Shown one piece after another: positions 1 to 64,000 of a stretch of DNA of 64,000 nt; position 1 is the stretch's first letter, and each line of letters starts with the position of its first letter. The notes beneath the pieces are model-generated. The model was not told where the DNA came from. It saw only the letters and a list, made by a program, of their open reading frames with translations, and ran no database searches. Origin of the DNA: Bacillus marasmi (GTDB lineage: Bacteria; Bacillota; Bacilli; Bacillales; Cytobacillaceae); the NCBI RefSeq assembly GCF_902168435.1, contig NZ_LR656164.1, forward strand, positions 124,001 to 188,000. The letters are read 5' to 3'. The translations under genes and the position numbers were made by a program.

Positions 1-382
1 GAGAGATTCCGAAATGCAGTGCCAGTACAAAGCTGTTTTGTTGCCATACGACAGCGGCTGCACCAATTAAACCCTGTAGGACCAAAAAGAAAAATGAAAG
101 AAATGAGAGGAATTTCGTTTCCCTAATATGACCTATTGCTTTCCACGTCCAGACAGAAAGAGCCAATACCATGATTCCAACCGATCCAGAAACTAGCCGA
201 TGAGCTAACTCAATAATAAGCTCAGGGGTTATATTTGTTGGAACAAATTCTCCATTACATAGCGGCCAAGAGCGTCCACAACCTAATCCAGATCCCGTTT
301 TGGTTACTAGAGCTCCACCGATTAACACAAATAACATCCCGATTGTCGTTAAAACGGCCAAAGCTTTTAAAGACCTTTGCAA
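1..382 (-). CDS. ctaA: Heme A synthase CtaA, N-terminal part (runs off the left edge)
   Basis: Converts heme O to heme A in the cytoplasmic membrane for aa3/caa3 oxidases. About 127 N-terminal residues are visible on the minus strand. A first hydrophobic helix is followed by [15 protein letters not shown] and WPLC, which hold the conserved extracytoplasmic Cys pair of the family, then LAHR with a conserved heme-ligand-type His and a helix ending ALHFGIS. The TTG at 382 is chosen because AGGA lies about 9 bases upstream and the protein then begins like B. subtilis CtaA; an in-frame GTG at 391 sits too close to that ribosome site. It is divergent from ctaB, the usual Bacillus arrangement, so heme O made by CtaB is passed to CtaA. 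The rest of the gene lies outside the window. Confidence 0.95.
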
Positions 383-892
383 AAATATCACATCCTATAA
401 AGTTTAAAAAAATGTCATAATTTCGTGTTGACGTGTATAATGAATGAAACAAATTTCGATAAAATCGATATGATGACTATTCGATAGTACACAATAAAGC
501 ATATTATTACAACTATTAGAATCTTTCTTTTATAATATAAATTATAACTTGTTATGCTTTCAATTAATATAATAATATTATTTGAAAAATTAGGTAAGAT
601 AGCTTGTGGTTGAAAAAAATAAGCCAAAAACTAACTAATAATTTTGATATTTTTGTTAACTTTCTGTAAAAAAAATAAAAAATGTTCAAAAAAACTTCAC
701 AAAAAACATCGAAAGTGTGATTTAATATACAGTGAGAATTGAAATAGTTTTGGTATAGGTGAATAATTAATATTATTATTAAGTTGTAAATAGTGTTAAT
801 TAAAACTCCCTATTATTGATAAAAATCCGCCCTAAACTTAAGGGAACAAAATTACGGGTTTCTACAGTTGAAGGGAAGAGGAGGAAGGAATC
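383..892. promoter_or_regulatory. ctaA-ctaB divergent control region with a possible ResD site
   Basis: This 510-base gap is very A+T-rich and holds no convincing gene. It must contain the promoters of both ctaA (leftward) and ctaB (rightward). Around 693-704, CTTCACAAAAA reads on the minus strand as TTTTTGTGAAG, close to the TTTGTGAA-type sequence bound by ResD, the known regulator of cta genes in B. subtilis. A -10-like TTTAATATA lies just downstream near 721. The site assignment is a motif match only. Confidence 0.4.
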
Positions 893-1819
893 ATGTCGAA
901 TCCAAAAGGCTTTGGTGGGGCTGCAATAGAACCTAGTCAAACAGAAATTCCGCATACATCAGTGTTAAAGGATTTCTTAGCATTGATTAAAATAGGTATC
1001 GTTAATTCAAATCTCATTACTACATTTACAGGAATTTGGCTGGCTCTTCATTTTACAGACCAACGTTTCCTTGATCATTTGGACATCGTCCTATTTACAT
1101 TAATAGGGTCATCATTAATTATTGCCGGTTCTTGTGTTATCAATAATGTTTACGATCGTGATATCGATCATTTAATGCAAAGAACAAAAAATAGACCTAC
1201 CGTAACAGGTAGAGTAAATCCATATTGGGTCATTGTCTTAGGATTAGCATTTATCGTAATTGGGCTATTATTTTTACTACTTACTACTGTGTCAGCTGCA
1301 ATTATTGGATTAGTTGGTGTGATAAGCTATGTTGGACTTTATACTATGTGGTCTAAACGGCTTTATGTTTCAAATACAATTGTTGGAAGTATTTCTGGAG
1401 CAGTTCCGCCATTAATTGGCTGGGCAGCTGTAGATGCAAATCTAGATATTATTGCATGGATATTATTCTTTATTATGTTTGCTTGGCAACCTCCTCATTT
1501 CTATGCACTAGCAATGAGAAGAGTGGAGGAGTATCGCGCCGCAGGAATACCCATGCTCCCAGTGGTAAAAGGTTTTAAGACAACGAAAAAACATATTATC
1601 CTTTGGATTATTGCCTTAATGCCACTACCATTTTTCTTAACATCACTTGGTATCCCATTTTTAATTCTATCTACACTACTGAATGTAGGTTGGTTAGCTT
1701 TAGGAATTATTGGAAATAAAAAATTCGATGATATTAAATGGGCCAAGTTAATGTTTGTCTATTCGCTTCAATATTTAACAATCATGTTTGTAGCGATGGT
1801 CATTGTGACACTTATTTAA
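893..1819 (+). CDS. ctaB: Protoheme IX farnesyltransferase (heme O synthase)
   Basis: UbiA-family membrane prenyltransferase that adds a farnesyl group to protoheme IX, giving heme O for the caa3 oxidase. The 308 residues form about nine hydrophobic helices. The aspartate-rich prenyl-diphosphate/Mg site [15 protein letters not shown] is near residue 90 and the second loop motif, YTMWSKR, near 155. The start has a very strong ribosome site (GAGGAGGAAGG) eight bases upstream. Length matches the family (B. subtilis about 305). It heads the cta operon, divergent from ctaA, and is separated from ctaC by a perfect 17-bp hairpin that probably sets the relative expression of synthase and structural genes. 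Confidence 0.97.
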
Positions 1820-1828
1820 TTTTGTAGG

Positions 1829-1872
1829 AAATCCTTTCCTTATTTAAAGGGGAAATAAGGAAAGGATTTATC
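1829..1872 (+). terminator. Strong hairpin between ctaB and ctaC
   Basis: Perfect 17-bp inverted repeat (1829-1845 with 1853-1869) with a 7-base loop, followed by a T-rich run. It lies directly after the ctaB stop. It is probably a partial terminator or mRNA-processing/stabilising structure, since no gene start or obvious promoter separates it from ctaC. Confidence 0.8.
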
Positions 1873-1926
1873 CATATTTTTTTAGAAATTTTTATTTATT
1901 TTACGAAAGAGGGGTTTGGTAAAGCA

Positions 1927-2994
1927 ATGAAAAGGCTCGCAAAGTGGCATCTCATTTCATTATTTTCCGTCTTAGTACTCATGCTTTCCGGCTGTGGCGA
2001 ACCATTTTTGTCTGCGTTAACGCCGGCAGGTGAAGTTGCTGAAACGCAATACAACCTAATGAAGCTAAGTACGGGAATCATGGTAGGGGTAATTGTCGTT
2101 GTTACAATCATTTTCTTAATTGTAATGACTAGATTCCGACGTAAGGATGATCGCATTCCGAAGCAGGTTGAAGGTAGCCATACTTTGGAAATTTTGTGGA
2201 CAGTTATCCCTATTGTCCTGTTGCTTATATTGGCAGTTCCGACTGTTGCAGCAACATTTAAGTTTGCTGATGTGGCTCAAATGGACAAGAAGAATGATGG
2301 TTCAGAAGGTAAACTAGTTGTTAATGTAAGAGCAAGTTTATACTGGTGGGAATTTGAATATCCTGATTTAGGTATTGTTACTGGACAAGAATTAGTCGTT
2401 CCAACTGATGAAAAGGTATATTTCAATTTAAAAGCATCTGATGTTAAACACTCATTCTGGATTCCTCCAGCTGGCGGAAAGATGGATACGAATGTTGATA
2501 ACGTCAATAAGTTTTGGTTAAAGTTTGATGATAAAAAAGCGGATGAAGCTGGGAATTTATTCTACGGTAAATGTGCCGAACTATGTGGTCCGTCACATGC
2601 TTTAATGGATTTCAAAGTGAAAGCCGTTTCACGTGCAGAATTTGATCAATGGGTTAAAGATATGAAGAAAGTTAAAGAACCTGAAAAAGCAGATACTGCT
2701 TTAGCGCAAGAAGGTCAGGAAATCTTTAATAACAGCTGTATCGGCTGTCACGCTGTAACTCCATCCAATGCAACACCAGAAGCAGCTCGTATGGCACCGA
2801 ACTTAACAAACTTTGGTGAACGTTCTCGTATTGCTGGTATTTTAGAACATGATGAAGAATCATTGAAAAAATGGATTAAAGACCCTGAAAGCTATAAGCC
2901 TGCAAACACGATGACTGGCACATATGGACAATTAACAGACGAGCAGATTGATGCTTTGGCTGCATACTTAATGGGCTTAAAGGTTCAGGATTAA
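1927..2994 (+). CDS. ctaC: Cytochrome caa3 oxidase subunit II with fused cytochrome c domain
   Basis: Receives electrons and passes them through CuA to subunit I. The N-terminus is a lipoprotein signal (lipobox LSGC near residue 22), followed by two transmembrane helices. The cupredoxin domain carries the CuA ligands: a His in VKHSFWIP and the cluster KCAELCGPSHALM near residues 215-230. After a linker, a C-terminal cytochrome c domain has the covalent heme site CIGCH near 275 and an axial-ligand Met near the C-terminus. The fused cytochrome c makes this a caa3 rather than aa3 enzyme. The 355-residue length is normal. It lies 33 bases upstream of ctaD. Confidence 0.97.
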   Translation: MKRLAKWHLISLFSVLVLMLSGCGEPFLSALTPAGEVAETQYNLMKLSTGIMVGVIVVVTIIFLIVMTRFRRKDDRIPKQVEGSHTLEILWTVIPIVLLLILAVPTVAATFKFADVAQMDKKNDGSEGKLVVNVRASLYWWEFEYPDLGIVTGQELVVPTDEKVYFNLKASDVKHSFWIPPAGGKMDTNVDNVNKFWLKFDDKKADEAGNLFYGKCAELCGPSHALMDFKVKAVSRAEFDQWVKDMKKVKEPEKADTALAQEGQEIFNNSCIGCHAVTPSNATPEAARMAPNLTNFGERSRIAGILEHDEESLKKWIKDPESYKPANTMTGTYGQLTDEQIDALAAYLMGLKVQD

Positions 2995-3027
2995 TAGGGG
3001 ATCTTTGGTGAAAAAGGAGGTAAAACA

Positions 3028-4893
3028 GTGAGTACCTACGCTCAAAAAAAGGGGTTTGGAGCAACAGTTTGGGATTACTTAACAACTGTTGACCATAAGA
3101 AAATTGCGGTATTATATTTAATCGCCGGTGGACTTTTCTTTGTTATCGGTGGTCTTGAAGCAATGTTTATCCGCATCCAGCTAGCGGTTCCAAATAATGA
3201 TTTTGTAAGTGCTGGATTATTCAATGAGTTATTAACAATGCATGGTACAACCATGATATTCCTGGCAGCGATGCCGTTGGTGTTTGCGTTTATGAATGCG
3301 GTTATGCCTTTGCAAATTGGGGCACGTGACGTCGCGTTCCCATTCTTAAATGCATTAGGATTTTGGTTATTTTTATTCGGTGGTATTTTCTTAAACTGCT
3401 CATGGTTCCTTGGTGGAGCACCTGATGCTGGTTGGACGTCATATGCGTCACTATCATTAGCTTCTGAAGGCCATGGTATTGATTTTTATGCATTAGGTTT
3501 GCAAATATCTGGTGCTGGGACAATCATCGGGGGTATTAACTTCCTTGTAACAATTATTACGATGAGAGCACCTGGTATGACATACATGCGTATGCCAATG
3601 TTCACTTGGACAACTTTTGTTACATCTGCTTTAATTCTATTTGCAATGCCACCATTAACAGTTGGTTTATTCTTATTGATTTTTGACCGTTTGTTTGGTG
3701 CAAATTTCTTTGATATTGCTAACGGTGGTAACACAATTATCTGGGAACATTTCTTCTGGATCTTCGGGCATCCTGAAGTTTACATTTTAATTTTACCTGC
3801 ATTTGGTATTTTCTCAGAAATTATTCCAATTTTCTCAAGAAAGAGATTGTTCGGATATTCTTCAATGGTATTTGCGACTGTGTTAATCGGTTTCTTAGGC
3901 TTCATGGTTTGGGCTCACCATATGTTTACAACTGGTATGGGTCCAGTTGCGAACGCAATCTTTGCGGTTGCGACTATGGCTATCGCTGTACCAACAGGGA
4001 TTAAGATCTTTAACTGGTTATTTACACTATGGGGTGGAAGCATCAAGTTTACAGCTGCTATGCATTATGCAGTGGCGTTTATTCCATCTTTCGTAGCTGG
4101 TGGGGTAACTGGGGTAATGCTTTCATCTGCAGCACAAGATTATCAATTCCATGATACTTACTTCGTAGTAGCTCACTTCCACTACGTAATCGTTGGTGGG
4201 GTTGTATTGGCATTATTAGGTGGAGCACACCTTTACTGGCCGAAAATGTTTGGAACTATTTTAAATGAAACATTAGGAAAAATTACTTTCTGGTTATTCT
4301 TAATCGGTTTCCACTTAACATTCTTTGTACAACATTTCTTAGGTTTAATGGGTATGCCTCGTCGTATCTTTACATTCCTTCCAGGGCAAGGACTTGAAAC
4401 TGGAAACTTTGTAAGTACAATCGGTGCATTCTTGATGGCAGTAGCTGTTACATTATTATTAATAAACGTTGTGATTACAACTGTGAAAAACAAACGTGTT
4501 GGTAACGACCCATGGGGAGACGGACGTACGCTCGAATGGTCAATTCCATCTCCACCACCTTACTACAACTTCAAGCAACTTCCACTTGTTCGTGGTTTAG
4601 ATGCTTACTGGATCGAAAAAATGAATGGTAAAACGGAAATGACTCCTGCAGAACCACTTGGAGATATCCATATGCCTAATAACTCATTCGTTCCATTTAT
4701 GATTTCTTTCGGATTATTTGTAGCTGCTTTTGGTGCAATGTACCGTACAGATTATAGTTGGGGTCTTCCAGTACTAATTGCTGGATTCGTGATTACATTT
4801 GGTTCAATGTTCATCCGTTCAATTAAGGATGATCATGGATATCATATTCATAAAGAAGAATTAGAAAACGAAGATAAGGGGGTTAAGGCATAA
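3028..4893 (+). CDS. ctaD: Cytochrome caa3 oxidase subunit I
   Basis: Catalytic heme-copper subunit that reduces O2 to water and pumps protons. The 621 residues have the 12-plus helices of the family. MHGTTMIF near residue 70 holds a low-spin heme a ligand, HPEVYI near 250 has the CuB His and the cross-linked His-Tyr pair, a double His lies in WAHHMF, and HFHYVIVGG near 385 contains the heme a3 and heme a ligands. GTG start with AAAGGAGG seven bases upstream. The stop overlaps the ctaE start by one base (TAATG), so subunits I and III are translationally coupled. Confidence 0.98.
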   Translation: MSTYAQKKGFGATVWDYLTTVDHKKIAVLYLIAGGLFFVIGGLEAMFIRIQLAVPNNDFVSAGLFNELLTMHGTTMIFLAAMPLVFAFMNAVMPLQIGARDVAFPFLNALGFWLFLFGGIFLNCSWFLGGAPDAGWTSYASLSLASEGHGIDFYALGLQISGAGTIIGGINFLVTIITMRAPGMTYMRMPMFTWTTFVTSALILFAMPPLTVGLFLLIFDRLFGANFFDIANGGNTIIWEHFFWIFGHPEVYILILPAFGIFSEIIPIFSRKRLFGYSSMVFATVLIGFLGFMVWAHHMFTTGMGPVANAIFAVATMAIAVPTGIKIFNWLFTLWGGSIKFTAAMHYAVAFIPSFVAGGVTGVMLSSAAQDYQFHDTYFVVAHFHYVIVGGVVLALLGGAHLYWPKMFGTILNETLGKITFWLFLIGFHLTFFVQHFLGLMGMPRRIFTFLPGQGLETGNFVSTIGAFLMAVAVTLLLINVVITTVKNKRVGNDPWGDGRTLEWSIPSPPPYYNFKQLPLVRGLDAYWIEKMNGKTEMTPAEPLGDIHMPNNSFVPFMISFGLFVAAFGAMYRTDYSWGLPVLIAGFVITFGSMFIRSIKDDHGYHIHKEELENEDKGVKA

Positions 4894-5525
4894 TGGCTGC
4901 TCATGAAACAAAAATGACGTTGGAAAACTGGCCTGCTTCGCCTGAAAAAGCCACCCTTGAAGGCAAAAATAAATTCCTAGGCTTTTGGTTCTTCCTTGGT
5001 GGAGAAACTGTGTTATTCGCATCACTATTTGCAACATATTTAGCGTTAAAAGATAAAGTACCTAGTGCAGACCACGCATTAGCAAAAGACTTATTTGAAA
5101 TTCCGCTTACTTTAGCAGCAACAATGCTACTACTATTTAGCTCGTTGACAAGTGTATACGCTATGTATCATATGAAGAACTTTGAATTCAAAAAAATGCA
5201 GCTTTGGTTAGGAGTAACTGTACTATTAGGAGCTTCTTTCCTTGGACTAGAAATTTATGAATTTAATCATTATGTGCATGAGTTCCATCATACCTTTACA
5301 AGTAGCGCATTTGGTTCAGCTTTCTACACGCTAGTTGGCTTCCATGGCGGACACGTTGCATTTGGTTTAGGTTGGATTATCACATTAATGATTCGAAATT
5401 CTGGTAGAGGTTTAAGTCTTTATAACGCACCTAAGTTTTATTTAGCAAGCCTTTACTGGCACTTCATTGACGTTGTATGGATCTTTATCTTTTCTGTAGT
5501 ATATTTAATGGGAATGGTGGGATAA
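4893..5525 (+). CDS. ctaE: Cytochrome caa3 oxidase subunit III
   Basis: Membrane subunit of the caa3 oxidase. The 210 residues carry five hydrophobic helices with the family stretches GFWFFLGGETVLFASLF near residue 28, GFHGGHVAFGLGW near 148 and YWHFIDVVWIFIF near 188. Bacillus subunit III is the short five-helix form, as here. The start overlaps the ctaD stop by one base, and only three bases separate its stop from ctaF, so it is an interior cistron of the ctaBCDEF operon. Confidence 0.97.
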   Translation: MAAHETKMTLENWPASPEKATLEGKNKFLGFWFFLGGETVLFASLFATYLALKDKVPSADHALAKDLFEIPLTLAATMLLLFSSLTSVYAMYHMKNFEFKKMQLWLGVTVLLGASFLGLEIYEFNHYVHEFHHTFTSSAFGSAFYTLVGFHGGHVAFGLGWIITLMIRNSGRGLSLYNAPKFYLASLYWHFIDVVWIFIFSVVYLMGMVG

Positions 5526-5528
5526 CTG

Positions 5529-5861
5529 ATGGCAAATCAACAAAATTCAGCGAACCCTAGAGTTGACATTGAATATCGTCGCAAGAAAAATGCCGAGGAA
5601 ATGAAGTACCAGGTTATTTCATTCGCATTAATGATCTTCTTAACTTTATTGGCCTTTGCAGCAGTTGCGTACGATGGTTTTTCAAGCTGGTTCACGGTTC
5701 CGTTTATTATTTTATTAGCCGTTGTTCAATTGATTTTTCAATTATATTACTTCATGCATATGAGTCATAAAGGTCACGAAGCACCATCACTATTCCTATA
5801 CTCAGGAGCATTAATTGGTGCAATTACAGTTCTAGCTTTCGTAACAATCGTTTGGTGGTAA
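5529..5861 (+). CDS. ctaF: Cytochrome caa3 oxidase subunit IVB
   Basis: Small accessory subunit of the caa3 oxidase, 110 residues, with a charged N-terminus (RRKKNAEEMKYQ) and three predicted transmembrane helices; FYFMHMSHK-like character is seen at YYFMHMSHKG near residue 75, typical of the COX4/CtaF family. It begins three bases after ctaE and is followed by a rho-independent terminator, so it is the last structural subunit of the operon. Confidence 0.95.
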   Translation: MANQQNSANPRVDIEYRRKKNAEEMKYQVISFALMIFLTLLAFAAVAYDGFSSWFTVPFIILLAVVQLIFQLYYFMHMSHKGHEAPSLFLYSGALIGAITVLAFVTIVWW

Positions 5862-5879
5862 TTTGAAATGTAAAAAAGA

Positions 5880-5911
5880 GGAAATCGGTTTTTATGCCGA
5901 TTTCCTTTTTG
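5880..5911 (+). terminator. Terminator after ctaF
   Basis: Stem GGAAATCGG (5880-5888) with CCGATTTCC (5897-5905), loop of eight bases, followed by TTTTT. It closes the ctaB-F unit before ctaG. Confidence 0.85.
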
Positions 5912-5992
5912 AAATTATGTTAACGGCACTCCGAGATTAAGAACCTGTCAATTCCACTACTGACTGTGGATTAATAATTAGAGGTGAGATTT

Positions 5993-6904
5993 ATGCCAGT
6001 ACTTGATGTTTTTGGTTTTCGTGCTCTATGGAGTCCTTATTTTCTATTAGCCTTAATCGTAATGATGATTGGATTTTTCCTTATAACTGTAAAATTTCAA
6101 CATCGATTTTCAAACAGTGAAAAGCTAACAAAAAAAGAAGCTTTTCTTTTCATAACCGCAATGGTGCTATTATATGTGATAAAAGGCTCCCCGCTAGATT
6201 TAATGGGACATTTAATGTTTTATGCACATATGATTCAGATGGCGATGCTATATTTGGTGGTAGCGCCCTTATTTGTTGTTGGAATCCCAAAATGGGTTTG
6301 GCGTAAGGTGTTAAACTTGCGTATCGTGAAACCTGTTTTTCATTTTTTTACAAGACCATTAATTGCTCTAATCCTATTTAATGGGATGTTTTCGTTTTAT
6401 CATGTTCCGCTTATTTTTGATGTGATTAAAACAGATATGTGGATGCATGCAGGCTATACCTCGATATTATTTATCGTTTCTATTTTTATGTGGTGGCCGC
6501 TAGTAAACGAACTAGAAGAGTATCAAAACCTAAGTGGGCTCAAAAAGGTTGGATATATTTTTGCAGATGGGATATTGATTACACCTGCATGTGCATTAAT
6601 TATTTTTGCAGAAGATCCAATGTATGCGACATTCTCTGATCCTAACTCATGGCTCCAGGCTTTACAGCTATGTGTCCCTACTACTACATTAGCCTCGCTT
6701 GATTTAAGTGGTCCTGAAATGTTCAATTCATTATCGTTGATTGATGACCAACAACTCGGTGGCGTTTTAATGAAGATTATTCAGGAGATTGTTTATGGAG
6801 TTGTATTGGCTCAGGTATTCTTTAGTTGGTACCGTAAGGATAAACAAGACAATGTAGACGAAGAAGGAAATCCAGCACTCTATCCAAACTTAGCTGAATA
6901 CTAA
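5993..6904 (+). CDS. ctaG: Cytochrome c oxidase assembly factor CtaG
   Basis: Integral membrane protein of the CtaG/DUF1404 (caa3_CtaG) family, needed for active caa3 oxidase in Bacillus, probably in copper insertion. The 303 residues have about seven helices with conserved His: LMGHLMFYAHMIQM near residue 77 and MHAGYTS near 150. The start at 5993 is chosen because GAGGTGA lies six bases upstream; an in-frame GTG at 5984 overlaps that ribosome site. It has its own upstream gap behind the ctaF terminator and its own terminator downstream, so it may be expressed by readthrough or separately. Confidence 0.95.
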   Translation: MPVLDVFGFRALWSPYFLLALIVMMIGFFLITVKFQHRFSNSEKLTKKEAFLFITAMVLLYVIKGSPLDLMGHLMFYAHMIQMAMLYLVVAPLFVVGIPKWVWRKVLNLRIVKPVFHFFTRPLIALILFNGMFSFYHVPLIFDVIKTDMWMHAGYTSILFIVSIFMWWPLVNELEEYQNLSGLKKVGYIFADGILITPACALIIFAEDPMYATFSDPNSWLQALQLCVPTTTLASLDLSGPEMFNSLSLIDDQQLGGVLMKIIQEIVYGVVLAQVFFSWYRKDKQDNVDEEGNPALYPNLAEY

Positions 6905-6908
6905 CAAT

Positions 6909-6943
6909 AAGGCGCCTATAACAGGTGCCTTTATCTTTTTTTG
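6909..6943 (+). terminator. Terminator after ctaG
   Basis: Nine-pair stem (6909-6917 with 6923-6931, one G-T pair) and a T-rich tail ending in seven T. Confidence 0.85.
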
Positions 6944-7118
6944 TTCCTGTTTGTTATGGATAAAATGAAGTGATAATAGAGGAAACGAACAATTTGAATT
7001 TCGTAATGGAAACATTTTTCGTGTTGATAAATGAAGAAAAAAGTAGATATTCGTTGAAATATATAGAATATTACCATAAAATTGTTTAGTAATAGTTATT
7101 TTATTGGAGGGGTTATTA

Positions 7119-7583
7119 ATGAATTCAGTGCCATGGTTACCTACAATTAGTACGTCGTTTATTGTACTTAGTGCGATTACTGTTGCAATTGGCTGGTTCC
7201 AAATCAAACAACGAAAACGCGATGCACACAGAAAAACAATGAGTTTAGCCGCTATTTTTGCAATTATTTTCTTTTTAATTTATGCAAGTAGAACCATTTT
7301 TATTGGGAATACAGCATTTGGTGGTCCTGATGATGTTAAGATTTACTATACTATCTTCCTAATTTTTCATATAACCTTAGCAACAATTGGTGCTGTTTTA
7401 GGAATTATTTCTCTTATTAGTGGCTATAAGAATAATCTATCATTACATAGAAAGCTTGGCCCAGTTACGAGTATTGTTTGGTTTTCTACAGGAATAACTG
7501 GTGTAGCAGTTTACTTATTACTATATGTTATTTATCAAGGTGGCGACACCACTTCAGTTATAAAGGCAATCTTAGGATTTTAA
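7119..7583 (+). CDS. DUF420 membrane protein (YozB-like)
   Basis: Small membrane protein of 154 residues with four hydrophobic helices and conserved His residues (DAHRKTM near 35, FHITLA near 88, SLHRKLGP near 111). This is the pattern of the DUF420 family, which often sits next to cytochrome oxidase or ctaG genes. The family has no proven biochemical role; the context suggests a link to the respiratory oxidase or heme/copper handling (inference). The start at 7119 has GGAGGGG eight bases upstream; an in-frame TTG at 7104 overlaps that site. It is closed by its own terminator. Confidence 0.85.
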   Translation: MNSVPWLPTISTSFIVLSAITVAIGWFQIKQRKRDAHRKTMSLAAIFAIIFFLIYASRTIFIGNTAFGGPDDVKIYYTIFLIFHITLATIGAVLGIISLISGYKNNLSLHRKLGPVTSIVWFSTGITGVAVYLLLYVIYQGGDTTSVIKAILGF

Positions 7584-7599
7584 TGAATATGTACAAAGT

Positions 7600-7627
7600 A
7601 AAAGAGCGGATGAAAATCCGCTCTTTT
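7600..7627 (+). terminator. Terminator after the DUF420 gene
   Basis: AAAAGAGCGGAT and ATCCGCTCTTTT form a perfect 12-bp stem with a 4-base loop. It directly precedes repeat copy A. Confidence 0.85.
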
Positions 7628-7635
7628 AAATTTTG

Positions 7636-7815
7636 GCTGTGTTAATGCACAATGTTGATTTTTGTAAGGTTGATCTTCGCTGCAGGCACGTAGACTCCTA
7701 TGGGAGTAGCTGGCATGGGAGACCCCACAGGCGCAAAGCGCCGAGGAGGCTCCCAGTTAGCCCCATGGAAAGCGAAGTGTCTGCAGCGGAATTCAACATT
7801 CAAATTTAACACAGC
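7636..7815 (+). repeat. ~180-bp interspersed repeat, copy A
   Basis: One of three copies of the same element in the window (others at 19916-20094 and, inverted, 28783-28962). It is bounded by the inverted repeat GCTGTGTTAA / TTAACACAGC. A second inverted pair, ATGTTGA / TCAACAT, lies just inside. The GC-rich centre has internal dyads such as ACTCC-TAT-GGGAGT and CATGGG/CCCATG. No open reading frame explains it. The right end touches the stop codon of the minus-strand gene that follows. Elements like this are scattered through Bacillus-group genomes; transposase-independent (MITE-like) spread is an inference. Confidence 0.85.
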
Positions 7816-8874
7816 TTAAATTTTAAAATTAATTTGGATAATACCTGCCTCTTTTGCTGAATAAAAGATCACAAGGATTAACGGTCCGATGATAATGCCA
7901 TACAGACCAATAATTTTAAAGCCTAGATACATGACTACTAGTGTTGCAAGTGGGGAGAGACCAAACTTGCTTCCTAATAGCCTTGGTTTAATGATCTTTT
8001 TAACGGTAAGTATACAAACTACCAACAGAGCTAAAGCCAATCCAATTGCCATATCACTGGTAAGGATGTGAAAAATGGCCCATGGAGCCAATATAATAAA
8101 GGATCCAAAAATAGGAATGAAATCAAGAACCCAAATGATCAGTGTCATATAAAAGGCAATTTCCGGGGCAATGAACCGTAGTGAAATAAGCGTCAAAATG
8201 AAAACGATGATACTGATTAAAAATTGAGCTTTAATATAGTTGAAAATAATAAACGATAGTCTTGATGTCATATATTTTACTTTTCGAGAAGTCTTATCAG
8301 TTAAATGAGAATAGAAATTTTCCACCAATCTTGGCAAATCGATGAGAAAAAGAAAAAGTGAAACTAAATAAATAATAAAACTCACCAAATAACTTGGAAT
8401 GTTTGTTAATATCGCTTTCAAATTATTAATGTTTACATAAGCGAGTATGCTGTCTTTAGCTGTTGTTAAAAACTGCTGTATTTGTGACGTGAATTGTTGA
8501 ACTACAACTCGAGGTAAATCGCTCGCCATTGAAACTAATTTTGTTTCAGCTTTAAACCACATTTTTGAAAGGTCATTAACATACGTAGGTGACTTTTCGA
8601 TCAGTTGAATAACCTCGGTAATAACCTTTGTGGTAATAAAGAAGCTGCATAAGGCTATAAAACAAATATATAGTATAAAAACGATAATGACGGATAGATG
8701 GCGCTTTCCCTTTAAAGCATTCGATATGAATGCAACAATTGGCTCAAGCAATAATGCAGTTATAAATGCTAATATTAGCGGGACGGAAACTGGGATAATT
8801 AGATAGGCCAGAAATGCCACAATTATTATGCCTAGTGCAATGAAAAGCTTTCGTTTATTTATGAATTTTATCAA
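7816..8874 (-). CDS. AI-2E/UPF0118 family membrane permease
   Basis: Polytopic membrane protein of 352 residues belonging to the AI-2 exporter-like (UPF0118, YtvI/YueF type) family. It has paired N-terminal helices (IPVSVPLILAFITALLLEP), a central amphipathic extracytoplasmic stretch, and C-terminal helices with the family signature LIIWVLDFIPIFGSF near residue 248 and PLILVIFYS near the end. Substrate is unknown. The true start is most likely the TTG at 8874, because AAAGGAGG lies six bases upstream; the in-frame ATG at 8892 precedes that site. Its stop codon is immediately followed by repeat copy A, which may serve as its 3' end. Confidence 0.85.
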   Translation of the reverse strand: MIKFINKRKLFIALGIIIVAFLAYLIIPVSVPLILAFITALLLEPIVAFISNALKGKRHLSVIIVFILYICFIALCSFFITTKVITEVIQLIEKSPTYVNDLSKMWFKAETKLVSMASDLPRVVVQQFTSQIQQFLTTAKDSILAYVNINNLKAILTNIPSYLVSFIIYLVSLFLFLIDLPRLVENFYSHLTDKTSRKVKYMTSRLSFIIFNYIKAQFLISIIVFILTLISLRFIAPEIAFYMTLIIWVLDFIPIFGSFIILAPWAIFHILTSDMAIGLALALLVVCILTVKKIIKPRLLGSKFGLSPLATLVVMYLGFKIIGLYGIIIGPLILVIFYSAKEAGIIQINFKI

Positions 8875-8976
8875 TGTTGTCCTCCTTTCCATTACTCAAT
8901 GCTTGAATTGCTTTACCTTCCTACTTAGTTAAATTATAGTATGGAAACACAAAAATAACCAACTTAAATAAAAACA

Positions 8977-9006
8977 AAAAAACGTATGGAGTATCCATAC
9001 GTTTTT
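8977..9006 (-). terminator. Terminator of ylbA (minus strand)
   Basis: Near-perfect hairpin AAACGTATGGA / TCCATACGTTT flanked by A-runs on the left, read as T-runs on the minus strand. Confidence 0.85.
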
Positions 9007-9018
9007 GGAAAAACCAAT

Positions 9019-9375
9019 TTATTTTGCGATTGCGCTAATTTGGCTCTTTAGTTCAGCTAAGGTTTTTTCACATTGAGAAACTAATGATGCCGGGAAGTCT
9101 TCACCTTCACCGTATTCTACACCATGTGGGAAATAATATTTACCAAGTAATGGTGTGATTAAACGAATTTCAGCTCTGTGAGCACCAACATCACCTTCAG
9201 CATAACCTTGAACACGAAGGTAAAAAACGCCTTCTTTTAATTCGAACTTTTTGTCGTATGTAACGCGGTCGTAATCCCATGTTGCTTCACGGACTAAACC
9301 TTGTGATAGCATAACCTCATCCAGACGTTTTAATTCGACTTTTGCATTTTCAAGACCAGTATTTTCAAATTTCAT
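9019..9375 (-). CDS. ylbA: YlbA, YugN-like family protein
   Basis: A 118-residue soluble protein of the YugN-like family, the first gene of the conserved ylb block and on the minus strand as in B. subtilis. The start at 9375 has GGGAGGG eight bases upstream; the longer in-frame ORF has none. Landmarks are WDYDRVTYDKKFEL near residue 35 and VQGYAEGDVGAHRAEIRL near 55, consistent with a mixed alpha/beta domain. No enzymatic motif is visible and the family function is unknown. Confidence 0.85.
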   Translation of the reverse strand: MKFENTGLENAKVELKRLDEVMLSQGLVREATWDYDRVTYDKKFELKEGVFYLRVQGYAEGDVGAHRAEIRLITPLLGKYYFPHGVEYGEGEDFPASLVSQCEKTLAELKSQISAIAK

Positions 9376-9571
9376 TTTTGTCCCTCCCCAGACTTTACAA
9401 AAACCGTTGCAAAGATAATTAACACGATATCCATGCAACTTTACTCATTCTAATAATAGTAGAAAAAGGATGAAGTTGCAATTTAAAAAAAGGGTATTTT
9501 ACTATATTTTCTGATTTTATTTAGGGAGTTAGGAGAAACTATTGTGTATAGCAATCCAAGGAGGACTAGGA

Positions 9572-10219
9572 ATGAAGCAGAGGATCGTAGCCATATTTTT
9601 TTTTAGTGCGTTTCTCACCTTTCTTTTCGTTCGCCCCAATCAATTATTTGCGATGTCAAAGTACAAGGTAAAGCCAGGCGATACGATGTGGAAAATTAGC
9701 TTACAGAACGAGGTTGATTTCAATGCATTATTACGTATAAATAAGCATATTGCCCACCCTGAACTCATCTATCCGGGGCAAACGATTTTCTTACCTGGTC
9801 AGGCAAATATAAAGCAGCAACTTCAAACTGACTATCAGAAAAAAATGCTGTTATTAATTAATAATGAGCGCCACAAATTAAACCTTAGCCCATTATCATT
9901 TCATCCTGAACTAAGTCAAATAGCTGAAATAAAATCAAAGGACATGTTGATTCATAAATATGTAGCGCATAAATCTCCTACTTACGGTAATCCTACTGAT
10001 ATGTTGGAAACATTCAATGTTCAAGTAAAGTCCATACAAGAAACTGTTGGTGCTGGGCCAAGTACCTCGCAAGAAATGTTCGAAACTTGGTTAAATTCTC
10101 AGGAGAATCGTCGTTATATTCTCTCGAAACAAGCAACAACTATTGGAGTTGGTTGTGCAAAGGGTGGCTTGCATCAGTATTATTGGACATTACTAATCGC
10201 TGATAATGAAAAGGAGTGA
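9572..10219 (+). CDS. Secreted LysM-CAP domain protein
   Basis: Exported protein of 215 residues. It has a signal peptide (residues 1-28), then a LysM peptidoglycan-binding domain (KYKVKPGDTMWKIS to GQTIFLP, about 31-75), then a CAP/SCP (YkwD-like) domain from about residue 95 with HKYVAHKSPTYG, WLNSQENRRYIL and IGVGCAKGG. The usual CAP motif GENIA is replaced by QETVGAG. Bacillus proteins of this architecture are often spore- or wall-associated; that role is inferred. The start has AAGGAGGAC six bases upstream. It is directly followed by ylbB (five bases) and lies near ylbC, itself a CAP protein. Confidence 0.85.
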   Translation: MKQRIVAIFFFSAFLTFLFVRPNQLFAMSKYKVKPGDTMWKISLQNEVDFNALLRINKHIAHPELIYPGQTIFLPGQANIKQQLQTDYQKKMLLLINNERHKLNLSPLSFHPELSQIAEIKSKDMLIHKYVAHKSPTYGNPTDMLETFNVQVKSIQETVGAGPSTSQEMFETWLNSQENRRYILSKQATTIGVGCAKGGLHQYYWTLLIADNEKE

Positions 10220-10224
10220 ATCAA

Positions 10225-10659
10225 ATGGGAACTATTAAGGATATTATGTCTACAAATGTGGAAACCTGTTCCTTGCTGGATAATGTTTTTGAAGTGGCAG
10301 TAAAAATGAAGGAATGGAATGTCGGTGCTATACCAATTGTCGACAATGACAAGCTTTGTGGAATGATAACAGACAGGGATATCGTTATCCGTGGTGTTGC
10401 AGAAAAACACCCTGGCTCTACGAAGGTCGAAGATATTATGAGTAAGGACATGATAACGATTAAATCAGATTGTTCAACGCAGAAGGCAGCAAAAATTATG
10501 GCGGACAACCAAATACGTCGTTTGCCTGTTGTCGAGGGAGACCGGTTAGTTGGGATTGTTTCGTTAGGTGATTTCGCAATCCATGAATTAACCGATGATC
10601 AAGCGAAGATTGCCTTGACGGAGATATCTGAACCAAGTCAATCGCAAGTTCAACATTAA
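10225..10659 (+). CDS. ylbB: CBS-domain protein YlbB
   Basis: A 144-residue protein consisting of two CBS domains: residues about 5-60 (IKDIMSTNVETC to GMITDRDIVIRG) and 70-130 (VEDIMSKDMITI to LVGIVSLGDFAIH). Such Bateman modules bind adenine nucleotides and usually regulate a partner; the partner is unknown. It is B. subtilis YlbB by position and family. ATG 10225 is preferred over GTG 10216 because AAGGAG overlaps the latter and is eight bases before the former. It is probably co-transcribed with the LysM-CAP gene and ends at a terminator. Confidence 0.9.
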   Translation: MGTIKDIMSTNVETCSLLDNVFEVAVKMKEWNVGAIPIVDNDKLCGMITDRDIVIRGVAEKHPGSTKVEDIMSKDMITIKSDCSTQKAAKIMADNQIRRLPVVEGDRLVGIVSLGDFAIHELTDDQAKIALTEISEPSQSQVQH

Positions 10660-10673
10660 TATAAGATTCAAAT

Positions 10674-10705
10674 GAGGATAGCGCCCCTGTTATCCTCGTT
10701 TTTTA
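10674..10705 (+). terminator. Terminator after ylbB
   Basis: GAGGATA (10674-10680) pairs with TATCCTC (10691-10697), followed by GTTTTTT. Confidence 0.8.
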
Positions 10706-10851
10706 TTTTATTAAAATAATTTTTAGTTAGGTTTTTAACTAAATAGTTCATGTGTGAGCATCAAGTTACTGTATAATGATATTAATGCAATAATAATGGC
10801 TCAATTTCGTCATACAATACGAGAGAGAACGTCTAGAAGGGGGAACTAGAC

Positions 10852-11925
10852 CTGGCTGCATTAATTAGGATTTTAATATTAGTAGTGATTGTATTATTGA
10901 TAGGATATTATATTCTCGATGAAAACAATAATCAATCAGATATATTATATATGGAAGAAACGGCGCTTGAGGAATTAGACCAACCTAATGTATCGAGTCC
11001 CGAGGAGCAGGGGAGTGCGAAATTAAATCGTCCAGAAACAGGCTTGTCTGTTTATATGGGTAAACCAGTAGATACTATTAGAAATGAATTCGGGGAACCG
11101 AATCGAATTGACCCTTCTAGCTATGGCTATGAATGGTGGATTTACAATAAAAGCAGCAAACAATACATGCAGGTTGGCGTACAAAGCGGAAAGATTGTAA
11201 CTATCTATGCGCTTGGAGAAAAAGTTGATATCCTACCGTTTAAAATCGGTGAAACAATCGAAGAAATCTTTTCAACTGTATTAATCCAAACTGATATTCA
11301 TTTTAATTATGAAGGTACAACTTATAAATTTGAGCTTTCTGAAGAGGATATGAATTCTAGGCCGTTAATTCAAATGGGTGACATTTTTGTTCAGCTCAAT
11401 ATTGATGAATTTACTGGTACATTATCAAGTGTTAGGTACTTAGATGTTAGGACATTAATTGCCCAAAGACCATATGAACTAATGTATCGCGGTGTGTTAA
11501 TCGAACCAAATCCTATCCAAGAGGAGGCGTGGGCTCAAATTGAGCTTAGCCATCAAAAGCAAATTTATGAAATTACTAATATCCTTCGCAAAAGATATAA
11601 TGTTAGCCCATTGACTTGGGATGAAGAGGTCGCCAATGTAGCTTTACTTCATAGCAAAGACATGTATGATACCAATACGATTTCACACACCTCGGAACAA
11701 TTTGGTGAACTAAATGATCGTCTGAATGCTGCCAATATTCCTTATAATAAAGCGGGAGAAATTATTGCGGCTAACTATATTGATGCACCAGCTGTAATGG
11801 AAGGCTGGTTGAATAGTGAACATCATCGTGAAACCTTTCTAGATGAACATTTCACGCACACTGGTATCGGAGTTTATCGAAAACATTACACCCAAAACCT
11901 CATTGAAAGAAAAGAGGAAAAATAG
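10852..11925 (+). CDS. ylbC: CAP-domain protein YlbC
   Basis: Membrane-anchored or secreted protein with one N-terminal hydrophobic helix, a CAP-associated N-terminal domain (about residues 65-200, with MGKPVDTIRNEFGEPNRID) and a C-terminal CAP/SCP domain (LRKRYNVSPLTW, HSKDMYDTNTISH, GWLNSEHHRETFL, THTGIGVY). It matches B. subtilis YlbC. The start is uncertain. The only codon with a ribosome site (AAGGGGGAA, about nine bases upstream) is CTG at 10852, which would give AALIRILILVVIVLLIGYY as the full helix with a leading Arg. The first conventional start, GTG 10885, lacks a ribosome site and would cut the helix. Confidence 0.85.
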   Translation: MAALIRILILVVIVLLIGYYILDENNNQSDILYMEETALEELDQPNVSSPEEQGSAKLNRPETGLSVYMGKPVDTIRNEFGEPNRIDPSSYGYEWWIYNKSSKQYMQVGVQSGKIVTIYALGEKVDILPFKIGETIEEIFSTVLIQTDIHFNYEGTTYKFELSEEDMNSRPLIQMGDIFVQLNIDEFTGTLSSVRYLDVRTLIAQRPYELMYRGVLIEPNPIQEEAWAQIELSHQKQIYEITNILRKRYNVSPLTWDEEVANVALLHSKDMYDTNTISHTSEQFGELNDRLNAANIPYNKAGEIIAANYIDAPAVMEGWLNSEHHRETFLDEHFTHTGIGVYRKHYTQNLIERKEEK

Positions 11926-11944
11926 TTATTATTCCTCTAAATAA

Positions 11945-11976
11945 AAAACAAGGCGGATTGTCCACCTTGTTTTTTG
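11945..11976. terminator. Bidirectional terminator between ylbC and the PaaI-type gene
   Basis: AACAAGGCGGA pairs with TCCACCTTGTT across a 3-base loop, with A-run left and T-run right, so it can serve both convergent genes. Confidence 0.85.
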
Positions 11977-11977
11977 T

Positions 11978-12463
11978 TTACTGTTTAGGAATAATAAAAA
12001 AGCTTCCGCTTGCTGTGGCAACTTTTTTGTTGTCAGGGCGATAAACGGTTGCCGTTAATACCATTGTTTTAGTACCTTGGTGTTCACAATGGGCAACACA
12101 TCGTAGAGATTCTCCTATTCCAGGGGCGATATAATGAATATTCATTTGAGTTGTCACAGCCCCGAATCCTTCGGGTAGCAAGGAATTAGCTAGTGTCCCC
12201 ATAGCCGAATCAATTAATGTGGCGGTCACACCACCGTGGACAATCCCTAATCCATTATTGACCATCGGGTTAAGCGGAATGGTTATTTCACAAGTTTGAC
12301 CTGTAATTTTTCGCTCCATTTGCAATATTTTCCCGATGAAGCCTACATCCTTTGTATCCGCATTTTGATTAAGGAGACCGTGCAGTAGTTCCTTTACATT
12401 ATCAAAATCCTTACTGTTTGCCACTTTAATGATTTCGTCAAGCAAATCGTGCATTTCTTTCAT
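11978..12463 (-). CDS. PaaI-family hotdog thioesterase
   Basis: Predicted acyl-CoA thioesterase of 161 residues with a C-terminal hotdog fold: NPMVNNGLGIVHGGVTATL carries the HGG motif near residue 82, followed by DSAMGTLANSLLP and the strands TTQMNIHYIAPG and TATVYRPDNKKVATA. An extra N-terminal helical region of about 50 residues precedes the fold. Substrate cannot be read from sequence. ATG 12463 is preferred, with AGAGG eight bases upstream. It is convergent with ylbC and not part of the standard B. subtilis ylb order. Confidence 0.85.
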   Translation of the reverse strand: MKEMHDLLDEIIKVANSKDFDNVKELLHGLLNQNADTKDVGFIGKILQMERKITGQTCEITIPLNPMVNNGLGIVHGGVTATLIDSAMGTLANSLLPEGFGAVTTQMNIHYIAPGIGESLRCVAHCEHQGTKTMVLTATVYRPDNKKVATASGSFFIIPKQ

Positions 12464-12609
12464 GTCATATACCTCTTTCAAAAAAATCTAGTTTCATTAT
12501 ACCACTATCCTGATGTGTATCGAGTTTTAAAAAATCGCTTAAATCCTCACCAATTTAGCCTTTAAACATATCGTATTATAGGCATTGTAATCAATTTGGG
12601 GTGGGAAAA

Positions 12610-13038
12610 TTGGAAAATAATCAGCTTCATCCTTCTGTTGAAAGCTTCAAAAATTTTGTCAAAGGTAATCCAAAGCTCATTGATGCCGTAAAAAAAGGAA
12701 CGTTTTCTTGGCAAGAATTATATGAAGATTGGTATTTGCTTGGTGAAGATGACCCCCGTTTTGCACCTTATCTTGCAAAGCACATTCAAAAAAGTACCGA
12801 TAAAGATGAAACACCAAAACCAGTAGCTGAAGATGGATCAAAAAAGGATTGGGTTGGCCAATTTATTGAAACGGTTAAGAACATGGATGCACAACAGCTC
12901 AGTTTACATGTGAATCAATTAAGTCAAACACTCTCAGCTATCCAGGGGGTGCTTTCACAATTTCAAGGGAACCAATCGCCACCGCCACCGCAGACTAAAA
13001 ACCAACCATCACACCCATTTCAATTTCGAAAGGATTAA
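12610..13038 (+). CDS. ylbD: YlbD, predicted spore coat-associated protein
   Basis: A 142-residue protein of the YlbD family (annotated as a putative coat protein). The conserved N-terminal half, LHPSVESFKNFVKGNPKL and EDWYLLGEDDPRF, is recognisable. The C-terminus is low-complexity, with QSPPPPQTK and polar residues. TTG 12610 is chosen because GGGGTGG lies about six bases upstream; GTG 12601 is inside that site. It is followed 15 bases later by ylbE, its usual operon partner. Confidence 0.88.
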   Translation: MENNQLHPSVESFKNFVKGNPKLIDAVKKGTFSWQELYEDWYLLGEDDPRFAPYLAKHIQKSTDKDETPKPVAEDGSKKDWVGQFIETVKNMDAQQLSLHVNQLSQTLSAIQGVLSQFQGNQSPPPPQTKNQPSHPFQFRKD

Positions 13039-13053
13039 TGAAGGGGATTTACA

Positions 13054-13290
13054 ATGAGACAGGAAATTATTGACTACTTAAATCAAAATGCTGAAATTCA
13101 AAAATTTGTACGTGAACAGCCAATATGGTATCGAAAGCTTTCGAGAAATCCACGGGACCTGCAAAAACTCGAAATTTCCTCATTGCATTATTATAAGAAA
13201 ACGATACCACATCAAGTGGAAAAGTTTTCTCAAGGTGTGCAAATGGCATCAATGATGGTGAGTATGTTTCAAATGATGAATTCTCAGTGA
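13054..13290 (+). CDS. ylbE: YlbE-like protein
   Basis: A 78-residue protein of the YlbE family. Conserved features are the acidic/hydrophobic N-terminus, REQPIWYRKLSRNP near residue 20 and a Met-rich C-terminal segment (MASMMVSMFQMMN) that may form an amphipathic helix. The start has AAGGGG seven bases upstream. It forms an operon with ylbD and ends at a terminator. Function unknown; the sporulation context is inferred from ylbD. Confidence 0.85.
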   Translation: MRQEIIDYLNQNAEIQKFVREQPIWYRKLSRNPRDLQKLEISSLHYYKKTIPHQVEKFSQGVQMASMMVSMFQMMNSQ

Positions 13291-13291
13291 T

Positions 13292-13332
13292 AGAGACAAA
13301 TTCGAGTGAAATCGAATGGTCTCTATTTTTTT
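13292..13332 (+). terminator. Terminator after ylbE
   Basis: AGAGAC/GTCTCT outer and ATTCGA/TCGAAT inner stems separated by a small internal loop, followed by seven T. Confidence 0.8.
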
Positions 13333-13382
13333 GTAATTAAAAATCTTTACAAGGTAAACAATATTATCAAAAGGAGTGAGAG

Positions 13383-13814
13383 ATGATGTGGAGAGAAAAA
13401 ATGGTATTACTCTTAATAGTTATAGTGTTAGCAGGGTGTCAACGGGATATTCCTGAACCGGAATCAAAGCATGATAAAAGCACCGTAAAAATAGTAAAAG
13501 CAGCAGTTGCTAAAGATGTTATGGCATCTCCACAGTCATCCTCATTTGAGGTTCGGCATCAGATAAACGGGGAAAATGTACTTGTTGAGTGCAAGCTTCA
13601 GGATATTTCATTCCGGAAAAATCATCCAAATAAACAGGTCGGCAAAATGATTGTATCCATCGATGGAAAGAAAAAGGAGGAGGTGGATTCTCCTGTATTT
13701 ATTATTAAAGGGTTAACACCTGGGAAGCATACGATTACATTACAGGTGGTTAACTTAGCCAATCAACCTTATCCCTTAAAGAAAGAGTTGGAGGTCGTCA
13801 TTCTAAAGCAGTAA
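13383..13814 (+). CDS. Small lipoprotein of unknown function
   Basis: A 143-residue predicted lipoprotein. It has a short charged N-terminus, a hydrophobic stretch (VLLLIVIVLAGC) and the lipobox LAGC at Cys 19. After a polar linker, residues about 55-143 look like an all-beta immunoglobulin-like domain: FEVRHQINGENVLVECKL, GKMIVSIDGKKKEE, KGLTPGKHTITLQVVN. I do not recognise the family. The start has AAAAGGAG eight bases upstream. It sits alone between ylbE and ylbF, where B. subtilis, as far as I recall, has no gene. Confidence 0.75.
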   Translation: MMWREKMVLLLIVIVLAGCQRDIPEPESKHDKSTVKIVKAAVAKDVMASPQSSSFEVRHQINGENVLVECKLQDISFRKNHPNKQVGKMIVSIDGKKKEEVDSPVFIIKGLTPGKHTITLQVVNLANQPYPLKKELEVVILKQ

Positions 13815-13871
13815 GCATGATTCGCTTTCCGTAATAATTCATGTTAGAATATGAAAACGGAGGTGAGCTCT

Positions 13872-14324
13872 TTGTATAATACTACTTTAGAAAAAATTCA
13901 ACTCTTAGATAAAACCGACCAGCTTGCCGCGATGATTTTACAGTCAGAAGTTGCAGAGCATTATCGTCAATGCTTTTACAATATGCAAAATAATCACGAG
14001 TCACAGCGTAAAATAAAAGAATTTCTTAACCTTAAAGACCAATATGAGGAAGTTCAAAGGTTTGGAAAGTACCATCCAAATTATAAGCCTGTGAAGAGCA
14101 AGATTCGCGAGGTTAAACGTGAGATGGATCTTGACCCATATGTCGCTGCTTATAAAGTGGCAGAGAACGACCTTCAGGCGTTGCTCGATGAAATCAGTGT
14201 GATTATCGGTCATTCTGTATCAAAGAGCATAAAGGTTCCTACTGGGAATCCATATTTTGATACGCTCTCAGGCTGTGGTGGTGGCTGTGGAACGGGCGGA
14301 AGCTGTGGTTGTTCAACGAAGTAA
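13872..14324 (+). CDS. ylbF: YlbF, RNase Y/competence-sporulation accessory protein
   Basis: YlbF forms a ternary complex with YmcA (RicA) and YaaT (RicT) that carries Fe-S clusters and modulates RNase Y-dependent mRNA maturation, affecting sporulation, competence and biofilm. The 150-residue protein has the all-helical com_ylbF domain (about 5-120). Its Cys-rich tail, CGGGCGTGGSCGC, at residues about 135-147 supplies cluster ligands. TTG 13872 is chosen because GGAGGTG lies about seven bases upstream and it gives the usual short N-terminus; the in-frame ATG 13851 precedes that site. Confidence 0.93.
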   Translation: MYNTTLEKIQLLDKTDQLAAMILQSEVAEHYRQCFYNMQNNHESQRKIKEFLNLKDQYEEVQRFGKYHPNYKPVKSKIREVKREMDLDPYVAAYKVAENDLQALLDEISVIIGHSVSKSIKVPTGNPYFDTLSGCGGGCGTGGSCGCSTK

Positions 14325-14389
14325 GTCAACATTGCGATGAAGGCATTTTTTTGCTATTCTTATTTAAAAAGACATAAGGGGAATATTGC

Positions 14390-14665
14390 ATGTTTGGTTC
14401 TCGTCAAGGAATTATCGTATGGCTATACTCTTTAAAACAGGCAAAAATGCTCAGAAAATTTGGCAATGTTCACTTTGTTTCAAAAAAATTAAAATATGTT
14501 GTTTTATACTGTAATCAAGAGGATGTAGATGATTTAACAGCAAAATTACAGGCATATTCTTTTGTAAAAAAAGTTGAACCGTCCTATAAGCCGTTTTTGC
14601 GGATGGAATTCGAAAACGCAAAGCCGGATAAAGCCAAGGAATACGATTATAAAATGGGTATATAA
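14390..14665 (+). CDS. ylbG: YlbG (UPF0298/DUF2129)
   Basis: A 91-residue cytosolic protein of the UPF0298 family. Recognisable stretches are [20 protein letters not shown] near the start, [12 protein letters not shown] near 30 and the end [20 protein letters not shown] ferredoxin-like alpha/beta fold is expected. Function unknown. The ribosome site AAGGGGA precedes the start. It follows ylbF as in B. subtilis and is closed by a terminator. Confidence 0.9.
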
Positions 14666-14666
14666 A

Positions 14667-14699
14667 AACAAGGTGAAGAATTTCTCACCTTGTTTTTTT
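14667..14699. terminator. Terminator after ylbG
   Basis: AACAAGGTGA pairs with TCACCTTGTT, followed by seven T. An A-run on the left could also allow use by the convergent minus-strand gene. Confidence 0.85.
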
Positions 14700-14739
14700 G
14701 TGATTTTCGCTCCTAGGCAAGTCAACTATGCTATTCTAG

Positions 14740-15138
14740 CTACCAACTGGTTGACATTACAGGCAGATAACGGTTCATTCTGAGAATTCCAATTAGGTAT
14801 TGGTAAAATAATTCCTTATCTGCGAATTCATTTGAAGGTTTAATTACTAACTCAATAATATCCTTATTTTGCGATTGGGCGGCTTCTACAAATAAATCAT
14901 ACCGCTTATTAGGCGTTACATGAGGGTTCGCTATGCCTTCTCTGCAAAAATAGATTGGTTGAAAGTCGCCTGATTTAGTCGGCTCTAAAATGACAGCTAG
15001 TGAGGTGACGTCCTTGCCATCTTTTACGGCGTGGAATGCGAGCATTCTGGCTAATCGGTGTTGATTGGCTTGGACGATTTCTAATAACTCAAATAAATCA
15101 GAATATCCTTCACCTAGCTCAATAAATCTCTGGATCAT
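14740..15138 (-). CDS. Conserved Bacillus protein of unknown function (DUF7147-like)
   Basis: A 132-residue soluble protein starting MIQRFIELGEGYSDLFELLE. It has hydrophobic strands RMLAFHAVKDGKDVTSLAVIL and FQPIYFCREGI, and ends ILRMNRYLPVM. I recall similar Bacillus proteins between ylbG and ylbH, sometimes misnamed methylthioribose kinase, but see no kinase motif. ATG 15138 has TTGGAGG seven bases upstream; the longer in-frame extension has no ribosome site. Function not assignable. Confidence 0.7.
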   Translation of the reverse strand: MIQRFIELGEGYSDLFELLEIVQANQHRLARMLAFHAVKDGKDVTSLAVILEPTKSGDFQPIYFCREGIANPHVTPNKRYDLFVEAAQSQNKDIIELVIKPSNEFADKELFYQYLIGILRMNRYLPVMSTSW

Positions 15139-15244
15139 ATTATTCCTCCAATTACTACTTATGTTCGATATTAATGTAACATGCTCTATCTGAAAACTGA
15201 AGGAAAACAATCAAATACAATTGCTAAAATAGGCAAAGAAAAAA

Positions 15245-15376
15245 CCCTGCATATCCATGCAGGGTCCTTCTATATCCTTTTTAAAGGATAGAAGGCAAAG
15301 GGAGAGGAGAAACCGGAGGAAGAACTTATGGGGAAACGTAAGTCTTCTCCGCGGTTGGCAACAACATCCTCGATTA
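15245..15376. ncRNA. Structured RNA upstream of rsmD (candidate ylbH RNA)
   Basis: Between two divergent genes (gap 15139-15530). GAGGA (15304-15308) pairs with TCCTC (15367-15371), enclosing AACC/GGTT and a 12-pair bulged stem (15315-15328 with 15339-15350) capped by TGGGGAAACG. To the left are two more hairpins: CCTTCTATATCC/GGATAGAAGG (15266-15296) and a perfect CCCTGCAT/ATGCAGGG (15245-15264). The location matches the ylbH leader RNA reported upstream of ylbH in Bacillus. The last hairpin is followed by a T-run only when read on the minus strand, so the strand is left open. Confidence 0.55.
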
Positions 15377-15530
15377 GATGCTGTTAATTACATTATTTCC
15401 ACAATAAACGTCAATATACATCATTTTAGGATATTTATTATTGAGTAGAGAAATGCTGGGATTGGAATGAAAACCGATGTATGTTAGGATATAAAAAAAT
15501 ATCGAATATGAATAAGTAGTGGTGAATAAA

Positions 15531-16091
15531 GTGAGAGTTGTATCAGGTACCTGTAAAGGTAAAGCGCTAAAGGCAGTACCCGGAAATTCAACAAGACCAA
15601 CGACAGACAAAGTAAAAGAAGCCATTTTTAACATGATTGGACCGTATTTTTCAGGTGGGCTTGGGTTAGATTTGTTTGCGGGCAGTGGGGGCTTAGGTAT
15701 AGAAGCGCTTAGCAGAGGATTAGATCGGGTCATTTTTGTTGACAGAGATGGAAAAGCCATTCAAACTATAAAAGAAAATATTTCTGTATGCAATTTTGGG
15801 GAATATGCAGAAATATATCGAAATGATGCAAATAGAGCATTGAAAGCAGTAATTAAACGGGAGCTTAAGTTTGATATTATTTTCTTGGATCCACCATATA
15901 AAAAGCAGCAGTTGCTTGATATTTTAACAGAGTTGGAGCAAAAGGAAGTATTAACTGAAAACGGAGTTATCGTTTGTGAGCATGGCCATGATGTTGAATT
16001 ACCAGCGCGGATTGGCAGATTAGAGAGAACAAAACGGGAGCAATATGGGATCATCAACATTACAATTTTTCAAAATGATTTAGTCGAATAG
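15531..16091 (+). CDS. rsmD: 16S rRNA (guanine966-N2)-methyltransferase RsmD
   Basis: SAM-dependent methyltransferase (B. subtilis YlbH) that methylates G966 of 16S rRNA during 30S assembly. The 186 residues have the RsmD N-terminus RVVSGTCKGKALK, STRPTTDKVKEAIFNM near 25, the SAM-binding loop LDLFAGSGGLGIEALSRG near 50 and the catalytic N-methyltransferase motif DPPY near 122. GTG 15531 gives the family-typical MRV-type start, with AGTGGTGA six bases upstream. It is coupled to coaD 13 bases downstream. Confidence 0.95.
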   Translation: MRVVSGTCKGKALKAVPGNSTRPTTDKVKEAIFNMIGPYFSGGLGLDLFAGSGGLGIEALSRGLDRVIFVDRDGKAIQTIKENISVCNFGEYAEIYRNDANRALKAVIKRELKFDIIFLDPPYKKQQLLDILTELEQKEVLTENGVIVCEHGHDVELPARIGRLERTKREQYGIINITIFQNDLVE

Positions 16092-16595
<504 letters not shown>

Positions 16596-16602
16596 TGACA
16601 GA

Positions 16603-16658
16603 AAGGCTGAAACAATCATGTGGTGAGTGACCATATTGATTGTTTCAGCCTTATTTTA
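16603..16658. terminator. Bidirectional terminator between coaD and ylbJ
   Basis: Perfect 16-bp stem (16603-16618 with 16637-16652) with an 18-base loop. It overlaps the ylbJ stop codon, serving the two convergent genes. Confidence 0.85.
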
Positions 16659-17862
16659 TATATTTTTTTGCAAAAAGAACGATATAAGCCGATAGAGCCA
16701 GTAATGTAATGATTGGACCGATACTAATTAACCAATCAAAATATTGATATAAATAGCTGCCTTCATCAATGAAAAATACGGGGATGGCATTCGAAGGCTG
16801 TTCCGATTGGTAAAGCTGCTTATAAAGCGGATTCCAAAGTAAAAAAGTAAATATGCCTGCAAACATACCATGAAAGAATCGGGCGATGAAAAAAGGCTGA
16901 AAGCGTATATCAGTTTGTGCCAGTATGCTTGCGACTTGCGCCTGAACGCTTAATCCGCTAAAGGCGAGAATAAAGCTTGTAATGATTGCTTGCTGTAATA
17001 GTGTGGCATCTTGAACCTGACTTGTCAGTTGGCTACCTTGAGTTATTTCAAATAATCCAGATATAAACGGAATACTTAAAGCATCTGGTAGTGCAAATAG
17101 CCCAAACAGTATTTCGAGCATTTTTGCTAGATAGCTAGTGATTTGGAGATGAAATAGGATTTTATTGACGACGGAAAAAAGGATGATAAAACCACCTATC
17201 ATTAACAAGGTTTGGATTGAAGACATCACCGCATCACCCAAAAGCTTTCCGATAGGCCGTTTATCTTTAAGTCGTGTTTGATGGAGCTGTGAAAAAGCTA
17301 GACGAAGCATTGACTGCTTCGTTTTTTTTACTTCAACCACTTCTTCTGATTTTCCATAAAACCTCATGAGGATTCCGACACATATATTACCCAAATAATG
17401 GGAGAGAGCGAGAATGACACCAAGCTTCGGATTATAAAAAAAGCCAACGGAAACAGCTCCAAAAATAAATAACGGATTGGATGAGTTTGTAAAGGAAACA
17501 AGTCTTTCAGCTTCCGTTCTAGTTAGCTGGCCTTCCTGCCTTAGTCGCGCTGTTAACTTTGCTCCAGCAGGATAGCCTGAAGCAAGTCCCATTGCCCAAA
17601 CAAATCCCCCAACACCAGGTACTTTAAAAATCGGTCGCATCAACGGCTCAAGTAGGACGCCAATAAAGCGAACAACGCCAAAGCCAATTAACATTTCACT
17701 GATGATAAAAAATGGCAATAAGGAAGGAAAGACAATTTCCCACCACATATCTAGTCCTCGTATTGAGGCGTCAACTGATTCCTGGGGGAATGAAATAATC
17801 GATATGGCCATGATTGTTACAGTACTTGCAAGGAACAGAGTTTTAAGTTTTGAACGATTCAC
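16651..17862 (-). CDS. ylbJ: Sporulation integral membrane protein YlbJ
   Basis: Polytopic membrane protein of 403 residues, made in the mother cell under sigma-E in B. subtilis and needed for spore cortex formation. Conserved stretches are WWEIVFPSLLPFFIISEML near residue 40, MGLASGYPAGAKLTARLRQ near 90 and SFTNSSNPLFIFGA near 125, plus a repeated nucleoside-recognition/Gate-like helical domain near 270-320. The GTG at 17862 is chosen because AGGAGG lies eight bases upstream and the protein then starts (M)NRSKLKT like its relatives; ATG 17868 is too close to that site. Confidence 0.93.
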   Translation of the reverse strand: MNRSKLKTLFLASTVTIMAISIISFPQESVDASIRGLDMWWEIVFPSLLPFFIISEMLIGFGVVRFIGVLLEPLMRPIFKVPGVGGFVWAMGLASGYPAGAKLTARLRQEGQLTRTEAERLVSFTNSSNPLFIFGAVSVGFFYNPKLGVILALSHYLGNICVGILMRFYGKSEEVVEVKKTKQSMLRLAFSQLHQTRLKDKRPIGKLLGDAVMSSIQTLLMIGGFIILFSVVNKILFHLQITSYLAKMLEILFGLFALPDALSIPFISGLFEITQGSQLTSQVQDATLLQQAIITSFILAFSGLSVQAQVASILAQTDIRFQPFFIARFFHGMFAGIFTFLLWNPLYKQLYQSEQPSNAIPVFFIDEGSYLYQYFDWLISIGPIITLLALSAYIVLFAKKYIK

Positions 17863-18042
17863 CACCATAGCCTCCTACAAGGATTATTACTGTGCAACCC
17901 AAATAAACAGTGATAAAATATTAAACATTATATGTTTTTTTAACCTTGTCCCGTCTAAAACAATATACTCATAGAAAAGTAATTTAGACCATAAGAATGA
18001 AACTGACATCTTTATTCAGTTTATTGAAAAGGAGGAAATCTT

Positions 18043-18831
18043 TTGCCTCGTCCGAAAATTGGTTTGGCACTCGGGTCGGGTGGAGCGCGGGGATTTGCCC
18101 ATTTAGGGGTAATGAAGGTATTAAAGGAAGAGCGCATTCCCATCGATTTTTTATCTGGGAGCAGTATGGGAGCTTTAATTGCCTGCTTCTATGCAACAGG
18201 ATTAGATATGGATCAGCTTTATAAAATTTCCAGCGCTTTTAAACGAAAATACTATCTTGATTTTACCGTACCAAAAATGGGATTTGTGGCAGGTAAACGA
18301 GTAAAGGATTTAATTAGAATCTTCACTCATGGTAAAAATATTGAAGAACTGAACATTCCAGTCGCAGTTGTCGCAACAGACCTTATGTCAGGAAAGAAGG
18401 TTGTATTTACAGAAGGGCCTATTGCTGATGCCGTTAGAGCCAGCATTTCCATACCAGGGATATTTGTACCTGAAAAAATCAATGGACGCTTACTCGTCGA
18501 TGGTGGAGTTGTTGACCGAATCCCTGTTTCGGTTGTAAAGGATATGGGCGCAGAACTGGTGATAGCAGTGGATGTTAGCCATGTAAAGACGAATACTGAA
18601 ATAACCTCCATTTATGATGTTATTATGCAGAGCATCGATATTATGCAAATGGAGCTCGTTGATCATCGTATGGTTGCTTCGGATATCATGATTCGCCCTC
18701 GTGTTGAAAAGTATAATTCCAGAGCTTTTACCAACATCGAGGAAATTATCAATATCGGGGAAGAAGCGGCAAGAAAACAGATTGATGAAATTAAAAAAAG
18801 GATTGAACAATGGAAGGGGACTTCAACCTAA
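18043..18831 (+). CDS. ylbK: Patatin-like phospholipase/esterase YlbK
   Basis: A 262-residue serine hydrolase of the patatin (RssA/NTE) family. It has the oxyanion loop GSGGARG at residues 12-18, the nucleophile elbow GSSMG near 42 and the catalytic Asp in DGGVVDRIP near 152, forming a Ser-Asp dyad. Expected to act on lipids or lysolipids in the cytosol or at the membrane. TTG start with AAAAGGAGG seven bases upstream. The stop overlaps the ylbL start by one base (TAATG), so the two are translationally coupled. Confidence 0.93.
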   Translation: MPRPKIGLALGSGGARGFAHLGVMKVLKEERIPIDFLSGSSMGALIACFYATGLDMDQLYKISSAFKRKYYLDFTVPKMGFVAGKRVKDLIRIFTHGKNIEELNIPVAVVATDLMSGKKVVFTEGPIADAVRASISIPGIFVPEKINGRLLVDGGVVDRIPVSVVKDMGAELVIAVDVSHVKTNTEITSIYDVIMQSIDIMQMELVDHRMVASDIMIRPRVEKYNSRAFTNIEEIINIGEEAARKQIDEIKKRIEQWKGTST

Positions 18832-19853
18832 TGAGGAAATATCGTTCGCTCATTTTCCTCATCATTGCCGGACTTTTATTTGTTGCAAGCTCATTTTATT
18901 ATTTGCCCTATTACGTTTCAAAACCGGGAATGGCGAAAGAGCTCGAACCAATAATTGAAGTAGAAAATGGTTATGATGAAGAAGGCAATTTTATGTTAAC
19001 AACGATTCGGATGGGCAAAGCCAATATTTACGCCTATGCCATTGCAAAAATGAGTAAATATCAAGAAATCTATCCGGTTGAAGCGGTTAGAAGTAAAAAC
19101 GAAAGCGATGAGGAATATAATGTTAGGCAGCTTCACATGATGGATGGATCAAAAACGAATGCCATAGAGGTAGCCTATAAAAAAGCCAATCTCCCTATCA
19201 ATTATGAATTCAAGGGAGTTTATGTTTTAAATATCATTGAAGATATGCCTGCTGATGGAATGTTAAAGCCAGGTGATCGGATTATCAAAATTGATGGAAA
19301 TCGATTTAATTCAATGGATAAATTTATTGATTACATCAATGGAAAAAAAGCTGGGGATAAGCTCTCGGTTACGTATGAGCGAAATGAAAAATCGAAAACT
19401 GTTTCAATTGAGATTGCGCAATTCCCGCAGGACAAGAATAAGGTGGGTATCGGGATTGGCCTTGTAGACGATAAAGAGATTGTCGTCGAACCCGAGGTCC
19501 ACATCAACACTGAAGAAATTGGCGGTCCTTCTGCGGGGCTAATGTTTACGCTTGAAATTTATAATCAATTGACCAAATCCGATTTAACAAGAGGCTATCA
19601 AATTGCCGGAACAGGTACGATTGCCTCGGATGGAACAGTCGGCAGAATCGGCGGAATTGAACAAAAGGTCGTTGCTGCGGATAAAGCAGGTGCAGAAATC
19701 TTCCTTGCTCCAAATGAGAAGGGAGCAAAGGACTCAAATTATAAAATGGCGGTCAAAACCGCTAAAGACATTGATACAAAAATGAAAATCGTACCAATTG
19801 ACAATTTTGACGATGCAGTTCAATACCTAGAGAAACTTAAGGAGAAAAAATAG
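18831..19853 (+). CDS. ylbL: PDZ-Lon membrane serine protease YlbL
   Basis: A 340-residue membrane-anchored protease with one N-terminal helix (IFLIIAGLLFVASSFYYL), a PDZ domain at about residues 125-205 (VLNIIEDMPADG, LKPGDRIIKIDG) and a C-terminal Lon-type protease domain. The catalytic Ser lies in GGPSAGLMF near 235 and the Lys in GGIEQKVVAADKAG near 280. In B. subtilis YlbL degrades the DNA-damage checkpoint inhibitor YneA together with CtpA. ATG 18831 overlaps the ylbK stop; the upstream in-frame ATG 18810 lacks a ribosome site. Confidence 0.95.
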   Translation: MRKYRSLIFLIIAGLLFVASSFYYLPYYVSKPGMAKELEPIIEVENGYDEEGNFMLTTIRMGKANIYAYAIAKMSKYQEIYPVEAVRSKNESDEEYNVRQLHMMDGSKTNAIEVAYKKANLPINYEFKGVYVLNIIEDMPADGMLKPGDRIIKIDGNRFNSMDKFIDYINGKKAGDKLSVTYERNEKSKTVSIEIAQFPQDKNKVGIGIGLVDDKEIVVEPEVHINTEEIGGPSAGLMFTLEIYNQLTKSDLTRGYQIAGTGTIASDGTVGRIGGIEQKVVAADKAGAEIFLAPNEKGAKDSNYKMAVKTAKDIDTKMKIVPIDNFDDAVQYLEKLKEKK

Positions 19854-19864
19854 GTGTTCTTAAG

Positions 19865-19902
19865 AAGGAGGGCGCGACTCTGAGCTTGCGTCCTCCTTTT
19901 CA
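19865..19902 (+). terminator. Terminator after ylbL
   Basis: AAGGAGGGCGC pairs with GCGTCCTCCTT (one G-T pair), followed by TT. It lies just before repeat copy B. Confidence 0.75.
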
Positions 19903-19915
19903 TATTTAATTTTTG

Positions 19916-20094
19916 GCTGTGTTAATGCACAATGTTGATTTTTGCCAGGTTGATCTTCGCTGCAGGCACGTAGACTCCTATGGGAGTAGCTGGCATGGGA
20001 GACCCCACAGGCGCAAAGCGCCGAGGAGGCTCCCAGTTAGCCCCATGAACCGCACGTGCCTGGAGCGGAAATCAACATTCAAATTTAGCACAGC
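19916..20094 (+). repeat. ~180-bp interspersed repeat, copy B
   Basis: Same orientation as copy A and almost identical to it over the first ~140 bases, including the internal hairpins. It diverges near 20047-20070, where AACCGCACGTGCCTGG replaces the corresponding copy A bases. Left end GCTGTGTTAA, right end TTAGCACAGC (one mismatch). It lies between two terminators in the ylbL-tmcAL convergent gap. Confidence 0.85.
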
Positions 20095-20115
20095 TAAATT
20101 TAAAAGGAGCGATAA

Positions 20116-20157
20116 CAAAACGGAACTGACATGATTTAAGTCAGTTCCGTTTGTTTT
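20116..20157. terminator. Terminator of tmcAL (minus strand), possibly bidirectional
   Basis: ACAAAACGGAACTGAC pairs with GTCAGTTCCGTTTGT (one bulged A), with A-rich and T-rich flanks. It overlaps the end of tmcAL. Confidence 0.8.
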
Positions 20158-21353
20158 ATATAAATCGGTGTTTCTTTATATTCTTGATCTTGGTTATGTG
20201 GCAGAACCATATTGTACAATTTAGCGGCTCGAATATCGAGGTTAATTTCGGTCCCATTATAAGCGGAAAGTTTTGAAATGACCGGAACAGATAACTGCTT
20301 TTTCATCTTGTTTAAATACTTTCGACCTGCTTCAGTCATTCCCAATAACCGCAAATAAGGAACAGGCTTGTCGGCAACGTTCATTTCATTCTTTTTAGTG
20401 TTGGTTAGAATATGCAAGCAAATTCGCTGCAGTCTAGTCCATGTATACCGTTTCGTTTTAATTTGAGTCATAAAATCAGCAAATGAATGAGCTTCACTGA
20501 CATGAGCAATCAAGCGATTTTCAATTCCTTCTTCAATCTCATATATGTCCCTTAATTCATTAGGGCTGCTAGAAAGAAGTTTATATTTTAGAAATGGCCA
20601 ATATCGCTCCCAGTCATGAAAAAGCCCAAAGTGTTGTTTGTATTCTTTTAATAAATCATAGGTTGTATTTGGCACATAGCTTGCTATTTCGGTTATTTCA
20701 GGTTGATTTTTGGAAAATAAAGCAGACCTAATACTCGTGGCGCTGGCGATCGTTTTTGAGGCAAAATGCTCATCATGATAGCCTGCGTTTTTACGTGGAA
20801 CAGTTAACACTTGAATGGGTTGATCCAGCATTTTTGCTGCTTTTAAATATTGATAACCTAAAATATTATTTGGTTGTGACAAGTCAATCATATTTGCCTC
20901 GGGCTCTAAAGCTTGAAATGACATGGATAGTGCTTTTGGATAACTAACCCCTTCTTGCATATATTGATTGATTTTTGCCTGGAAGTCGGCCTCTCGCTTA
21001 ACCAGGAAGTCATATGTATTGTGAAACGCGTCAATTTCTCCCGATTCACTACCAAAACAAATCGTTTGACAACCGGCAGCCTGAAGTAGGGAAACACCAC
21101 CATAGGCAAAGAATTCAGCCTGTTGGGTCGCGTATTGATACGGAAGCTCAAACACAATATCTACCCCGGCCATCAATGCCATTTTGGCTCTCGTCCATTT
21201 TGAGACAAGGGCAGGTTCACCACGTTGTAGAAAGTTCCCGCTCATTGCTGCAATAACAATATTGGCTCCGCTTATCTTTTTGGATTCTGCTAAGTGTAGT
21301 GCATGTCCGTTATGAAACGGATTGTATTCAACAATTAGTCCGACAGCTTTCAT
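20136..21353 (-). CDS. tmcAL: tRNA(Met) cytidine acetate ligase TmcAL
   Basis: ATP-dependent enzyme (formerly YlbM) that activates acetate as acetyl-AMP and makes N4-acetylcytidine at the wobble base of elongator tRNA-Met. The 405 residues start MKAVGLIVEYNPFHNGH, whose HNGH is the nucleotidyltransferase motif. SGNFLQRGEPALVSKWTRA near 38 and the catalytic-domain stretch GSESG near 106 follow. The C-terminal part is helical and binds tRNA. Family length is about 400-415. It is on the minus strand, convergent with ylbL, as in B. subtilis. Confidence 0.95.
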   Translation of the reverse strand: MKAVGLIVEYNPFHNGHALHLAESKKISGANIVIAAMSGNFLQRGEPALVSKWTRAKMALMAGVDIVFELPYQYATQQAEFFAYGGVSLLQAAGCQTICFGSESGEIDAFHNTYDFLVKREADFQAKINQYMQEGVSYPKALSMSFQALEPEANMIDLSQPNNILGYQYLKAAKMLDQPIQVLTVPRKNAGYHDEHFASKTIASATSIRSALFSKNQPEITEIASYVPNTTYDLLKEYKQHFGLFHDWERYWPFLKYKLLSSSPNELRDIYEIEEGIENRLIAHVSEAHSFADFMTQIKTKRYTWTRLQRICLHILTNTKKNEMNVADKPVPYLRLLGMTEAGRKYLNKMKKQLSVPVISKLSAYNGTEINLDIRAAKLYNMVLPHNQDQEYKETPIYIKQTELT

Positions 21354-21489
21354 TCACGCGCCTCCTTTTTTCTCATAACAATAATGAATCCAAACCATGT
21401 TTTCAAGTTTTTTTGATTATTTTAGCAATAATGGTTACAATGGTAAAATGAATAAAAAGAATGGATGCAATAAAAAGTAATATGCACTA

Positions 21490-21633
21490 AAACAAGCCAC
21501 CTCCGGTTATCAAATGTCTAGCTGCGGTGGCTAGGGGCTCGGGGTCACAAGCCAATCCGTCCAGAAGGTCAAAAGAACGACCTTCTAGCCGGCTTGTCTT
21601 GTGCCTGTCGCCCCTGAACAAGCCACCTCCGCT
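21490..21633. repeat. Hairpin-forming interspersed repeat between tmcAL and ylbN
   Basis: In the 360-base gap 21354-21713. GTCACAAGCC (21544) pairs with GGCTTGTCTTGTG (21591), enclosing CCAGAAGGTC / GACCTTCTAGCCGG. Outside, GCGGTGGCT pairs with AGCCACCTCCGC, so the whole unit folds on itself. The outer sequence AACAAGCCACCTCCG occurs both at 21491 and 21617 in the same orientation, as if remains of a neighbouring copy. I know very similar sequences as abundant Bacillus intergenic repeats. No gene is visible in this gap. Confidence 0.75.
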
Positions 21634-21713
21634 TTTCAATCTGTAAAGATAATATATTGACATTTACGTTTGCGAAAGCTATAATTACTTTTGTTGCCTT
21701 GAGGTGATTCGAT

Positions 21714-22241
21714 TTGAAATGGACAATTAGTCAGTTACAAAAATATCGAAACAAGGATCTTACTATTGATGAAACAATACAAATTGATGATTTGAGCAAA
21801 GTGGATCCATCGATTCGGGCTGTTTCACCAATGCATATAACAGGACGAGCGGATATTAGTTCGACTAGAGTGACTTTTCATTTTAAACTAAAAGGTCATT
21901 TGGTCCTTCCTTGTTCTCGGACGTTAGTTGATGTGAATTATCCAATTAGTGTTGAAACAACGGAAACCTTTCTTCTTAACGCTTCAGATTTTGAAACTGA
22001 TGAGGAGATTCATCAAGTAAAGGGTGACGTGATTGACCTTATGCCAATCATTGAAGAACTGCTATTACTTGAGGTTCCATTGCAAGTTTTTTGCGAGGAT
22101 GTAAAAACTGGCGAAGGTGCTCCTCAATCTGGGAAAGATTGGGAAGTAGTTCAAGAACAGGATCAGGTCAAAAAAGTTGATCCTCGTCTTGCAGGACTTG
22201 CTAAGTTTTTTGAGCAAAATGATTCATCTTCTGATTCATAG
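21714..22241 (+). CDS. ylbN: YceD/DUF177 family protein YlbN
   Basis: A 175-residue protein of the YceD (DUF177) family, nearly always encoded directly upstream of rpmF and implicated in 23S rRNA accumulation or large-subunit assembly. It shows the family core SPMHITGRADISSTRVTFHF, then GHLVLPCSRTLVDVNYPI near residue 62 and an acidic region ending DLMPIIEELLLLEVPLQVFC. TTG start with GAGGTG eight bases upstream. It is co-transcribed with rpmF 84 bases downstream. Confidence 0.92.
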   Translation: MKWTISQLQKYRNKDLTIDETIQIDDLSKVDPSIRAVSPMHITGRADISSTRVTFHFKLKGHLVLPCSRTLVDVNYPISVETTETFLLNASDFETDEEIHQVKGDVIDLMPIIEELLLLEVPLQVFCEDVKTGEGAPQSGKDWEVVQEQDQVKKVDPRLAGLAKFFEQNDSSSDS

Positions 22242-22325
22242 TCAGAGGAACCAAAACATGAACGTGAAGATCGAAAATATTTTGAACTTCATATCATCTT
22301 AATTGTCTTTAAGGAGGTGGGAATA

Positions 22326-22499
22326 ATGGCTGTACCTTTTAGAAGAACTTCTAAAACTGCGAAAAGAAAGCGTCGTACTCATTTTAAATTACAAGTACCT
22401 GGTATGGTAGAATGCCCAAACTGCGGTGAATTAAAATTATCACACCGTGTATGTAAAGCTTGTGGAACATACAAAGGAAAAGAAGTTGTAAACGACTAA
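22326..22499 (+). CDS. rpmF: 50S ribosomal protein L32
   Basis: A 57-residue ribosomal protein starting [20 protein letters not shown], with a zinc ribbon made by CPNC (near 30) and CKAC (near 43). The four-Cys form is the zinc-binding type. ATG 22326 is set by AAGGAGGTGGG six bases upstream; an upstream in-frame ATG overlaps it. Followed by a strong terminator and then by tandem array 1. Confidence 0.98.
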
Positions 22500-22514
22500 T
22501 TTCCCTTAACGATA

Positions 22515-22549
22515 AAAAGCACAAGGAGTATTTGCTCCTTGTGCTTTTG
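22515..22549 (+). terminator. Terminator after rpmF
   Basis: Perfect 14-bp stem (22515-22528 with 22535-22548), 6-base loop, T-rich end. Array 1 starts ten bases later. Confidence 0.9.
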
Positions 22550-22558
22550 TCATTTATT

Positions 22559-23190
22559 ACGTAAAACGTGTCTACGTGCCCAACCCGGGCTTAAAAACAC
22601 CAAAACGGTAACGTAAAGCGTGTCTACGTGCCCAATCCCGGCTCAAAACCAGCAAAACGGTAACGTATAACGTGTCTACGTGCCCAATCCGGGCTCGAAA
22701 CCATCAAAACGGTCACGTAAAACGTGTTTACGTGCCCAACCAGGGCTCGAAAACAGCAAAACGGTCACGTAAAACGTGTCTACGTGCCCAATCCCGGCTC
22801 AAAACCATCAAAACGGTCACGTAAAACGTGTTTACGTGCCCAACCAGGGCTCGAAAACAGCAAAACGGTCACGTAAAACGTGTCTACGTGCCCAATCCGG
22901 GCTCGAAAACAGCAAAACGGTAACGTAAAGCGTGTCTACGTGCCCAATCCGGGATCAAAACCATCAAAACGGTCACGTAAAACGTGTTTACGTGCCCAAC
23001 CAGGGCTCGAAAACAGCAAAACGGTAACGTAAAGCGTGTCTACGTGCCCAATCCGGGATCAAAACCATCAAAACGGTAACGTAAAACGTGTTTACGTGCC
23101 CAACCAGGGCTCGAAAACAGCAAAACGGTCACGTAAAACGTGTCTACGTGCCCAATCCGGGCTCAATAACTCAAATACGGTAACGTAAAG
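22559..23190. repeat. Tandem array 1: twelve 52-bp units
   Basis: Twelve head-to-tail units begin at 22559, 22611, 22663 and so on to 23131, with a broken thirteenth at 23183. Every unit has the inverted pair ACGTA...TACGT (outer CACGTA/TACGTG in most), separated by nine bases, then CCCAA-C/T-C-GGG-like and CAAAACGGT blocks. Two unit types alternate in the right half (TCTACG...CAATCCGGG and TTTACG...CAACCAGGG), indicating duplication as 104-bp dimers. No unit-to-unit unique spacers and no ORF. The following stretch, 23191-23502, is A+T-rich with no gene or clear structure. Confidence 0.92.
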
Positions 23191-23502
23191 AATCCTATGT
23201 CTCAAATTTTTATTAAAAATAGAACTGATTTCCACCGAAAAGATAGAAATTTTTCGAAAAATAACTCAGTTTTTTTCTCGAAAACTAAAATTTTATAGTC
23301 AAACTTAAACATCTCCTCAAAAAATATGATATAACTCCTTTCCACCATGGCCATCTCCTAAATAATCATTCCGTTTTGCCTGCTGTTTTATAACATCAAG
23401 AAAAATTTTTTATTGTTTTTATACAAAAATGAAGCCTAAAGGATTGAAAAGTTGTCGAATTATTCCTACAATTGTAAGAAAGGCTTAAATTGGGGGATGG
23501 AA

Positions 23503-24264
23503 ATGAATACTGCATACAAAATTGAAGAAATGCCACAGGGATTTCTACTATTTACAATTACTAGACCAGAAAAACGCAATGCTATTAACTATGATGTTTT
23601 AGAAGGACTTGAAATCGTCATTGAGCAAATGAAAGATCCTAAATACAAAGCACTAATGATTACCGGTGAAGGGGAAAAAGCGTTTTGTTCAGGCGGTGAC
23701 TTGTCTGTTTTTCACACATTGAAAACTGAAGAACAGGCATATGGAATGCTTTCAAAAGCATCAAAAATCCTTGTTAAATTACTAATGCTTTCAAAACCAA
23801 CGATTGCATTAATTAACGGAACGGCAATGGGAGGCGGCTGCGAACTAGCTACTGCATGTGATTTCCGTTTGGCTAAAGCAGGTGTAAAAGCGGGCTTCGT
23901 CCAAGGAACTCAAGCCATTACAACAGGCTGGGGTGGCGGAACGATGTTGTTCGAAAAAATCTCTGCCTCAAGTGCGATGAAGTTATTAATGGAAGCGAAA
24001 ATGATGGAAGTGGAAAAACTAGAAGAACTAGGTTATATCGATGCTATATTTGAAGGAGATTTAATCGAAAATAGCCTTGAATACTTAAAAAATATTCTAG
24101 CGATTGAAGCAGGAGTTTTAGAGGCATACAAAACAATGCTAGTTCGAAAATGGACACAGTCTGACCTAGCTGCAAGAATTGAAGCGGAGGTTCGCACGAA
24201 TTCTCGTCTATGGGAATCGGAAGCGCATCATTCAGTAGTAAATAAATTTTTGGCGAAAAAGTAA
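23503..24264 (+). CDS. Enoyl-CoA hydratase/isomerase (crotonase) family protein
   Basis: A 253-residue crotonase-fold protein. It has the N-terminal strand pattern ITRPEKRNAINYDVLE near residue 17, the CoA-pocket AFCSGGDLSVF near 62 and the oxyanion/first-Glu region GTAMGGGCELATACDFRLA near 107. Where hydratases have the second catalytic Glu (FGxPE), this protein has AGFVQGTQAITTGWGGG, so classical hydratase activity is doubtful and another CoA chemistry is possible. ATG 23503 has GGGGGATGG upstream. It lies between array 1 and the rsfA-like gene, a place where B. subtilis has no such gene. Confidence 0.85.
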   Translation: MNTAYKIEEMPQGFLLFTITRPEKRNAINYDVLEGLEIVIEQMKDPKYKALMITGEGEKAFCSGGDLSVFHTLKTEEQAYGMLSKASKILVKLLMLSKPTIALINGTAMGGGCELATACDFRLAKAGVKAGFVQGTQAITTGWGGGTMLFEKISASSAMKLLMEAKMMEVEKLEELGYIDAIFEGDLIENSLEYLKNILAIEAGVLEAYKTMLVRKWTQSDLAARIEAEVRTNSRLWESEAHHSVVNKFLAKK

Positions 24265-24332
24265 ATTAGGTTTTACAGTCTATCTTTTCTAGTGAATGCA
24301 TATGTATGAATAAAAACACTAGGAGGGATACG

Positions 24333-24959
24333 ATGCCAACAACACGCCAAGATGCTTGGACGCAGGATGAGGATCTCTTACTCGCGGAGGTTATTCTTCG
24401 TCATATTCGTGATGGAGGTACACAACTGCAAGCGTTTGAGGAAGTAGGACGGCAATTATCACGGACCGCTGCAGCCTGTGGGTTTCGTTGGAATTCTTAC
24501 GTAAGGAAGCAATATAAGTCTGGTATCGAACTTGCTAAGAAGCAGCGTAAAGAATTAAAAAAGCAAGCAGTTCCAGATTTTGATGATGATATAGAGACAA
24601 TTGTTGAAGAGGCTAAGGCCCAAGTTCATTCTTTGTCTAGGCAAAAGGAAATCTCTTTTCCATTTGTTCTTGATTATATTAAAGAGCTTTATGAAAAAGC
24701 AAAAGAACACCGAGATTATTCTGAAAATCTTGATGGCTACAAGTCACAAATAAAATTACTTGAAAAAAAGATGAATGAATTATCGGCTGAAAATGAAAAA
24801 CTTACAAAAGAGTTAAAAATGATTGAAGAGGATTACCGTGCTTTAATTGAAATTATGGAACGAGCTAGAAAAATGGTTGTTTTACAGGAAGAGGACCGAC
24901 AGCAAAAAGTAAAATTTCAAATGGATAAAAACGGCAATCTTGAACGTGTTGAAAAATAA
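24333..24959 (+). CDS. ylbO: RsfA-family prespore transcription regulator (YlbO-like)
   Basis: A 208-residue regulator with an N-terminal Myb/SANT-like helix-turn-helix (RQDAWTQDEDLLLAEVILRH to GFRWNSYVRKQY, residues about 5-60) and a C-terminal coiled coil (about 130-190). This is the RsfA/YlbO architecture; RsfA tunes sigma-F/sigma-G regulons in the forespore, and YlbO (GerR) works in the mother cell. Synteny after rpmF favours ylbO. ATG 24333 has AGGAGGG five bases upstream; the in-frame upstream ATG has none. Confidence 0.85.
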   Translation: MPTTRQDAWTQDEDLLLAEVILRHIRDGGTQLQAFEEVGRQLSRTAAACGFRWNSYVRKQYKSGIELAKKQRKELKKQAVPDFDDDIETIVEEAKAQVHSLSRQKEISFPFVLDYIKELYEKAKEHRDYSENLDGYKSQIKLLEKKMNELSAENEKLTKELKMIEEDYRALIEIMERARKMVVLQEEDRQQKVKFQMDKNGNLERVEK

Positions 24960-24986
24960 AAAGCGGATGAACATATCCGCTTTTTC
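24958..24986. terminator. Bidirectional terminator between ylbO and ylbP
   Basis: AAAAAGCGGAT and ATCCGCTTTTT form a perfect 11-bp stem with a 6-base loop between convergent genes. Confidence 0.85.
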
Positions 24987-24992
24987 CTTCTT

Positions 24993-25466
24993 TTAGCCCA
25001 TTTGTTCTTCAAATCCTGCTGGGAACCATATTAGCGGGTTTTCGCCGAAATCACGGCTTGTGTCGTAATGTACAGGGGAGAAGCCCATCTTACCCCAAAA
25101 ATCCACTGATTTCACGCGTGGGTTTGTTTTAATAGGCAAACGGAAGCTTTTTGCATAATTAACTAATGCTGTTCCTAAGCCTCTGCCTTGGTAATCTGAT
25201 AAGACTTCAAGTTTCCATAGTTCAAGATAATTTTTTGGAGGGGAAAAATAACGATTATATTTTGCATCAACCTCGTATAAACTCATTCTGGCTACAAGCA
25301 TGTCTGCCAAATAGATTCCATAAAACGGGGAAGCGCTATCATTTTCAATGATATTGGCTTGAAGGTCTTCCAGCATAGATAGCTCTTGTAAACCATATTC
25401 CTTAAACTTACGAAAATCCTCTAGTGTTTTGTAATTTACTTTTAATTTTTCCACCTTTACGTCCAC
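24993..25466 (-). CDS. ylbP: GNAT-family N-acetyltransferase YlbP
   Basis: A 157-residue GNAT acetyltransferase. The acetyl-CoA pyrophosphate-binding loop is LSDYQGRGLGTALVNYA near residues 89-105, preceded by the beta-4 strand LELWKLEVL and followed by VKSVDFWGKMGFSPV. The N-terminal half (DLQANIIENDSASPFYGIY) is typical of the YlbP group. Substrate unknown. GTG start 25466 with AGGAGGAAA seven bases upstream. Orientation and position match B. subtilis. Confidence 0.92.
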   Translation of the reverse strand: MDVKVEKLKVNYKTLEDFRKFKEYGLQELSMLEDLQANIIENDSASPFYGIYLADMLVARMSLYEVDAKYNRYFSPPKNYLELWKLEVLSDYQGRGLGTALVNYAKSFRLPIKTNPRVKSVDFWGKMGFSPVHYDTSRDFGENPLIWFPAGFEEQMG

Positions 25467-25758
25467 TTAGTTTCCTCCTATTTAATTAGTCCAAAACCTG
25501 TGAAACAATACCAGCAATAATATTACTATTTTTCGTAATAATCCAATTATATACTAAAAAGTCAAAAAATTCTGCATTTTTAATATTCTCAATCGGAGTA
25601 CCATGTTGCTTGTGGATTGGGTTTTCGTCAATATTCAGAATTTTTAGGTACTCTGCCAGAAAAAATCGGTTTAAAAAAGTTTATAGAATGTAAATGTTCA
25701 ATTTCCCATTTTGTTGTTACAATTAAAACTATCATAGCTAAAAATGGGGTTATTGTTT

Positions 25759-26658
25759 ATGAAAATTGGAATCATTGGTGGTGGCTCTATCGGGCTGCTA
25801 TTTGCTTATTACTTAAATCGAGCAGCTTCTGTAACACTGTATACGAGAACCCAGGAGCAAGCTGATAAAATTAATCGAGAAGGACTATGTTTAAAATATC
25901 GCGATCATCTTCATCATACATATATTTCAGGAAAAACGGTTGATAGCTGGCAGGGGCAAGAGGATTTAACGATTATTACTGTTAAACAATATCAGCTTGA
26001 AGCTGTATTTGAAAAAATTCGCCAGCACTCTAATACAGAAGGACGATTATTATTTTTGCAAAATGGAATGGGCCATATCAAGCATCTAAAAGAAATCACG
26101 GATCGTGAGGTTTTCGTTGGCTCGGTTGAGCATGGTGCATACCGCAATAGTGAAAATATCGTTACCCATACTGGTGAGGGAGTTACAAGACTTGCGGTTA
26201 TTAATGGCGATCGCTCATTTTTAGAGGGCTTTCAGATAAAAATGCCAGAGTCTTTTCCGTTTTTGATTGAAGATCATTATTATCAAATGCTCGTAAAAAA
26301 ACTCATTGTTAATGCAATCATTAACCCATTAACTGCGGTTCTTAAGGTTCCAAACGGAGAGCTAATCACGAATCCTCATTACCATAAGAGTATGAAGAAT
26401 CTGTTTCAGGAATTGATGAGCGTACTCGATGTTGAGCATCATGACAAGTTATTTAAACATGTACTAAATGTGTGTGAGAACACTTCAAGCAATCGCTCCT
26501 CGATGCTGAAGGATATCGAGAGTCATCAGCCGACAGAGATCGATGCAATATTAGGTTATGTGCTAGAAGAAGCAGAAAAAAAGGGAATTCAAGTTCCACT
26601 CATCGAAACATTTTATCACCTCATTAAAGGACTCAGTATTGGTAAAGGGGCGGAATAA
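25759..26658 (+). CDS. ylbQ: 2-dehydropantoate 2-reductase (YlbQ/PanE family)
   Basis: NADPH-dependent ketopantoate reductase family, giving pantoate for pantothenate and coenzyme A. The 299 residues have the Rossmann loop MKIGIIGGGSIGLL at the start, ITVKQYQLEAV near 77 and LQNGMGH near 100 (the QNG motif). The helical C-terminal domain holds KLIVNAIINPLTAVL with catalytic Lys and Asn. ATG 25759 starts directly at the Rossmann motif; a GGGG lies about nine bases upstream. The stop abuts the DUF3397 start. The 292-base gap before it holds no clear gene. Confidence 0.9.
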   Translation: MKIGIIGGGSIGLLFAYYLNRAASVTLYTRTQEQADKINREGLCLKYRDHLHHTYISGKTVDSWQGQEDLTIITVKQYQLEAVFEKIRQHSNTEGRLLFLQNGMGHIKHLKEITDREVFVGSVEHGAYRNSENIVTHTGEGVTRLAVINGDRSFLEGFQIKMPESFPFLIEDHYYQMLVKKLIVNAIINPLTAVLKVPNGELITNPHYHKSMKNLFQELMSVLDVEHHDKLFKHVLNVCENTSSNRSSMLKDIESHQPTEIDAILGYVLEEAEKKGIQVPLIETFYHLIKGLSIGKGAE

Positions 26659-27039
26659 ATGTCGAGCCTTATAGCGAATGTGATTGCAGCAATCATTACA
26701 ATCCCCTTATTAGGTTATATTGTCGTGTTTTCTATTAGTAAACGTATTATGAAGAATCATCGTAGAGCTTTTCATATGGCGATTGATTGGAGTACAGTAT
26801 TTCTTATTTTTGCGGTTCACCATTTAATCATTGTCATTTGGGAACAGTCTTTTTTTTGGCTTCTTGCAATACTAATGATTATTGTGGCAAGTATTTTTGT
26901 TTTGCTTCATTGGAAAATGAAGAATGAAATATTGATTCTACCAATTTTAAAAGGTTTTTGGAGGATGAATTTTTTATTATTTTTTGTCGCGTATATATTT
27001 TTAATCACTTTTGGTTTGATTCAAAGATTGAGCAGTTAA
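26659..27039 (+). CDS. DUF3397 membrane protein
   Basis: A 126-residue membrane protein with four hydrophobic helices (about residues 5-27, 44-62, 67-85, 103-122). It matches the DUF3397 family found before bshC in Bacillus genomes. Conserved features are the basic loop SKRIMKNHRRAFHMAIDW between helices 1 and 2 and WKMKNEILILP. Its ATG follows the ylbQ stop with no gap, so it depends on the ylbQ transcript. Function unknown. Confidence 0.8.
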   Translation: MSSLIANVIAAIITIPLLGYIVVFSISKRIMKNHRRAFHMAIDWSTVFLIFAVHHLIIVIWEQSFFWLLAILMIIVASIFVLLHWKMKNEILILPILKGFWRMNFLLFFVAYIFLITFGLIQRLSS

Positions 27040-27147
27040 AGACTATGGAATCATGATAAAGTAGGCATAGTTTTTTCCTTTTCTATTGTGAAAATGCTAT
27101 ACTCATTAAGGAATTATTATTGTTGTTTAGAAAGGAAGTACAAGTAA

Positions 27148-28782
27148 ATGGAGATGTTAAATCTCTCGCTTCCGGCAAATAACCGGTTCGCAACAGAATA
27201 TTTGGCGCAAACGCCTGATATAATGCAATTGTTTCATTATCAATATCAAAAGCATGCTGATTATATAGATCGAGTAAACGAGTTAGCAGGTAGGAGCTTT
27301 GATAGGGATGCTGTAGCCGAGCATATCAAACAATTTATGGCTCAATTTCCTTCTTCCAATGCTGTGGAGCATTCCTTGGCTAAGCTTAGACAGCCAAATA
27401 GTGTCGTTGTTATTGGCGGGCAACAAGCAGGTGTCCTAACAGGTCCGCTTTACTCAGTCCATAAAGTAATCTCAATTATTGCACTTGCAAAGCAAAAGGA
27501 AGCAGAGTTAGGTATCCCTGTTATTCCAATTTTTTGGATTGCTGGAGAGGATCATGATTATGCTGAAGTAAATCATATTTTTGCAGAAAACGATCAAAAA
27601 ATCGAAAAAATTACTTATCCCCAAGTTGTATTAGAGAAAAAGATGGTGTCAGATATTATCCTTGATAAGGAACAATGTAATTTATGGGTTAAGAAGATTA
27701 TCGAATCATTTGGTGAGACAGAACACACTAAGGAACTATTAGATTTTACTTCTAGGGCAATTGAGAAATCATCGTCAATGGTTGACTTTTTTGCGCAAAT
27801 TATTATGGAAATGTTTAAGGATTTTGGCTTGTTAATTATTGATTCAGGAAATAAAGCGATTCGCAAGCTAGAGCAGGATTATTTTCAATCAATTATTAAT
27901 CATAGTCAATCGTTAACACAAGCCGTACTATCTCAACAAGAAGTCATCAAACGTTTAGGTTTTTCCAACACGATCGAGATGAAAGAAAATGCTGCCAATC
28001 TTTTTTATTATGACGAGAACACAAACTCGCGAAACTTACTAGAGTACGATCAGGAAACGAAGATGTTCATCGATAAAAATTATTCCATCCAATTTTCCTT
28101 GGCTGAATTGCTGGAGATTGCCAATGAAAAACCACATTTATTAAGTAATAATGTGGTCACTCGGCCCTTGACCCAAGAGTGGCTTTTCCCAACCATTGCC
28201 TTTATCGCAGGTCCAGGTGAAATTGCTTATTGGAGTGAGCTTAAACAGGTTTTTGAAATGTTTCAAATAAAGCTCCCGCCGATTGTACCTAGACTTAATA
28301 TTACCTTGCTTGAACGAACAATTGAGACTGATGCCATTGATTTAGGTCTTTCGATAGAGGAAGTGCTAAAAAATGGAGTTTCTTCATATAAGGATGAGTT
28401 TCTTCACTCCGTCAAGGATCCAGAGCTAGAACAGCACTTTTTGAAATTACGACAAGAGTTATCTGAGCATTACGAGGTTATTATTAAAAAAATTGAAGAG
28501 ATTGATCGCGGCCTTGACCCATTAATTAAGAAAAATGAACAGCTTATCCAAAAGCAAATTAAGTTTTTAGAGGATAAGGTTCACGATTCAATTTATCAAA
28601 AGCATGTGGTTAAGTTGAGGAAAATTGATCGGGTTGGTAACGCGCTCAAACCAAATGGTGCACCTCAGGAGCGTATTCTTAATCCGTATTACTTCATTAA
28701 TAAGTATGGCTTTGATTTGATTAAGCAATTGGTCGTACTTGATTATCAATTTGATGGGACGCATAAGCTCATTAAACTATAG
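27148..28782 (+). CDS. bshC: Bacillithiol biosynthesis cysteine-adding enzyme BshC
   Basis: Adds cysteine to glucosaminyl-malate in the last step of bacillithiol synthesis, the low-molecular-weight thiol of Bacillus. The 544-residue protein has the typical GGQQAGVLTGPLYSVHK near residue 90 and FWIAGEDHDYAEVNHIF near 130 (nucleotidyltransferase-like core). A long C-terminal coiled coil (about 425-490, DIRxDPLIKKNEQL-like) and the end LKPNGAPQERILNPYYF complete the family pattern. Start has AAAGGAAG 9 bases upstream. The stop TAG is immediately followed by repeat copy C. Confidence 0.95.
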   Translation: MEMLNLSLPANNRFATEYLAQTPDIMQLFHYQYQKHADYIDRVNELAGRSFDRDAVAEHIKQFMAQFPSSNAVEHSLAKLRQPNSVVVIGGQQAGVLTGPLYSVHKVISIIALAKQKEAELGIPVIPIFWIAGEDHDYAEVNHIFAENDQKIEKITYPQVVLEKKMVSDIILDKEQCNLWVKKIIESFGETEHTKELLDFTSRAIEKSSSMVDFFAQIIMEMFKDFGLLIIDSGNKAIRKLEQDYFQSIINHSQSLTQAVLSQQEVIKRLGFSNTIEMKENAANLFYYDENTNSRNLLEYDQETKMFIDKNYSIQFSLAELLEIANEKPHLLSNNVVTRPLTQEWLFPTIAFIAGPGEIAYWSELKQVFEMFQIKLPPIVPRLNITLLERTIETDAIDLGLSIEEVLKNGVSSYKDEFLHSVKDPELEQHFLKLRQELSEHYEVIIKKIEEIDRGLDPLIKKNEQLIQKQIKFLEDKVHDSIYQKHVVKLRKIDRVGNALKPNGAPQERILNPYYFINKYGFDLIKQLVVLDYQFDGTHKLIKL

Positions 28783-28962
28783 GCTGTGTTAAATATGGAT
28801 GTTGATTTCCGCTGCAGGCACTTCGCTTTCCATGGGGCTAACTGGGAGCCTCCTCGGCGCTTTGCGCCTGTGGGGTCTCCCATGCCAGCTACTCCTATAG
28901 GAGTCTTCGTGCCTTCCGCTTCAATCAACTTACCAAAAATCAACGCTATGCATTAACTCAAC
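28783..28962 (-). repeat. ~180-bp interspersed repeat, copy C (inverted)
   Basis: Inverted relative to copies A and B. Its left end GCTGTGTTAA begins at the base after the bshC stop codon; the right end is diverged (TTAACTCAAC). The GC-rich core GCCTCCTCGGCGCTTTGCGC and its partner blocks match the complement of A and B. Confidence 0.85.
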
Positions 28963-28974
28963 CAATTAATAAAA

Positions 28975-29008
28975 AGAGGACTAACTCTTAGGGAGTTAGT
29001 CCTTTTTT
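28975..29008 (+). terminator. Terminator downstream of bshC and repeat copy C
   Basis: AGGACTAACTC pairs with GAGTTAGTCCT over a 5-base loop, followed by six T. From here to 29272 the sequence is A+T-rich with no gene. Confidence 0.85.
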
Positions 29009-29272
29009 GTGAGGGTGGCTTTTGTTAAAAATCGACAATATTATGACGATGGTCTTGGGTATAAGAGCTTATTTTTAGTGAAAAAACAGTTAATTTAGAA
29101 AATCTTAGTTTTATTTGCTTTTTTATGGAGTTGTAGATTTCCAAAAAACATGAAAAAATCAGGGTTTTTTTAAGGTGAATCAATTTTTGTCGCAAGAAAA
29201 CAATAAAAACACTGTGGAAAAACGCATTGATAAAGAAGGGATTCACTACCATGTAGAGAATACTAAAAATAA

Positions 29273-29318
29273 GTGGAGAAAAGTGGGGGGATGTGGTAAA
29301 TTTAGATAGGAAAGTGGG
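29273..29318 (+). promoter_or_regulatory. MraZ operator: phased GTGG repeats
   Basis: GTGG occurs at 29273, 29283 and 29293, exactly ten bases apart (GTGGAG-AAAA-GTGGGG-GGAT-GTGG), with a fourth at 29314, just before the mraZ start. MraZ proteins of other bacteria bind short GTGG-type direct repeats at about ten-base spacing upstream of their own gene, so this is the likely autoregulatory site of the dcw cluster. Confidence 0.75.
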
Positions 29319-29328
29319 GGTAGTGCAT

Positions 29329-29760
29329 ATGTTCATGGGTGAGTATCATCATAACGTTGACAACAAAGGCCGTTTGATAGTCCCTGCTAAGTTTCGTGAT
29401 GATCTTGGCGAGAACTTTATTTTAACACGCGGACTCGATCAATGTTTATTTGGATACCCACTTAATGAATGGGAACTACTGGAAGAAAAGCTAAAAGGGC
29501 TTCCACTTACAAAAAAGGATGCTCGAGCTTTTACCCGATTTTTCTTTTCTGGTGCCACAGAATGTGAGCTAGATAAACAAGGTAGGATTAATATTTCCGC
29601 CCCATTGCTTCAATATGCAAACTTAGAAAAAGAATGTGTCGTTCTTGGAGTTTCTAATCGAATTGAAATTTGGAGCAAGGCACTTTGGGAAGAATACTTC
29701 TTAAAGTCCGAGGAGTCTTTTGCAGAAATTGCAGAAAATATGATCGGGTTTGATATTTAA
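29329..29760 (+). CDS. mraZ: Transcriptional regulator MraZ
   Basis: DNA-binding regulator of the division and cell wall cluster, forming ring-shaped oligomers of paired AbrB-like (SpoVT/AbrB) domains. The 143 residues start [15 protein letters not shown], with the two DxxGR signatures [13 protein letters not shown] (near 13) and [13 protein letters not shown] (near 84). The ATG at 29329 gives the standard family start; an earlier in-frame GTG at 29293 lies inside the GTGG repeats and is rejected. First gene of the dcw transcription unit. Confidence 0.96.
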
Positions 29761-29803
29761 CCTCTCCAGAAGAGATTCATTAGAAAGGTGGAATGGAAAT
29801 TTG

Positions 29804-30742
29804 ATGTTTGAACACACAACAGTATTGCTGCACGAAGCAGTTGACGGATTAAACATACAACCAGATGGGATTTATGTAGACTGTACATTAGGCGGTGCTG
29901 GTCATAGTGAACTCATTCTTTCAAAGCTATCAGCTAAGGGAAGATTGTACGCCTTTGACCAGGATGAAATTGCAATTGCCCACGCCAAGGAAAAATTGGC
30001 AAAGTATGAAGATAGGCTAACTATTATTAAAAGTAATTTTTCCAACCTCAAAGAAGAGTTATTGACTTATGGTGTCACTCATGTTGATGGAGTTTTATAC
30101 GATTTAGGAGTTTCATCCCCACAATTAGACACTCCTGAACGAGGCTTTAGCTATCATCATGATGCCCCTTTAGACATGCGAATGGACAAACAATCCACAA
30201 TTTCAGCCTATGATGTAGTGAACTCATGGCGTTATGAAGATTTAGTCCGCATTTTCTTCCAATACGGTGAGGAAAAATTCTCTAAACAAATTGCCCGAAA
30301 AATTGAAGCGGCCCGTGAGCAGAGACCAATCGAAACTACGTTTGAATTGGTTGAGCTTATTAAAGAAGCCATTCCTGCACCGGCAAGGAGAAAAGGTGGA
30401 CACCCCGCGAAAAGAATTTTCCAAGCAATTCGAATTGCAGTCAATGATGAACTAGGCGTATTTGAAAAATCTCTTCAGGATGCGATTTCGCTATTAAACC
30501 CTAGCGGTCGAATCAGCGTGATTACCTTCCATTCTTTAGAGGATCGGATTTGTAAGGTTGCATTCAAAAAAGCGAGTGACTTACCAAGTTTACCTCCTGG
30601 TTTACCGATGATTCCAAAAGAATTTGAACCGGAGCTCAAGCTTATTACGAGAAAGCCAATATTACCATCAGATGCTGAGCTTGAAGCAAATAATCGAGCT
30701 AGATCGGCAAAATTACGCATAGCAGAGAAAAATAAAAAATAA
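29804..30742 (+). CDS. rsmH: 16S rRNA (cytosine1402-N4)-methyltransferase RsmH
   Basis: SAM-dependent methyltransferase that modifies C1402 in the decoding centre of 16S rRNA. The 312 residues carry the SAM loop [15 protein letters not shown] near 26, the acidic partner FDQDEIAI near 52, [10 protein letters not shown] near 102 and the C-terminal [16 protein letters not shown] 29804 gives the family start MFEHTTVLL, with AAAGGTGG upstream. It follows mraZ by 43 bases, the conserved dcw order. Confidence 0.96.
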
Positions 30743-30768
30743 TTATATACATTTCGGGAGGGAAGTAA

Positions 30769-31122
30769 ATGAGTAACTTAGCCAAAAAGCTGCAGCAGGA
30801 GTCACAAAAAAGAACCATACAAAAAACAAAAACTGCGGTTGAGAGAAATGCTTTGTTTTCCCCTGGAGAAAAAATATTAGCCTTGCTGTTTGGAGCCTGT
30901 ATTTGTATTGGTTCCGTTCAGATTGTCACAAATGCAGCTGAAATTTATCAAGTAAACAAGGGAATACAAGATGTGGAAGCGAAAATCCAAGAGCAGCAAA
31001 AGGTGAACGGTGATTTGACTGTTCAAGTGGCGGAATTAAGCACATATGAGCGGATTTGGGCAATCGCAACTAAAGAGTTGGGTTTACAATTAAACGACAA
31101 TGTTAAGGTTGTGCAAGAATAA
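30769..31122 (+). CDS. ftsL: Cell division protein FtsL
   Basis: Bitopic membrane protein of the divisome that binds DivIC and DivIB and activates the septal synthase. The 117 residues have a basic cytoplasmic N-terminus (about 1-38), one transmembrane helix (ILALLFGACICIGSVQIV), and an extracytoplasmic leucine-zipper-like coiled coil (about 62-100). Start with GGGAGG seven bases upstream. Its stop overlaps the pbpB start (TAATG), so FtsL and its PBP partner are translationally coupled. Confidence 0.93.
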   Translation: MSNLAKKLQQESQKRTIQKTKTAVERNALFSPGEKILALLFGACICIGSVQIVTNAAEIYQVNKGIQDVEAKIQEQQKVNGDLTVQVAELSTYERIWAIATKELGLQLNDNVKVVQE

Positions 31123-33344
31123 TGCTTAGAAAACAACCCAATATGAATCGGGGAGCAGCGATATTATTTGTAATATTTTGCCTGCTCTTTTTTGTCTTAC
31201 TTTTCCATTACATTACTATTCAAGTGTCTGGTGAAGCGAAGGGTGAATCTTTAGCAGCAAAAGCCCAACAGAAATATACAAAAGAAAGAGTCATCGAAGC
31301 CTCAAGAGGGACGATTTATGACCGGAATGAGGAAGCGATTGCCAAGGATACGACTTCCTATACAGTCGTTGCCATTTTGGATCCTAACATGACAAACGAT
31401 CCGAAAAAGCCAAAGCATGTTGTTGATAAAAAAATGACTGCTGAAAAGCTTGCCAAGATACTTCCGATAAGTAAAAGCGACATTTTGGAAGCATTAAGCA
31501 AAAAGGGAAGATTTCAAGTAGAATTTGGGACAGCTGGCCGGGACATTTCTCATCAAATGAAGACAGATATAGAAGCCCTTAAGTTGCCCGGCATTACGTT
31601 TATTCGTGATAAAAAACGATTTTATCCAAATGGAGTGTTCGCCTCACATTTAGTTGGCTTCGTTGAGAAAAAAGAAAACAAAAATGGGTCTAGCACAACA
31701 GTTGGAACGTTAGGGGTTGAAAGTACATTAAATGATGTTTTGACTGGGAAAAATGGAACCTTGAACTATGAAAGCGACCTTTGGGGCTATCTACTACCAG
31801 ATGGGGAAGAGAAAGTTATCCCTGCACAAAATGGGGACGATGTATTCCTAACGATTGATAAAAAAATTCAAACGTTTCTAGAAGATGCGATGAACAAGGT
31901 TGATGAAGAATATAGACCAAAAAAAATCATTGCTGTTGTGGCAGATCCTAAAACCGGTGAAATTTTGGCGATGGGACAACGTCCAACCTTTCATCCTAAA
32001 ACAAGAGAAGGAATCGAAAATAGTTGGCATAATGAGGTAATTGAAAACTCTTTCGAACCTGGATCAACGATGAAAATTTTCACATTAGCTGCCGCAATTC
32101 AAGAAGGCGTTTTTAACCCGAATGAAGCCTACCAATCAGGATCTTATAAAGTAACACCGAATTCAAAGGCAATTCGAGACCATAACGGCAGTGGTTGGGG
32201 AACCATTTCATATCTTGAAGGAGTTCAACGATCATCAAACGTGGCATTTGCCAGAATTGCAAATGAAAAAATTGGATTTGAGCGATATCGTGAATATTTA
32301 ACTAAATTTGGCTTTGACGAACCTACTGGAATAGATTTGCCAAATGAAACCTCTGGTAAAATTGTCTATCAGTATCCGATTGATAAAATCACGACATCTT
32401 TTGGACAAGGCTCAGCAATTACGCCAATTCAGCAAATTCAAGCAGCTACAGCAGTTGCTAATAATGGGAAAATGATGCAGCCATATGTCGTAAGTAAAAT
32501 CGTAGATTCTAATACTGGTAAAATAATTAAAAGCGGTCAGCCGAAAGTAGCAGGAACACCTATTTCAGCTGAAACGGCTAAGGAAGTTCGTGACATATTA
32601 GAAACGGTCATTACCTCTCCAAAGGGGACGGGAAGTCGTTATAAAATTGACGGGTATAGTGTTGCTGGTAAAACGGGAACAGCCCAGATTCCGGGAGAGA
32701 GGGGTTATTTAACGGGAGCCTCAAACTACATCTTCTCTTTCCTAGGAATGGCACCAAAGGATGATCCAGAGCTGATTGTTTATGTTGCTGTGCAGCAGCC
32801 TGAATTAAAAAGCTATTTTGATGGGTCATTACCTGTCTCAATGATTTTTAATTCTGTTATGAAAAACAGCCTTCAATATTTAAATATTAAACCAGCGTCA
32901 ATGGAAAAGGCCAAAACGAACAAATTGCCCGATTTAACAGCAACTTCGATTGACCATGCCTTGCAGGAGGTTAGTAAAAAGGGACTCGATGCAATTGTTA
33001 TTGGTAATGGTGACACTGTTTTGGAGCAATATCCAGCTAAAAACACAGACGTTCTTGAAGGAGAAAAGGTGATTTTAAAAACAAATGGTGAGCTAATAAT
33101 GCCTGATTTATCAGGTTGGTCTCGCCGTGAAGTGATGACACTTGCAAAAATGGCTGATTTAAAGCTAACCGTAACTGGAAATGGATTTGCGGTCGGACAA
33201 AATATTGCCCAGGGAACTCTTATAGCTAAAGATAGTTATTTAATTGTTGAGTGTAAAACACCTGCTGAAATCCAAAAGGATATGGAAGAGAAACAAAACA
33301 AAGACGAAAAAACGAATGAGGGAGAAGAAGAGGTTCATGATTGA
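31122..33344 (+). CDS. pbpB: Septal transpeptidase PBP2B
   Basis: Class B penicillin-binding protein that cross-links septal peptidoglycan. The 740-residue protein has an N-terminal membrane helix, a pedestal dimerisation domain, a transpeptidase domain with the active-site STMK in EPGSTMKIFT near 315, SSN near 370 and KTG in AGKTGTAQ near 515, and two C-terminal PASTA domains (about 595-715). The end is Glu/Lys-rich. It overlaps ftsL by one base. A hairpin overlapping its stop may separate it from spoVD. Confidence 0.97.
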   Translation: MLRKQPNMNRGAAILFVIFCLLFFVLLFHYITIQVSGEAKGESLAAKAQQKYTKERVIEASRGTIYDRNEEAIAKDTTSYTVVAILDPNMTNDPKKPKHVVDKKMTAEKLAKILPISKSDILEALSKKGRFQVEFGTAGRDISHQMKTDIEALKLPGITFIRDKKRFYPNGVFASHLVGFVEKKENKNGSSTTVGTLGVESTLNDVLTGKNGTLNYESDLWGYLLPDGEEKVIPAQNGDDVFLTIDKKIQTFLEDAMNKVDEEYRPKKIIAVVADPKTGEILAMGQRPTFHPKTREGIENSWHNEVIENSFEPGSTMKIFTLAAAIQEGVFNPNEAYQSGSYKVTPNSKAIRDHNGSGWGTISYLEGVQRSSNVAFARIANEKIGFERYREYLTKFGFDEPTGIDLPNETSGKIVYQYPIDKITTSFGQGSAITPIQQIQAATAVANNGKMMQPYVVSKIVDSNTGKIIKSGQPKVAGTPISAETAKEVRDILETVITSPKGTGSRYKIDGYSVAGKTGTAQIPGERGYLTGASNYIFSFLGMAPKDDPELIVYVAVQQPELKSYFDGSLPVSMIFNSVMKNSLQYLNIKPASMEKAKTNKLPDLTATSIDHALQEVSKKGLDAIVIGNGDTVLEQYPAKNTDVLEGEKVILKTNGELIMPDLSGWSRREVMTLAKMADLKLTVTGNGFAVGQNIAQGTLIAKDSYLIVECKTPAEIQKDMEEKQNKDEKTNEGEEEVHD

Positions 33345-33360
33345 GCCTCTTCGTTCTATT
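33327..33360 (+). terminator. Possible terminator at the end of pbpB
   Basis: GAAGAGG pairs with CCTCTTC around the pbpB stop codon, followed by a short T-rich stretch. It would separate vegetative pbpB from sporulation-specific spoVD. Confidence 0.55.
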
Positions 33361-33487
33361 TAATGATGTACAAGCATATAAATGAACGAGCCTAATTTGG
33401 AATGGACGAATTCTCCAAGCCTATGCACGGTAGAGTCTTTGGTTAGAGATGAAGTCCGATTGAAGGAGAAGGGAGTTTCGTTCATAA

Positions 33488-35506
33488 ATGCGTGTATCTC
33501 AAGTAACCGTTCGAAAAAGATTAGCTATCGCCCTTATTGTTGGTCTTGCCATCTTCTTAGTGATTGATTTAAGGCTCGGTTATGTTCAGTTTTTTTTAGG
33601 TGAAATATTGACGGATCGAGCAAAGGATTCGTGGAGTCGAAATATCCCATTTGAACCAAAACGAGGAGAAATTATTGATCGTAATGGAGTAGAGCTCGCT
33701 ACTAATGTGAGTTCCCCTACTGTATATGTTGTCCCTCGTCAAATTGTTGACCCGGAAAAAACAGCAGAAACATTAGCCGCCGCCTTAAATATGTCCAAGG
33801 AGAAGGCGTATCAGCATATTACAAAAAAAACATCGATAGAGCGGATTCCCGAGGGGCGAAAAATATCTCACGAAAAAGCTAAGGAAATCCGTTCGCTAGG
33901 TTTAAAAGGAGTTTATATCGGCGAGGACTCAAAACGACATTATCCTTTCGGTACGTACTTGTCTCATGTATTAGGCTTTGCAGGTGCAGATAACCAAGGT
34001 TTAATGGGTTTAGAGCTTTTTTATGATAAAGAATTAAATGGAGAAAAGGGATCAGTAAAATTTTATGCAGATGCAAAAGGTAAGCGGATGAATGATATGG
34101 CGGATGACTATCAACCGCCTGAGGATGGTCTTGATTTAAAATTAACTATTGATACAAAAGTTCAAACCGTACTTGAACGGGAAATGGAAATAGCTGAAAC
34201 AACCTACCAGCCAGAAGGGATTATTGCGATAGCGATGAATCCGAATACTGGAGAAATTCTCGGGATGTCAAGTCGGCCAAGCTTTGATCCTGCAAATTTT
34301 AAAAATGTTCCCCAGGAAATTTATAATCGTAATTTACCTGTTTGGAGTACGTACGAGCCAGGATCAACCTTTAAGATTATCACTTTAGCAGCAGCCTTAC
34401 AAGAAGGTAAGGTGGATTTAGAGAAGGAACATTTTCATGATCCGGGGTTTGTTGAAGTTGGTGGTTCGCGGCTCAGATGTTGGAAGCGTGGCGGACATGG
34501 AGACCAGACTTTCCTTGAGGTTGTCCAAAACTCATGTAATCCGGGCTTTGTTGAATTAGGTCAAAGATTGGGGAAGGACACATTGTTTAAGTACATTAAG
34601 AATTTTGGTTTTGGTCAAAAATCAGGTATTGATTTACAAGGTGAAGGTACCGGGATTCTATTTAATTTGAAAAATGTCGGACCTGTTGAACTGGCGACAA
34701 CGGCATTTGGTCAAGGGGTATCGGTAACGCCGATTCAACAGGTTGCAGCCATTTCCGCTGCAATCAACGGGGGAACACTTTATACTCCTTATATAGCCAA
34801 GGAATTAGTCGATCCTGAAACTGGAGAAATTGTTATGAAGAAAACGCCAGTCGCCAAACGAAACGTTATTTCCAAGGAAACGTCTGAGAAAGTAAGATAT
34901 GCGCTTGAAAATGTTGTCGCGCAAGGATCGGGTGGTAAAGCGTTTGTTGATGGCTATCGTGTTGGTGGTAAAACGGGAACTGCACAAAAAGCGCAAAATG
35001 GACGCTATTTAGAAAATAATCATATTGTGTCCTTTATTGGCTTTGCCCCTGCTGACGACCCGCAAATTGTCGTGTATGTTGCGGTAGATAACCCAAAAGG
35101 TACAGTTCAATTTGGTAGCCAGGTATCTGCGCCTATTGTTGGGAATATTATGAAGGATGTTCTACCTGTGCTTGGGGTTGAGCCACGCAAGCAGCAAATT
35201 AATAAAAAACAAGCTTTTGGTGACGTTCCGATGATTGAGGTTCCAGATGTTGTTGGTTTTAAAAAGCACGAGCTTCGCGAATTGTTCATTAATTTGAAAA
35301 TCGATTCAAATGGTGAAGGTGATACAGTTGTAAAACAATCGCCTCAGCCAGGCGTCAAAATAAAAGAAGGATCGACCATCAGGCTTTATTTTTCAAATGG
35401 TGAGTCCGACAAAAAAACTGATGATAAGCAAGAAAAGGAAAAGGCTTCCGAAAAATCAACAAAAGAAGCAAAGAAGAAAAACGCTAAAGATAAAAAAGAA
35501 GATTAA
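33488..35506 (+). CDS. spoVD: Sporulation-specific class B PBP SpoVD
   Basis: Transpeptidase needed for spore cortex peptidoglycan, acting with the glycosyltransferase SpoVE in the mother cell. The 672 residues have an N-terminal helix, a dimerisation domain, active-site STFK in YEPGSTFKIIT near 294, SCN near 347, KTG in GGKTGTAQK near 498, and one C-terminal PASTA domain (about 580-640), followed by a Lys/Glu-rich tail. Paralogue of the upstream pbpB, which has two PASTA domains. It has a 143-base upstream gap in which a sigma-E promoter is expected but not clearly readable. Confidence 0.96.
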   Translation: MRVSQVTVRKRLAIALIVGLAIFLVIDLRLGYVQFFLGEILTDRAKDSWSRNIPFEPKRGEIIDRNGVELATNVSSPTVYVVPRQIVDPEKTAETLAAALNMSKEKAYQHITKKTSIERIPEGRKISHEKAKEIRSLGLKGVYIGEDSKRHYPFGTYLSHVLGFAGADNQGLMGLELFYDKELNGEKGSVKFYADAKGKRMNDMADDYQPPEDGLDLKLTIDTKVQTVLEREMEIAETTYQPEGIIAIAMNPNTGEILGMSSRPSFDPANFKNVPQEIYNRNLPVWSTYEPGSTFKIITLAAALQEGKVDLEKEHFHDPGFVEVGGSRLRCWKRGGHGDQTFLEVVQNSCNPGFVELGQRLGKDTLFKYIKNFGFGQKSGIDLQGEGTGILFNLKNVGPVELATTAFGQGVSVTPIQQVAAISAAINGGTLYTPYIAKELVDPETGEIVMKKTPVAKRNVISKETSEKVRYALENVVAQGSGGKAFVDGYRVGGKTGTAQKAQNGRYLENNHIVSFIGFAPADDPQIVVYVAVDNPKGTVQFGSQVSAPIVGNIMKDVLPVLGVEPRKQQINKKQAFGDVPMIEVPDVVGFKKHELRELFINLKIDSNGEGDTVVKQSPQPGVKIKEGSTIRLYFSNGESDKKTDDKQEKEKASEKSTKEAKKKNAKDKKED

Positions 35507-35515
35507 CAAACAGAT

Positions 35516-35550
35516 GAGGCGGCAAAAGGGTCATTCGCCGCCTCTTTTTT
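35516..35550 (+). terminator. Terminator after spoVD
   Basis: GAGGCGGC pairs with GCCGCCTC around a 13-base loop, followed by six T. Confidence 0.88.
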
Positions 35551-35721
35551 ATTTATTCACCTTTTTTCAACCGAAAATTTCTTGTAGGTCGTGGCTTAAT
35601 TAACCGTAATCGTGTAAAATAAAACCGCTATATTGTTAACAATGACTCTTTTTTACAAGAGCAATTCACAGTCAAATATTATACGCTAGCTTCAGCTTTT
35701 GGATGAGAGGATATGATACAA

Positions 35722-37185
35722 ATGAAACTACATACATTGCTCCAGCATTTACATCAGCTGCAACTGTTTGATTTTCCAGATGTTGAGATTACTACAATCG
35801 AAAATGATAATCGCAAGGTTCAACAAGGCAGCTTGTTTGTGTGTATTAAAGGTTATACAGTGGATGGGCATCAGTTTGCTCATGCTGCAGTTCAAAATGG
35901 GGCAGTCGCAATACTAGCGGAAAAACCACTGGATTTACCTGTACCAGTTATTGTCGTGAAAAATACCGTGCGGGCCATGGCTGTACTAGGAGATGCCTTT
36001 TATCATCACCCTACACAAAGATTGCATTTAATTGGAATCACCGGAACGAATGGAAAAACAACAACCAGTCACTTAATTGAAAAAATCATGACGGATAACG
36101 GTAAAAAAACTGGTTTGATAGGCACCATGTATACTAAGATTGGCAACACGGTGTATGAGACGAAAAATACTACACCGGAAAGTCTGACGCTGCAAAAGTT
36201 ATTTAAACAGATGGTTGATGAGCAGGTTGAAGTAGCGGTGATGGAGGTTTCCTCCCATGCATTAGACTTAGGCCGTGTTCATGGCTGTGATTATGATACT
36301 GCAGTGTTTACTAATTTAACGCAGGATCACCTTGATTATCACCAAACGATGGATGAATATAAACGAGCAAAAGGATTGCTATTTTCACAACTAGGAAATG
36401 CGTTTTCGGATAAAGCGCCAAAGTTTGCTATTTTAAATGTCGATGATGAAGCGGCTCAAGTTTACGAGAGATCAACAGCGGCACATATACTATCGTATGG
36501 AATTGATCATCCAGCTGATATCAGTGCACGGAACATTTCGATGAATGCAAGTGGGACGTCATTTGAATTAGTGACGCCACTTGGAACTGAAAAAATAACG
36601 ATGAAGCTAGTTGGAAAGTTTAATATTTACAATGTGCTAGCAAGTATCGCAGTAGGACTTGTCTATGGTGTTCCGCTGCATCAAATTATTCAATCAATCG
36701 AAGCTGTCCAAGGGGTTTCCGGAAGAATGGAACTGGTTGACGAAGGGCAGTCTTACGCCGTAATTGTTGATTATGCACATACACCCGATAGCTTGGAAAA
36801 TGTCCTGAAAACAATTAGACAATTTGCTAAAGAGAGGATATTTGTGATTGTAGGCTGTGGTGGTGACCGTGACCGTACAAAACGTCCGCTAATGGCAAAA
36901 ATTGCGGTGCAATATGGAACTGATCCCATTTTTACTTCAGATAATCCTCGAAGTGAGGATCCACGAGAAATCCTTAATGACATGGAAGCTGGGGTCAACG
37001 GCGAACAATATCAGGTTATCGTTGATAGAAGAGAAGCGATTCATCATGCAATCAATGAGGCAAAGTCAGGTGATATCATATTAATTGCGGGTAAAGGACA
37101 TGAAACTTATCAGCAAATCGGAAATCAAATTCTCTCCTTTGATGATCGTCTAGTGGCGAGAGAGGCTATAAAGGGGGAAGGTTAA
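35722..37185 (+). CDS. murE: UDP-MurNAc-L-Ala-D-Glu: meso-diaminopimelate ligase
   Basis: Adds the third stem-peptide residue to the cytosolic peptidoglycan precursor. The 487 residues show the N-terminal UDP-binding domain ([21 protein letters not shown] near 35), the ATP loop [14 protein letters not shown] near 105, the carbamylated-Lys region and the DNPR motif in [13 protein letters not shown] near 405, which selects meso-diaminopimelate. ATG 35722 is preferred, giving [10 protein letters not shown] as in relatives, with GAGAGG about ten bases upstream. The stop overlaps the next gene by one base (TAATG). Confidence 0.96.
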
Positions 37186-37631
37186 TGTATTTAGATTTTT
37201 CGATGATGATGCAAGTTTTTACAAAGGTAGTTGGACTGAATGATACAGAATTAAAGTTTCAGTCCATTTCTACAACAGGAAATATAGAACAGCCGAAAGG
37301 TTTATTTTTACCGGTCTTAGGAAATGGCGATGAATTGCTTAAAGCTATTAATCATGGTGCGATTGCGGCAGTTTGGGATGCAAGCATTCCTATTCCTAAG
37401 TATAAGCCGACATATTTTCCGTTCTTTTTAACGGACAATCTGCTGACGAATGTAGAAAGAATGCTAAGTTTATACAAAGAAAAAGTATTACAGGAAGAGG
37501 ATGTAAAACAAATGTCCATTTTAGTAGACGTAGAACTTCTTAAAGAAAAAATCTCAACATATGATAATTCTAATCAGTTTAAGCAAATACTTCAGCACAT
37601 GGAAGCGTTAGCGGCGTCAAGGAGGGGATAA
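37185..37631 (+). CDS. Orphan Mur-ligase N-terminal-domain-like protein
   Basis: A 148-residue protein translationally coupled to murE (TAATG) and one base before mraY. Residues about 20-105 align by eye with the UDP-binding N-terminal domain of MurE/Mur[21 protein letters not shown] matches the DSR-x-V-x-G-LFV region, [15 protein letters not shown] matches the H-x(5)-A-x-NGA-x-AIL strand, and [20 protein letters not shown] matches the VVxNTxxAMAxLA helix. No ATP loop or ligase domain follows, so it cannot be an active ligase. Function unknown; a regulatory or scaffold role near the precursor enzymes is an inference. Start codon ATG with GGAAGG eight bases upstream. Confidence 0.75.
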
Positions 37632-37632
37632 A

Positions 37633-38607
37633 ATGCTGGAGCAAGTTATATTTTTTACAATAATTATGGGTTTTTTAATCACTGTTCTTCTTTCTCCAGT
37701 ATTTATTCCATTCTTGAGAAGATTGAAATTTGGACAAAGCATTCGCGAGGAAGGTCCAAAGTCGCATCAAAAGAAAACAGGAACACCAACGATGGGTGGA
37801 GTCATGATTCTCTTGTCAATCATTGTGACAACACTTGTTATGACAGGGAAATTTGCTGAGCCGACTGTCAAAACATATTTATTATTATTTGTTACTTTCG
37901 GATTTGGCTTATTAGGTTTTTTGGATGATTTTATTAAAGTTGTCATGAAGCGGAACTTAGGGCTTACTTCAAAGCAAAAAATGCTCGGACAAATCATTAT
38001 TTCAGTCATTTTTTATATTGTATATAAACAAAATAACTTTTCGACAGAAGTGAATATTCCAATCATTGATTATTCCTTCGATTTAGGTTGGTTTTATATA
38101 TTATTTGTAATTTTTTGGTTAGTTGGCTTTTCCAATGCCGTAAATTTAACTGATGGACTTGATGGTTTAGTTTCGGGAACAGCTGCGATTGCCTTTGGGG
38201 CTTTTGCTGTGTTGGCATGGAATCAATCGCAGTTTGAAATAGCTATATTTTCTGTTGCGGTCGTAGGGGCAGTTCTCGGCTTCTTAGTATTTAATGCCCA
38301 TCCTGCTAAAGTATTCATGGGCGACACAGGTTCATTGGCGCTTGGTGGGGCCATTTGTACAATTGCGATTTTAACAAAACTGGAAATCTTGTTGATTATC
38401 ATCGGTGGTGTTTTTGTTATTGAAACTCTATCGGTTATTCTTCAAGTCGCTTCATTTAAAACAACAGGAAAAAGAATTTTTCGCATGAGTCCCCTCCACC
38501 ATCATTATGAATTAGTGGGTTGGTCAGAATGGCGTGTCGTTGTGACCTTCTGGACGGTTGGTTTACTGTTTGCTGTATTAGGAATCTATATTGAGGTGTG
38601 GTTATAA
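37633..38607 (+). CDS. mraY: Phospho-MurNAc-pentapeptide transferase MraY
   Basis: Integral membrane enzyme that transfers phospho-MurNAc-pentapeptide to undecaprenyl phosphate, giving lipid I. The 324 residues form ten helices with the family motifs [20 protein letters not shown] near 36, FLDDFIKV near 97, NLTDGLDGL near 172 with the catalytic Asp, [11 protein letters not shown] near 230 and the HHHYE motif near 288. Start with GGAGGGG upstream overlapping the end of the preceding gene. Confidence 0.97.
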
Positions 38608-38609
38608 AC

Positions 38610-39959
38610 ATGAATAGACTTGAGAGCTATCGTCATAAGAAAGTACTAGTATTAGGTCTGGCAAAAAGTGGAGTAAGTGCCGCAGCACTTTTACACAAGC
38701 TAGGTGCCTTTGTGACCGTAAACGATATGAAACCCTTGTCAGAAAACCCTGAAGCTCAAGGTTTGCTAGAACAAGGAATTAAGGTAATATGTGGTGATCA
38801 TCCGATAGAATTATTGGATGAAGGCTTTGAGTTAATCGTAAAAAACCCTGGAATCCCTTACCACAATCCGATGATTGTCGGAGCGATAGATCGCGAAATC
38901 CCGGTAATTACTGAGGTGGAACTGGCTTACCAAATTTCTGAAGCTCCGTTTATCGGGATTACAGGAACGAACGGAAAAACGACGACGACTACTCTAATTC
39001 ATGAAATGTTACAAGAAGGTCAAAAGCACCCGCTTATAGCGGGTAACATCGGAACTGTTGCGTCTGGTGTTGCAGAGCTAGCTACGCAAGAGAATACGAT
39101 TGTGATCGAATTATCTTCATTCCAGTTAATGGGGATTACAACTTTTAGACCGAGGATTGCTATCGTTACCAATCTTTATGATGCTCATCTTGATTATCAT
39201 GGAACAAGAAAAGAATATTGGAGTGCGAAGGCGAATATTACGAAAAATCAAACAGAGGCAGATTACTTAATCGTAAATGGTGATCAAGTTCAATGTCAGG
39301 AGCTTGCTGAAGAATCTTCAGCAAAGGTTTTCTATTTTTCAACATCAAAGGTACTAGATGAAGGTGCCTATATTTCAAACGGCTGGGTCATGTGGGGACA
39401 AGAACAAGTGGTTCAATTAAAAGATATTGTTCTTCCTGGTGTACATAATTTAGAGAATATCCTATCTTCAGTTGCAGCTGCCAAGTTAAGCGGCGTATCA
39501 AATGAGGCTATTTTTCAAGTGTTAAGCACCTTTAAAGGCGTGAAGCATCGTTTACAATATATTGCAGAAGTAAAAGGCCGCAGATTTTATAATGATTCGA
39601 AAGCAACCAATATTTTAGCCACATCAAAAGCATTGTCAGCTTTTGATACACCAATTGTCCTGTTAGCAGGTGGATTGGATCGTGGAAATAGCTTTGATGA
39701 ACTGATTCCATATTTGGAAAATGTTAAAGCGTTAGTTAGTTTTGGACAAACGGCAGTAAAGATTGAAGATGCAGCTATTAAGGCTGGAATAAAACAAATC
39801 AAACGGGTCGATAATGTGGAAAAGGCCGTTCCTGTTGCATTCGAGCTTTCCGAGCCTGGTGATGTTATTTTATTATCACCTGCATGCGCAAGTTGGGATC
39901 AATATAAAACTTTCGAGGTAAGAGGAGACATTTTTATTGAAGCGGTGCATAAGCTTTAA
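38610..39959 (+). CDS. murD: UDP-MurNAc-L-alanine: D-glutamate ligase
   Basis: Adds D-glutamate to UDP-MurNAc-L-alanine in the cytosol. The 449 residues have an N-terminal Rossmann-like domain ([14 protein letters not shown]), the ATP loop [14 protein letters not shown] near 117, [12 protein letters not shown] near 190 and the C-terminal ligase domain with NDSKATN near 325 and [17 protein letters not shown] near 420. ATG 38610 is preferred, with GAGGTG about 11 bases upstream; GTG 38598 overlaps that site. It starts two bases after mraY. Confidence 0.97.
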
Positions 39960-40026
39960 TAAGAGTTTGTCCTCCTTAGACAATTCGGGAATCAGGCTCT
40001 AAACTCTCTGGTTGAGGTGTGTTACA

Positions 40027-41127
40027 TTGCCGCAAAAAAAAACTACTCCTGATTTGTTGCTGATGATCATTACATTTACATTGCTTGCAGTTGGACTGAT
40101 TATGGTCTACAGTGCCAGTGCCGTCTGGGCAGATTATAAATTTAATGATTCGTTTTTCTTTGCAAAAAGACAATTGTTGTTTGCTGGTGTTGGGATTTTT
40201 GCGATGTTTTTTATTATGAACATTGATTATTGGACCTGGAGAACATGGGCAAAGGTTTTAATTATTACTTGCTTCGTCTTGTTGATTCTTGTGCTTATTC
40301 CAGGAATCGGTAATGTCCGAAACGGCTCGCGGAGCTGGATTGGAGTTGGAGCTTTTTCGATTCAGCCATCAGAATTTATGAAGCTTGCAATGATTGCGTT
40401 TTTAGCGAAATTCCTATCCGAACGCCAAAAGCTTATCACCTCCTTTAGACTTGGGCTGGTTCCATCGTTGGCACTTGTGTTTACCGCTTTTGCGATGATA
40501 ATGCTACAGCCAGATTTAGGAACAGGAACAGTAATGGTTGGAACTTGCGTAGTCATGATTTTCATTGCTGGAGCGCGAGTCAGCCACTTCGCTGGATTAG
40601 GATTATTGGGAGTTGCAGGATTTGTTGCCTTAATTATTTCAGCTCCTTATCGAATGAAACGGATTACTTCCTTCCTTGATCCATGGTCAGACCCGCTTGG
40701 AAGTGGATTCCAAATCATTCAATCGCTTTATGCGATTGGGCCAGGTGGATTGTTTGGTTTAGGTCTTGGACAAAGTCGACAAAAATTCTTCTATCTTCCC
40801 GAGCCACAAACGGATTTTATTTTCGCTATACTAGCCGAAGAACTTGGTTTTATAGGTGGATCATTCGTGTTATTGCTATTTGCGCTTTTATTATGGAGGG
40901 GAATAAGGATTGCTTTAGGTGCACCTGACCTTTACGGTAGCTTTTTAGCCGTCGGAATTATCGCGATGATTGCGATACAGGTTATGATAAATATCGGTGT
41001 TGTCACAGGATTAATGCCTGTTACAGGAATTACACTCCCATTTTTAAGCTACGGAGGTTCATCGTTAACATTAATGTTAATGGCGATTGGCGTACTCTTA
41101 AATATTAGCCGCTATGCAAGACTATAA
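40027..41127 (+). CDS. spoVE: SEDS glycosyltransferase SpoVE
   Basis: SEDS-family (RodA/FtsW) peptidoglycan polymerase used for spore cortex synthesis, partner of SpoVD. The 366 residues have about ten helices and the conserved GSRSWIGVGAFSIQPSEFMKL near 103, with catalytic-type Asp in QPDLGTGTV near 165 and the C-terminal LPFLSYGGSSL near 342. TTG 40027 is chosen because GAGGTG lies seven bases upstream; the earlier in-frame TTG 40012 overlaps it. Between murD and murG as in B. subtilis; a terminator follows. Confidence 0.95.
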   Translation: MPQKKTTPDLLLMIITFTLLAVGLIMVYSASAVWADYKFNDSFFFAKRQLLFAGVGIFAMFFIMNIDYWTWRTWAKVLIITCFVLLILVLIPGIGNVRNGSRSWIGVGAFSIQPSEFMKLAMIAFLAKFLSERQKLITSFRLGLVPSLALVFTAFAMIMLQPDLGTGTVMVGTCVVMIFIAGARVSHFAGLGLLGVAGFVALIISAPYRMKRITSFLDPWSDPLGSGFQIIQSLYAIGPGGLFGLGLGQSRQKFFYLPEPQTDFIFAILAEELGFIGGSFVLLLFALLLWRGIRIALGAPDLYGSFLAVGIIAMIAIQVMINIGVVTGLMPVTGITLPFLSYGGSSLTLMLMAIGVLLNISRYARL

Positions 41128-41131
41128 CGGG

Positions 41132-41157
41132 ACCCTGTTCTAACAGGGTTTCTTTCA
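41132..41157 (+). terminator. Terminator after spoVE
   Basis: ACCCTG/CAGGGT stem with a six-base loop, followed by TTTCTTTC. Moderate strength. Confidence 0.65.
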
Positions 41158-41307
41158 TTTGTATTACAATTATATTATCTTTTTATTGAAATATTAAAAA
41201 TAGCTGTTTTTATAGTAAAATTAGAAAATGACCATAAATAGACATTTATTATATCAAGCTCTGGCGCAATTTCGCGCTTTAAGCTTTTCTAAATTAGAGG
41301 TGGAAAA

Positions 41308-42402
41308 ATGAAAATTGTTGTGAGTGGTGGAGGAACCGGAGGGCATATCTATCCTGCATTAGCGTTAATCCGTGAAATCAATAAGAATGTGAAAAATGCA
41401 CAATTTTTATATATAGGAACAAAGCAAGGGTTAGAAAGTAAATTAGTACCTATGGAACAAATACCGTTTGAATCCATTCACATTACGGGGTTTAAACGAA
41501 AGCTATCATTCGAGAATGTCAAAACGATCTTTCGTTTTCTTAAGGGAGTCCGAGATAGTAAGAAGCTCCTGAAAAAGTTTAAACCGGATGTGGTCATTGG
41601 CACAGGTGGTTATGTGTGTGGTCCAGTTGTCTATGCAGCTGCAAAACTAGGGATACCAACTATTATTCATGAACAAAACAGCGTCCCCGGATTAACGAAT
41701 AAGTTTTTAAGTCGTTATGTCGACCGCGTCGCGATTTGCTTTGAGGAGGCTAGACAGTTTTTTCCAGAGAATAAAGTTGTGTTAACTGGGAATCCCCGTG
41801 CCTCTGAAGTTTTAGGCCAGGATGGGGCGGTAGGAAGAGAATCAGTAGGATTATCACTCGACTTGCCAGCTGTGTTAATTTTTGGGGGAAGCCGCGGAGC
41901 TAGACCAATTAATGAGGCAGTATTGAAGTCACTCTCACAATTAGCCATAAAACCATACCAGGTTTTATACGTAACGGGAGATGTTCATTACGATAAGGTA
42001 CTACAAGAAGCAGAAATTTCCGGCAACCCTGATAATGTCATTATTAAGCCCTTTATTCATAACATGCCACAAGTATTAGCCGGGATTGATTTGACAGTTT
42101 CAAGGGCAGGTGCGACGACACTCGCTGAGCTAACCTCACTAGGAGTGCCGAGCATCTTAATTCCGAGTCCTTATGTGACGAATAATCATCAAGAGAAAAA
42201 TGCACGGGCACTCAGCGACCATGGTGCTGCTGAGCTACTATTAGAGACAGAATTGAATTCAACAAAGCTGATTAAAACCATCGATGATATCCTACTCGCT
42301 GAGCATAAGCTTGACGATATGAAGCATGCAGCTAAAAGATTAGGTATTCCTGACGCCGCTGACCGACTGTACGAAGTAATGAAGGAAATTACCAAACGTT
42401 AG
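41308..42402 (+). CDS. murG: UDP-GlcNAc: lipid I GlcNAc transferase MurG
   Basis: Membrane-associated GT-B glycosyltransferase that converts lipid I to lipid II. The 364 residues start at the glycine-rich loop [31 protein letters not shown] near 95 and [15 protein letters not shown] near 122 follow, then the C-terminal donor site with FGGSRGA near 195 and [20 protein letters not shown] near 268. Start with GAGGTGG six bases upstream. It is preceded by a 180-base gap behind the spoVE terminator, so it probably has its own promoter. Confidence 0.97.
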
Positions 42403-42481
42403 CAAAAATAGTGCCCAGAATATCCCTTAAGCATAAACTAAATTACACCGAACCTAAGGAATGAAAGGGAGGTTGTTAAAT

Positions 42482-43399
42482 ATGAATTCGTTTTTAAATG
42501 AATTGACTGCCTTACAAATTGGCAAGGTTAAAGAAAATGAGATGCTAAGCGCTCATACGACGATGAAGATTGGTGGACCTGCGGAGATTTTTATCGAGCC
42601 TTCGTCCATTGAAAATTTACAAAAAACAATCCAACTAATACGCAAATATAATATCCCATGGCGGGCAATTGGCAGAGGTTCTAATTTGCTAGTTTCAGAT
42701 CAAGGTATTGAAGGTGTTGTCATTAAATTGGGATCCGGTCTGGATCAACTAGAAGTGAACGGTGATTCCGTAAAGGTTGGCGGCGGTTTTTCACTTGTAA
42801 GCTTTGCGACGATAATATGTAAACGAGGCTTATCGGGATTGGAGTTTGCCGGGGGAATTCCAGGTTCTGTGGGTGGGGCTGTGTATATGAATGCTGGCGC
42901 CCACGGAAGCGATATTTCCAAGATTTTAACAAAGGCCCATATTCTTTTTCCAGATGGGACGATGGAATGGCTCACAAACGAGGAGATGGCTTTCTCTTAT
43001 CGTACATCAGTTCTTCAAAAGAAACGCCCTGGAATTGTTGTAGAGGCAGTATTTAAGCTAAAGCCAGGGGAAAAAGAAGTCATCGTGAGTGAAATGCAAA
43101 AAAATAAAGATTATCGCAAGAAAACTCAGCCGTGGAATTATCCTTGTGCAGGAAGTATTTTTCGAAACCCGCTGCCAAATTATGCTGGCCAATTGATTGA
43201 GAAGGCCGGGTTAAAAGGCTTTATTATGGGTGGGGCAAAGGTTAGTGAAATGCATGGGAATTTTATTGTTAACAATGGAAATGCGACTGCTCAAGATGTC
43301 TTGGATTTAATCCAATATATTAAAGATAAAATTTTCGAGCTTTATCATGTCAGAATGGAAACAGAAGTTGAAATAATCGGGAAAAACTTACAGAAATGA
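42482..43399 (+). CDS. murB: UDP-N-acetylenolpyruvoylglucosamine reductase MurB
   Basis: FAD enzyme that reduces the enolpyruvyl group to give UDP-MurNAc. The 305 residues contain the FAD-binding [13 protein letters not shown] near 22, [11 protein letters not shown] near 68, [20 protein letters not shown] near 122 and the catalytic CAGSIFRNP near 222; this is the type II MurB. ATG 42482 with AAGGGAGG nine bases upstream is preferred to ATG 42461. It follows murG as in B. subtilis and is followed by a terminator. Confidence 0.96.
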
Positions 43400-43462
43400 T
43401 GCCGTTAGAATCCCATATTATGTTATAATACTTTAATAGGACATAGAATGGTCTTGCTAAAT

Positions 43463-43491
43463 AACGGCATGTTTTCGTGCCGTTGTTTTTC
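43463..43491 (+). terminator. Terminator between murB and divIB
   Basis: AACGGCA pairs with TGCCGTT around TGTTTTCG, followed by GTTTTT. A TATAAT-like hexamer near 43425 lies just before it, so a short leader RNA upstream of divIB is also possible. Confidence 0.75.
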
Positions 43492-43532
43492 GCTTATAAA
43501 GTATAATCAACTACCTTTAAGAGGTGAAATAT

Positions 43533-44324
43533 GTGGATAAAGGGAAAATTGTCTCCCTTGAAGATCGAATTCCAAAGCTCAAGGAACAGCGTAGGAGAAA
43601 AGCGAATAAACGATTAACGATCCTTTTATTTTTTTTCTTTTTGCTTATGAGCTGTATTATTTATTTTCAATCTCCTTTAAGTCATGTAAGAAACATATAT
43701 GTTAAAGGTAATGAGGTTTATTCTTCAGAAGATATCGAGGAACTTTCAGGGTTGACGAAAAAAACAAATATTTGGAAGGTCAATGAAAAACTTGTCGAAG
43801 ATAACTTGCGTAAGTTACCTGAGATAAAGGCCGTATCAGTACAAGTTCAATTGCCTTCATCTGTGACGATAAAATTAGAAGAGCATAAACAAATTGCCTA
43901 TATCAATAAGGGTGATCACTATTCACCTGTTTTAGAAAATGGAGAAATCTTACCTGCTATGCAGCGTGGGGCTTTTCCAGTGCAGGCACCGATATTAGTC
44001 GGTTTTTCAAAAGGCAAGGTATTGAATAAGATGATTGACGGACTTGAAAACCTACCCTCTGGAATTGTAAACTCCATTTCTGAGATACAGTATTCACCTA
44101 AAGAGACTGATGAATATAGCGTCAAGTTATTTATGAATGATGGTTATGAGGTTCACGCAACCTTGAGAAGCTTCCAGAAAAAAATGGCTCACTATCCATC
44201 CATCATAAGTCAATTAAATCCTGAAGAAAAGGGAATCATCGACCTAGAGGTTGGTTCCTACTTTAAAGCTTTTAAACAGGAAGGAACTGAAGAAGTTGAA
44301 GATGCCGGTGAAGCTGAAGGGTAA
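43533..44324 (+). CDS. divIB: Cell division protein DivIB (FtsQ)
   Basis: Bitopic divisome protein that stabilises FtsL-DivIC. The 263 residues have a basic cytoplasmic N-terminus (KIVSLEDRIPKLKEQRRRKA), one helix (about 28-45), and an extracytoplasmic POTRA domain (SHVRNIYVKGNEVYSSEDIEE, about 50-115), followed by the beta/gamma domains. GTG 43533 is set by GAGGTG six bases upstream. Its 3' end overlaps the ylxW start by about 23 bases, indicating coupled translation. Confidence 0.94.
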   Translation: MDKGKIVSLEDRIPKLKEQRRRKANKRLTILLFFFFLLMSCIIYFQSPLSHVRNIYVKGNEVYSSEDIEELSGLTKKTNIWKVNEKLVEDNLRKLPEIKAVSVQVQLPSSVTIKLEEHKQIAYINKGDHYSPVLENGEILPAMQRGAFPVQAPILVGFSKGKVLNKMIDGLENLPSGIVNSISEIQYSPKETDEYSVKLFMNDGYEVHATLRSFQKKMAHYPSIISQLNPEEKGIIDLEVGSYFKAFKQEGTEEVEDAGEAEG

Positions 44325-45003
44325 GCATGTCATACTTTCTTTAGTCTGCTTAGTATTAGGATTTATGATTGCTTATTCATATCAAAGAACCCAAATCGAA
44401 AATGAACAGGCAAAAATTCCGGACAAGCAGTGGCAAAGAAATTTAGATTTACGGAATCAATTAATTCAGCAAGAGGAAATGAACCGAAAGCTGCAACAGG
44501 AATTGACAAAAAAACAGCAGCAGGTTTTAAAAATAGAAAAAGAATTGTCATCAGAAGCACAGGTGTTTTTTAACTTAGCTGAAGACACCGAAAAATACCG
44601 GATGTTTCTCGGTAAGGTAAAGGTTAAGGGGAAAGGCGTGGAAGTGACATTATCGGATGGTGATTACAATCCGAAGGAAGAAAATGTCAATAATTATATT
44701 GTTCATGAACAACATGTATTTAAGGTTATTAATGAATTATATATTTCCGGGGCATCAGCAGTAGCGATTAACGGACAAAGGTTATCTTCTAATTCCTATA
44801 TCGTTTGTAATGGTCCTGTTATCACCGTTGATGGGACTCAACAACCTGCACCGTTCGTCATCTCAGCAATTGGTGATTCAGACGTGTTGAGTGCAGCTCT
44901 AAATTTAACTGGTGGAATTAAAGACCAATTAGTTAATGATAATATTGTCGTTAAAATTGAAAAGAAGGAAACTGTTGTATTAGAGCCGATTTTAGGCAGC
45001 TAA
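44302..45003 (+). CDS. ylxW: DUF881 membrane protein YlxW
   Basis: A 233-residue protein with one N-terminal membrane helix (ILSLVCLVLGFMIAYSY), a coiled-coil stretch (about 40-85, Gln/Glu/Lys-rich) and an extracytoplasmic DUF881 domain (GKGVEVTLSDGDYNP near 105, YISGASAVAINGQRL near 145, PFVISAIGD near 190). B. subtilis YlxW has been linked to division with FtsA/Sbp region genes, but no enzyme activity is known. Start is uncertain: ATG 44302 or GTG 44308; both overlap divIB and lack a strong ribosome site. Confidence 0.88.
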   Translation: MPVKLKGKHVILSLVCLVLGFMIAYSYQRTQIENEQAKIPDKQWQRNLDLRNQLIQQEEMNRKLQQELTKKQQQVLKIEKELSSEAQVFFNLAEDTEKYRMFLGKVKVKGKGVEVTLSDGDYNPKEENVNNYIVHEQHVFKVINELYISGASAVAINGQRLSSNSYIVCNGPVITVDGTQQPAPFVISAIGDSDVLSAALNLTGGIKDQLVNDNIVVKIEKKETVVLEPILGS

Positions 45004-45022
45004 TCAACAGGAGATATCAATT

Positions 45023-45748
45023 ATGAAATATTTAAATTTTACTGCAATAGCCGTAATTATAGGTCTTATGCTGGCAATCCAATTTCAGACTATCAAAGAA
45101 CCAGTCGAACGTGATACTCGTGATACTTGGCAGTTACAAGAGGATTTATTAAAAGAAAAAGAAGTCTACTCAAAGCTTCTTCAAGAAATCCGTTCCAACG
45201 AAGAAAAACTCGCCAAATATGAAACTGAACGAAACCACAGCAAAGAACTTGTATTGCGTGAAACACTGGAGGAATTGAAAACACAGGTTGGTTTAACGGA
45301 GGTTACTGGTCCGGGGATTATTCTTGTCATTGAACAAGCCTATGAGGATCCTTCTTTCGGTGGGGATGTTCCAGAGATTTCTCCTGAATCGCTGCAACGT
45401 TTAGTGAATGAACTAAATATGAATGGTGCTATGTATATTTCTATCGAAGGAAACCGACTTATCAATACTTCTGTCATTCGTGATATTAATGGAGTGACAA
45501 AAGTAGATGGCCGATCACTTAAAGATTTTCCAATTGAAATAAAAGTTATTGCCGAAAACAAAAAAAATACTGAAAAACTATATAACAGAATGCAAGCCTC
45601 ACAAGCTGCAGAGGAATTGTATAAGTTTGACAGTTTGCGGGTGAATGTCTCTAAGCCAACAAATGATATTACGATACCAGCATATGAAGATAGCATAAGA
45701 ATAAAGAATATGGAACCAGTGGAATCTGAAAAAGGAGGCAGTAAATAA
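45023..45748 (+). CDS. ylxX: DUF881 membrane protein YlxX
   Basis: Paralogue of the upstream YlxW: 241 residues, one N-terminal helix (FTAIAVIIGLMLAIQF), a coiled coil (about 35-85) and the DUF881 domain (VTGPGIILVIEQAYEDP near 95, NGAMYISIEGNRLINTSV near 135, FPIEIKVIAE near 170). Start with CAGGAGA upstream. Only one base separates it from sbp. Function unknown. Confidence 0.88.
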   Translation: MKYLNFTAIAVIIGLMLAIQFQTIKEPVERDTRDTWQLQEDLLKEKEVYSKLLQEIRSNEEKLAKYETERNHSKELVLRETLEELKTQVGLTEVTGPGIILVIEQAYEDPSFGGDVPEISPESLQRLVNELNMNGAMYISIEGNRLINTSVIRDINGVTKVDGRSLKDFPIEIKVIAENKKNTEKLYNRMQASQAAEELYKFDSLRVNVSKPTNDITIPAYEDSIRIKNMEPVESEKGGSK

Positions 45749-45749
45749 G

Positions 45750-46112
45750 ATGTGGCTTCCGATCCTGGGGTTGATAGTCGGAGTGATTCTTGGACTGCTT
45801 ACCGATATCCGAATCCCTGATGAATACGCGAATTATTTATCCATAGCTGTACTCGCAGCACTTGATACTTTGTTTGGTGGAATTAGGGCACATTTGCAAA
45901 ACATTTATGATGAAAAAGTTTTTGTGTCCGGATTTTTTTTCAATATACTTTTAGCTGCAAGTTTGGCTTTTCTGGGTGTACATCTTGGTGTAGACTTGTA
46001 TTTAGCAGCAGTTTTTGCTTTTGGTGTCAGACTGTTCCAAAATATTGCCGTCATTAGGCGAATATTATTGACAAAATGGTCAACACCACGAGAAAAAATA
46101 GAAAAAAATTGA
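45750..46112 (+). CDS. sbp: Small basic protein Sbp (DUF1290)
   Basis: A 120-residue membrane protein of the Sbp/DUF1290 family with three to four helices; the conserved section is LDTLFGGIRAHLQNIYDEKVF near residue 40, and the C-terminus is basic. It always sits just upstream of ftsA in Bacillus and is thought to be membrane-embedded; no activity is known. Ribosome site AAAGGAGG precedes it within the ylxX end. Confidence 0.9.
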   Translation: MWLPILGLIVGVILGLLTDIRIPDEYANYLSIAVLAALDTLFGGIRAHLQNIYDEKVFVSGFFFNILLAASLAFLGVHLGVDLYLAAVFAFGVRLFQNIAVIRRILLTKWSTPREKIEKN

Positions 46113-46120
46113 ATTATAAA

Positions 46121-46149
46121 AAAGGGAATAATTATGTTGTGACGAATAA
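46121..46149 (+). promoter_or_regulatory. Candidate sigma-H promoter for ftsAZ
   Basis: AAAGGGAAT (46121-46129), an 11-base spacer and GACGAATAA (46141-46149) fit the sigma-H pattern RnAGGAwww-N11/12-RnnGAATww with one mismatch in the -35. In B. subtilis ftsAZ has a sigma-H promoter that raises expression at the onset of sporulation. A TATAAT at 46153 may serve an additional sigma-A promoter. Confidence 0.5.
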
Positions 46150-46224
46150 TTCTATAATATATTCTGTTTCAACTGAAAAATTTGTTGTTCAATAACAGAA
46201 ATTGCGAAAAGGAGGTGCCAATGA

Positions 46225-47505
46225 ATGAACAGCAATGAAATATATGTAAGTCTTGACATCGGTACATCCAGTGTAAAAGTTATCATTGGTGATATGGTCA
46301 ACGACTCCTTAAATATTATTGGTGTTGGCAATGTGAAGTCCGAGGGTTTAAGAAAGGGCTCCATTGTGGATATAGATGATACCGTTCATTCAATAAAACG
46401 TGCGATTGAACAGGCAGAGCGAATGATCGGCATGGAAATTAGACAAGTAATCGTAGGTGTTACCGGTAACCATGTTTCATTGCAGCCATGCCATGGTGTA
46501 GTGGCTGTATCAAGTGATAATCGTGAAATATCTGATGTGGATGTGGCACGTGTCATTGAAGCAGCACAAGTAATCTCAATTCCGCCAGAAAGAGAAATCA
46601 TTGACGTTATTCCAAAACAATTTATCGTAGACGGACTTGATGAAATTACTGACCCTCGTGGAATGATTGGGGTCCGCCTTGAAATGGAAGGGACAATTAT
46701 TACCGGATCAAAAACGATCCTACATAATACACTTCGTTGTGTTGAACGTGCGGGATTGGATATTCTGGATATTACTCTCCACCCTTTGGCAGCAGGTTCC
46801 TTTGCTTTATCAAAAGACGAAAAAAGTTTAGGTGTAGCATTAGTTGACATTGGTGGTGGTTCTACAACCATTGCGATTTTCGAAAATGGTTATCTCCAAG
46901 CAACAAGTGTTCTCCCAGTTGGTGGCGACCATATTACGAAAGATATTTCGGTAGGTCTTCGTACTACAACCGAGGATGCTGAGAAAATTAAAATTAAATA
47001 TGGTCATGCATTTTATGATCATGCATCTGAAGAGGAAGTTTTCAGTGTACCAACCATTGGCAGTGATCAACAGCAGCAATTTAACCAAGTTGAATTATCC
47101 GATATCATTGAAGCTCGAATGGAAGAAATATATGAGTTAGTTCAAGCTGAAATCAGAAGATTAGGTTTTTCTGACCTTCCCGGGGGAATAGTATTAACCG
47201 GAGGAGTAGCGAATATGCAAGGTGTTTTGGAACTGGCCCAGGCTATTTTTCAAAATAGAGTAAGAATGGCAATACCTGATTATATTGGTGTTCGTGAACC
47301 ACAATATACGACCGCTGTTGGTTTAATCCAATTCGCCTATAAAAATGCTAGATTAAAAGGAAGAAAGCACGACCGAGAGGGTCATGATATAATGGAAAAG
47401 CGTGTTCAAAAGCAGCCGCAACCGAAATCAAAGCCAGAAAAGCAACAATCAGAGGAAAAAATGTCAACTAGAATGAAAAAGTTCCTTGGGTACTTTTTTG
47501 AGTAA
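46225..47505 (+). CDS. ftsA: Cell division protein FtsA
   Basis: Actin-like ATPase that tethers FtsZ filaments to the membrane and recruits the divisome. The 426 residues start with the phosphate-1 loop [16 protein letters not shown], followed by domain 1C (about 85-165), the phosphate-2 loop [14 protein letters not shown] near 210 and the adenosine motif [11 protein letters not shown] near 328. A polar Lys/Gln/Glu linker leads to the C-terminal amphipathic membrane-targeting helix [10 protein letters not shown]. Start with AAAGGAGGTG upstream; the ATG at 46221 is out of frame. Confidence 0.97.
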
Positions 47506-47543
47506 ACGGCTATCACGAATACGACGAATTAGGAGGATTTGTC

Positions 47544-48683
47544 ATGTTGGAGTTTGATACAAATTTAGATCAACTAGCTACAATAAAAGTCATCGGCGTT
47601 GGTGGCGGCGGAAACAATGCGGTAAATCGAATGATTGAGCATGGTGTTCAAGGTGTTGACTTTATTGCAGTTAATACTGATGCTCAAGCATTAAATTTAT
47701 CAAAAGCAGAAATCAAAATGCAAATTGGTGGAAAATTGACTCGTGGACTAGGAGCGGGTGCTAATCCTGAAGTTGGGAAAAAAGCAGCCGAAGAAAGTCG
47801 CGAACAAATAGAAGAAGCTTTAAAAGGTGCTGATATGGTCTTTGTTACTGCCGGTATGGGTGGTGGAACAGGAACAGGTGCAGCACCAGTAATAGCGCAA
47901 ATTGCCCGTGAATTAGGGGCACTAACTGTAGGTGTTGTAACTCGCCCATTTACCTTTGAAGGTAAGAAGCGTGCCTCACAAGCAGCTGGTGGTATTTCTG
48001 CTATGAAGGAAGCTGTCGATACACTGATTGTTATTCCAAATGATCGCTTATTAGAAATTGTTGATAAGAGTACTCCGATGCTAGAAGCGTTCCGTGAAGC
48101 GGATAATGTACTTCGCCAAGGGGTACAAGGTATATCTGACTTAATTGCTGTACCGGGGTTAATTAACCTTGACTTTGCCGACGTAAAAACAATCATGTCC
48201 TCTAAAGGTTCTGCATTGATGGGTATCGGTGTAGCATCAGGTGAGAATCGTGCAACTGAAGCAGCTAAAAAAGCCATTTCATCTCCATTACTAGAAACTT
48301 CTATTGATGGTGCACAAGGTGTGCTAATGAATATCACAGGTGGAACAAATTTAAGCCTTTATGAAGTTCAGGAAGCAGCCGATATCGTTGCAACCGCTTC
48401 TGATCAGGAAGTGAATATGATTTTTGGTTCTGTTATTAACGAGAACTTAAAAGACGAAATTGTTGTAACAGTCATTGCAACAGGTTTTAACGAAGAAGTT
48501 ATTCAACCTAAAATGACTCGTCCAGCGTTTGGTGGAGTTAAGCCAGGTTTAAATTCAATTAAGCGCGAACCAAAACGAGAAGAAACTCAAACTGAAGCAC
48601 CTCGTCCAGTTCAAACGCAGCAAACAACTGAGGATACATTAGATATCCCAACGTTCTTAAGAAATCGCAATCGTAGACGTTAA
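47544..48683 (+). CDS. ftsZ: Cell division protein FtsZ
   Basis: Tubulin-like GTPase that forms the Z-ring. The 379 residues have [14 protein letters not shown] near 19, the tubulin signature [10 protein letters not shown] near 104, and the T7-loop region [11 protein letters not shown] near 207 that supplies the catalytic Asp. After a Gln/Thr/Glu-rich linker comes the C-terminal peptide [13 protein letters not shown], which binds FtsA and SepF. Start with AGGAGG seven bases upstream. It ends at a strong terminator, directly followed by tandem array 2. Confidence 0.98.
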
Positions 48684-48698
48684 TTTTATATGATAAAA

Positions 48699-48729
48699 AA
48701 ACAAGGTCATAATCTGGCCTTGTTTTTTT
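48699..48729 (+). terminator. Terminator after ftsZ
   Basis: AACAAGGTCA pairs with TGGCCTTGTT (one G-T pair), followed by a T-run. Array 2 begins within a few bases. Confidence 0.9.
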
Positions 48730-48730
48730 A

Positions 48731-49500
48731 TGCTCAATGAGGGCTATTGGCTACTTCGTTTACAATGGTCCCCACAAACCACATAGTCAATGGGAGCGAT
48801 TGGCTACATAATTTGCACTGGTCCCCGCAAACCACGTAGTCAATGGGGTCGATTGGCTACATAATTTGCACTGGTCCCCGCAAACCACGTAGTCAATGGG
48901 GTCTATTGGCTACATAATTTGCACTGTCCCCCGCAAACCACGTAGTCAATGGGAGCGATTGGCTACATAATTTGCACTGGTCCCCGCAAACCACGTAGTC
49001 AATGGGGTCGATTGGCTACATAATTTGCACTGGTCCCCGCAAACCACGTAGTCAATGGGGTCTATTGGCTACATAATTTGCACTGTCCCCCGCAAACCAC
49101 GTAGTCAATGGGAGCGATTGGCTACATAATTTGCACTGGTCCCCGCAAACCACGTAGTCAATGGGGTCGATTGGCTACATAATTTGCACTGGTCCCCGCA
49201 AACCACGTAGTCAATGGGGTCTATTGGCTGCTTAATTTGCACTGTCCCCCGCAAACCACGTAGTCAATGGGGTCTATTGGCTACTTAATTTGCACTGTCC
49301 CCGCAAACCACGTAGTCAATGGGGTCTATTGGCTGCTTAATTTGCACTGTCCCCCGCAAACCACGTAGTCAATGGGAGCGATTGGCTACTTAATTTGCAA
49401 TGGTCCCCGCAAACCACGTAGTCAATGGGAGCGATTGGCTACTTAATTTGCAATGGCCCCCGCAAACCAAGTAGTCAATGAGCGAAATTGGTTACTAAAT
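48731..49500. repeat. Tandem array 2: about fourteen 53-bp units
   Basis: TCAATG marks unit starts at 48734, 48787, 48840 and onward every 53 bases to 49475; one interval (49264 to 49316) is 52 by loss of a C. Each unit has the inverted pair GTAGTCAAT / ATTGGCTAC around a 7-base loop that occurs as GGGAGCG, GGGGTCG or GGGGTCT. Those three types repeat in order three times (48787-49264), a 159-bp higher-order unit. End units are more diverged. No ORF and no variable spacers. In B. subtilis this ftsZ-spoIIGA interval holds bpr. Confidence 0.92.
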
Positions 49501-49681
49501 TTACCGGACCCTTCATTTTTCTATTACTTTGAGATACACATACACTTGGCTGTTGCAATAAACACCAGCTCCCATATTAATCACTATTAGTGATTGCGGA
49601 TAGTAAATATATAATAGCGGTAAAAAATGTGACAAAAACCGAATGGAATAGTGAAAACTTCCTCTTTTTTGTGTACAGGAA

Positions 49682-49715
49682 GTGACATACTTCTGTTCCC
49701 TTGATACGTTATACT
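49682..49715 (+). promoter_or_regulatory. spoIIG promoter with 22-base spacing
   Basis: GTGACA (49682-49687) and TATACT (49710-49715) are separated by exactly 22 bases. The B. subtilis spoIIG promoter is a sigma-A promoter with this abnormal 22-base spacing, used only with bound Spo0A-phosphate. No perfect Spo0A box could be confirmed around it by eye. The rest of 49501-49828 holds no gene. Confidence 0.7.
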
Positions 49716-49828
49716 TTTTCGTAACGGACACTAGAATTCCAATAAATACAATTTCTTATGTCCAATAGCTTTTATGAATCACGCTGCAACAAACTTAATA
49801 GAAACGGTCTTAGGAAGGGGGGAACAAG

Positions 49829-50764
49829 GTGACCGTCTACCTTGATGTAATCTGGGTATTAAACGTGTTATTTGATAGCCTCCTTTTGTTTTTAACAGCG
49901 ATAATCTTGAAACGTCAAGTTTCAATTTGGCGCATTACTGCCGGAGGAATAATTGGCTCGATTATTGTTTTATTAGCCGTAACTCCACTCCAGTCTATTT
50001 CAGGGCATCCGCTCACCAAGTTGCTTTTTTCTATTGTCATGGTCTTTATAGCTTTTGGATACAAAAGATTTCGTTATTTTATTTCTGGGCTCATGACTTT
50101 TTACTTCACTACATTTCTCATTGGAGGAGCCCTAATAGGCACGCATTACTTTGTCAATTTTGATTTTAAATTATCATCATCTGTAATGCTTGCCAGTGTA
50201 AAAGGATTTGGAGATCCAATTAGTTGGATGTTTGTGCTCTTAGGTTTCCCAATAGCCTGGCATTTCTCGAAATCAAATATCGAGAGAATAGAAACTGTTA
50301 AAATTCAGGCAAATCATTTCGTAAAAGTAAAAATTCAGTTGGACGATTTGAAGCTAGAGTTAACAGGATTGGTTGATAGTGGAAATCAGCTATATGATCC
50401 GATTTCTAAAGCTCCCGTTATGTTTGTCTCGATAAAGAATTATAGAGAGGGGTTACCTGAAGAGATTATTCGATTGACTGAAAACCCAGAGGCAATCATG
50501 TTTGGAGAAGAACAGGCACCGAGCCAGCTAGAAGGAAGGATGAGAATTATACCTTGTAAGGTGGTCGGAAAAGAGCATCAGCTCATGCTTGCCTTAAAGG
50601 TCGATCAAATTATCATCGAGCAGGAAGATCATCGATTTATCAGAAAGAATGACTTAATTTCCTTCACAATGCAGGAGCTATCAAGTGAGGATTCTTTTCA
50701 ATGTATCGTTCATCCGAAAATGCTTTCAGGACCTAAAGAGTACACCACAACAAAAGTAAGCTAA
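49829..50764 (+). CDS. spoIIGA: Pro-sigma-E processing protease SpoIIGA
   Basis: Membrane aspartic protease that cleaves pro-sigma-E in the mother cell after the forespore signal SpoIIR. The 311 residues have five N-terminal transmembrane helices (about 1-150) and a C-terminal retropepsin-like domain with the catalytic motif LVDSGNQLYDP near residue 185. GTG start with AGGGGGG seven bases upstream. First gene of the spoIIG operon; its substrate gene sigE lies 47 bases downstream. Confidence 0.95.
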   Translation: MTVYLDVIWVLNVLFDSLLLFLTAIILKRQVSIWRITAGGIIGSIIVLLAVTPLQSISGHPLTKLLFSIVMVFIAFGYKRFRYFISGLMTFYFTTFLIGGALIGTHYFVNFDFKLSSSVMLASVKGFGDPISWMFVLLGFPIAWHFSKSNIERIETVKIQANHFVKVKIQLDDLKLELTGLVDSGNQLYDPISKAPVMFVSIKNYREGLPEEIIRLTENPEAIMFGEEQAPSQLEGRMRIIPCKVVGKEHQLMLALKVDQIIIEQEDHRFIRKNDLISFTMQELSSEDSFQCIVHPKMLSGPKEYTTTKVS

Positions 50765-50811
50765 TAATACTATACTCATTAAAATTAATATTTAGAAGGT
50801 GAGGATATTTA

Positions 50812-51531
50812 ATGAAAAGAATCAAACTACGCCTTTACTATTATTGGTATAAATTATTGATGAAGCTTGGTTTAAAAAGTGATGAAGTCTATTATATTGG
50901 TGGAAGTGAGGCATTGCCACCTCCATTATCGAAAGAAGAGGAGGAGGTGCTGCTTAAAAAACTTCCAAACGGTGACAAAACTGCACGTTCGATGCTAATA
51001 GAACGGAACCTACGACTTGTAGTTTATATAGCTAGAAAGTTTGAAAATACCGGAATTAATATTGAGGACTTAATCAGTATCGGCACAATCGGGCTGATAA
51101 AGGCGGTAAATACATTTAATCCGGAAAAGAAAATCAAATTGGCTACATATGCCTCCCGTTGTATCGAAAATGAAATTTTAATGTATTTACGAAGGAATAA
51201 TAAAATTCGTTCAGAAGTTTCCTTTGATGAACCATTAAATATTGATTGGGACGGTAATGAGCTGCTGTTGTCAGATGTATTAGGGACTGAGGATGATATT
51301 ATCACCAAGGATTTAGAAGCGAATGTGGATAGAAAGCTGCTCTTAAAAGCGCTTCATCAATTATCTGACCGTGAAAAACAAATTATGGAGTTGCGTTTTG
51401 GTCTTGGGAGTGGGGAGGAAAAAACGCAAAAGGATGTAGCAGATATGCTTGGGATTTCTCAATCATATATATCCAGATTAGAAAAAAGAATTATCAAGCG
51501 GCTGCGCAAGGAGTTTAATAAAATGGTGTAA
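50812..51531 (+). CDS. sigE: Sporulation sigma factor sigma-E (as pro-protein)
   Basis: Mother-cell sigma factor for early sporulation. The 239 residues begin with an amphipathic pro-sequence of about 27-29 residues ending near [16 protein letters not shown], the region cut by SpoIIGA. Region 2 follows ([34 protein letters not shown]) with region 4 at the end ([20 protein letters not shown], a helix-turn-helix). The start has GAAGGTGAGG upstream. It is the second gene of the spoIIG operon. Confidence 0.97.
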
Positions 51532-51610
51532 AAAGAATGAAAATTCTCCTATGTCAGCTTTAAAAAGTTATCTATAGTAAAAAATATTTTTTTCGGCAAT
51601 CTTTCCCAAT

Positions 51611-51670
51611 CATGCAAGCCTTTTTCGAGTTTTTCATGATTTCCTTTCATAAGGCTTGTGCATATTTTTC
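51611..51670 (+). terminator. Possible terminator between sigE and sigG
   Basis: CAAGCCTT (51615-51622) pairs with AAGGCTTG (51651-51658), with a T-rich stretch at 51665. The right arm adjoins the candidate sigma-G -35 element, so it may limit readthrough from sigE. Confidence 0.5.
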
Positions 51671-51688
51671 CTTCTTGCGGAGATACTG
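51659..51688 (+). promoter_or_regulatory. Candidate sigma-G/sigma-F promoter of sigG
   Basis: TGCATA (51659-51664), 17 bases, then GATACTG (51682-51688), compared with the sigma-G pattern TGAATA-N17/18-CATACTA. sigG is known to be read by sigma-F and then by its own product in the forespore. Motif match only. Confidence 0.4.
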
Positions 51689-51724
51689 TTTTTTGTACAG
51701 CAACTCCTGTGAGGAGGGAATGGA

Positions 51725-52504
51725 TTGACTCGAAACAAAGTTGAAATTTGCGGGGTTGACACATCAAAGCTTCCAGTTTTAAAAAATGAGGAAATGAGAG
51801 AACTCTTCAAGCAAATGCATAAGGGAGATATTACTGCACGAGAAAAACTCGTGAATGGCAATTTAAGATTAGTATTAAGTGTCATTCAACGGTTTAATAA
51901 TCGAGGCGAGTTTGTTGATGACTTGTTTCAAGTCGGATGTATCGGTCTTATGAAATCAATTGATAATTTTGATTTAAGTCAAAACGTGAAGTTTTCTACT
52001 TATGCTGTTCCGATGATTATTGGAGAAATTCGCAGATACCTAAGGGATAATAACCCAATTCGGGTATCGCGCTCGCTTCGGGATATTGCTTATAAGGCCC
52101 TGCAGGTCAGAGAAAGATTAATGAGTGAAACATCCCGAGAACCGACAGCTGAAGAAATTGCTAAGGTATTAGAAGTACCACATGAGGAAATCGTCTTTGC
52201 CCTAGATGCAATTCAAGACCCTGTCTCATTATTTGAGCCAATCTATAATGATGGCGGTGATCCAATTTATGTAATGGATCAGTTAAGCGATGAAAAAAAT
52301 AAAGATACTCAATGGATTGAAGAAATTGCCTTAAAAGAAGGCATGAGACGCTTAAATGAACGAGAAAAATTGATTTTGAGAAAGAGATTTTTCCAGGGGA
52401 AAACGCAAATGGAGGTCGCCGAAGAAATCGGAATCTCTCAAGCGCAAGTATCTCGTTTAGAAAAAGCGGCCATTAAACAGATGAACAAAAATATTCAACA
52501 TTAA
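51725..52504 (+). CDS. sigG: Forespore sigma factor sigma-G
   Basis: Late forespore-specific sigma factor. The 259 residues carry the N-terminal NKVEICGVDTSKLPVL typical of sigma-G, region 2 (NGNLRLVLSVIQRFNNRGE, DDLFQVGCIGLMKSIDNF, YLRDNNPIRVSRSLRDIAY), region 3 and region 4 (MEVAEEIGISQAQVSRLEKAA). TTG start with AGGAGGG upstream. It lies behind sigE as in B. subtilis and ends at a strong terminator. Confidence 0.97.
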   Translation: MTRNKVEICGVDTSKLPVLKNEEMRELFKQMHKGDITAREKLVNGNLRLVLSVIQRFNNRGEFVDDLFQVGCIGLMKSIDNFDLSQNVKFSTYAVPMIIGEIRRYLRDNNPIRVSRSLRDIAYKALQVRERLMSETSREPTAEEIAKVLEVPHEEIVFALDAIQDPVSLFEPIYNDGGDPIYVMDQLSDEKNKDTQWIEEIALKEGMRRLNEREKLILRKRFFQGKTQMEVAEEIGISQAQVSRLEKAAIKQMNKNIQH

Positions 52505-52527
52505 AGCTGCCAAATCGGCAGCTTTTC
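52503..52527 (+). terminator. Terminator after sigG
   Basis: AAAGCTGCC pairs with GGCAGCTTT over a five-base loop, starting inside the sigG stop codon. Confidence 0.85.
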
Positions 52528-52594
52528 GTATTTTTAATATTATTTATAGCTAACTATACATATAATCTAAAAGAAGCTCTGTGAGGTGATCAGC

Positions 52595-52867
52595 ATGGTT
52601 AAAATATCTGATTTTCAAATTAAAGATGTTGTCAATGTGTTTGATGGTAAACGTTTGGGGAATATCGGAGACATTGATATTAATCTTAATACGGGGAAGA
52701 TAGATGCGGTGGTAATAGGCGGTACTGGTAAGGTGCTTGGTATTTTTGGGAAGGATGACCAAATTGTCATTCCGTGGAAAAATATTATCAAAATTGGTGA
52801 AGATGTTATTTTAGTTCGTTATCAAGCTTCACATGATAGTCAATTTCTGGAGGCTGAGTTAAAGTAA
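52595..52867 (+). CDS. ylmC: YlmC/YmxH-family PRC-barrel protein
   Basis: A 90-residue single PRC-barrel protein: VKISDFQIKDVVNVFDGKRLG then IGDIDINLNTGKIDAVVIGG, and GIFGKDDQIVIPWKNIIKIG. The YlmC/YmxH family is linked to sporulation by distribution and context, without proven activity. ATG 52595 is preferred, with GAGGTG six bases upstream. It lies between sigG and pgeF. Confidence 0.9.
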   Translation: MVKISDFQIKDVVNVFDGKRLGNIGDIDINLNTGKIDAVVIGGTGKVLGIFGKDDQIVIPWKNIIKIGEDVILVRYQASHDSQFLEAELK

Positions 52868-52936
52868 ACGCTTTTTTACTGGGAGCGATTGGGGCAATGT
52901 GGTAAACTATAGGAAAATGTAATGAGGGATTAATTC

Positions 52937-53758
52937 ATGGAGCCTTTTATTTTAAAAAGTTCATCATTTTTTGAAATTGATGAATGGACTAGAGAATTTC
53001 CTGATTTAGTTGCCGGTTTTACAACGAAGCATGGGGGGATTAGTAATGCCCCATTTGCTTCGTTGAATTTTGGGTTTCATGTTGGTGATGACCAAAATAC
53101 TGTCTGTGAAAATAGATCCCGGTTGGCGAGGATTATTGATTTTCCACTTAATCAATGGGTTGGTGCTGAGCAGACCCATGAAATTAACATTCGCAAAGTG
53201 ACAAAATCAGACTGTGGCTATGGAGCATTTTCTTATGATGATGCTTTTAAAGCGACTGATGGATTTTATACAACAAATGAAGGGATTCTTTTAACGCTTG
53301 CCTATGCTGACTGTGTACCTTTATATTTTTTTGCACCGAAACAGAAGATAATTGGAGTTGCTCATGCCGGCTGGAAGGGGACAGTATCGGGAATTGGAGC
53401 GGAAATGATTTCGATTTTACAAAGGAATGAAGCTGTCCGTCCAGAAGAGGTACAAGTAGTAATTGGACCATCGATTTGCGGAAATTGTTATGTCGTAGAT
53501 GAACCTGTCATATCTCATTTGCAAAATAGGCTAGAAGCTGTCGAAGAAAAACCGTATAATTTAATAGGAGACAATCAATACCAACTTAATCTGCGCGAAA
53601 CAAACCGTTTTTTATTAATCGAGGCTGGTGTGCAGGAAAATCATATAAAACAGACACAATTGTGTACGAGTTGTCATCATGATGTGTTTTTTTCACATCG
53701 GAAGGACAAAGGAAAAACTGGAAGAATGATTAGTTTTATTGGCTGGAAGGAGGCCTAG
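52937..53758 (+). CDS. pgeF: Peptidoglycan editing factor PgeF (YlmD, laccase-domain)
   Basis: Multicopper-oxidase-like (DUF152, YfiH/FAMIN) protein of 273 residues. Members act as purine nucleoside phosphorylase/adenosine deaminase-like enzymes, and E. coli YfiH prevents misincorporation of L-Ser in the stem peptide. Zinc/catalytic residues lie in VGAEQTHEINIRKV near 75, TLAYADCVPLYFF near 118, VAHAGWKGT near 139 and HHDVFFSHRKD near the end. Starts the ylmDEFGH group; ylmE follows eight bases later. Confidence 0.93.
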   Translation: MEPFILKSSSFFEIDEWTREFPDLVAGFTTKHGGISNAPFASLNFGFHVGDDQNTVCENRSRLARIIDFPLNQWVGAEQTHEINIRKVTKSDCGYGAFSYDDAFKATDGFYTTNEGILLTLAYADCVPLYFFAPKQKIIGVAHAGWKGTVSGIGAEMISILQRNEAVRPEEVQVVIGPSICGNCYVVDEPVISHLQNRLEAVEEKPYNLIGDNQYQLNLRETNRFLLIEAGVQENHIKQTQLCTSCHHDVFFSHRKDKGKTGRMISFIGWKEA

Positions 53759-53766
53759 TAATTGAA

Positions 53767-54462
53767 ATGAGCGTTACAGCAAATTTACAAGCAATCCAGC
53801 AAAAAATCCAAGCTGCTTGTGAAAAAACAGGCCGAGGGCCGTCTGAAATAAAGATTATTGCCGTTACGAAATACGTGAGTGTAAAACGTGCGCAAGAAGC
53901 AGTAGAGGCTGGCGTGGCTCATTTAGGTGAGAACCGAGATGAAGGTCTGCTTGAAAAATGGTCTATTTTACAGGACAAGCCTACTTGGCATTTTATCGGT
54001 ACGCTGCAAACAAGAAAGGTTAAAAATATTATCGATAAGGTTGACTATATTCATTCACTAGACCGGCTATCGCTTGCTGCAGAAATAAACAAGCGGACGA
54101 AGAAACCTATAAATTGCTTTGTACAGGTCAATACTTCTGGAGAAGAGTCAAAACATGGTCTTAATCAGGATGAAGTAATTGATTTTGTAAAATCGTTATC
54201 AGCGTATCCAAATATTATCGTTGCAGGCTTAATGACAATGGCACCAAATACAGAGGATGAAGCAATTTTACGAAGTTGCTTTCAAAACTTAAGAAAGCTA
54301 AAGAATTCTATTACTGATTTGAATCTCGACTATGCTCCATGTAAGGAGTTATCGATGGGAATGTCAAATGACTTTGAGATTGCAGTTGAAGAAGGCGCGA
54401 CAATGGTTCGAATCGGTACGGCGTTAGTCGGAAATGAGTCTTTAGGAGGTGAACAAAGATGA
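53767..54462 (+). CDS. ylmE: YggS-family PLP-binding protein YlmE
   Basis: Pyridoxal-phosphate homeostasis protein (YggS/PROSC family) of 231 residues with a single TIM-barrel. The PLP lysine lies in IIAVTKYVS near 37; HLGENRDEG near 58, WHFIGTLQTRKVK near 76 and ELSMGMSNDFEIAVEEG near 196 are family landmarks. It controls free PLP rather than catalysing a reaction. A ribosome site (AAGGAGG) lies at the end of pgeF, rather far (about 13 bases). Its stop overlaps the sepF start (ATGA). Confidence 0.94.
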   Translation: MSVTANLQAIQQKIQAACEKTGRGPSEIKIIAVTKYVSVKRAQEAVEAGVAHLGENRDEGLLEKWSILQDKPTWHFIGTLQTRKVKNIIDKVDYIHSLDRLSLAAEINKRTKKPINCFVQVNTSGEESKHGLNQDEVIDFVKSLSAYPNIIVAGLMTMAPNTEDEAILRSCFQNLRKLKNSITDLNLDYAPCKELSMGMSNDFEIAVEEGATMVRIGTALVGNESLGGEQR

Positions 54463-54902
54463 GCATCAAATCGAAACTTAAAACATTCTTTTTCTTAGAT
54501 GATGAGGATTATGAATATGAGGAAGTTGAGGACAATAATATTCAGGAGCCTAGGCGTGAAATAAAGCCATCTCCGCAAAATGTATCTAAGCAAAATATCG
54601 TCAGTCTTCAAAGTGTTCAAAAGTCGTCTAAGCTTATCTTATGTGAACCTCGTGTTTATGCTGAAGCACAGGAAATAGCTGATCATTTGAAAAATCGCCG
54701 CTCGGTTGTGGTAAACCTGCAGCGCAGTGATGCTAATCATGCAAGACAGATTGTAGACTTTTTAAGTGGCACAGTCTATGCGATTGGCGGAGAAATTTCA
54801 AAAATAGGCGCTGATATATTCCTTTGTACTCCAGATAATGTTGAGGTATCAGGTAATATTACCGAATTTCTACAAGAAAATGACATCCATCATTCGAGGT
54901 GA
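54459..54902 (+). CDS. sepF: Cell division protein SepF
   Basis: Membrane anchor for FtsZ that forms ring-like polymers at the septum. The 147 residues have an N-terminal amphipathic membrane helix (KSKLKTFFFLDDEDYEYEE), an acidic/Gln-rich linker and a C-terminal globular domain (about 65-145, with VVNLQRSDANHARQIVDFL and FLCTPDNVEV). It overlaps ylmE by four bases and precedes ylmG by seven. It complements FtsA encoded about 8 kb upstream. Confidence 0.95.
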   Translation: MSIKSKLKTFFFLDDEDYEYEEVEDNNIQEPRREIKPSPQNVSKQNIVSLQSVQKSSKLILCEPRVYAEAQEIADHLKNRRSVVVNLQRSDANHARQIVDFLSGTVYAIGGEISKIGADIFLCTPDNVEVSGNITEFLQENDIHHSR

Positions 54903-54909
54903 TTAATTA

Positions 54910-55173
54910 ATGAGTTTTGTATTTGAGGTATTAGTCCAGATTATTCAAATATATTCTTGGGCATTGATAATTTATATTTTATTGTCGTGGTTTCCTAATG
55001 CACGTGAATCAGGGTTTGGCCGTTTTTTAACAAATATTTGTGAGCCATACCTAGAGCCGTTCCGTCGGATTATTCCACCGCTAGGAATGATTGATATTTC
55101 ACCAATCGTTGCTATTCTCGTACTCCGATTTGCAACAAGTGGATTATATCAATTATTTGCTTGGTTAGCATAA
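54910..55173 (+). CDS. ylmG: YggT-family membrane protein YlmG
   Basis: An 87-residue membrane protein with two hydrophobic segments: residues about 8-28 ([20 protein letters not shown]) and 55-80 ([15 protein letters not shown]). Between them is the conserved loop [21 protein letters not shown]. The YggT family is linked to division/chloroplast nucleoid organisation through genetics, without a known mechanism. Start with GAGGTG upstream, seven bases after sepF. Confidence 0.93.
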
Positions 55174-55177
55174 AGAC

Positions 55178-55210
55178 AAAGGCTCTCCTTATTGAGCAGA
55201 GCCTTTTTTC
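55178..55210 (+). terminator. Terminator after ylmG
   Basis: AAAGGCTCT pairs with AGAGCCTTT around an 11-base loop, followed by TTT. It lies before ylmH. Confidence 0.8.
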
Positions 55211-55245
55211 ATTGCTTCATAAGTAACATGATGAAGGGTGCTTTC

Positions 55246-56019
55246 ATGAATATTTATCAGCATTTTCGACCGGAAGAGCGCGGCTTTATCGATACTATTA
55301 TCGATTGGAAGGGCTATGTGGAAGCTTCCTATTCTCCAAAGCTAACCGACTTTCTAGACCCGCGTGAACAGCAAATTGCCAAAACAATCATTGGGGAGCA
55401 TGGGGATGTCCTCATTTCATTCTTTGGTGGAGTGGAAAATAGTGAACGGAAACGGGCCATTCTTGCTCCTGACTATTTTCAGGCTACTAACGATGAATTC
55501 AAGATCTCTCTTTATGAAATCGAATATCCTTCAAAATTTGTAACAATTGAGCACCGCCAAGTATTGGGCTCATTAATGTCGTTAGGACTAAAACGGAGTA
55601 AGTTTGGGGATATTTTATTTCACGGAAGCACTGTCCAATTTTTCGCGACAATGGAAATTCGTGATTACATTGAGATGGAATTAAAATCGATTGGCAGGGC
55701 ACAAGTTCGACTAAAGGAAATTCCGTTAGAAAACGCCTTGATGGTGGATGAGAATTGGCAAGAACTTTCAATTACCAGTTCATCACTACGCTTGGATACT
55801 TTAGTGTCTTCCATCTATCATATTTCTCGCCAAAAAGCTCAAGTTTTAATAAGCCAAGGTTTAGTTAAAGTAAACTGGACAATTGTTGAATCTGTATCGT
55901 TTGAATGTGGTGAAGGGGATACATTGTCGGTAAGAGGCTATGGTCGAGTTAAGATTTCTGCAATCGAAGGAAAAACAAAAAAGGACAAATGGCGAATTTT
56001 AGCGAAACTACTAAAATAA
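55246..56019 (+). CDS. ylmH: S4-domain RNA-binding protein YlmH
   Basis: A 257-residue protein with an N-terminal unique domain (NIYQHFRPEERGFIDTIIDW) and a C-terminal S4 RNA-binding domain (about 180-240: SSLRLDTLVSSIYHISRQKAQVLI is the region; VNW and VRGYGR follow). B. subtilis YlmH has been linked to ribosome-associated quality control with RqcH. ATG 55246 is preferred, giving the usual short start with AAGGGTG eight bases upstream; longer in-frame ORF begins inside the terminator. Confidence 0.9.
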   Translation: MNIYQHFRPEERGFIDTIIDWKGYVEASYSPKLTDFLDPREQQIAKTIIGEHGDVLISFFGGVENSERKRAILAPDYFQATNDEFKISLYEIEYPSKFVTIEHRQVLGSLMSLGLKRSKFGDILFHGSTVQFFATMEIRDYIEMELKSIGRAQVRLKEIPLENALMVDENWQELSITSSSLRLDTLVSSIYHISRQKAQVLISQGLVKVNWTIVESVSFECGEGDTLSVRGYGRVKISAIEGKTKKDKWRILAKLLK

Positions 56020-56100
56020 ATTTCGTTTATAAAGAAGGAATATAAAGGGTACTGTCGAATATTTGAATATACATACGAGTCTTGATTTGGAGGTGGCGTT

Positions 56101-56613
56101 ATGCCGTTAACACCGTTAGATATACACAATAAGGAATTCAGCAAGGGATTTCGAGGCTATGATGAAGATGAAGTAAACGAATTCCTTGATCAAGTTATCA
56201 AAGATTATGAATTATTAATCCGAGAAAAGAAGGAATTAGAAGAAAGATTAAAGGATCAAACTGAGAGACTAGGTCACTTTTCAAGCATTGAAGAGACCTT
56301 AAATAAATCGATTGTGATTGCGCAGGAAGCGGGCGAGGAAGTTAGACGTAATGCGCAAAAGGAAGCAAAGCTCATTATTAAAGAAGCAGAAAAAAATGCT
56401 GATCGTATTGTAAACGAATCTTTAACAAAGGCAAGAAAAATTGCCTTGGAAATAGAAGATTTGAAAAAACAATCTAAAGTTTTCCGTACTCGTTTTAAAA
56501 TGCTAATTGAAGCGCAGCTTGATTTATTAAAAAATGACGATTGGGATCATTTATTACAATACGAATTAGATGCATCTGAATTAAAAGCTGCAGAAGAAGA
56601 TTCTTTAGCGTAA
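56101..56613 (+). CDS. divIVA: Pole and septum protein DivIVA
   Basis: Coiled-coil protein that marks negatively curved membrane at septum and poles and recruits MinJ/MinD and, in sporulation, RacA. The 170 residues start with the lipid-binding region MPLTPLDIHNKEFSKGFRGY, then DEDEVNEFLDQVIKDYE, followed by coiled coil to about 150 and an acidic end. Start with GGAGGTGG six bases upstream. It follows ylmH and precedes ileS, as in B. subtilis. Confidence 0.96.
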   Translation: MPLTPLDIHNKEFSKGFRGYDEDEVNEFLDQVIKDYELLIREKKELEERLKDQTERLGHFSSIEETLNKSIVIAQEAGEEVRRNAQKEAKLIIKEAEKNADRIVNESLTKARKIALEIEDLKKQSKVFRTRFKMLIEAQLDLLKNDDWDHLLQYELDASELKAAEEDSLA

Positions 56614-56672
56614 CTTGACGAACGAAAGGCAAATCGCATATAATGTCATCACAAAAGAATGTTAATAATTTT

Positions 56673-56930
56673 TGACGATGATAGGGACAGTACGTTTTTT
56701 CAATAACTTTTAAAAGCGAACCGGGGGCGGTGAAAGCCCGGGAAAGTTGAAAATTCGAAAAATCACCCTTGAGTTCCAAGTTGAACGCTATTTAAGGATA
56801 GTCTAAGTAAGCTATGGCGTATATTCACGTTACGAATAACTAGTGGACAGAAGCATTTTGCTCTGTCAATTAGGGTGGTACCGCGGGAAACCTTCTCGTC
56901 CCTTTTTTGTGGGATGAGAAGGTTTTTTTA
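56673..56930 (+). promoter_or_regulatory. T-box riboswitch upstream of ileS
   Basis: The leader has the stem I start GACGATGATAGGGACAGTA (56674), a likely isoleucine specifier ATC at 56762-56764, the T-box AGGGTGGTACCGCG at 56872-56885 and a terminator AACCTTCTCGTCCC / GGGATGAGAAGGTT (56889-56922) with a long T-run. Uncharged tRNA-Ile would pair with the specifier and T-box, stabilise the antiterminator and allow ileS expression. Confidence 0.95.
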
Positions 56931-57016
56931 TGTTTATTTTTATTAATGGTACCGTTATTTGGAATGCGAATCACTCAAAAAGTCTATATAAATAACATTC
57001 CATAGGAGGAAAAGAA

Positions 57017-59776
57017 ATGGAGTATAAAGATACATTATTAATGCCGCAAACTGAGTTCCCAATGCGTGGAAACCTTCCAAAGCGCGAACCAGACATGCAG
57101 GCAAAGTGGGAAGAAATGAATATTTACAAAATGGTACAAGAACGAACAAAAGGCAGACCGATGTTTGTTCTTCATGACGGACCGCCATATGCAAACGGCG
57201 ATATCCACATGGGCCACGCTTTAAACAAAATCCTTAAAGATTTCATCGTACGCTATAAATCAATGAGCGGTTTCCAAGCCCCATATGTACCTGGTTGGGA
57301 TACGCATGGTTTACCAATTGAGCAAGCATTAACAAATAAAGGCGTAAAACGGAAGGAAATGAGCATCGCTGAATTCCGTAAGCTTTGTGAGAAATATGCA
57401 TATGAGCAAATCGAAAACCAACGCGGTCAATTTAAACGTCTAGGTGTACGCGGTGATTGGGAAAATCCATACATCACACTTAAGCCAGAATACGAAGCTC
57501 AGCAAATTAAAGTGTTTGGTGAAATGGCAAAGAAAGGCTATATTTACAAAGGTCTTAAGCCAGTTTATTGGTCTCCATCCAGTGAGTCAGCACTTGCTGA
57601 AGCTGAAATTGAATATCAAGATAAGCGCTCTGCTTCCATTTATGTGGCGTTTAATGTGAAGGACGGAAAGGGTGTCTTGGATAGCGATACAAAAATCGTC
57701 ATCTGGACAACAACTCCTTGGACGATTCCAGCTAACCTTGGTATCTCCGTTCACCCTGACTTAACTTATGTAGTTGTTGAAGTAGACGGAAATAAATTTG
57801 TTGTGGCAGAAGCTTTATTAGAGTCAGTAACTAATGAAATTGGCTGGGAAAACCCAAATGTTGTTAATAAAGTGAAGGGTAGCGAGCTTGAATATGTTGT
57901 TGCACTTCATCCAATTTATGGTCGTGAATCTCTTGTTATGCTTGGTGAGCATGTAACAACTGATGCCGGTACTGGCTGTGTTCACACTGCACCAGGCCAC
58001 GGGGAAGATGACTTCCACGTTGGGCAAAAATATGGTCTTGATGTCTTGAATCCAGTAGATGATAAAGGACACATGACTCATGAAGCGCCTGGATTTGAAG
58101 GTTTATTTTACGAAAATGCTAATAAGCCAATCACTGAAAAGCTTGAAGAAAATGGTGCATTATTAAAGCTTTCATTTATCACACACTCTTATCCGCATGA
58201 TTGGAGAACTAAAAAACCGGTTATCTTTAGAGCAACTGCCCAATGGTTTGCTTCAATTAAGGATTTCCGCAATGAGCTCCTTGAAGCGGTAAAGGAAACA
58301 AAATGGGTACCTGAATGGGGCGAAACTCGTCTATTCAATATGGTACGTGATCGTGGCGATTGGTGTATTTCACGTCAACGTGCATGGGGTGTACCAATTC
58401 CTGTATTCTATGCTGAAAATGGTGACGCAATCATTACGGATGAAACGATTGCACATGTATCTGCAATGTTCCGTGAACATGGTTCAAATATTTGGTTTGA
58501 GCGTGAAGCTAAGGACTTGCTTCCAGAAGGCTTTACTCATCCAGGTAGCCCGAACGGTGAATTTACGAAAGAAACGGATATCATGGATGTTTGGTTTGAC
58601 TCAGGTTCATCTCACCAAGCAGTTTTAGAAGAGCGTGATGACTTGCAACGTCCGGCCGATCTTTACTTAGAAGGATCTGACCAATATCGTGGCTGGTTTA
58701 ACTCATCATTATCAACTGGTGTTGCGGTTACTGGTAAAGCTCCATATAAAGGTGTATTGAGCCACGGCTTTGCTCTTGACGGTGAAGGTAGAAAAATGAG
58801 TAAATCAATCGGAAACGTTGTTGTACCAGCAAAGGTAATGCAACAGCTTGGTGCCGATATCCTGCGTTTATGGGTTGCTTCTGTTGATTATCAGGCAGAT
58901 GTTCGCGTATCTGATGCAATTCTTAAACAGGTTGCCGAAGTTTACCGTAAAATCCGTAACACATTCCGTTTCTTGCTTGGAAATCTTGCTGATTTCAATG
59001 CTGAGACAGATGCGGTTGCGTTCGAGGAGCTTCGCGAAGTGGATCAATTTATGTTGGTCAAATTAAATAAAGTGATTAAAACTGTTCGCGATTCTTATGA
59101 AAATTATGAATTTGCAACTATCTACCATGCAGTTAATAATTTCTGTACATTAGACTTAAGCTCATTCTATTTAGATTTCGCAAAAGACGTACTATATATC
59201 GAAACAAGTAATAATCATGAGCGTCGCGCCATTCAAACTGTACTTCATGAAAGCTTAATCGCCTTAGTGAAGCTAGTAACGCCAATTCTCCCTCATACTG
59301 CTGATGAGGTTTGGGGTTATATTCCAACTGCGACAGAAGTGAGTGTCCAATTAACGGATCTTCCTGAATACCAGGAGCTTCCAAATGCAAGCAAGCTTGA
59401 GGAAAAATGGACATTATTTATGAAGCTTCGTGATGATGTGTTAAAAGCGTTAGAGGAAGCTCGTAATGAAAAGGTAATTGGAAAATCTTTAACAGCTAAA
59501 GTAACGCTTTATGTTAATGAAGCAACAAGAGAATTGCTCGATTCTATTGATGAGAATTTGATGCAGCTCTTTATTGTATCAGGCTTCGAAGTGGCTGGCA
59601 CGTATGGAGATGCACCAGAAAATGCTGTGAAGCTAGACAATGCGGCGATTGTGGTCACAAAAGCGGAAGGCGAAACTTGTGAACGTTGCTGGACAGTTAC
59701 GACTGAAGTCGGTCAGGATAGTGACCACCCAACGCTTTGCCCTCGCTGTGCAACAGTGGTAAAAGAAAATTATTAA
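57017..59776 (+). CDS. ileS: Isoleucyl-tRNA synthetase
   Basis: Class I synthetase that charges tRNA-Ile. The 919 residues show the HIGH-type motif [15 protein letters not shown] near 57-70, the editing CP1 domain ([13 protein letters not shown] near 235, [15 protein letters not shown] near 325), DxWFDSG in [11 protein letters not shown] near 528 and KMSKS near 594. A C-terminal zinc site is given by CERCW near 888 and CPRC near 908. Bacterial (mupirocin-sensitive type) length. Start with AGGAGG eight bases upstream. Controlled by the upstream T-box and followed by a terminator and array 3. Confidence 0.98.
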
Positions 59777-59794
59777 GAAATGTGTTTTGATTGT

Positions 59795-59823
59795 GGCTAA
59801 CCGTTTTTGGTTAGCCCTTTTTT
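59795..59823 (+). terminator. Terminator after ileS
   Basis: GGCTAACC pairs with GGTTAGCC over GTTTTT, followed by CTTTTTTT. Array 3 starts three bases later. Confidence 0.9.
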
Positions 59824-59825
59824 CA

Positions 59826-60277
59826 TTACCCAAGAGATCGAGAAAAGTGAGCTAGGGTAATGAAAAAGTGATTTGAATTACCCTAGAGCCAAAAAAGAGT
59901 CGCTAGGTAAATACAAAAAGGATTTGAATTACCCTAGAGCCAAAAAAGAGTCGCTAGGTAAATACAAAAGTGATTTGAATTACCCTAGAGCCAAAAAAGA
60001 GCCGCTAGGTAAATACAAAAGTGATTTGAATTACCCTAGAGCCAAAAAAGAGTCGCTAGGTAAATACAAAAAGGATTTGAATTACCCTAGAGCCCCAAAA
60101 GACGCGCTAGGTAAATACAAAAAGGATTTGAATTACCCTAGAGCCCCAAAAGACGCGCTAGGTAAATACAAAAGTGATTTGAATTACCCTAGAGCCAAAA
60201 AAGACGCGCTAGGTAAATACAAAAGTGATTTGAATTACCCTAGAGCCCCAAAAGACGCGCTAGGTAAATACAAAAAG
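59826..60277. repeat. Tandem array 3: eight 51-bp units plus a degenerate first unit
   Basis: GATTTGAATTACCC begins units at 59870, 59921, 59972, 60023, 60074, 60125, 60176 and 60227 (period 51). A diverged unit, ATTACCC...GAGCTAGGGTAATG, lies at 59826-59869. Each unit has the imperfect inverted pair TTACCCTAGAGC / GCTAGGTAA. The unit-to-unit changes fall mainly in the loop between the arms and in AAAAG/AAAGT before the next unit. Because 51 is a multiple of three the array is open as an ORF of 17-residue repeats, discussed separately. Confidence 0.92.
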
Positions 60278-60406
60278 GAAAATTCCCACTACTCATCGTC
60301 CGTCATCGACCTCCACAAAAATCGCATCCATCGATTTCCACTTCCACTAATACTTGTGGCATTTGACAATAGTTTAAATGTTACTGAAAATACAATCCGG
60401 TCATAA
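59873..60406 (+). CDS. Doubtful ORF across array 3
   Basis: An open frame of 177 codons runs through array 3, repeating LNYPRAKKESLGKYKKD-like 17-mers eight times, followed by a 43-residue non-repeat tail. There is no ribosome site before its TTG, no signal or known domain, and the degenerate upstream unit is out of frame. All differences between units change the amino acid (Lys/Ser, Lys/Pro, Glu/Asp, Ser/Ala, Ser/Pro), with no silent changes, which is unlike a protein under purifying selection. It is listed only because automated annotation is likely to call it. Confidence 0.15.
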   Translation: MNYPRAKKESLGKYKKDLNYPRAKKESLGKYKSDLNYPRAKKEPLGKYKSDLNYPRAKKESLGKYKKDLNYPRAPKDALGKYKKDLNYPRAPKDALGKYKSDLNYPRAKKDALGKYKSDLNYPRAPKDALGKYKKENSHYSSSVIDLHKNRIHRFPLPLILVAFDNSLNVTENTIRS

Positions 60407-60438
60407 TAAAGTCAAATGAACCAATCGGAGGGATAGAG

Positions 60439-60729
60439 ATGGAAGCGAAATTAGCAAAGCTTTATACCGAACTCCGTACAACCAGCGAAGAATTATTAAA
60501 AAGAATGGAAAGCAGTAATGGTTCAAATGAAATTCAAGAAATCTTAAAGGAAGAATTGAATGATATAGAGGCAACGATGGTAAAAATAAAAACAGGACAG
60601 TATGGAATTTGTGAAATGTCCGGAGAAATGATTCCAGCAGAGGTTCTTAAAATCATGCCGACAATTAAGTCATTAAAGGATATTGAAGGGTTAAACAGTT
60701 TTTTTCGAAAACCAATTAACACAATTTGA
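60439..60729 (+). CDS. ylyA: TraR/DksA-like protein YlyA
   Basis: A 96-residue relative of B. subtilis YlyA, a DksA-like modulator of sigma-G-dependent transcription in the forespore. It has an N-terminal helical hairpin (about 1-50) and the TraR/DksA linker IKTGQYGICEMSGEMIPAEVLKI. Only one Cys (in GICEM) remains of the four-Cys zinc finger, and the protein is shorter than usual. Start with GGAGGGA upstream. It lies between ileS and lspA as in B. subtilis. Confidence 0.85.
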   Translation: MEAKLAKLYTELRTTSEELLKRMESSNGSNEIQEILKEELNDIEATMVKIKTGQYGICEMSGEMIPAEVLKIMPTIKSLKDIEGLNSFFRKPINTI

Positions 60730-60803
60730 AAAAAATATCGTTTTTGTCTGGAGTATGCTAAAATGCAAAGGTATAGATTTGTCGAGAGTTGGAGGTTGCC
60801 TTT

Positions 60804-61274
60804 GTGTTTTATTACATAATAGCTTTATTTGTCATTATTCTTGATCAACTAACCAAGTGGTTGATTGTTAAAAATCTAGAGCTTGGTGAAAGCATACAGA
60901 TTATCGAAAATTTTCTTTATATTACCTCTCATCGGAATAGAGGCGCAGCATGGGGAATTTTACAAGGACAAATGTGGTTCTTTTATGTTATTACGGTAAT
61001 TGTGATTATAGGTATTGTTTTTTATATCCAAAAGGTTGTAAAAGATAAATGGCTAGCAGGTGTTTCACTTGGATTAATGCTTGGTGGAGCAATAGGGAAT
61101 TTCATTGACCGAGTTTTCCGTAAAGAGGTCGTTGATTTTATTAATACCTACATATTTGGCTATGATTTCCCAGTATTTAACATTGCGGATTCTGCTTTGG
61201 TAATCGGTGTTATTTTGCTGATGATTCAAATGTTTCTTGAAGAGCGGGAATTAAAGAGAGCAAAAGAGGAGTAA
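60804..61274 (+). CDS. lspA: Lipoprotein signal peptidase LspA
   Basis: Membrane aspartic peptidase (signal peptidase II) that removes lipoprotein signal peptides such as those of CtaC and the lipoprotein at 13.4 kb. The 156 residues form four helices with LDQLTKWLI near 13, NRGAAWGIL near 49, and the catalytic Asp pair in [15 protein letters not shown] near 98 and FNIADSAL near 126. GTG 60804 is chosen because TTGGAGG lies eight bases upstream. It precedes rluD by four bases. Confidence 0.95.
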
Positions 61275-61278
61275 TTTA

Positions 61279-62190
61279 ATGGAAAGTTTAGCGTATACAG
61301 TCCCAGAGGAACAGAAAAATGATCGGATTGATAAAGTAATTTCTGGCTTAAATAATGAATGGTCACGAACACAGGTTCAACAGTGGATTAAAGAGGGACA
61401 TATTCTCGTTAATGGCACAGGTGTGAAAACAAATTATAAGTGTCATATCGGTGATGAATTAGTTGTTAATATTCCTGAACCTGAAAGTTTGGATGTTGAA
61501 GCGGAAGAAATGGATTTAGATATTTATTATGAAGATTCAGATGTATTAGTCGTTAACAAGCCTAAAGGAATGGTGGTTCATCCAGCACCAGGACACTTAA
61601 GTGGGACACTTGTAAACGGGTTGATGGCTCATTGCAAGGATCTATCAGGAATAAATGGTGTTCTCAGACCAGGGATTGTGCATAGAATTGATAAGGATAC
61701 ATCAGGGCTACTCATGGTTGCAAAAAATGATTTAGCTCATGAAAGCTTGGTCAATCAATTAGTAAATAAGACTGTCGTTCGAAAATATAAGGCAATTGTT
61801 CATGGAAATATACCTCATGATTACGGAACTGTTGATGCACCGTTAGGACGTGATCCAAAAGATCGCCAGAGCATGACAGTAGTAGATAACGGCAAGAATG
61901 CTGTTACGCATTTTGAAGTATTAGAGCGACTCGGTGAGTTTACGTTAATTGAATGTCAGCTCGAAACTGGAAGAACACATCAAATTCGTGTTCACATGAA
62001 ATATATTGGCTATCCTTTAGTTGGAGACCCAAAATATGGTCCGAAGAAAACTCTTGATATTAACGGTCAGGCTCTTCATGCAGGCATATTGGGTTTTAAC
62101 CATCCACGTACAAATGAATACCTACAATTTGAAGCACCGCTTCCGTCTGATTTTATGTCCGTATTGGAACAACTGCGAAATAATCGTTGA
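61279..62190 (+). CDS. rluD: 23S rRNA pseudouridine synthase RluD family (YlyB)
   Basis: Makes pseudouridine in helix 69 of 23S rRNA (positions equivalent to 1911/1915/1917). The 303 residues have an N-terminal S4 domain (RIDKVISGLNNEWSRTQVQQ) and a catalytic domain with VNKPKGMVVHP near 94, the catalytic Asp in VHRIDKDTSGLLMVAK near 137 and LETGRTHQIRVH near 232. It is coupled to lspA (four-base gap) and followed by the pyr attenuator. Confidence 0.94.
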   Translation: MESLAYTVPEEQKNDRIDKVISGLNNEWSRTQVQQWIKEGHILVNGTGVKTNYKCHIGDELVVNIPEPESLDVEAEEMDLDIYYEDSDVLVVNKPKGMVVHPAPGHLSGTLVNGLMAHCKDLSGINGVLRPGIVHRIDKDTSGLLMVAKNDLAHESLVNQLVNKTVVRKYKAIVHGNIPHDYGTVDAPLGRDPKDRQSMTVVDNGKNAVTHFEVLERLGEFTLIECQLETGRTHQIRVHMKYIGYPLVGDPKYGPKKTLDINGQALHAGILGFNHPRTNEYLQFEAPLPSDFMSVLEQLRNNR

Positions 62191-62235
62191 CAAAAATCGA
62201 CTCTTATTTTAAGATAGCAATAGTTAATAGAACCT

Positions 62236-62358
62236 TTAATACAGTCCCGTGAGGCTGAGAAGGAAACGGATATCTTTTGGGGGATTTTTGTGTAGAAATC
62301 CTCAAGAGTACTCTTTGTGTACGCACACCCTCTCGCTAACTCGGCGAGAGGGTTTTTG
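62236..62358 (+). promoter_or_regulatory. PyrR-binding attenuator upstream of pyrR
   Basis: The anti-antiterminator binding loop CAGTCCCGTGAGGCTGAGAAGG (62242-62263) matches the PyrR-binding consensus. The terminator CCCTCTCGC / GCGAGAGGG (62328-62352) with a T-run follows. UMP/UTP-bound PyrR would favour termination. In the 244-base gap between rluD and pyrR; the rest of the gap holds a repeat remnant at 62361. Confidence 0.93.
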
Positions 62359-62360
62359 GT

Positions 62361-62403
62361 TTATCCAGCTCCAGCTCCAGCGCCAAGGCGCTTCTGCTTT
62401 TAT
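62361..62403. repeat. Collapsed remnant of a Bacillus hairpin repeat
   Basis: TCCAGCTCCAGCTCCAGCGCC is followed directly by AAGGCGCTTCTGCTTTT, i.e. the two ends of a common Bacillus intergenic repeat joined without its centre, forming GCGCC-AA-GGCGC. Left part shows a short AGCTCC duplication. It lies between the pyrR attenuator and the pyrR ribosome site. Confidence 0.45.
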
Positions 62404-62407
62404 TTAA

Positions 62408-62977
<570 letters not shown>

Positions 62978-62991
62978 ATAACCCTTTTAAA

Positions 62992-63097
62992 TGCAGTCCT
63001 GTGAGGCTGGCAAAAGGGGGGAGGGCAAACCACAACAATGTGTTTCGCCAACGCTTTCATAACCCTCTTTTGCCCAAGGCAAGAGAGGGTTATTTCA
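62992..63097 (+). promoter_or_regulatory. PyrR-binding attenuator between pyrR and pyrP
   Basis: Binding loop GCAGTCCTGTGAGGCTGGCA (62993-63012) followed by AAAGG, then a long terminator stem ATAACCCTCTTTTGCC / GGCAAGAGAGGGTTAT (63059-63093) with a T-rich end. Same architecture as the first attenuator, giving independent control of pyrP. Confidence 0.93.
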
Positions 63098-63115
63098 TAA
63101 AGGAGAGGTAGAAAC

Positions 63116-64000
63116 ATGAGTAAACCAGCATTAGATATCAACGAAGTACCCACACCCGGAAAATGGTTAACACTTAGTCTCCAGCACTTATTTGCGATGT
63201 TTGGCGCAACCATCCTTGTTCCGTATTTAGTCGGATTAAGTCCATCGATTGCCCTCATCTCAAGTGGTTTAGGTACGCTTGCCTTTCTCATCATTACAAA
63301 ATGGCAAGTACCAGCTTATCTCGGATCTTCTTTTGCATTCATCGCACCAGTCATTGCTGCTAAAGCAAGTGGTGGTCCTGGCGCTGCGATGATAGGGACC
63401 TTCTTGGCCGGCTTGGTCTACGGTATGGTCGCTCTCGTAATCAAAAAACTTGGCTATCGCTGGATAATGAATTTACTTCCACCAGTGGTAGTAGGACCGA
63501 TTATAATCGTCATTGGTCTTGCTCTATCAGGAACTGCCGTAGGAATGGCAATGAATAACCCTGATGGAGATTACAGTTTATTGCACTTCTCGATTGCCCT
63601 TGTAACATTAGCAGCAACAATTATTTGTTCAATATATATGAAAGGGATGTTAAGTCTAATCCCGATTTTATTCGGAATTGTAGTAGGCTACATCTATGCT
63701 CTAGCTGTTGGAGTGGTTGATTTTTCTCCGGTACAACAAGCTAAATGGTTTGAAATGCCAGACTTTATCTTCCCATTTGTTGATTATAAAGTAAAAGTAA
63801 CAGCTGAACTTATTCTCTTGATGGTTCCAGTAGCAATCGTTACTTTATCAGAACACATTGGACATCAGCTTGTGTTAAGTAAGGTAGTTGGTCGTGATTA
63901 TATAAAAAATCCTGGCTTACACCGCTCCATTTTAGGAGACGGAATGGCAACAATGATTTCTGGTTTAATTGGTGGACCACCGAAAACCACCTATGGTGAA
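63116..64000 (+). CDS. pyrP: Uracil permease PyrP, N-terminal part (runs off the right edge)
   Basis: NCS2-family (UraA-like) uracil:proton symporter in the cytoplasmic membrane. 295 codons are in the window, starting MSKPALDINEVPTPGKWLTL. It has the family helices QHLFAMFGATILVP near 24, AYLGSSFAFIAP near 67, LPPVVVGPIIIVIGLALSG near 120 and the substrate-site stretch VTLSEHIGHQLVLS near 243 (Glu and His), and GLIGGPPKTTYGE, the start of the next conserved loop, at the edge. Start with GGAGAGG upstream. Second gene of the pyr operon. Confidence 0.96.
   Translation, partial: MSKPALDINEVPTPGKWLTLSLQHLFAMFGATILVPYLVGLSPSIALISSGLGTLAFLIITKWQVPAYLGSSFAFIAPVIAAKASGGPGAAMIGTFLAGLVYGMVALVIKKLGYRWIMNLLPPVVVGPIIIVIGLALSGTAVGMAMNNPDGDYSLLHFSIALVTLAATIICSIYMKGMLSLIPILFGIVVGYIYALAVGVVDFSPVQQAKWFEMPDFIFPFVDYKVKVTAELILLMVPVAIVTLSEHIGHQLVLSKVVGRDYIKNPGLHRSILGDGMATMISGLIGGPPKTTYGE

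What the first reader, a model, noticed from the sequence alone, without database searches (positions are those of the whole stretch)
22559..60277. Three unrelated tandem arrays share period (~52 bp), one dyad per unit and placement behind a terminator
Arrays at 22559-23190 (12 x 52 bp), 48731-49500 (about 14 x 53 bp) and 59826-60277 (8-9 x 51 bp) have different sequences but the same design. Each unit has one inverted repeat (ACGTA/TACGT; GTAGTCAAT/ATTGGCTAC; TTACCCTAGAGC/GCTAGGTAA), and each array begins within about ten bases of the rho-independent terminator of an essential plus-strand gene (rpmF, ftsZ, ileS). 51-53 bp is close to five turns of B-DNA (5 x 10.5), so the dyads recur on the same helix face. 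Possible roles (inference): phased binding sites for a nucleoid or topology protein, a buffer for supercoils behind active genes, extended 3'-end RNA structure, or a mobile minisatellite class. I know no described family that matches.
Basis: partly seen in the sequence, partly recalled or inferred. Interest (0 to 1): 0.88.

Follow-up and report, generated by a model that had tools for sequence, protein, structure and literature searches.

The report
Helix-phased DNA repeat arrays behind genes
This relative of Bacillus carries many short repeated DNA blocks, mostly placed after gene ends, whose length and A/T pattern follow the turn of the double helix, which suggests sites where a protein bends or wraps the DNA; I found no earlier description of them.

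Summary
The three arrays are real and belong to a larger class. TRF on 700 kb of the same genome gives 25 sites of 51-53 bp arrays, 2.0% of that DNA. A covariance model of one subfamily hits 92 of 151 genomes of the same taxonomic family, 12 of them with one unit only. Units differ in sequence but share a design: a 27-bp dyad (23 of 49 52-bp arrays with at least 8 of 9 pairs, 0.10 expected), arms that covary, few indels, and an A/T-dinucleotide wave strongest at 10.4 bp and phase-locked to the dyad. Dyad-free 20-42 bp arrays share the wave. G.T and A.C departures are balanced, 31 versus 39, against an RNA stem. Arrays lie behind gene 3' ends (1 of 27 divergent), but terminators are no commoner there than behind other genes (9 of 20 versus 56 of 100). 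Sense orientation is a tendency. Best reading: helix-phased DNA bending or wrapping sites, perhaps for gyrase; the protein is inferred. The ileS array lacks the 10-bp wave.

The parts
22326..22499 (+). rpmF (ribosomal protein L32), upstream gene of array A
22511..22558 (+). predicted intrinsic terminator of rpmF with the following T-rich bases
   Evidence: hairpin scan, dG -25.3; coordinates read
22559..23189 (+). array A: 12.1 x 52 bp
   Evidence: TRF; 18 further BLAST places in the genome, some overlapping; no array in the syntenic gap of the closest sampled congener
22607..22633 (+). example 27-bp dyad of array A (9-bp arms, 9-bp centre)
47544..48683 (+). ftsZ, upstream gene of array B
48695..48729 (+). 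predicted intrinsic terminator of ftsZ
   Evidence: hairpin scan, dG -15.3; coordinates read
48734..49480 (+). array B: 14.1 x 53 bp
   Evidence: TRF; 8 further BLAST places in the genome, some overlapping
48836..48860 (+). example dyad of array B
57017..59776 (+). ileS, upstream gene of array C
59795..59823 (+). predicted intrinsic terminator of ileS
   Evidence: hairpin scan, dG -14.1; coordinates read
59824..59862 (+). degenerate first unit of array C, directly after the T-tract
   Evidence: sequence
59863..60279 (+). array C: 8.2 x 51 bp
   Evidence: TRF; 2 further overlapping BLAST places in the genome; lacks the 10-bp A/T wave
59878..59911 (+). example dyad of array C

Best explanation
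These are DNA-level architectural sites. Each 51-53 bp unit is about five helical turns long. In the 52-bp class its A/T patches recur every 10.4 bp and the dyad centre sits in a G/C patch, half a turn out of phase. Repeated head to tail, such units should bend or wrap easily in one direction. I propose that a wrapping protein, most likely DNA gyrase and otherwise a nucleoid protein, is recruited to these arrays behind gene 3' ends, where transcription-driven positive supercoils arise, much as BIME-2 arrays bind gyrase in E. coli. Shown: array design, few indels, dyad covariation, 10.4-bp phase in the 52-bp class, no RNA-type wobble bias, location bias. Inferred: real curvature, the bound protein, any effect on supercoiling.
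For: A/T-dinucleotide power over 65 units is highest at the 5th harmonic, 10.4 bp (z 13.1; the next are 4.4 at 5.2 bp and 4.1 at 4.3 bp); G/C z 10.5 there. Observed/shuffled ratio near 10.4 bp: 52-bp units 2.47 (n=49), 53-bp 1.95 (n=13), 21-bp 2.81 (n=18), 20-bp 2.14 (n=9), 42-bp 6.56 (n=12, partly the same arrays as the 21-bp set); array-free intergenic 52-mers 1.23 (1500 of 2882), coding 52-mers 1.07 (n=224), REP-like 118-126 bp units 0.49 (n=5). Phase is coherent with the dyad, R 0.95, n=41. Indel/substitution events are 37/1061 in 57 arrays versus 290/1540 in 79 array-free orthologous gaps. Arm columns vary in 19%, loop 40%, spacer 42%, over 60 arrays and 416 units. Of 27 array rows in 700 kb, 20 are codirectional, 6 convergent, 1 divergent; 18% of gap DNA is divergent. 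Passages of PMC6379681: E. coli gyrase motif with two periodic wings, A/T in phase with the helix, well-phased DNA bound better, BIME-2 as strong gyrase sites.
Against: No binding, bending or supercoiling data. An A-tract measure (AAA/TTT) is not specific: z 8.2 at 10.4 bp but 8.8 at 4.3 bp and 7.1 at 13 bp. The three 51-bp units give a ratio of 0.61 and array C no signal (p 0.74); array B p 0.085, array A p 0.013. Six arrays of distant relatives give z 1.2. Phase coherence may reflect common descent of subfamilies. The indel comparison sets distinct events inside TRF-defined arrays, where indels are penalised, against between-species gaps. Terminators are not enriched. Avoiding promoters would explain the placement too. 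PMC6379681 passages say that downstream gyrase attraction is not hard-wired in sequence and lies 2-5 kb further on. Wrapping does not explain why arm sequences differ yet stay complementary.
Confidence: 0.4

Rival explanations
1. Self-amplifying or non-autonomous DNA-hairpin minisatellite: the dyad is recognised as folded single-stranded DNA by a recombinase or transposase, or promotes slippage, and arrays sit behind genes only because insertion is harmless there.
For: Arms covary while their sequence is free; in gap C13:291112 this genome and the closest congener carry different, each complementary, inner arms; turnover is high, 2 of 9 52-class arrays with a syntenic gap have an array there in that congener.
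Against: The three window arrays have no other place above 75% identity. Y1 transposases are not needed: G006 and G007 have no Y1 match but 10 and 32 unit hits. Fixed mismatches persist at pairs 3-4. It does not predict a 10.4-bp wave shared with dyad-free 20-42 bp arrays.
Confidence: 0.25
2. Phased binding sites for a nucleoid protein other than gyrase (HBsu-like, SMC loader, polar roadblock).
For: Helical phase, dyad, arm conservation and orientation tendency.
Against: 14 different inner-arm sequences among 27 own-genome rows with at least 7 pairs, so one sequence-specific protein cannot read the arms; no candidate protein was identified.
Confidence: 0.2
3. RNA element: read-through transcripts form a string of hairpins that act on mRNA 3' ends.
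For: Sense orientation: 11 of 11 subfamily A arrays with both neighbours called codirectional, and 2 of 3 more with one neighbour cut off; 10 of 13 in loci from other genomes. A-rich on the sense strand in 36 of 44 codirectional arrays versus 96 of 156 control gaps.
Against: No G.U excess: 31 G.T versus 39 A.C departures, 20 versus 23 in an earlier overlapping set; no Rfam match in the window's arrays; RNA does not predict a 10.4-bp A/T wave.
Confidence: 0.05
4. Passive minisatellites made by replication slippage, without function.
For: Tandem, locus-specific, homogenised within loci, variable between congeners, as STAR loci are distinct per locus (passages of PMC3532100).
Against: Periods of intergenic arrays cluster at about 20-21, 40-42 and 51-53 bp, few indels, helical phase.
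Confidence: 0.08

Closest known systems
BIME-2 / REP arrays (E. coli)
   Same: Tandem palindromic intergenic arrays; BIME-2 bind gyrase strongly (passages of PMC2817692 and PMC6379681)
   Different: Head-to-tail units without alternating orientation, no shared GTAG-type tag in the aligned dyads, free arm sequences, 10.4-bp A/T wave; arrays also occur in genomes without a Y1 transposase match
STAR elements (Staphylococcus)
   Same: Intergenic direct repeats of about 50 nt, locus-specific spacers, copy-number change, unknown function (passages of PMC3532100)
   Different: STAR has a fixed 14-bp GC-rich motif, found in 0 of 68 arrays here; here symmetry and period are kept, not sequence
MIRU (Mycobacterium)
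   Same: Intergenic tandem repeats, many of 51-54 bp, oriented with transcription (recalled, not tested)
   Different: No sequence comparison was made; dyads or helical phase in MIRU are not known to me
Gyrase motif and helically periodic intergenic DNA
   Same: A/T and G/C alternate with the helix over two 47-bp wings (passages of PMC6379681 and of preprint PMC12393610); E. coli intergenic AA/TT periodicity near 11 bp (abstract of PMC516772)
   Different: Here it is built into tandem units at many sites per genome

Membership tests
REP/BIME | GTAG- or CGTC-tagged palindrome consensus | tested here: not met
   the dyad-register alignment, read by eye, has outer K-G ... C-M and free arms without a shared tag; the tag is known to me from the title of PMC3733652 (listing) and passages of PMC2817692
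REP/BIME | alternating orientation of palindromes inside the array | tested here: not met
   units are head to tail
REP/BIME | cognate RAYT gene with the repeat beside it | tested here: not met
   two Y1_Tnp genes in the genome; TRF finds no 52-bp array in the 3.5 kb around either; single diverged units would be missed
REP/BIME | gyrase binding (BIME-2) | not testable with these tools
   needs ChIP or Topo-Seq
STAR element | 14-bp motif T(G/A/T)TGTTG(G/T)GGCCC(C/A) | tested here: not met
   exact motif, both strands: 0 in C13, C23 and the G004 sample, 0 of 68 arrays; motif from a passage of PMC3532100
STAR element | intergenic tandem units of about 50 nt, distinct at each locus | tested here: met
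MIRU | sequence homology to mycobacterial MIRU | not tested
   no mycobacterial sequence was fetched
structured RNA family | Rfam match | tested here: not met
   4 matches in the window at gathering thresholds, none in an array
structured RNA family | G.U preferred over A.C in stems | tested here: not met
   31 versus 39 events
intrinsically bent or wrapping DNA | A/T patches in helical phase | tested here: met
   met for the 52-, 53- and 20-42-bp classes; not for the three 51-bp units, array C, or six arrays of distant relatives
intrinsically bent or wrapping DNA | measured bending or wrapping | not testable with these tools
   needs gel, cyclisation or AFM

The most novel reading that the evidence does not exclude
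A family-wide, shape-coded class of chromosomal elements: repeat sequences of 20-21, 40-42 and 51-53 bp without common sequence are selected for the same physical property, helix-phased bendability, with a dyad at a fixed rotational setting in the 52-bp class, and serve as topological wrapping stations for gyrase or a partner behind genes, making up about 2% of the sampled chromosome.
Probability: 0.3. Interest if true: 0.9.

Novelty: new variant of a known kind. Interest (0 to 1): 0.7.

Why it matters
If right, DNA shape rather than sequence is the conserved property of a large repeat class, so homology searches miss most of it and helical phase finds it. A Bacillus relative would then offer many natural sites to test whether supercoil handling near gene ends can be written into sequence, a question that the E. 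coli gyrase study (passages of PMC6379681) answers in the negative for ordinary downstream regions but not for BIME-2.

Tried and rejected
RNA hairpins: first favoured because one subfamily kept its orientation and array B has a T.G pair; dropped after the wobble counts. Absolute rules 'always sense' and 'never divergent': dropped after loci from other genomes (of 30, 10 sense, 3 antisense, 10 convergent, 3 divergent, 4 at an edge) and exceptions in G004 and C23. A special link to terminators: dropped after a control. Y1 transposase as the cause: arrays occur in genomes without a match. Essential-gene rule: not upheld. Array C as coding: a 177-aa TTG-start frame exists because 51 bp is 17 codons; not pursued, since 52- and 53-bp units cannot keep a frame. 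Insertion after terminators like group IIC introns was considered and not tested. Alignment A1 was misaligned and not used. Literature: the searches listed no paper that I recognised as describing this class; most subscription papers are not held.

Rows dropped before counts: a coding 54-bp repeat (C23:254163); array C13:219583 with 2.2 copies, under the cut-off from then on, but counted; rows whose consensus length differed from the period. Of 63 non-divergent rows, 6 lay too far from a gene to be scanned. L003 and C23:277459/278071 each give two near-identical rows to the 49 and 41 arrays. In one search convergent and divergent arrays were oriented by A/T skew; its 41 rows were chosen for pairing, which inflates the pair counts (one search has a like-for-like control). 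One search took 26 of the 30 loci (not L214, L219, L220, L237) plus the 41 rows, and 60 of these 67 gave at least two units.

Corrections to my notes: note 8 says 2 of 11 and 5 of 7 arrays shared with G004; one search gives 2 of 9 and 5 of 8. Note 6 says 12 of 12 sense; one search gives 11 of 11 with both neighbours called. Note 3 says no divergent array; C23:197313 is one. Note 8 overstates the 10.4-bp peak as the only one. Distances printed are one base too large.
Full report
Observation. Tandem Repeats Finder confirms the three arrays. Array C is preceded by a degenerate unit that fills the stretch to the ileS T-tract. The window is bases 124001-188000 of contig C13 of a 4.64-Mb draft genome.

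Genome-wide class. BLAST finds 18 further places for array A (65-75% identity), 8 for B and 2 for C, several overlapping. TRF on C13:1-400000 and C23:1-300000 gives 12 and 13 array sites, 6911 and 7291 bp. Periods of intergenic arrays in samples of G000, G001, G002 and G004 fall at 20-21, 40-42 and 51-53 bp or multiples, apart from 118-126 bp REP-like copies, one 39-bp pair, one tRNA cluster and one partly coding 121-bp duplication. Density varies: one 52-bp array in each 200-kb sample of G001 and G002, 11 rows in 400 kb of G004.

Dyad. In 49 arrays of 52 bp the preferred dyad length is 27 bp and only odd lengths are raised; 23 have at least 8 of 9 Watson-Crick pairs against 0.10 expected from shuffled units treated the same way. 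In 53-bp arrays lengths 25 to 29 are about equally good and the contrast is weaker. In the 41 of 49 arrays with at least 7 pairs, pair 2 is G-C in 41, pair 1 is G-C (23) or T-A (18), pairs 5-9 pair in 35-40 of 41 with several pair types, and pairs 3 and 4 pair in only 20 and 25, often as T.C or A.G. On 20 ungapped units the covariation score is 0.403 against 0.092 shuffled and at most 0.112 when slid; one of the five measures, pairs changed on both sides, is not unusual (59 of 500 shuffles reach it). In gap C13:291112 the arrays of G000 and G004 carry different, each complementary, inner arms, and G000 holds both kinds.

DNA rather than RNA. Over 60 arrays and 416 units, departures from paired consensus are G.T 31, A.C 39, other 76 and double compensation 3; an earlier overlapping set of 28 arrays gave 20, 23 and 47. 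An RNA stem should favour G.U. Arm columns vary half as often as loop or spacer columns.

Helical phase. A/T-dinucleotide power over 65 units is highest at 10.4 bp (z 13.1), with lesser rises at 5.2 and 4.3 bp (z 4.4, 4.1); G/C z is 10.5; an AAA/TTT measure is raised at many periods and is not specific. Against shuffles the wave is raised in 52- and 53-bp units and in 20-, 21-, 40-, 41- and 42-bp units (n=2 for 40 and 41), weakly in array-free intergenic DNA (1.23), hardly in coding DNA (1.07) and not in the REP-like copies (0.49). In dyad register the A/T maxima lie near columns 7, 18, 28, 40 and 49, the dyad centre falls in a G/C patch, and the phase is coherent (R 0.95, n=41; TG-type only 0.94, n=18). 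Because subfamilies share descent, the Rayleigh p of that call is not a fair probability. Against: the three 51-bp units and array C show no such wave, array B is p 0.085 and array A p 0.013, and six arrays of distant relatives give z 1.2. Indel events relative to substitutions are 5.4-fold fewer in arrays than in array-free orthologous gaps; TRF penalises indels and events were counted differently on the two sides, so the factor is rough.

Placement. In 700 kb, 27 array rows are 20 codirectional, 6 convergent and 1 divergent; divergent gaps hold 18% of gap DNA. In 400 kb of G004 the counts are 6, 4 and 1. A terminator is predicted before 32 of 57 scanned non-divergent rows (63 in all), 12 of them within 28 bp, but a control with one fixed scan finds 9 of 20 array-bearing and 56 of 100 array-free gene ends, so arrays mark gene ends, not terminators. 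In subfamily A, 11 of 11 codirectional arrays with both neighbours called are sense; of three more at an edge, two are sense and one, L138, is not. In 30 loci picked by the covariance model, 29 from other genomes, 10 of 13 codirectional arrays are sense, 10 loci are convergent, 3 divergent, 4 at an edge. Orientation is a tendency. Gene calls are from a simple codon-score script and can miss or add small genes.

Evolution. No 52-bp array is seen in the 3.1-3.9 kb fetched around the rpmF, ftsZ and ileS gaps of four congeners; G003 has twelve 20-bp units beside lspA, the ileS side. Of C13 arrays with a syntenic gap in G004 (17 of 21), 2 of 9 of the 52-class and 5 of 8 of the 20-42-bp class have an array there; one of the two is of another type, and C13:324134 faces about one degenerate unit. 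In 80 loci around YlmD, 12 carry an array of at least 110 bp at 16.9-18.0 kb, the position expected for the ileS 3' end (by position, not by naming the gene in each): 6 of 52-53 bp and 6 of 20-41 bp; L081 and L091 have one elsewhere. Some of the 80 loci are too short to reach that position. The covariance model, built from units of G000, G002, G004 and L084, hits 92 of 151 family genomes, 15 of 25 genera, 12 of the 92 with one unit only; E-values are rough and few candidates per genome were scored.

Mechanism. The data fit phased DNA sites for bending or wrapping. Gyrase is proposed because passages of PMC6379681 describe an E. coli motif with two periodic wings and A/T in helical phase, 35-52 bp fragments thought to wrap the GyrA C-terminal domains, better binding of well-phased DNA, and BIME-2 arrays as strong gyrase sites; preprint PMC12393610 adds wrapping structures (passages). 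The same PMC6379681 passages say that attraction to regions downstream of genes is not hard-wired in E. coli and lies further downstream, which counts against. The step from phase to protein is inference.

Noticed in passing
G000 C13:216617, 226206, 242777, 314826; C23:196335: Two to three tandem copies of a 118-126 bp REP-like element with GCGGAAGCGG-type ends; it lacks the 10.5-bp A/T wave and looks like a separate repeat.
   Followed up: partly
G000 C27:254130-254471 and C4:4555-4881: Two RAYT-like Y1 transposase genes of about 200 aa; neither the core of the 118-126 bp element nor a 52-bp array was found in the 3.5 kb around them.
   Followed up: partly
window 59873-60406: Array C is open in one frame (177 aa from TTG) because 51 bp is 17 codons; probably fortuitous.
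   Followed up: no
G000 C13:370739-370818: The predicted terminator hairpin of the gene to the right of array C13:369995 resembles that array's own unit, as if a unit had been co-opted as terminator.
   Followed up: no
L187 and L190 (G001): The same long GC-rich interspersed element sits in the gaps upstream of spoIIGA and lspA (the ftsZ and ileS sides) of this congener, so these gaps also take up other repeats.
   Followed up: no
G000 C13:25105-25327: A 121-bp duplication that seems to encode two copies of a short hydrophobic peptide with a ribosome-binding site (consensus).
   Followed up: no
L056:17010-17300: The ileS 3' gap of Bacillus sp. DNRA2 holds degenerate GCGGACA ... TGTCCGC units in both orientations, perhaps remains of another array.
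   Followed up: no
L059: A record titled Chryseobacterium sp. ISL-80 carries a Bacillus-type YlmD region; the label looks wrong.
   Followed up: no
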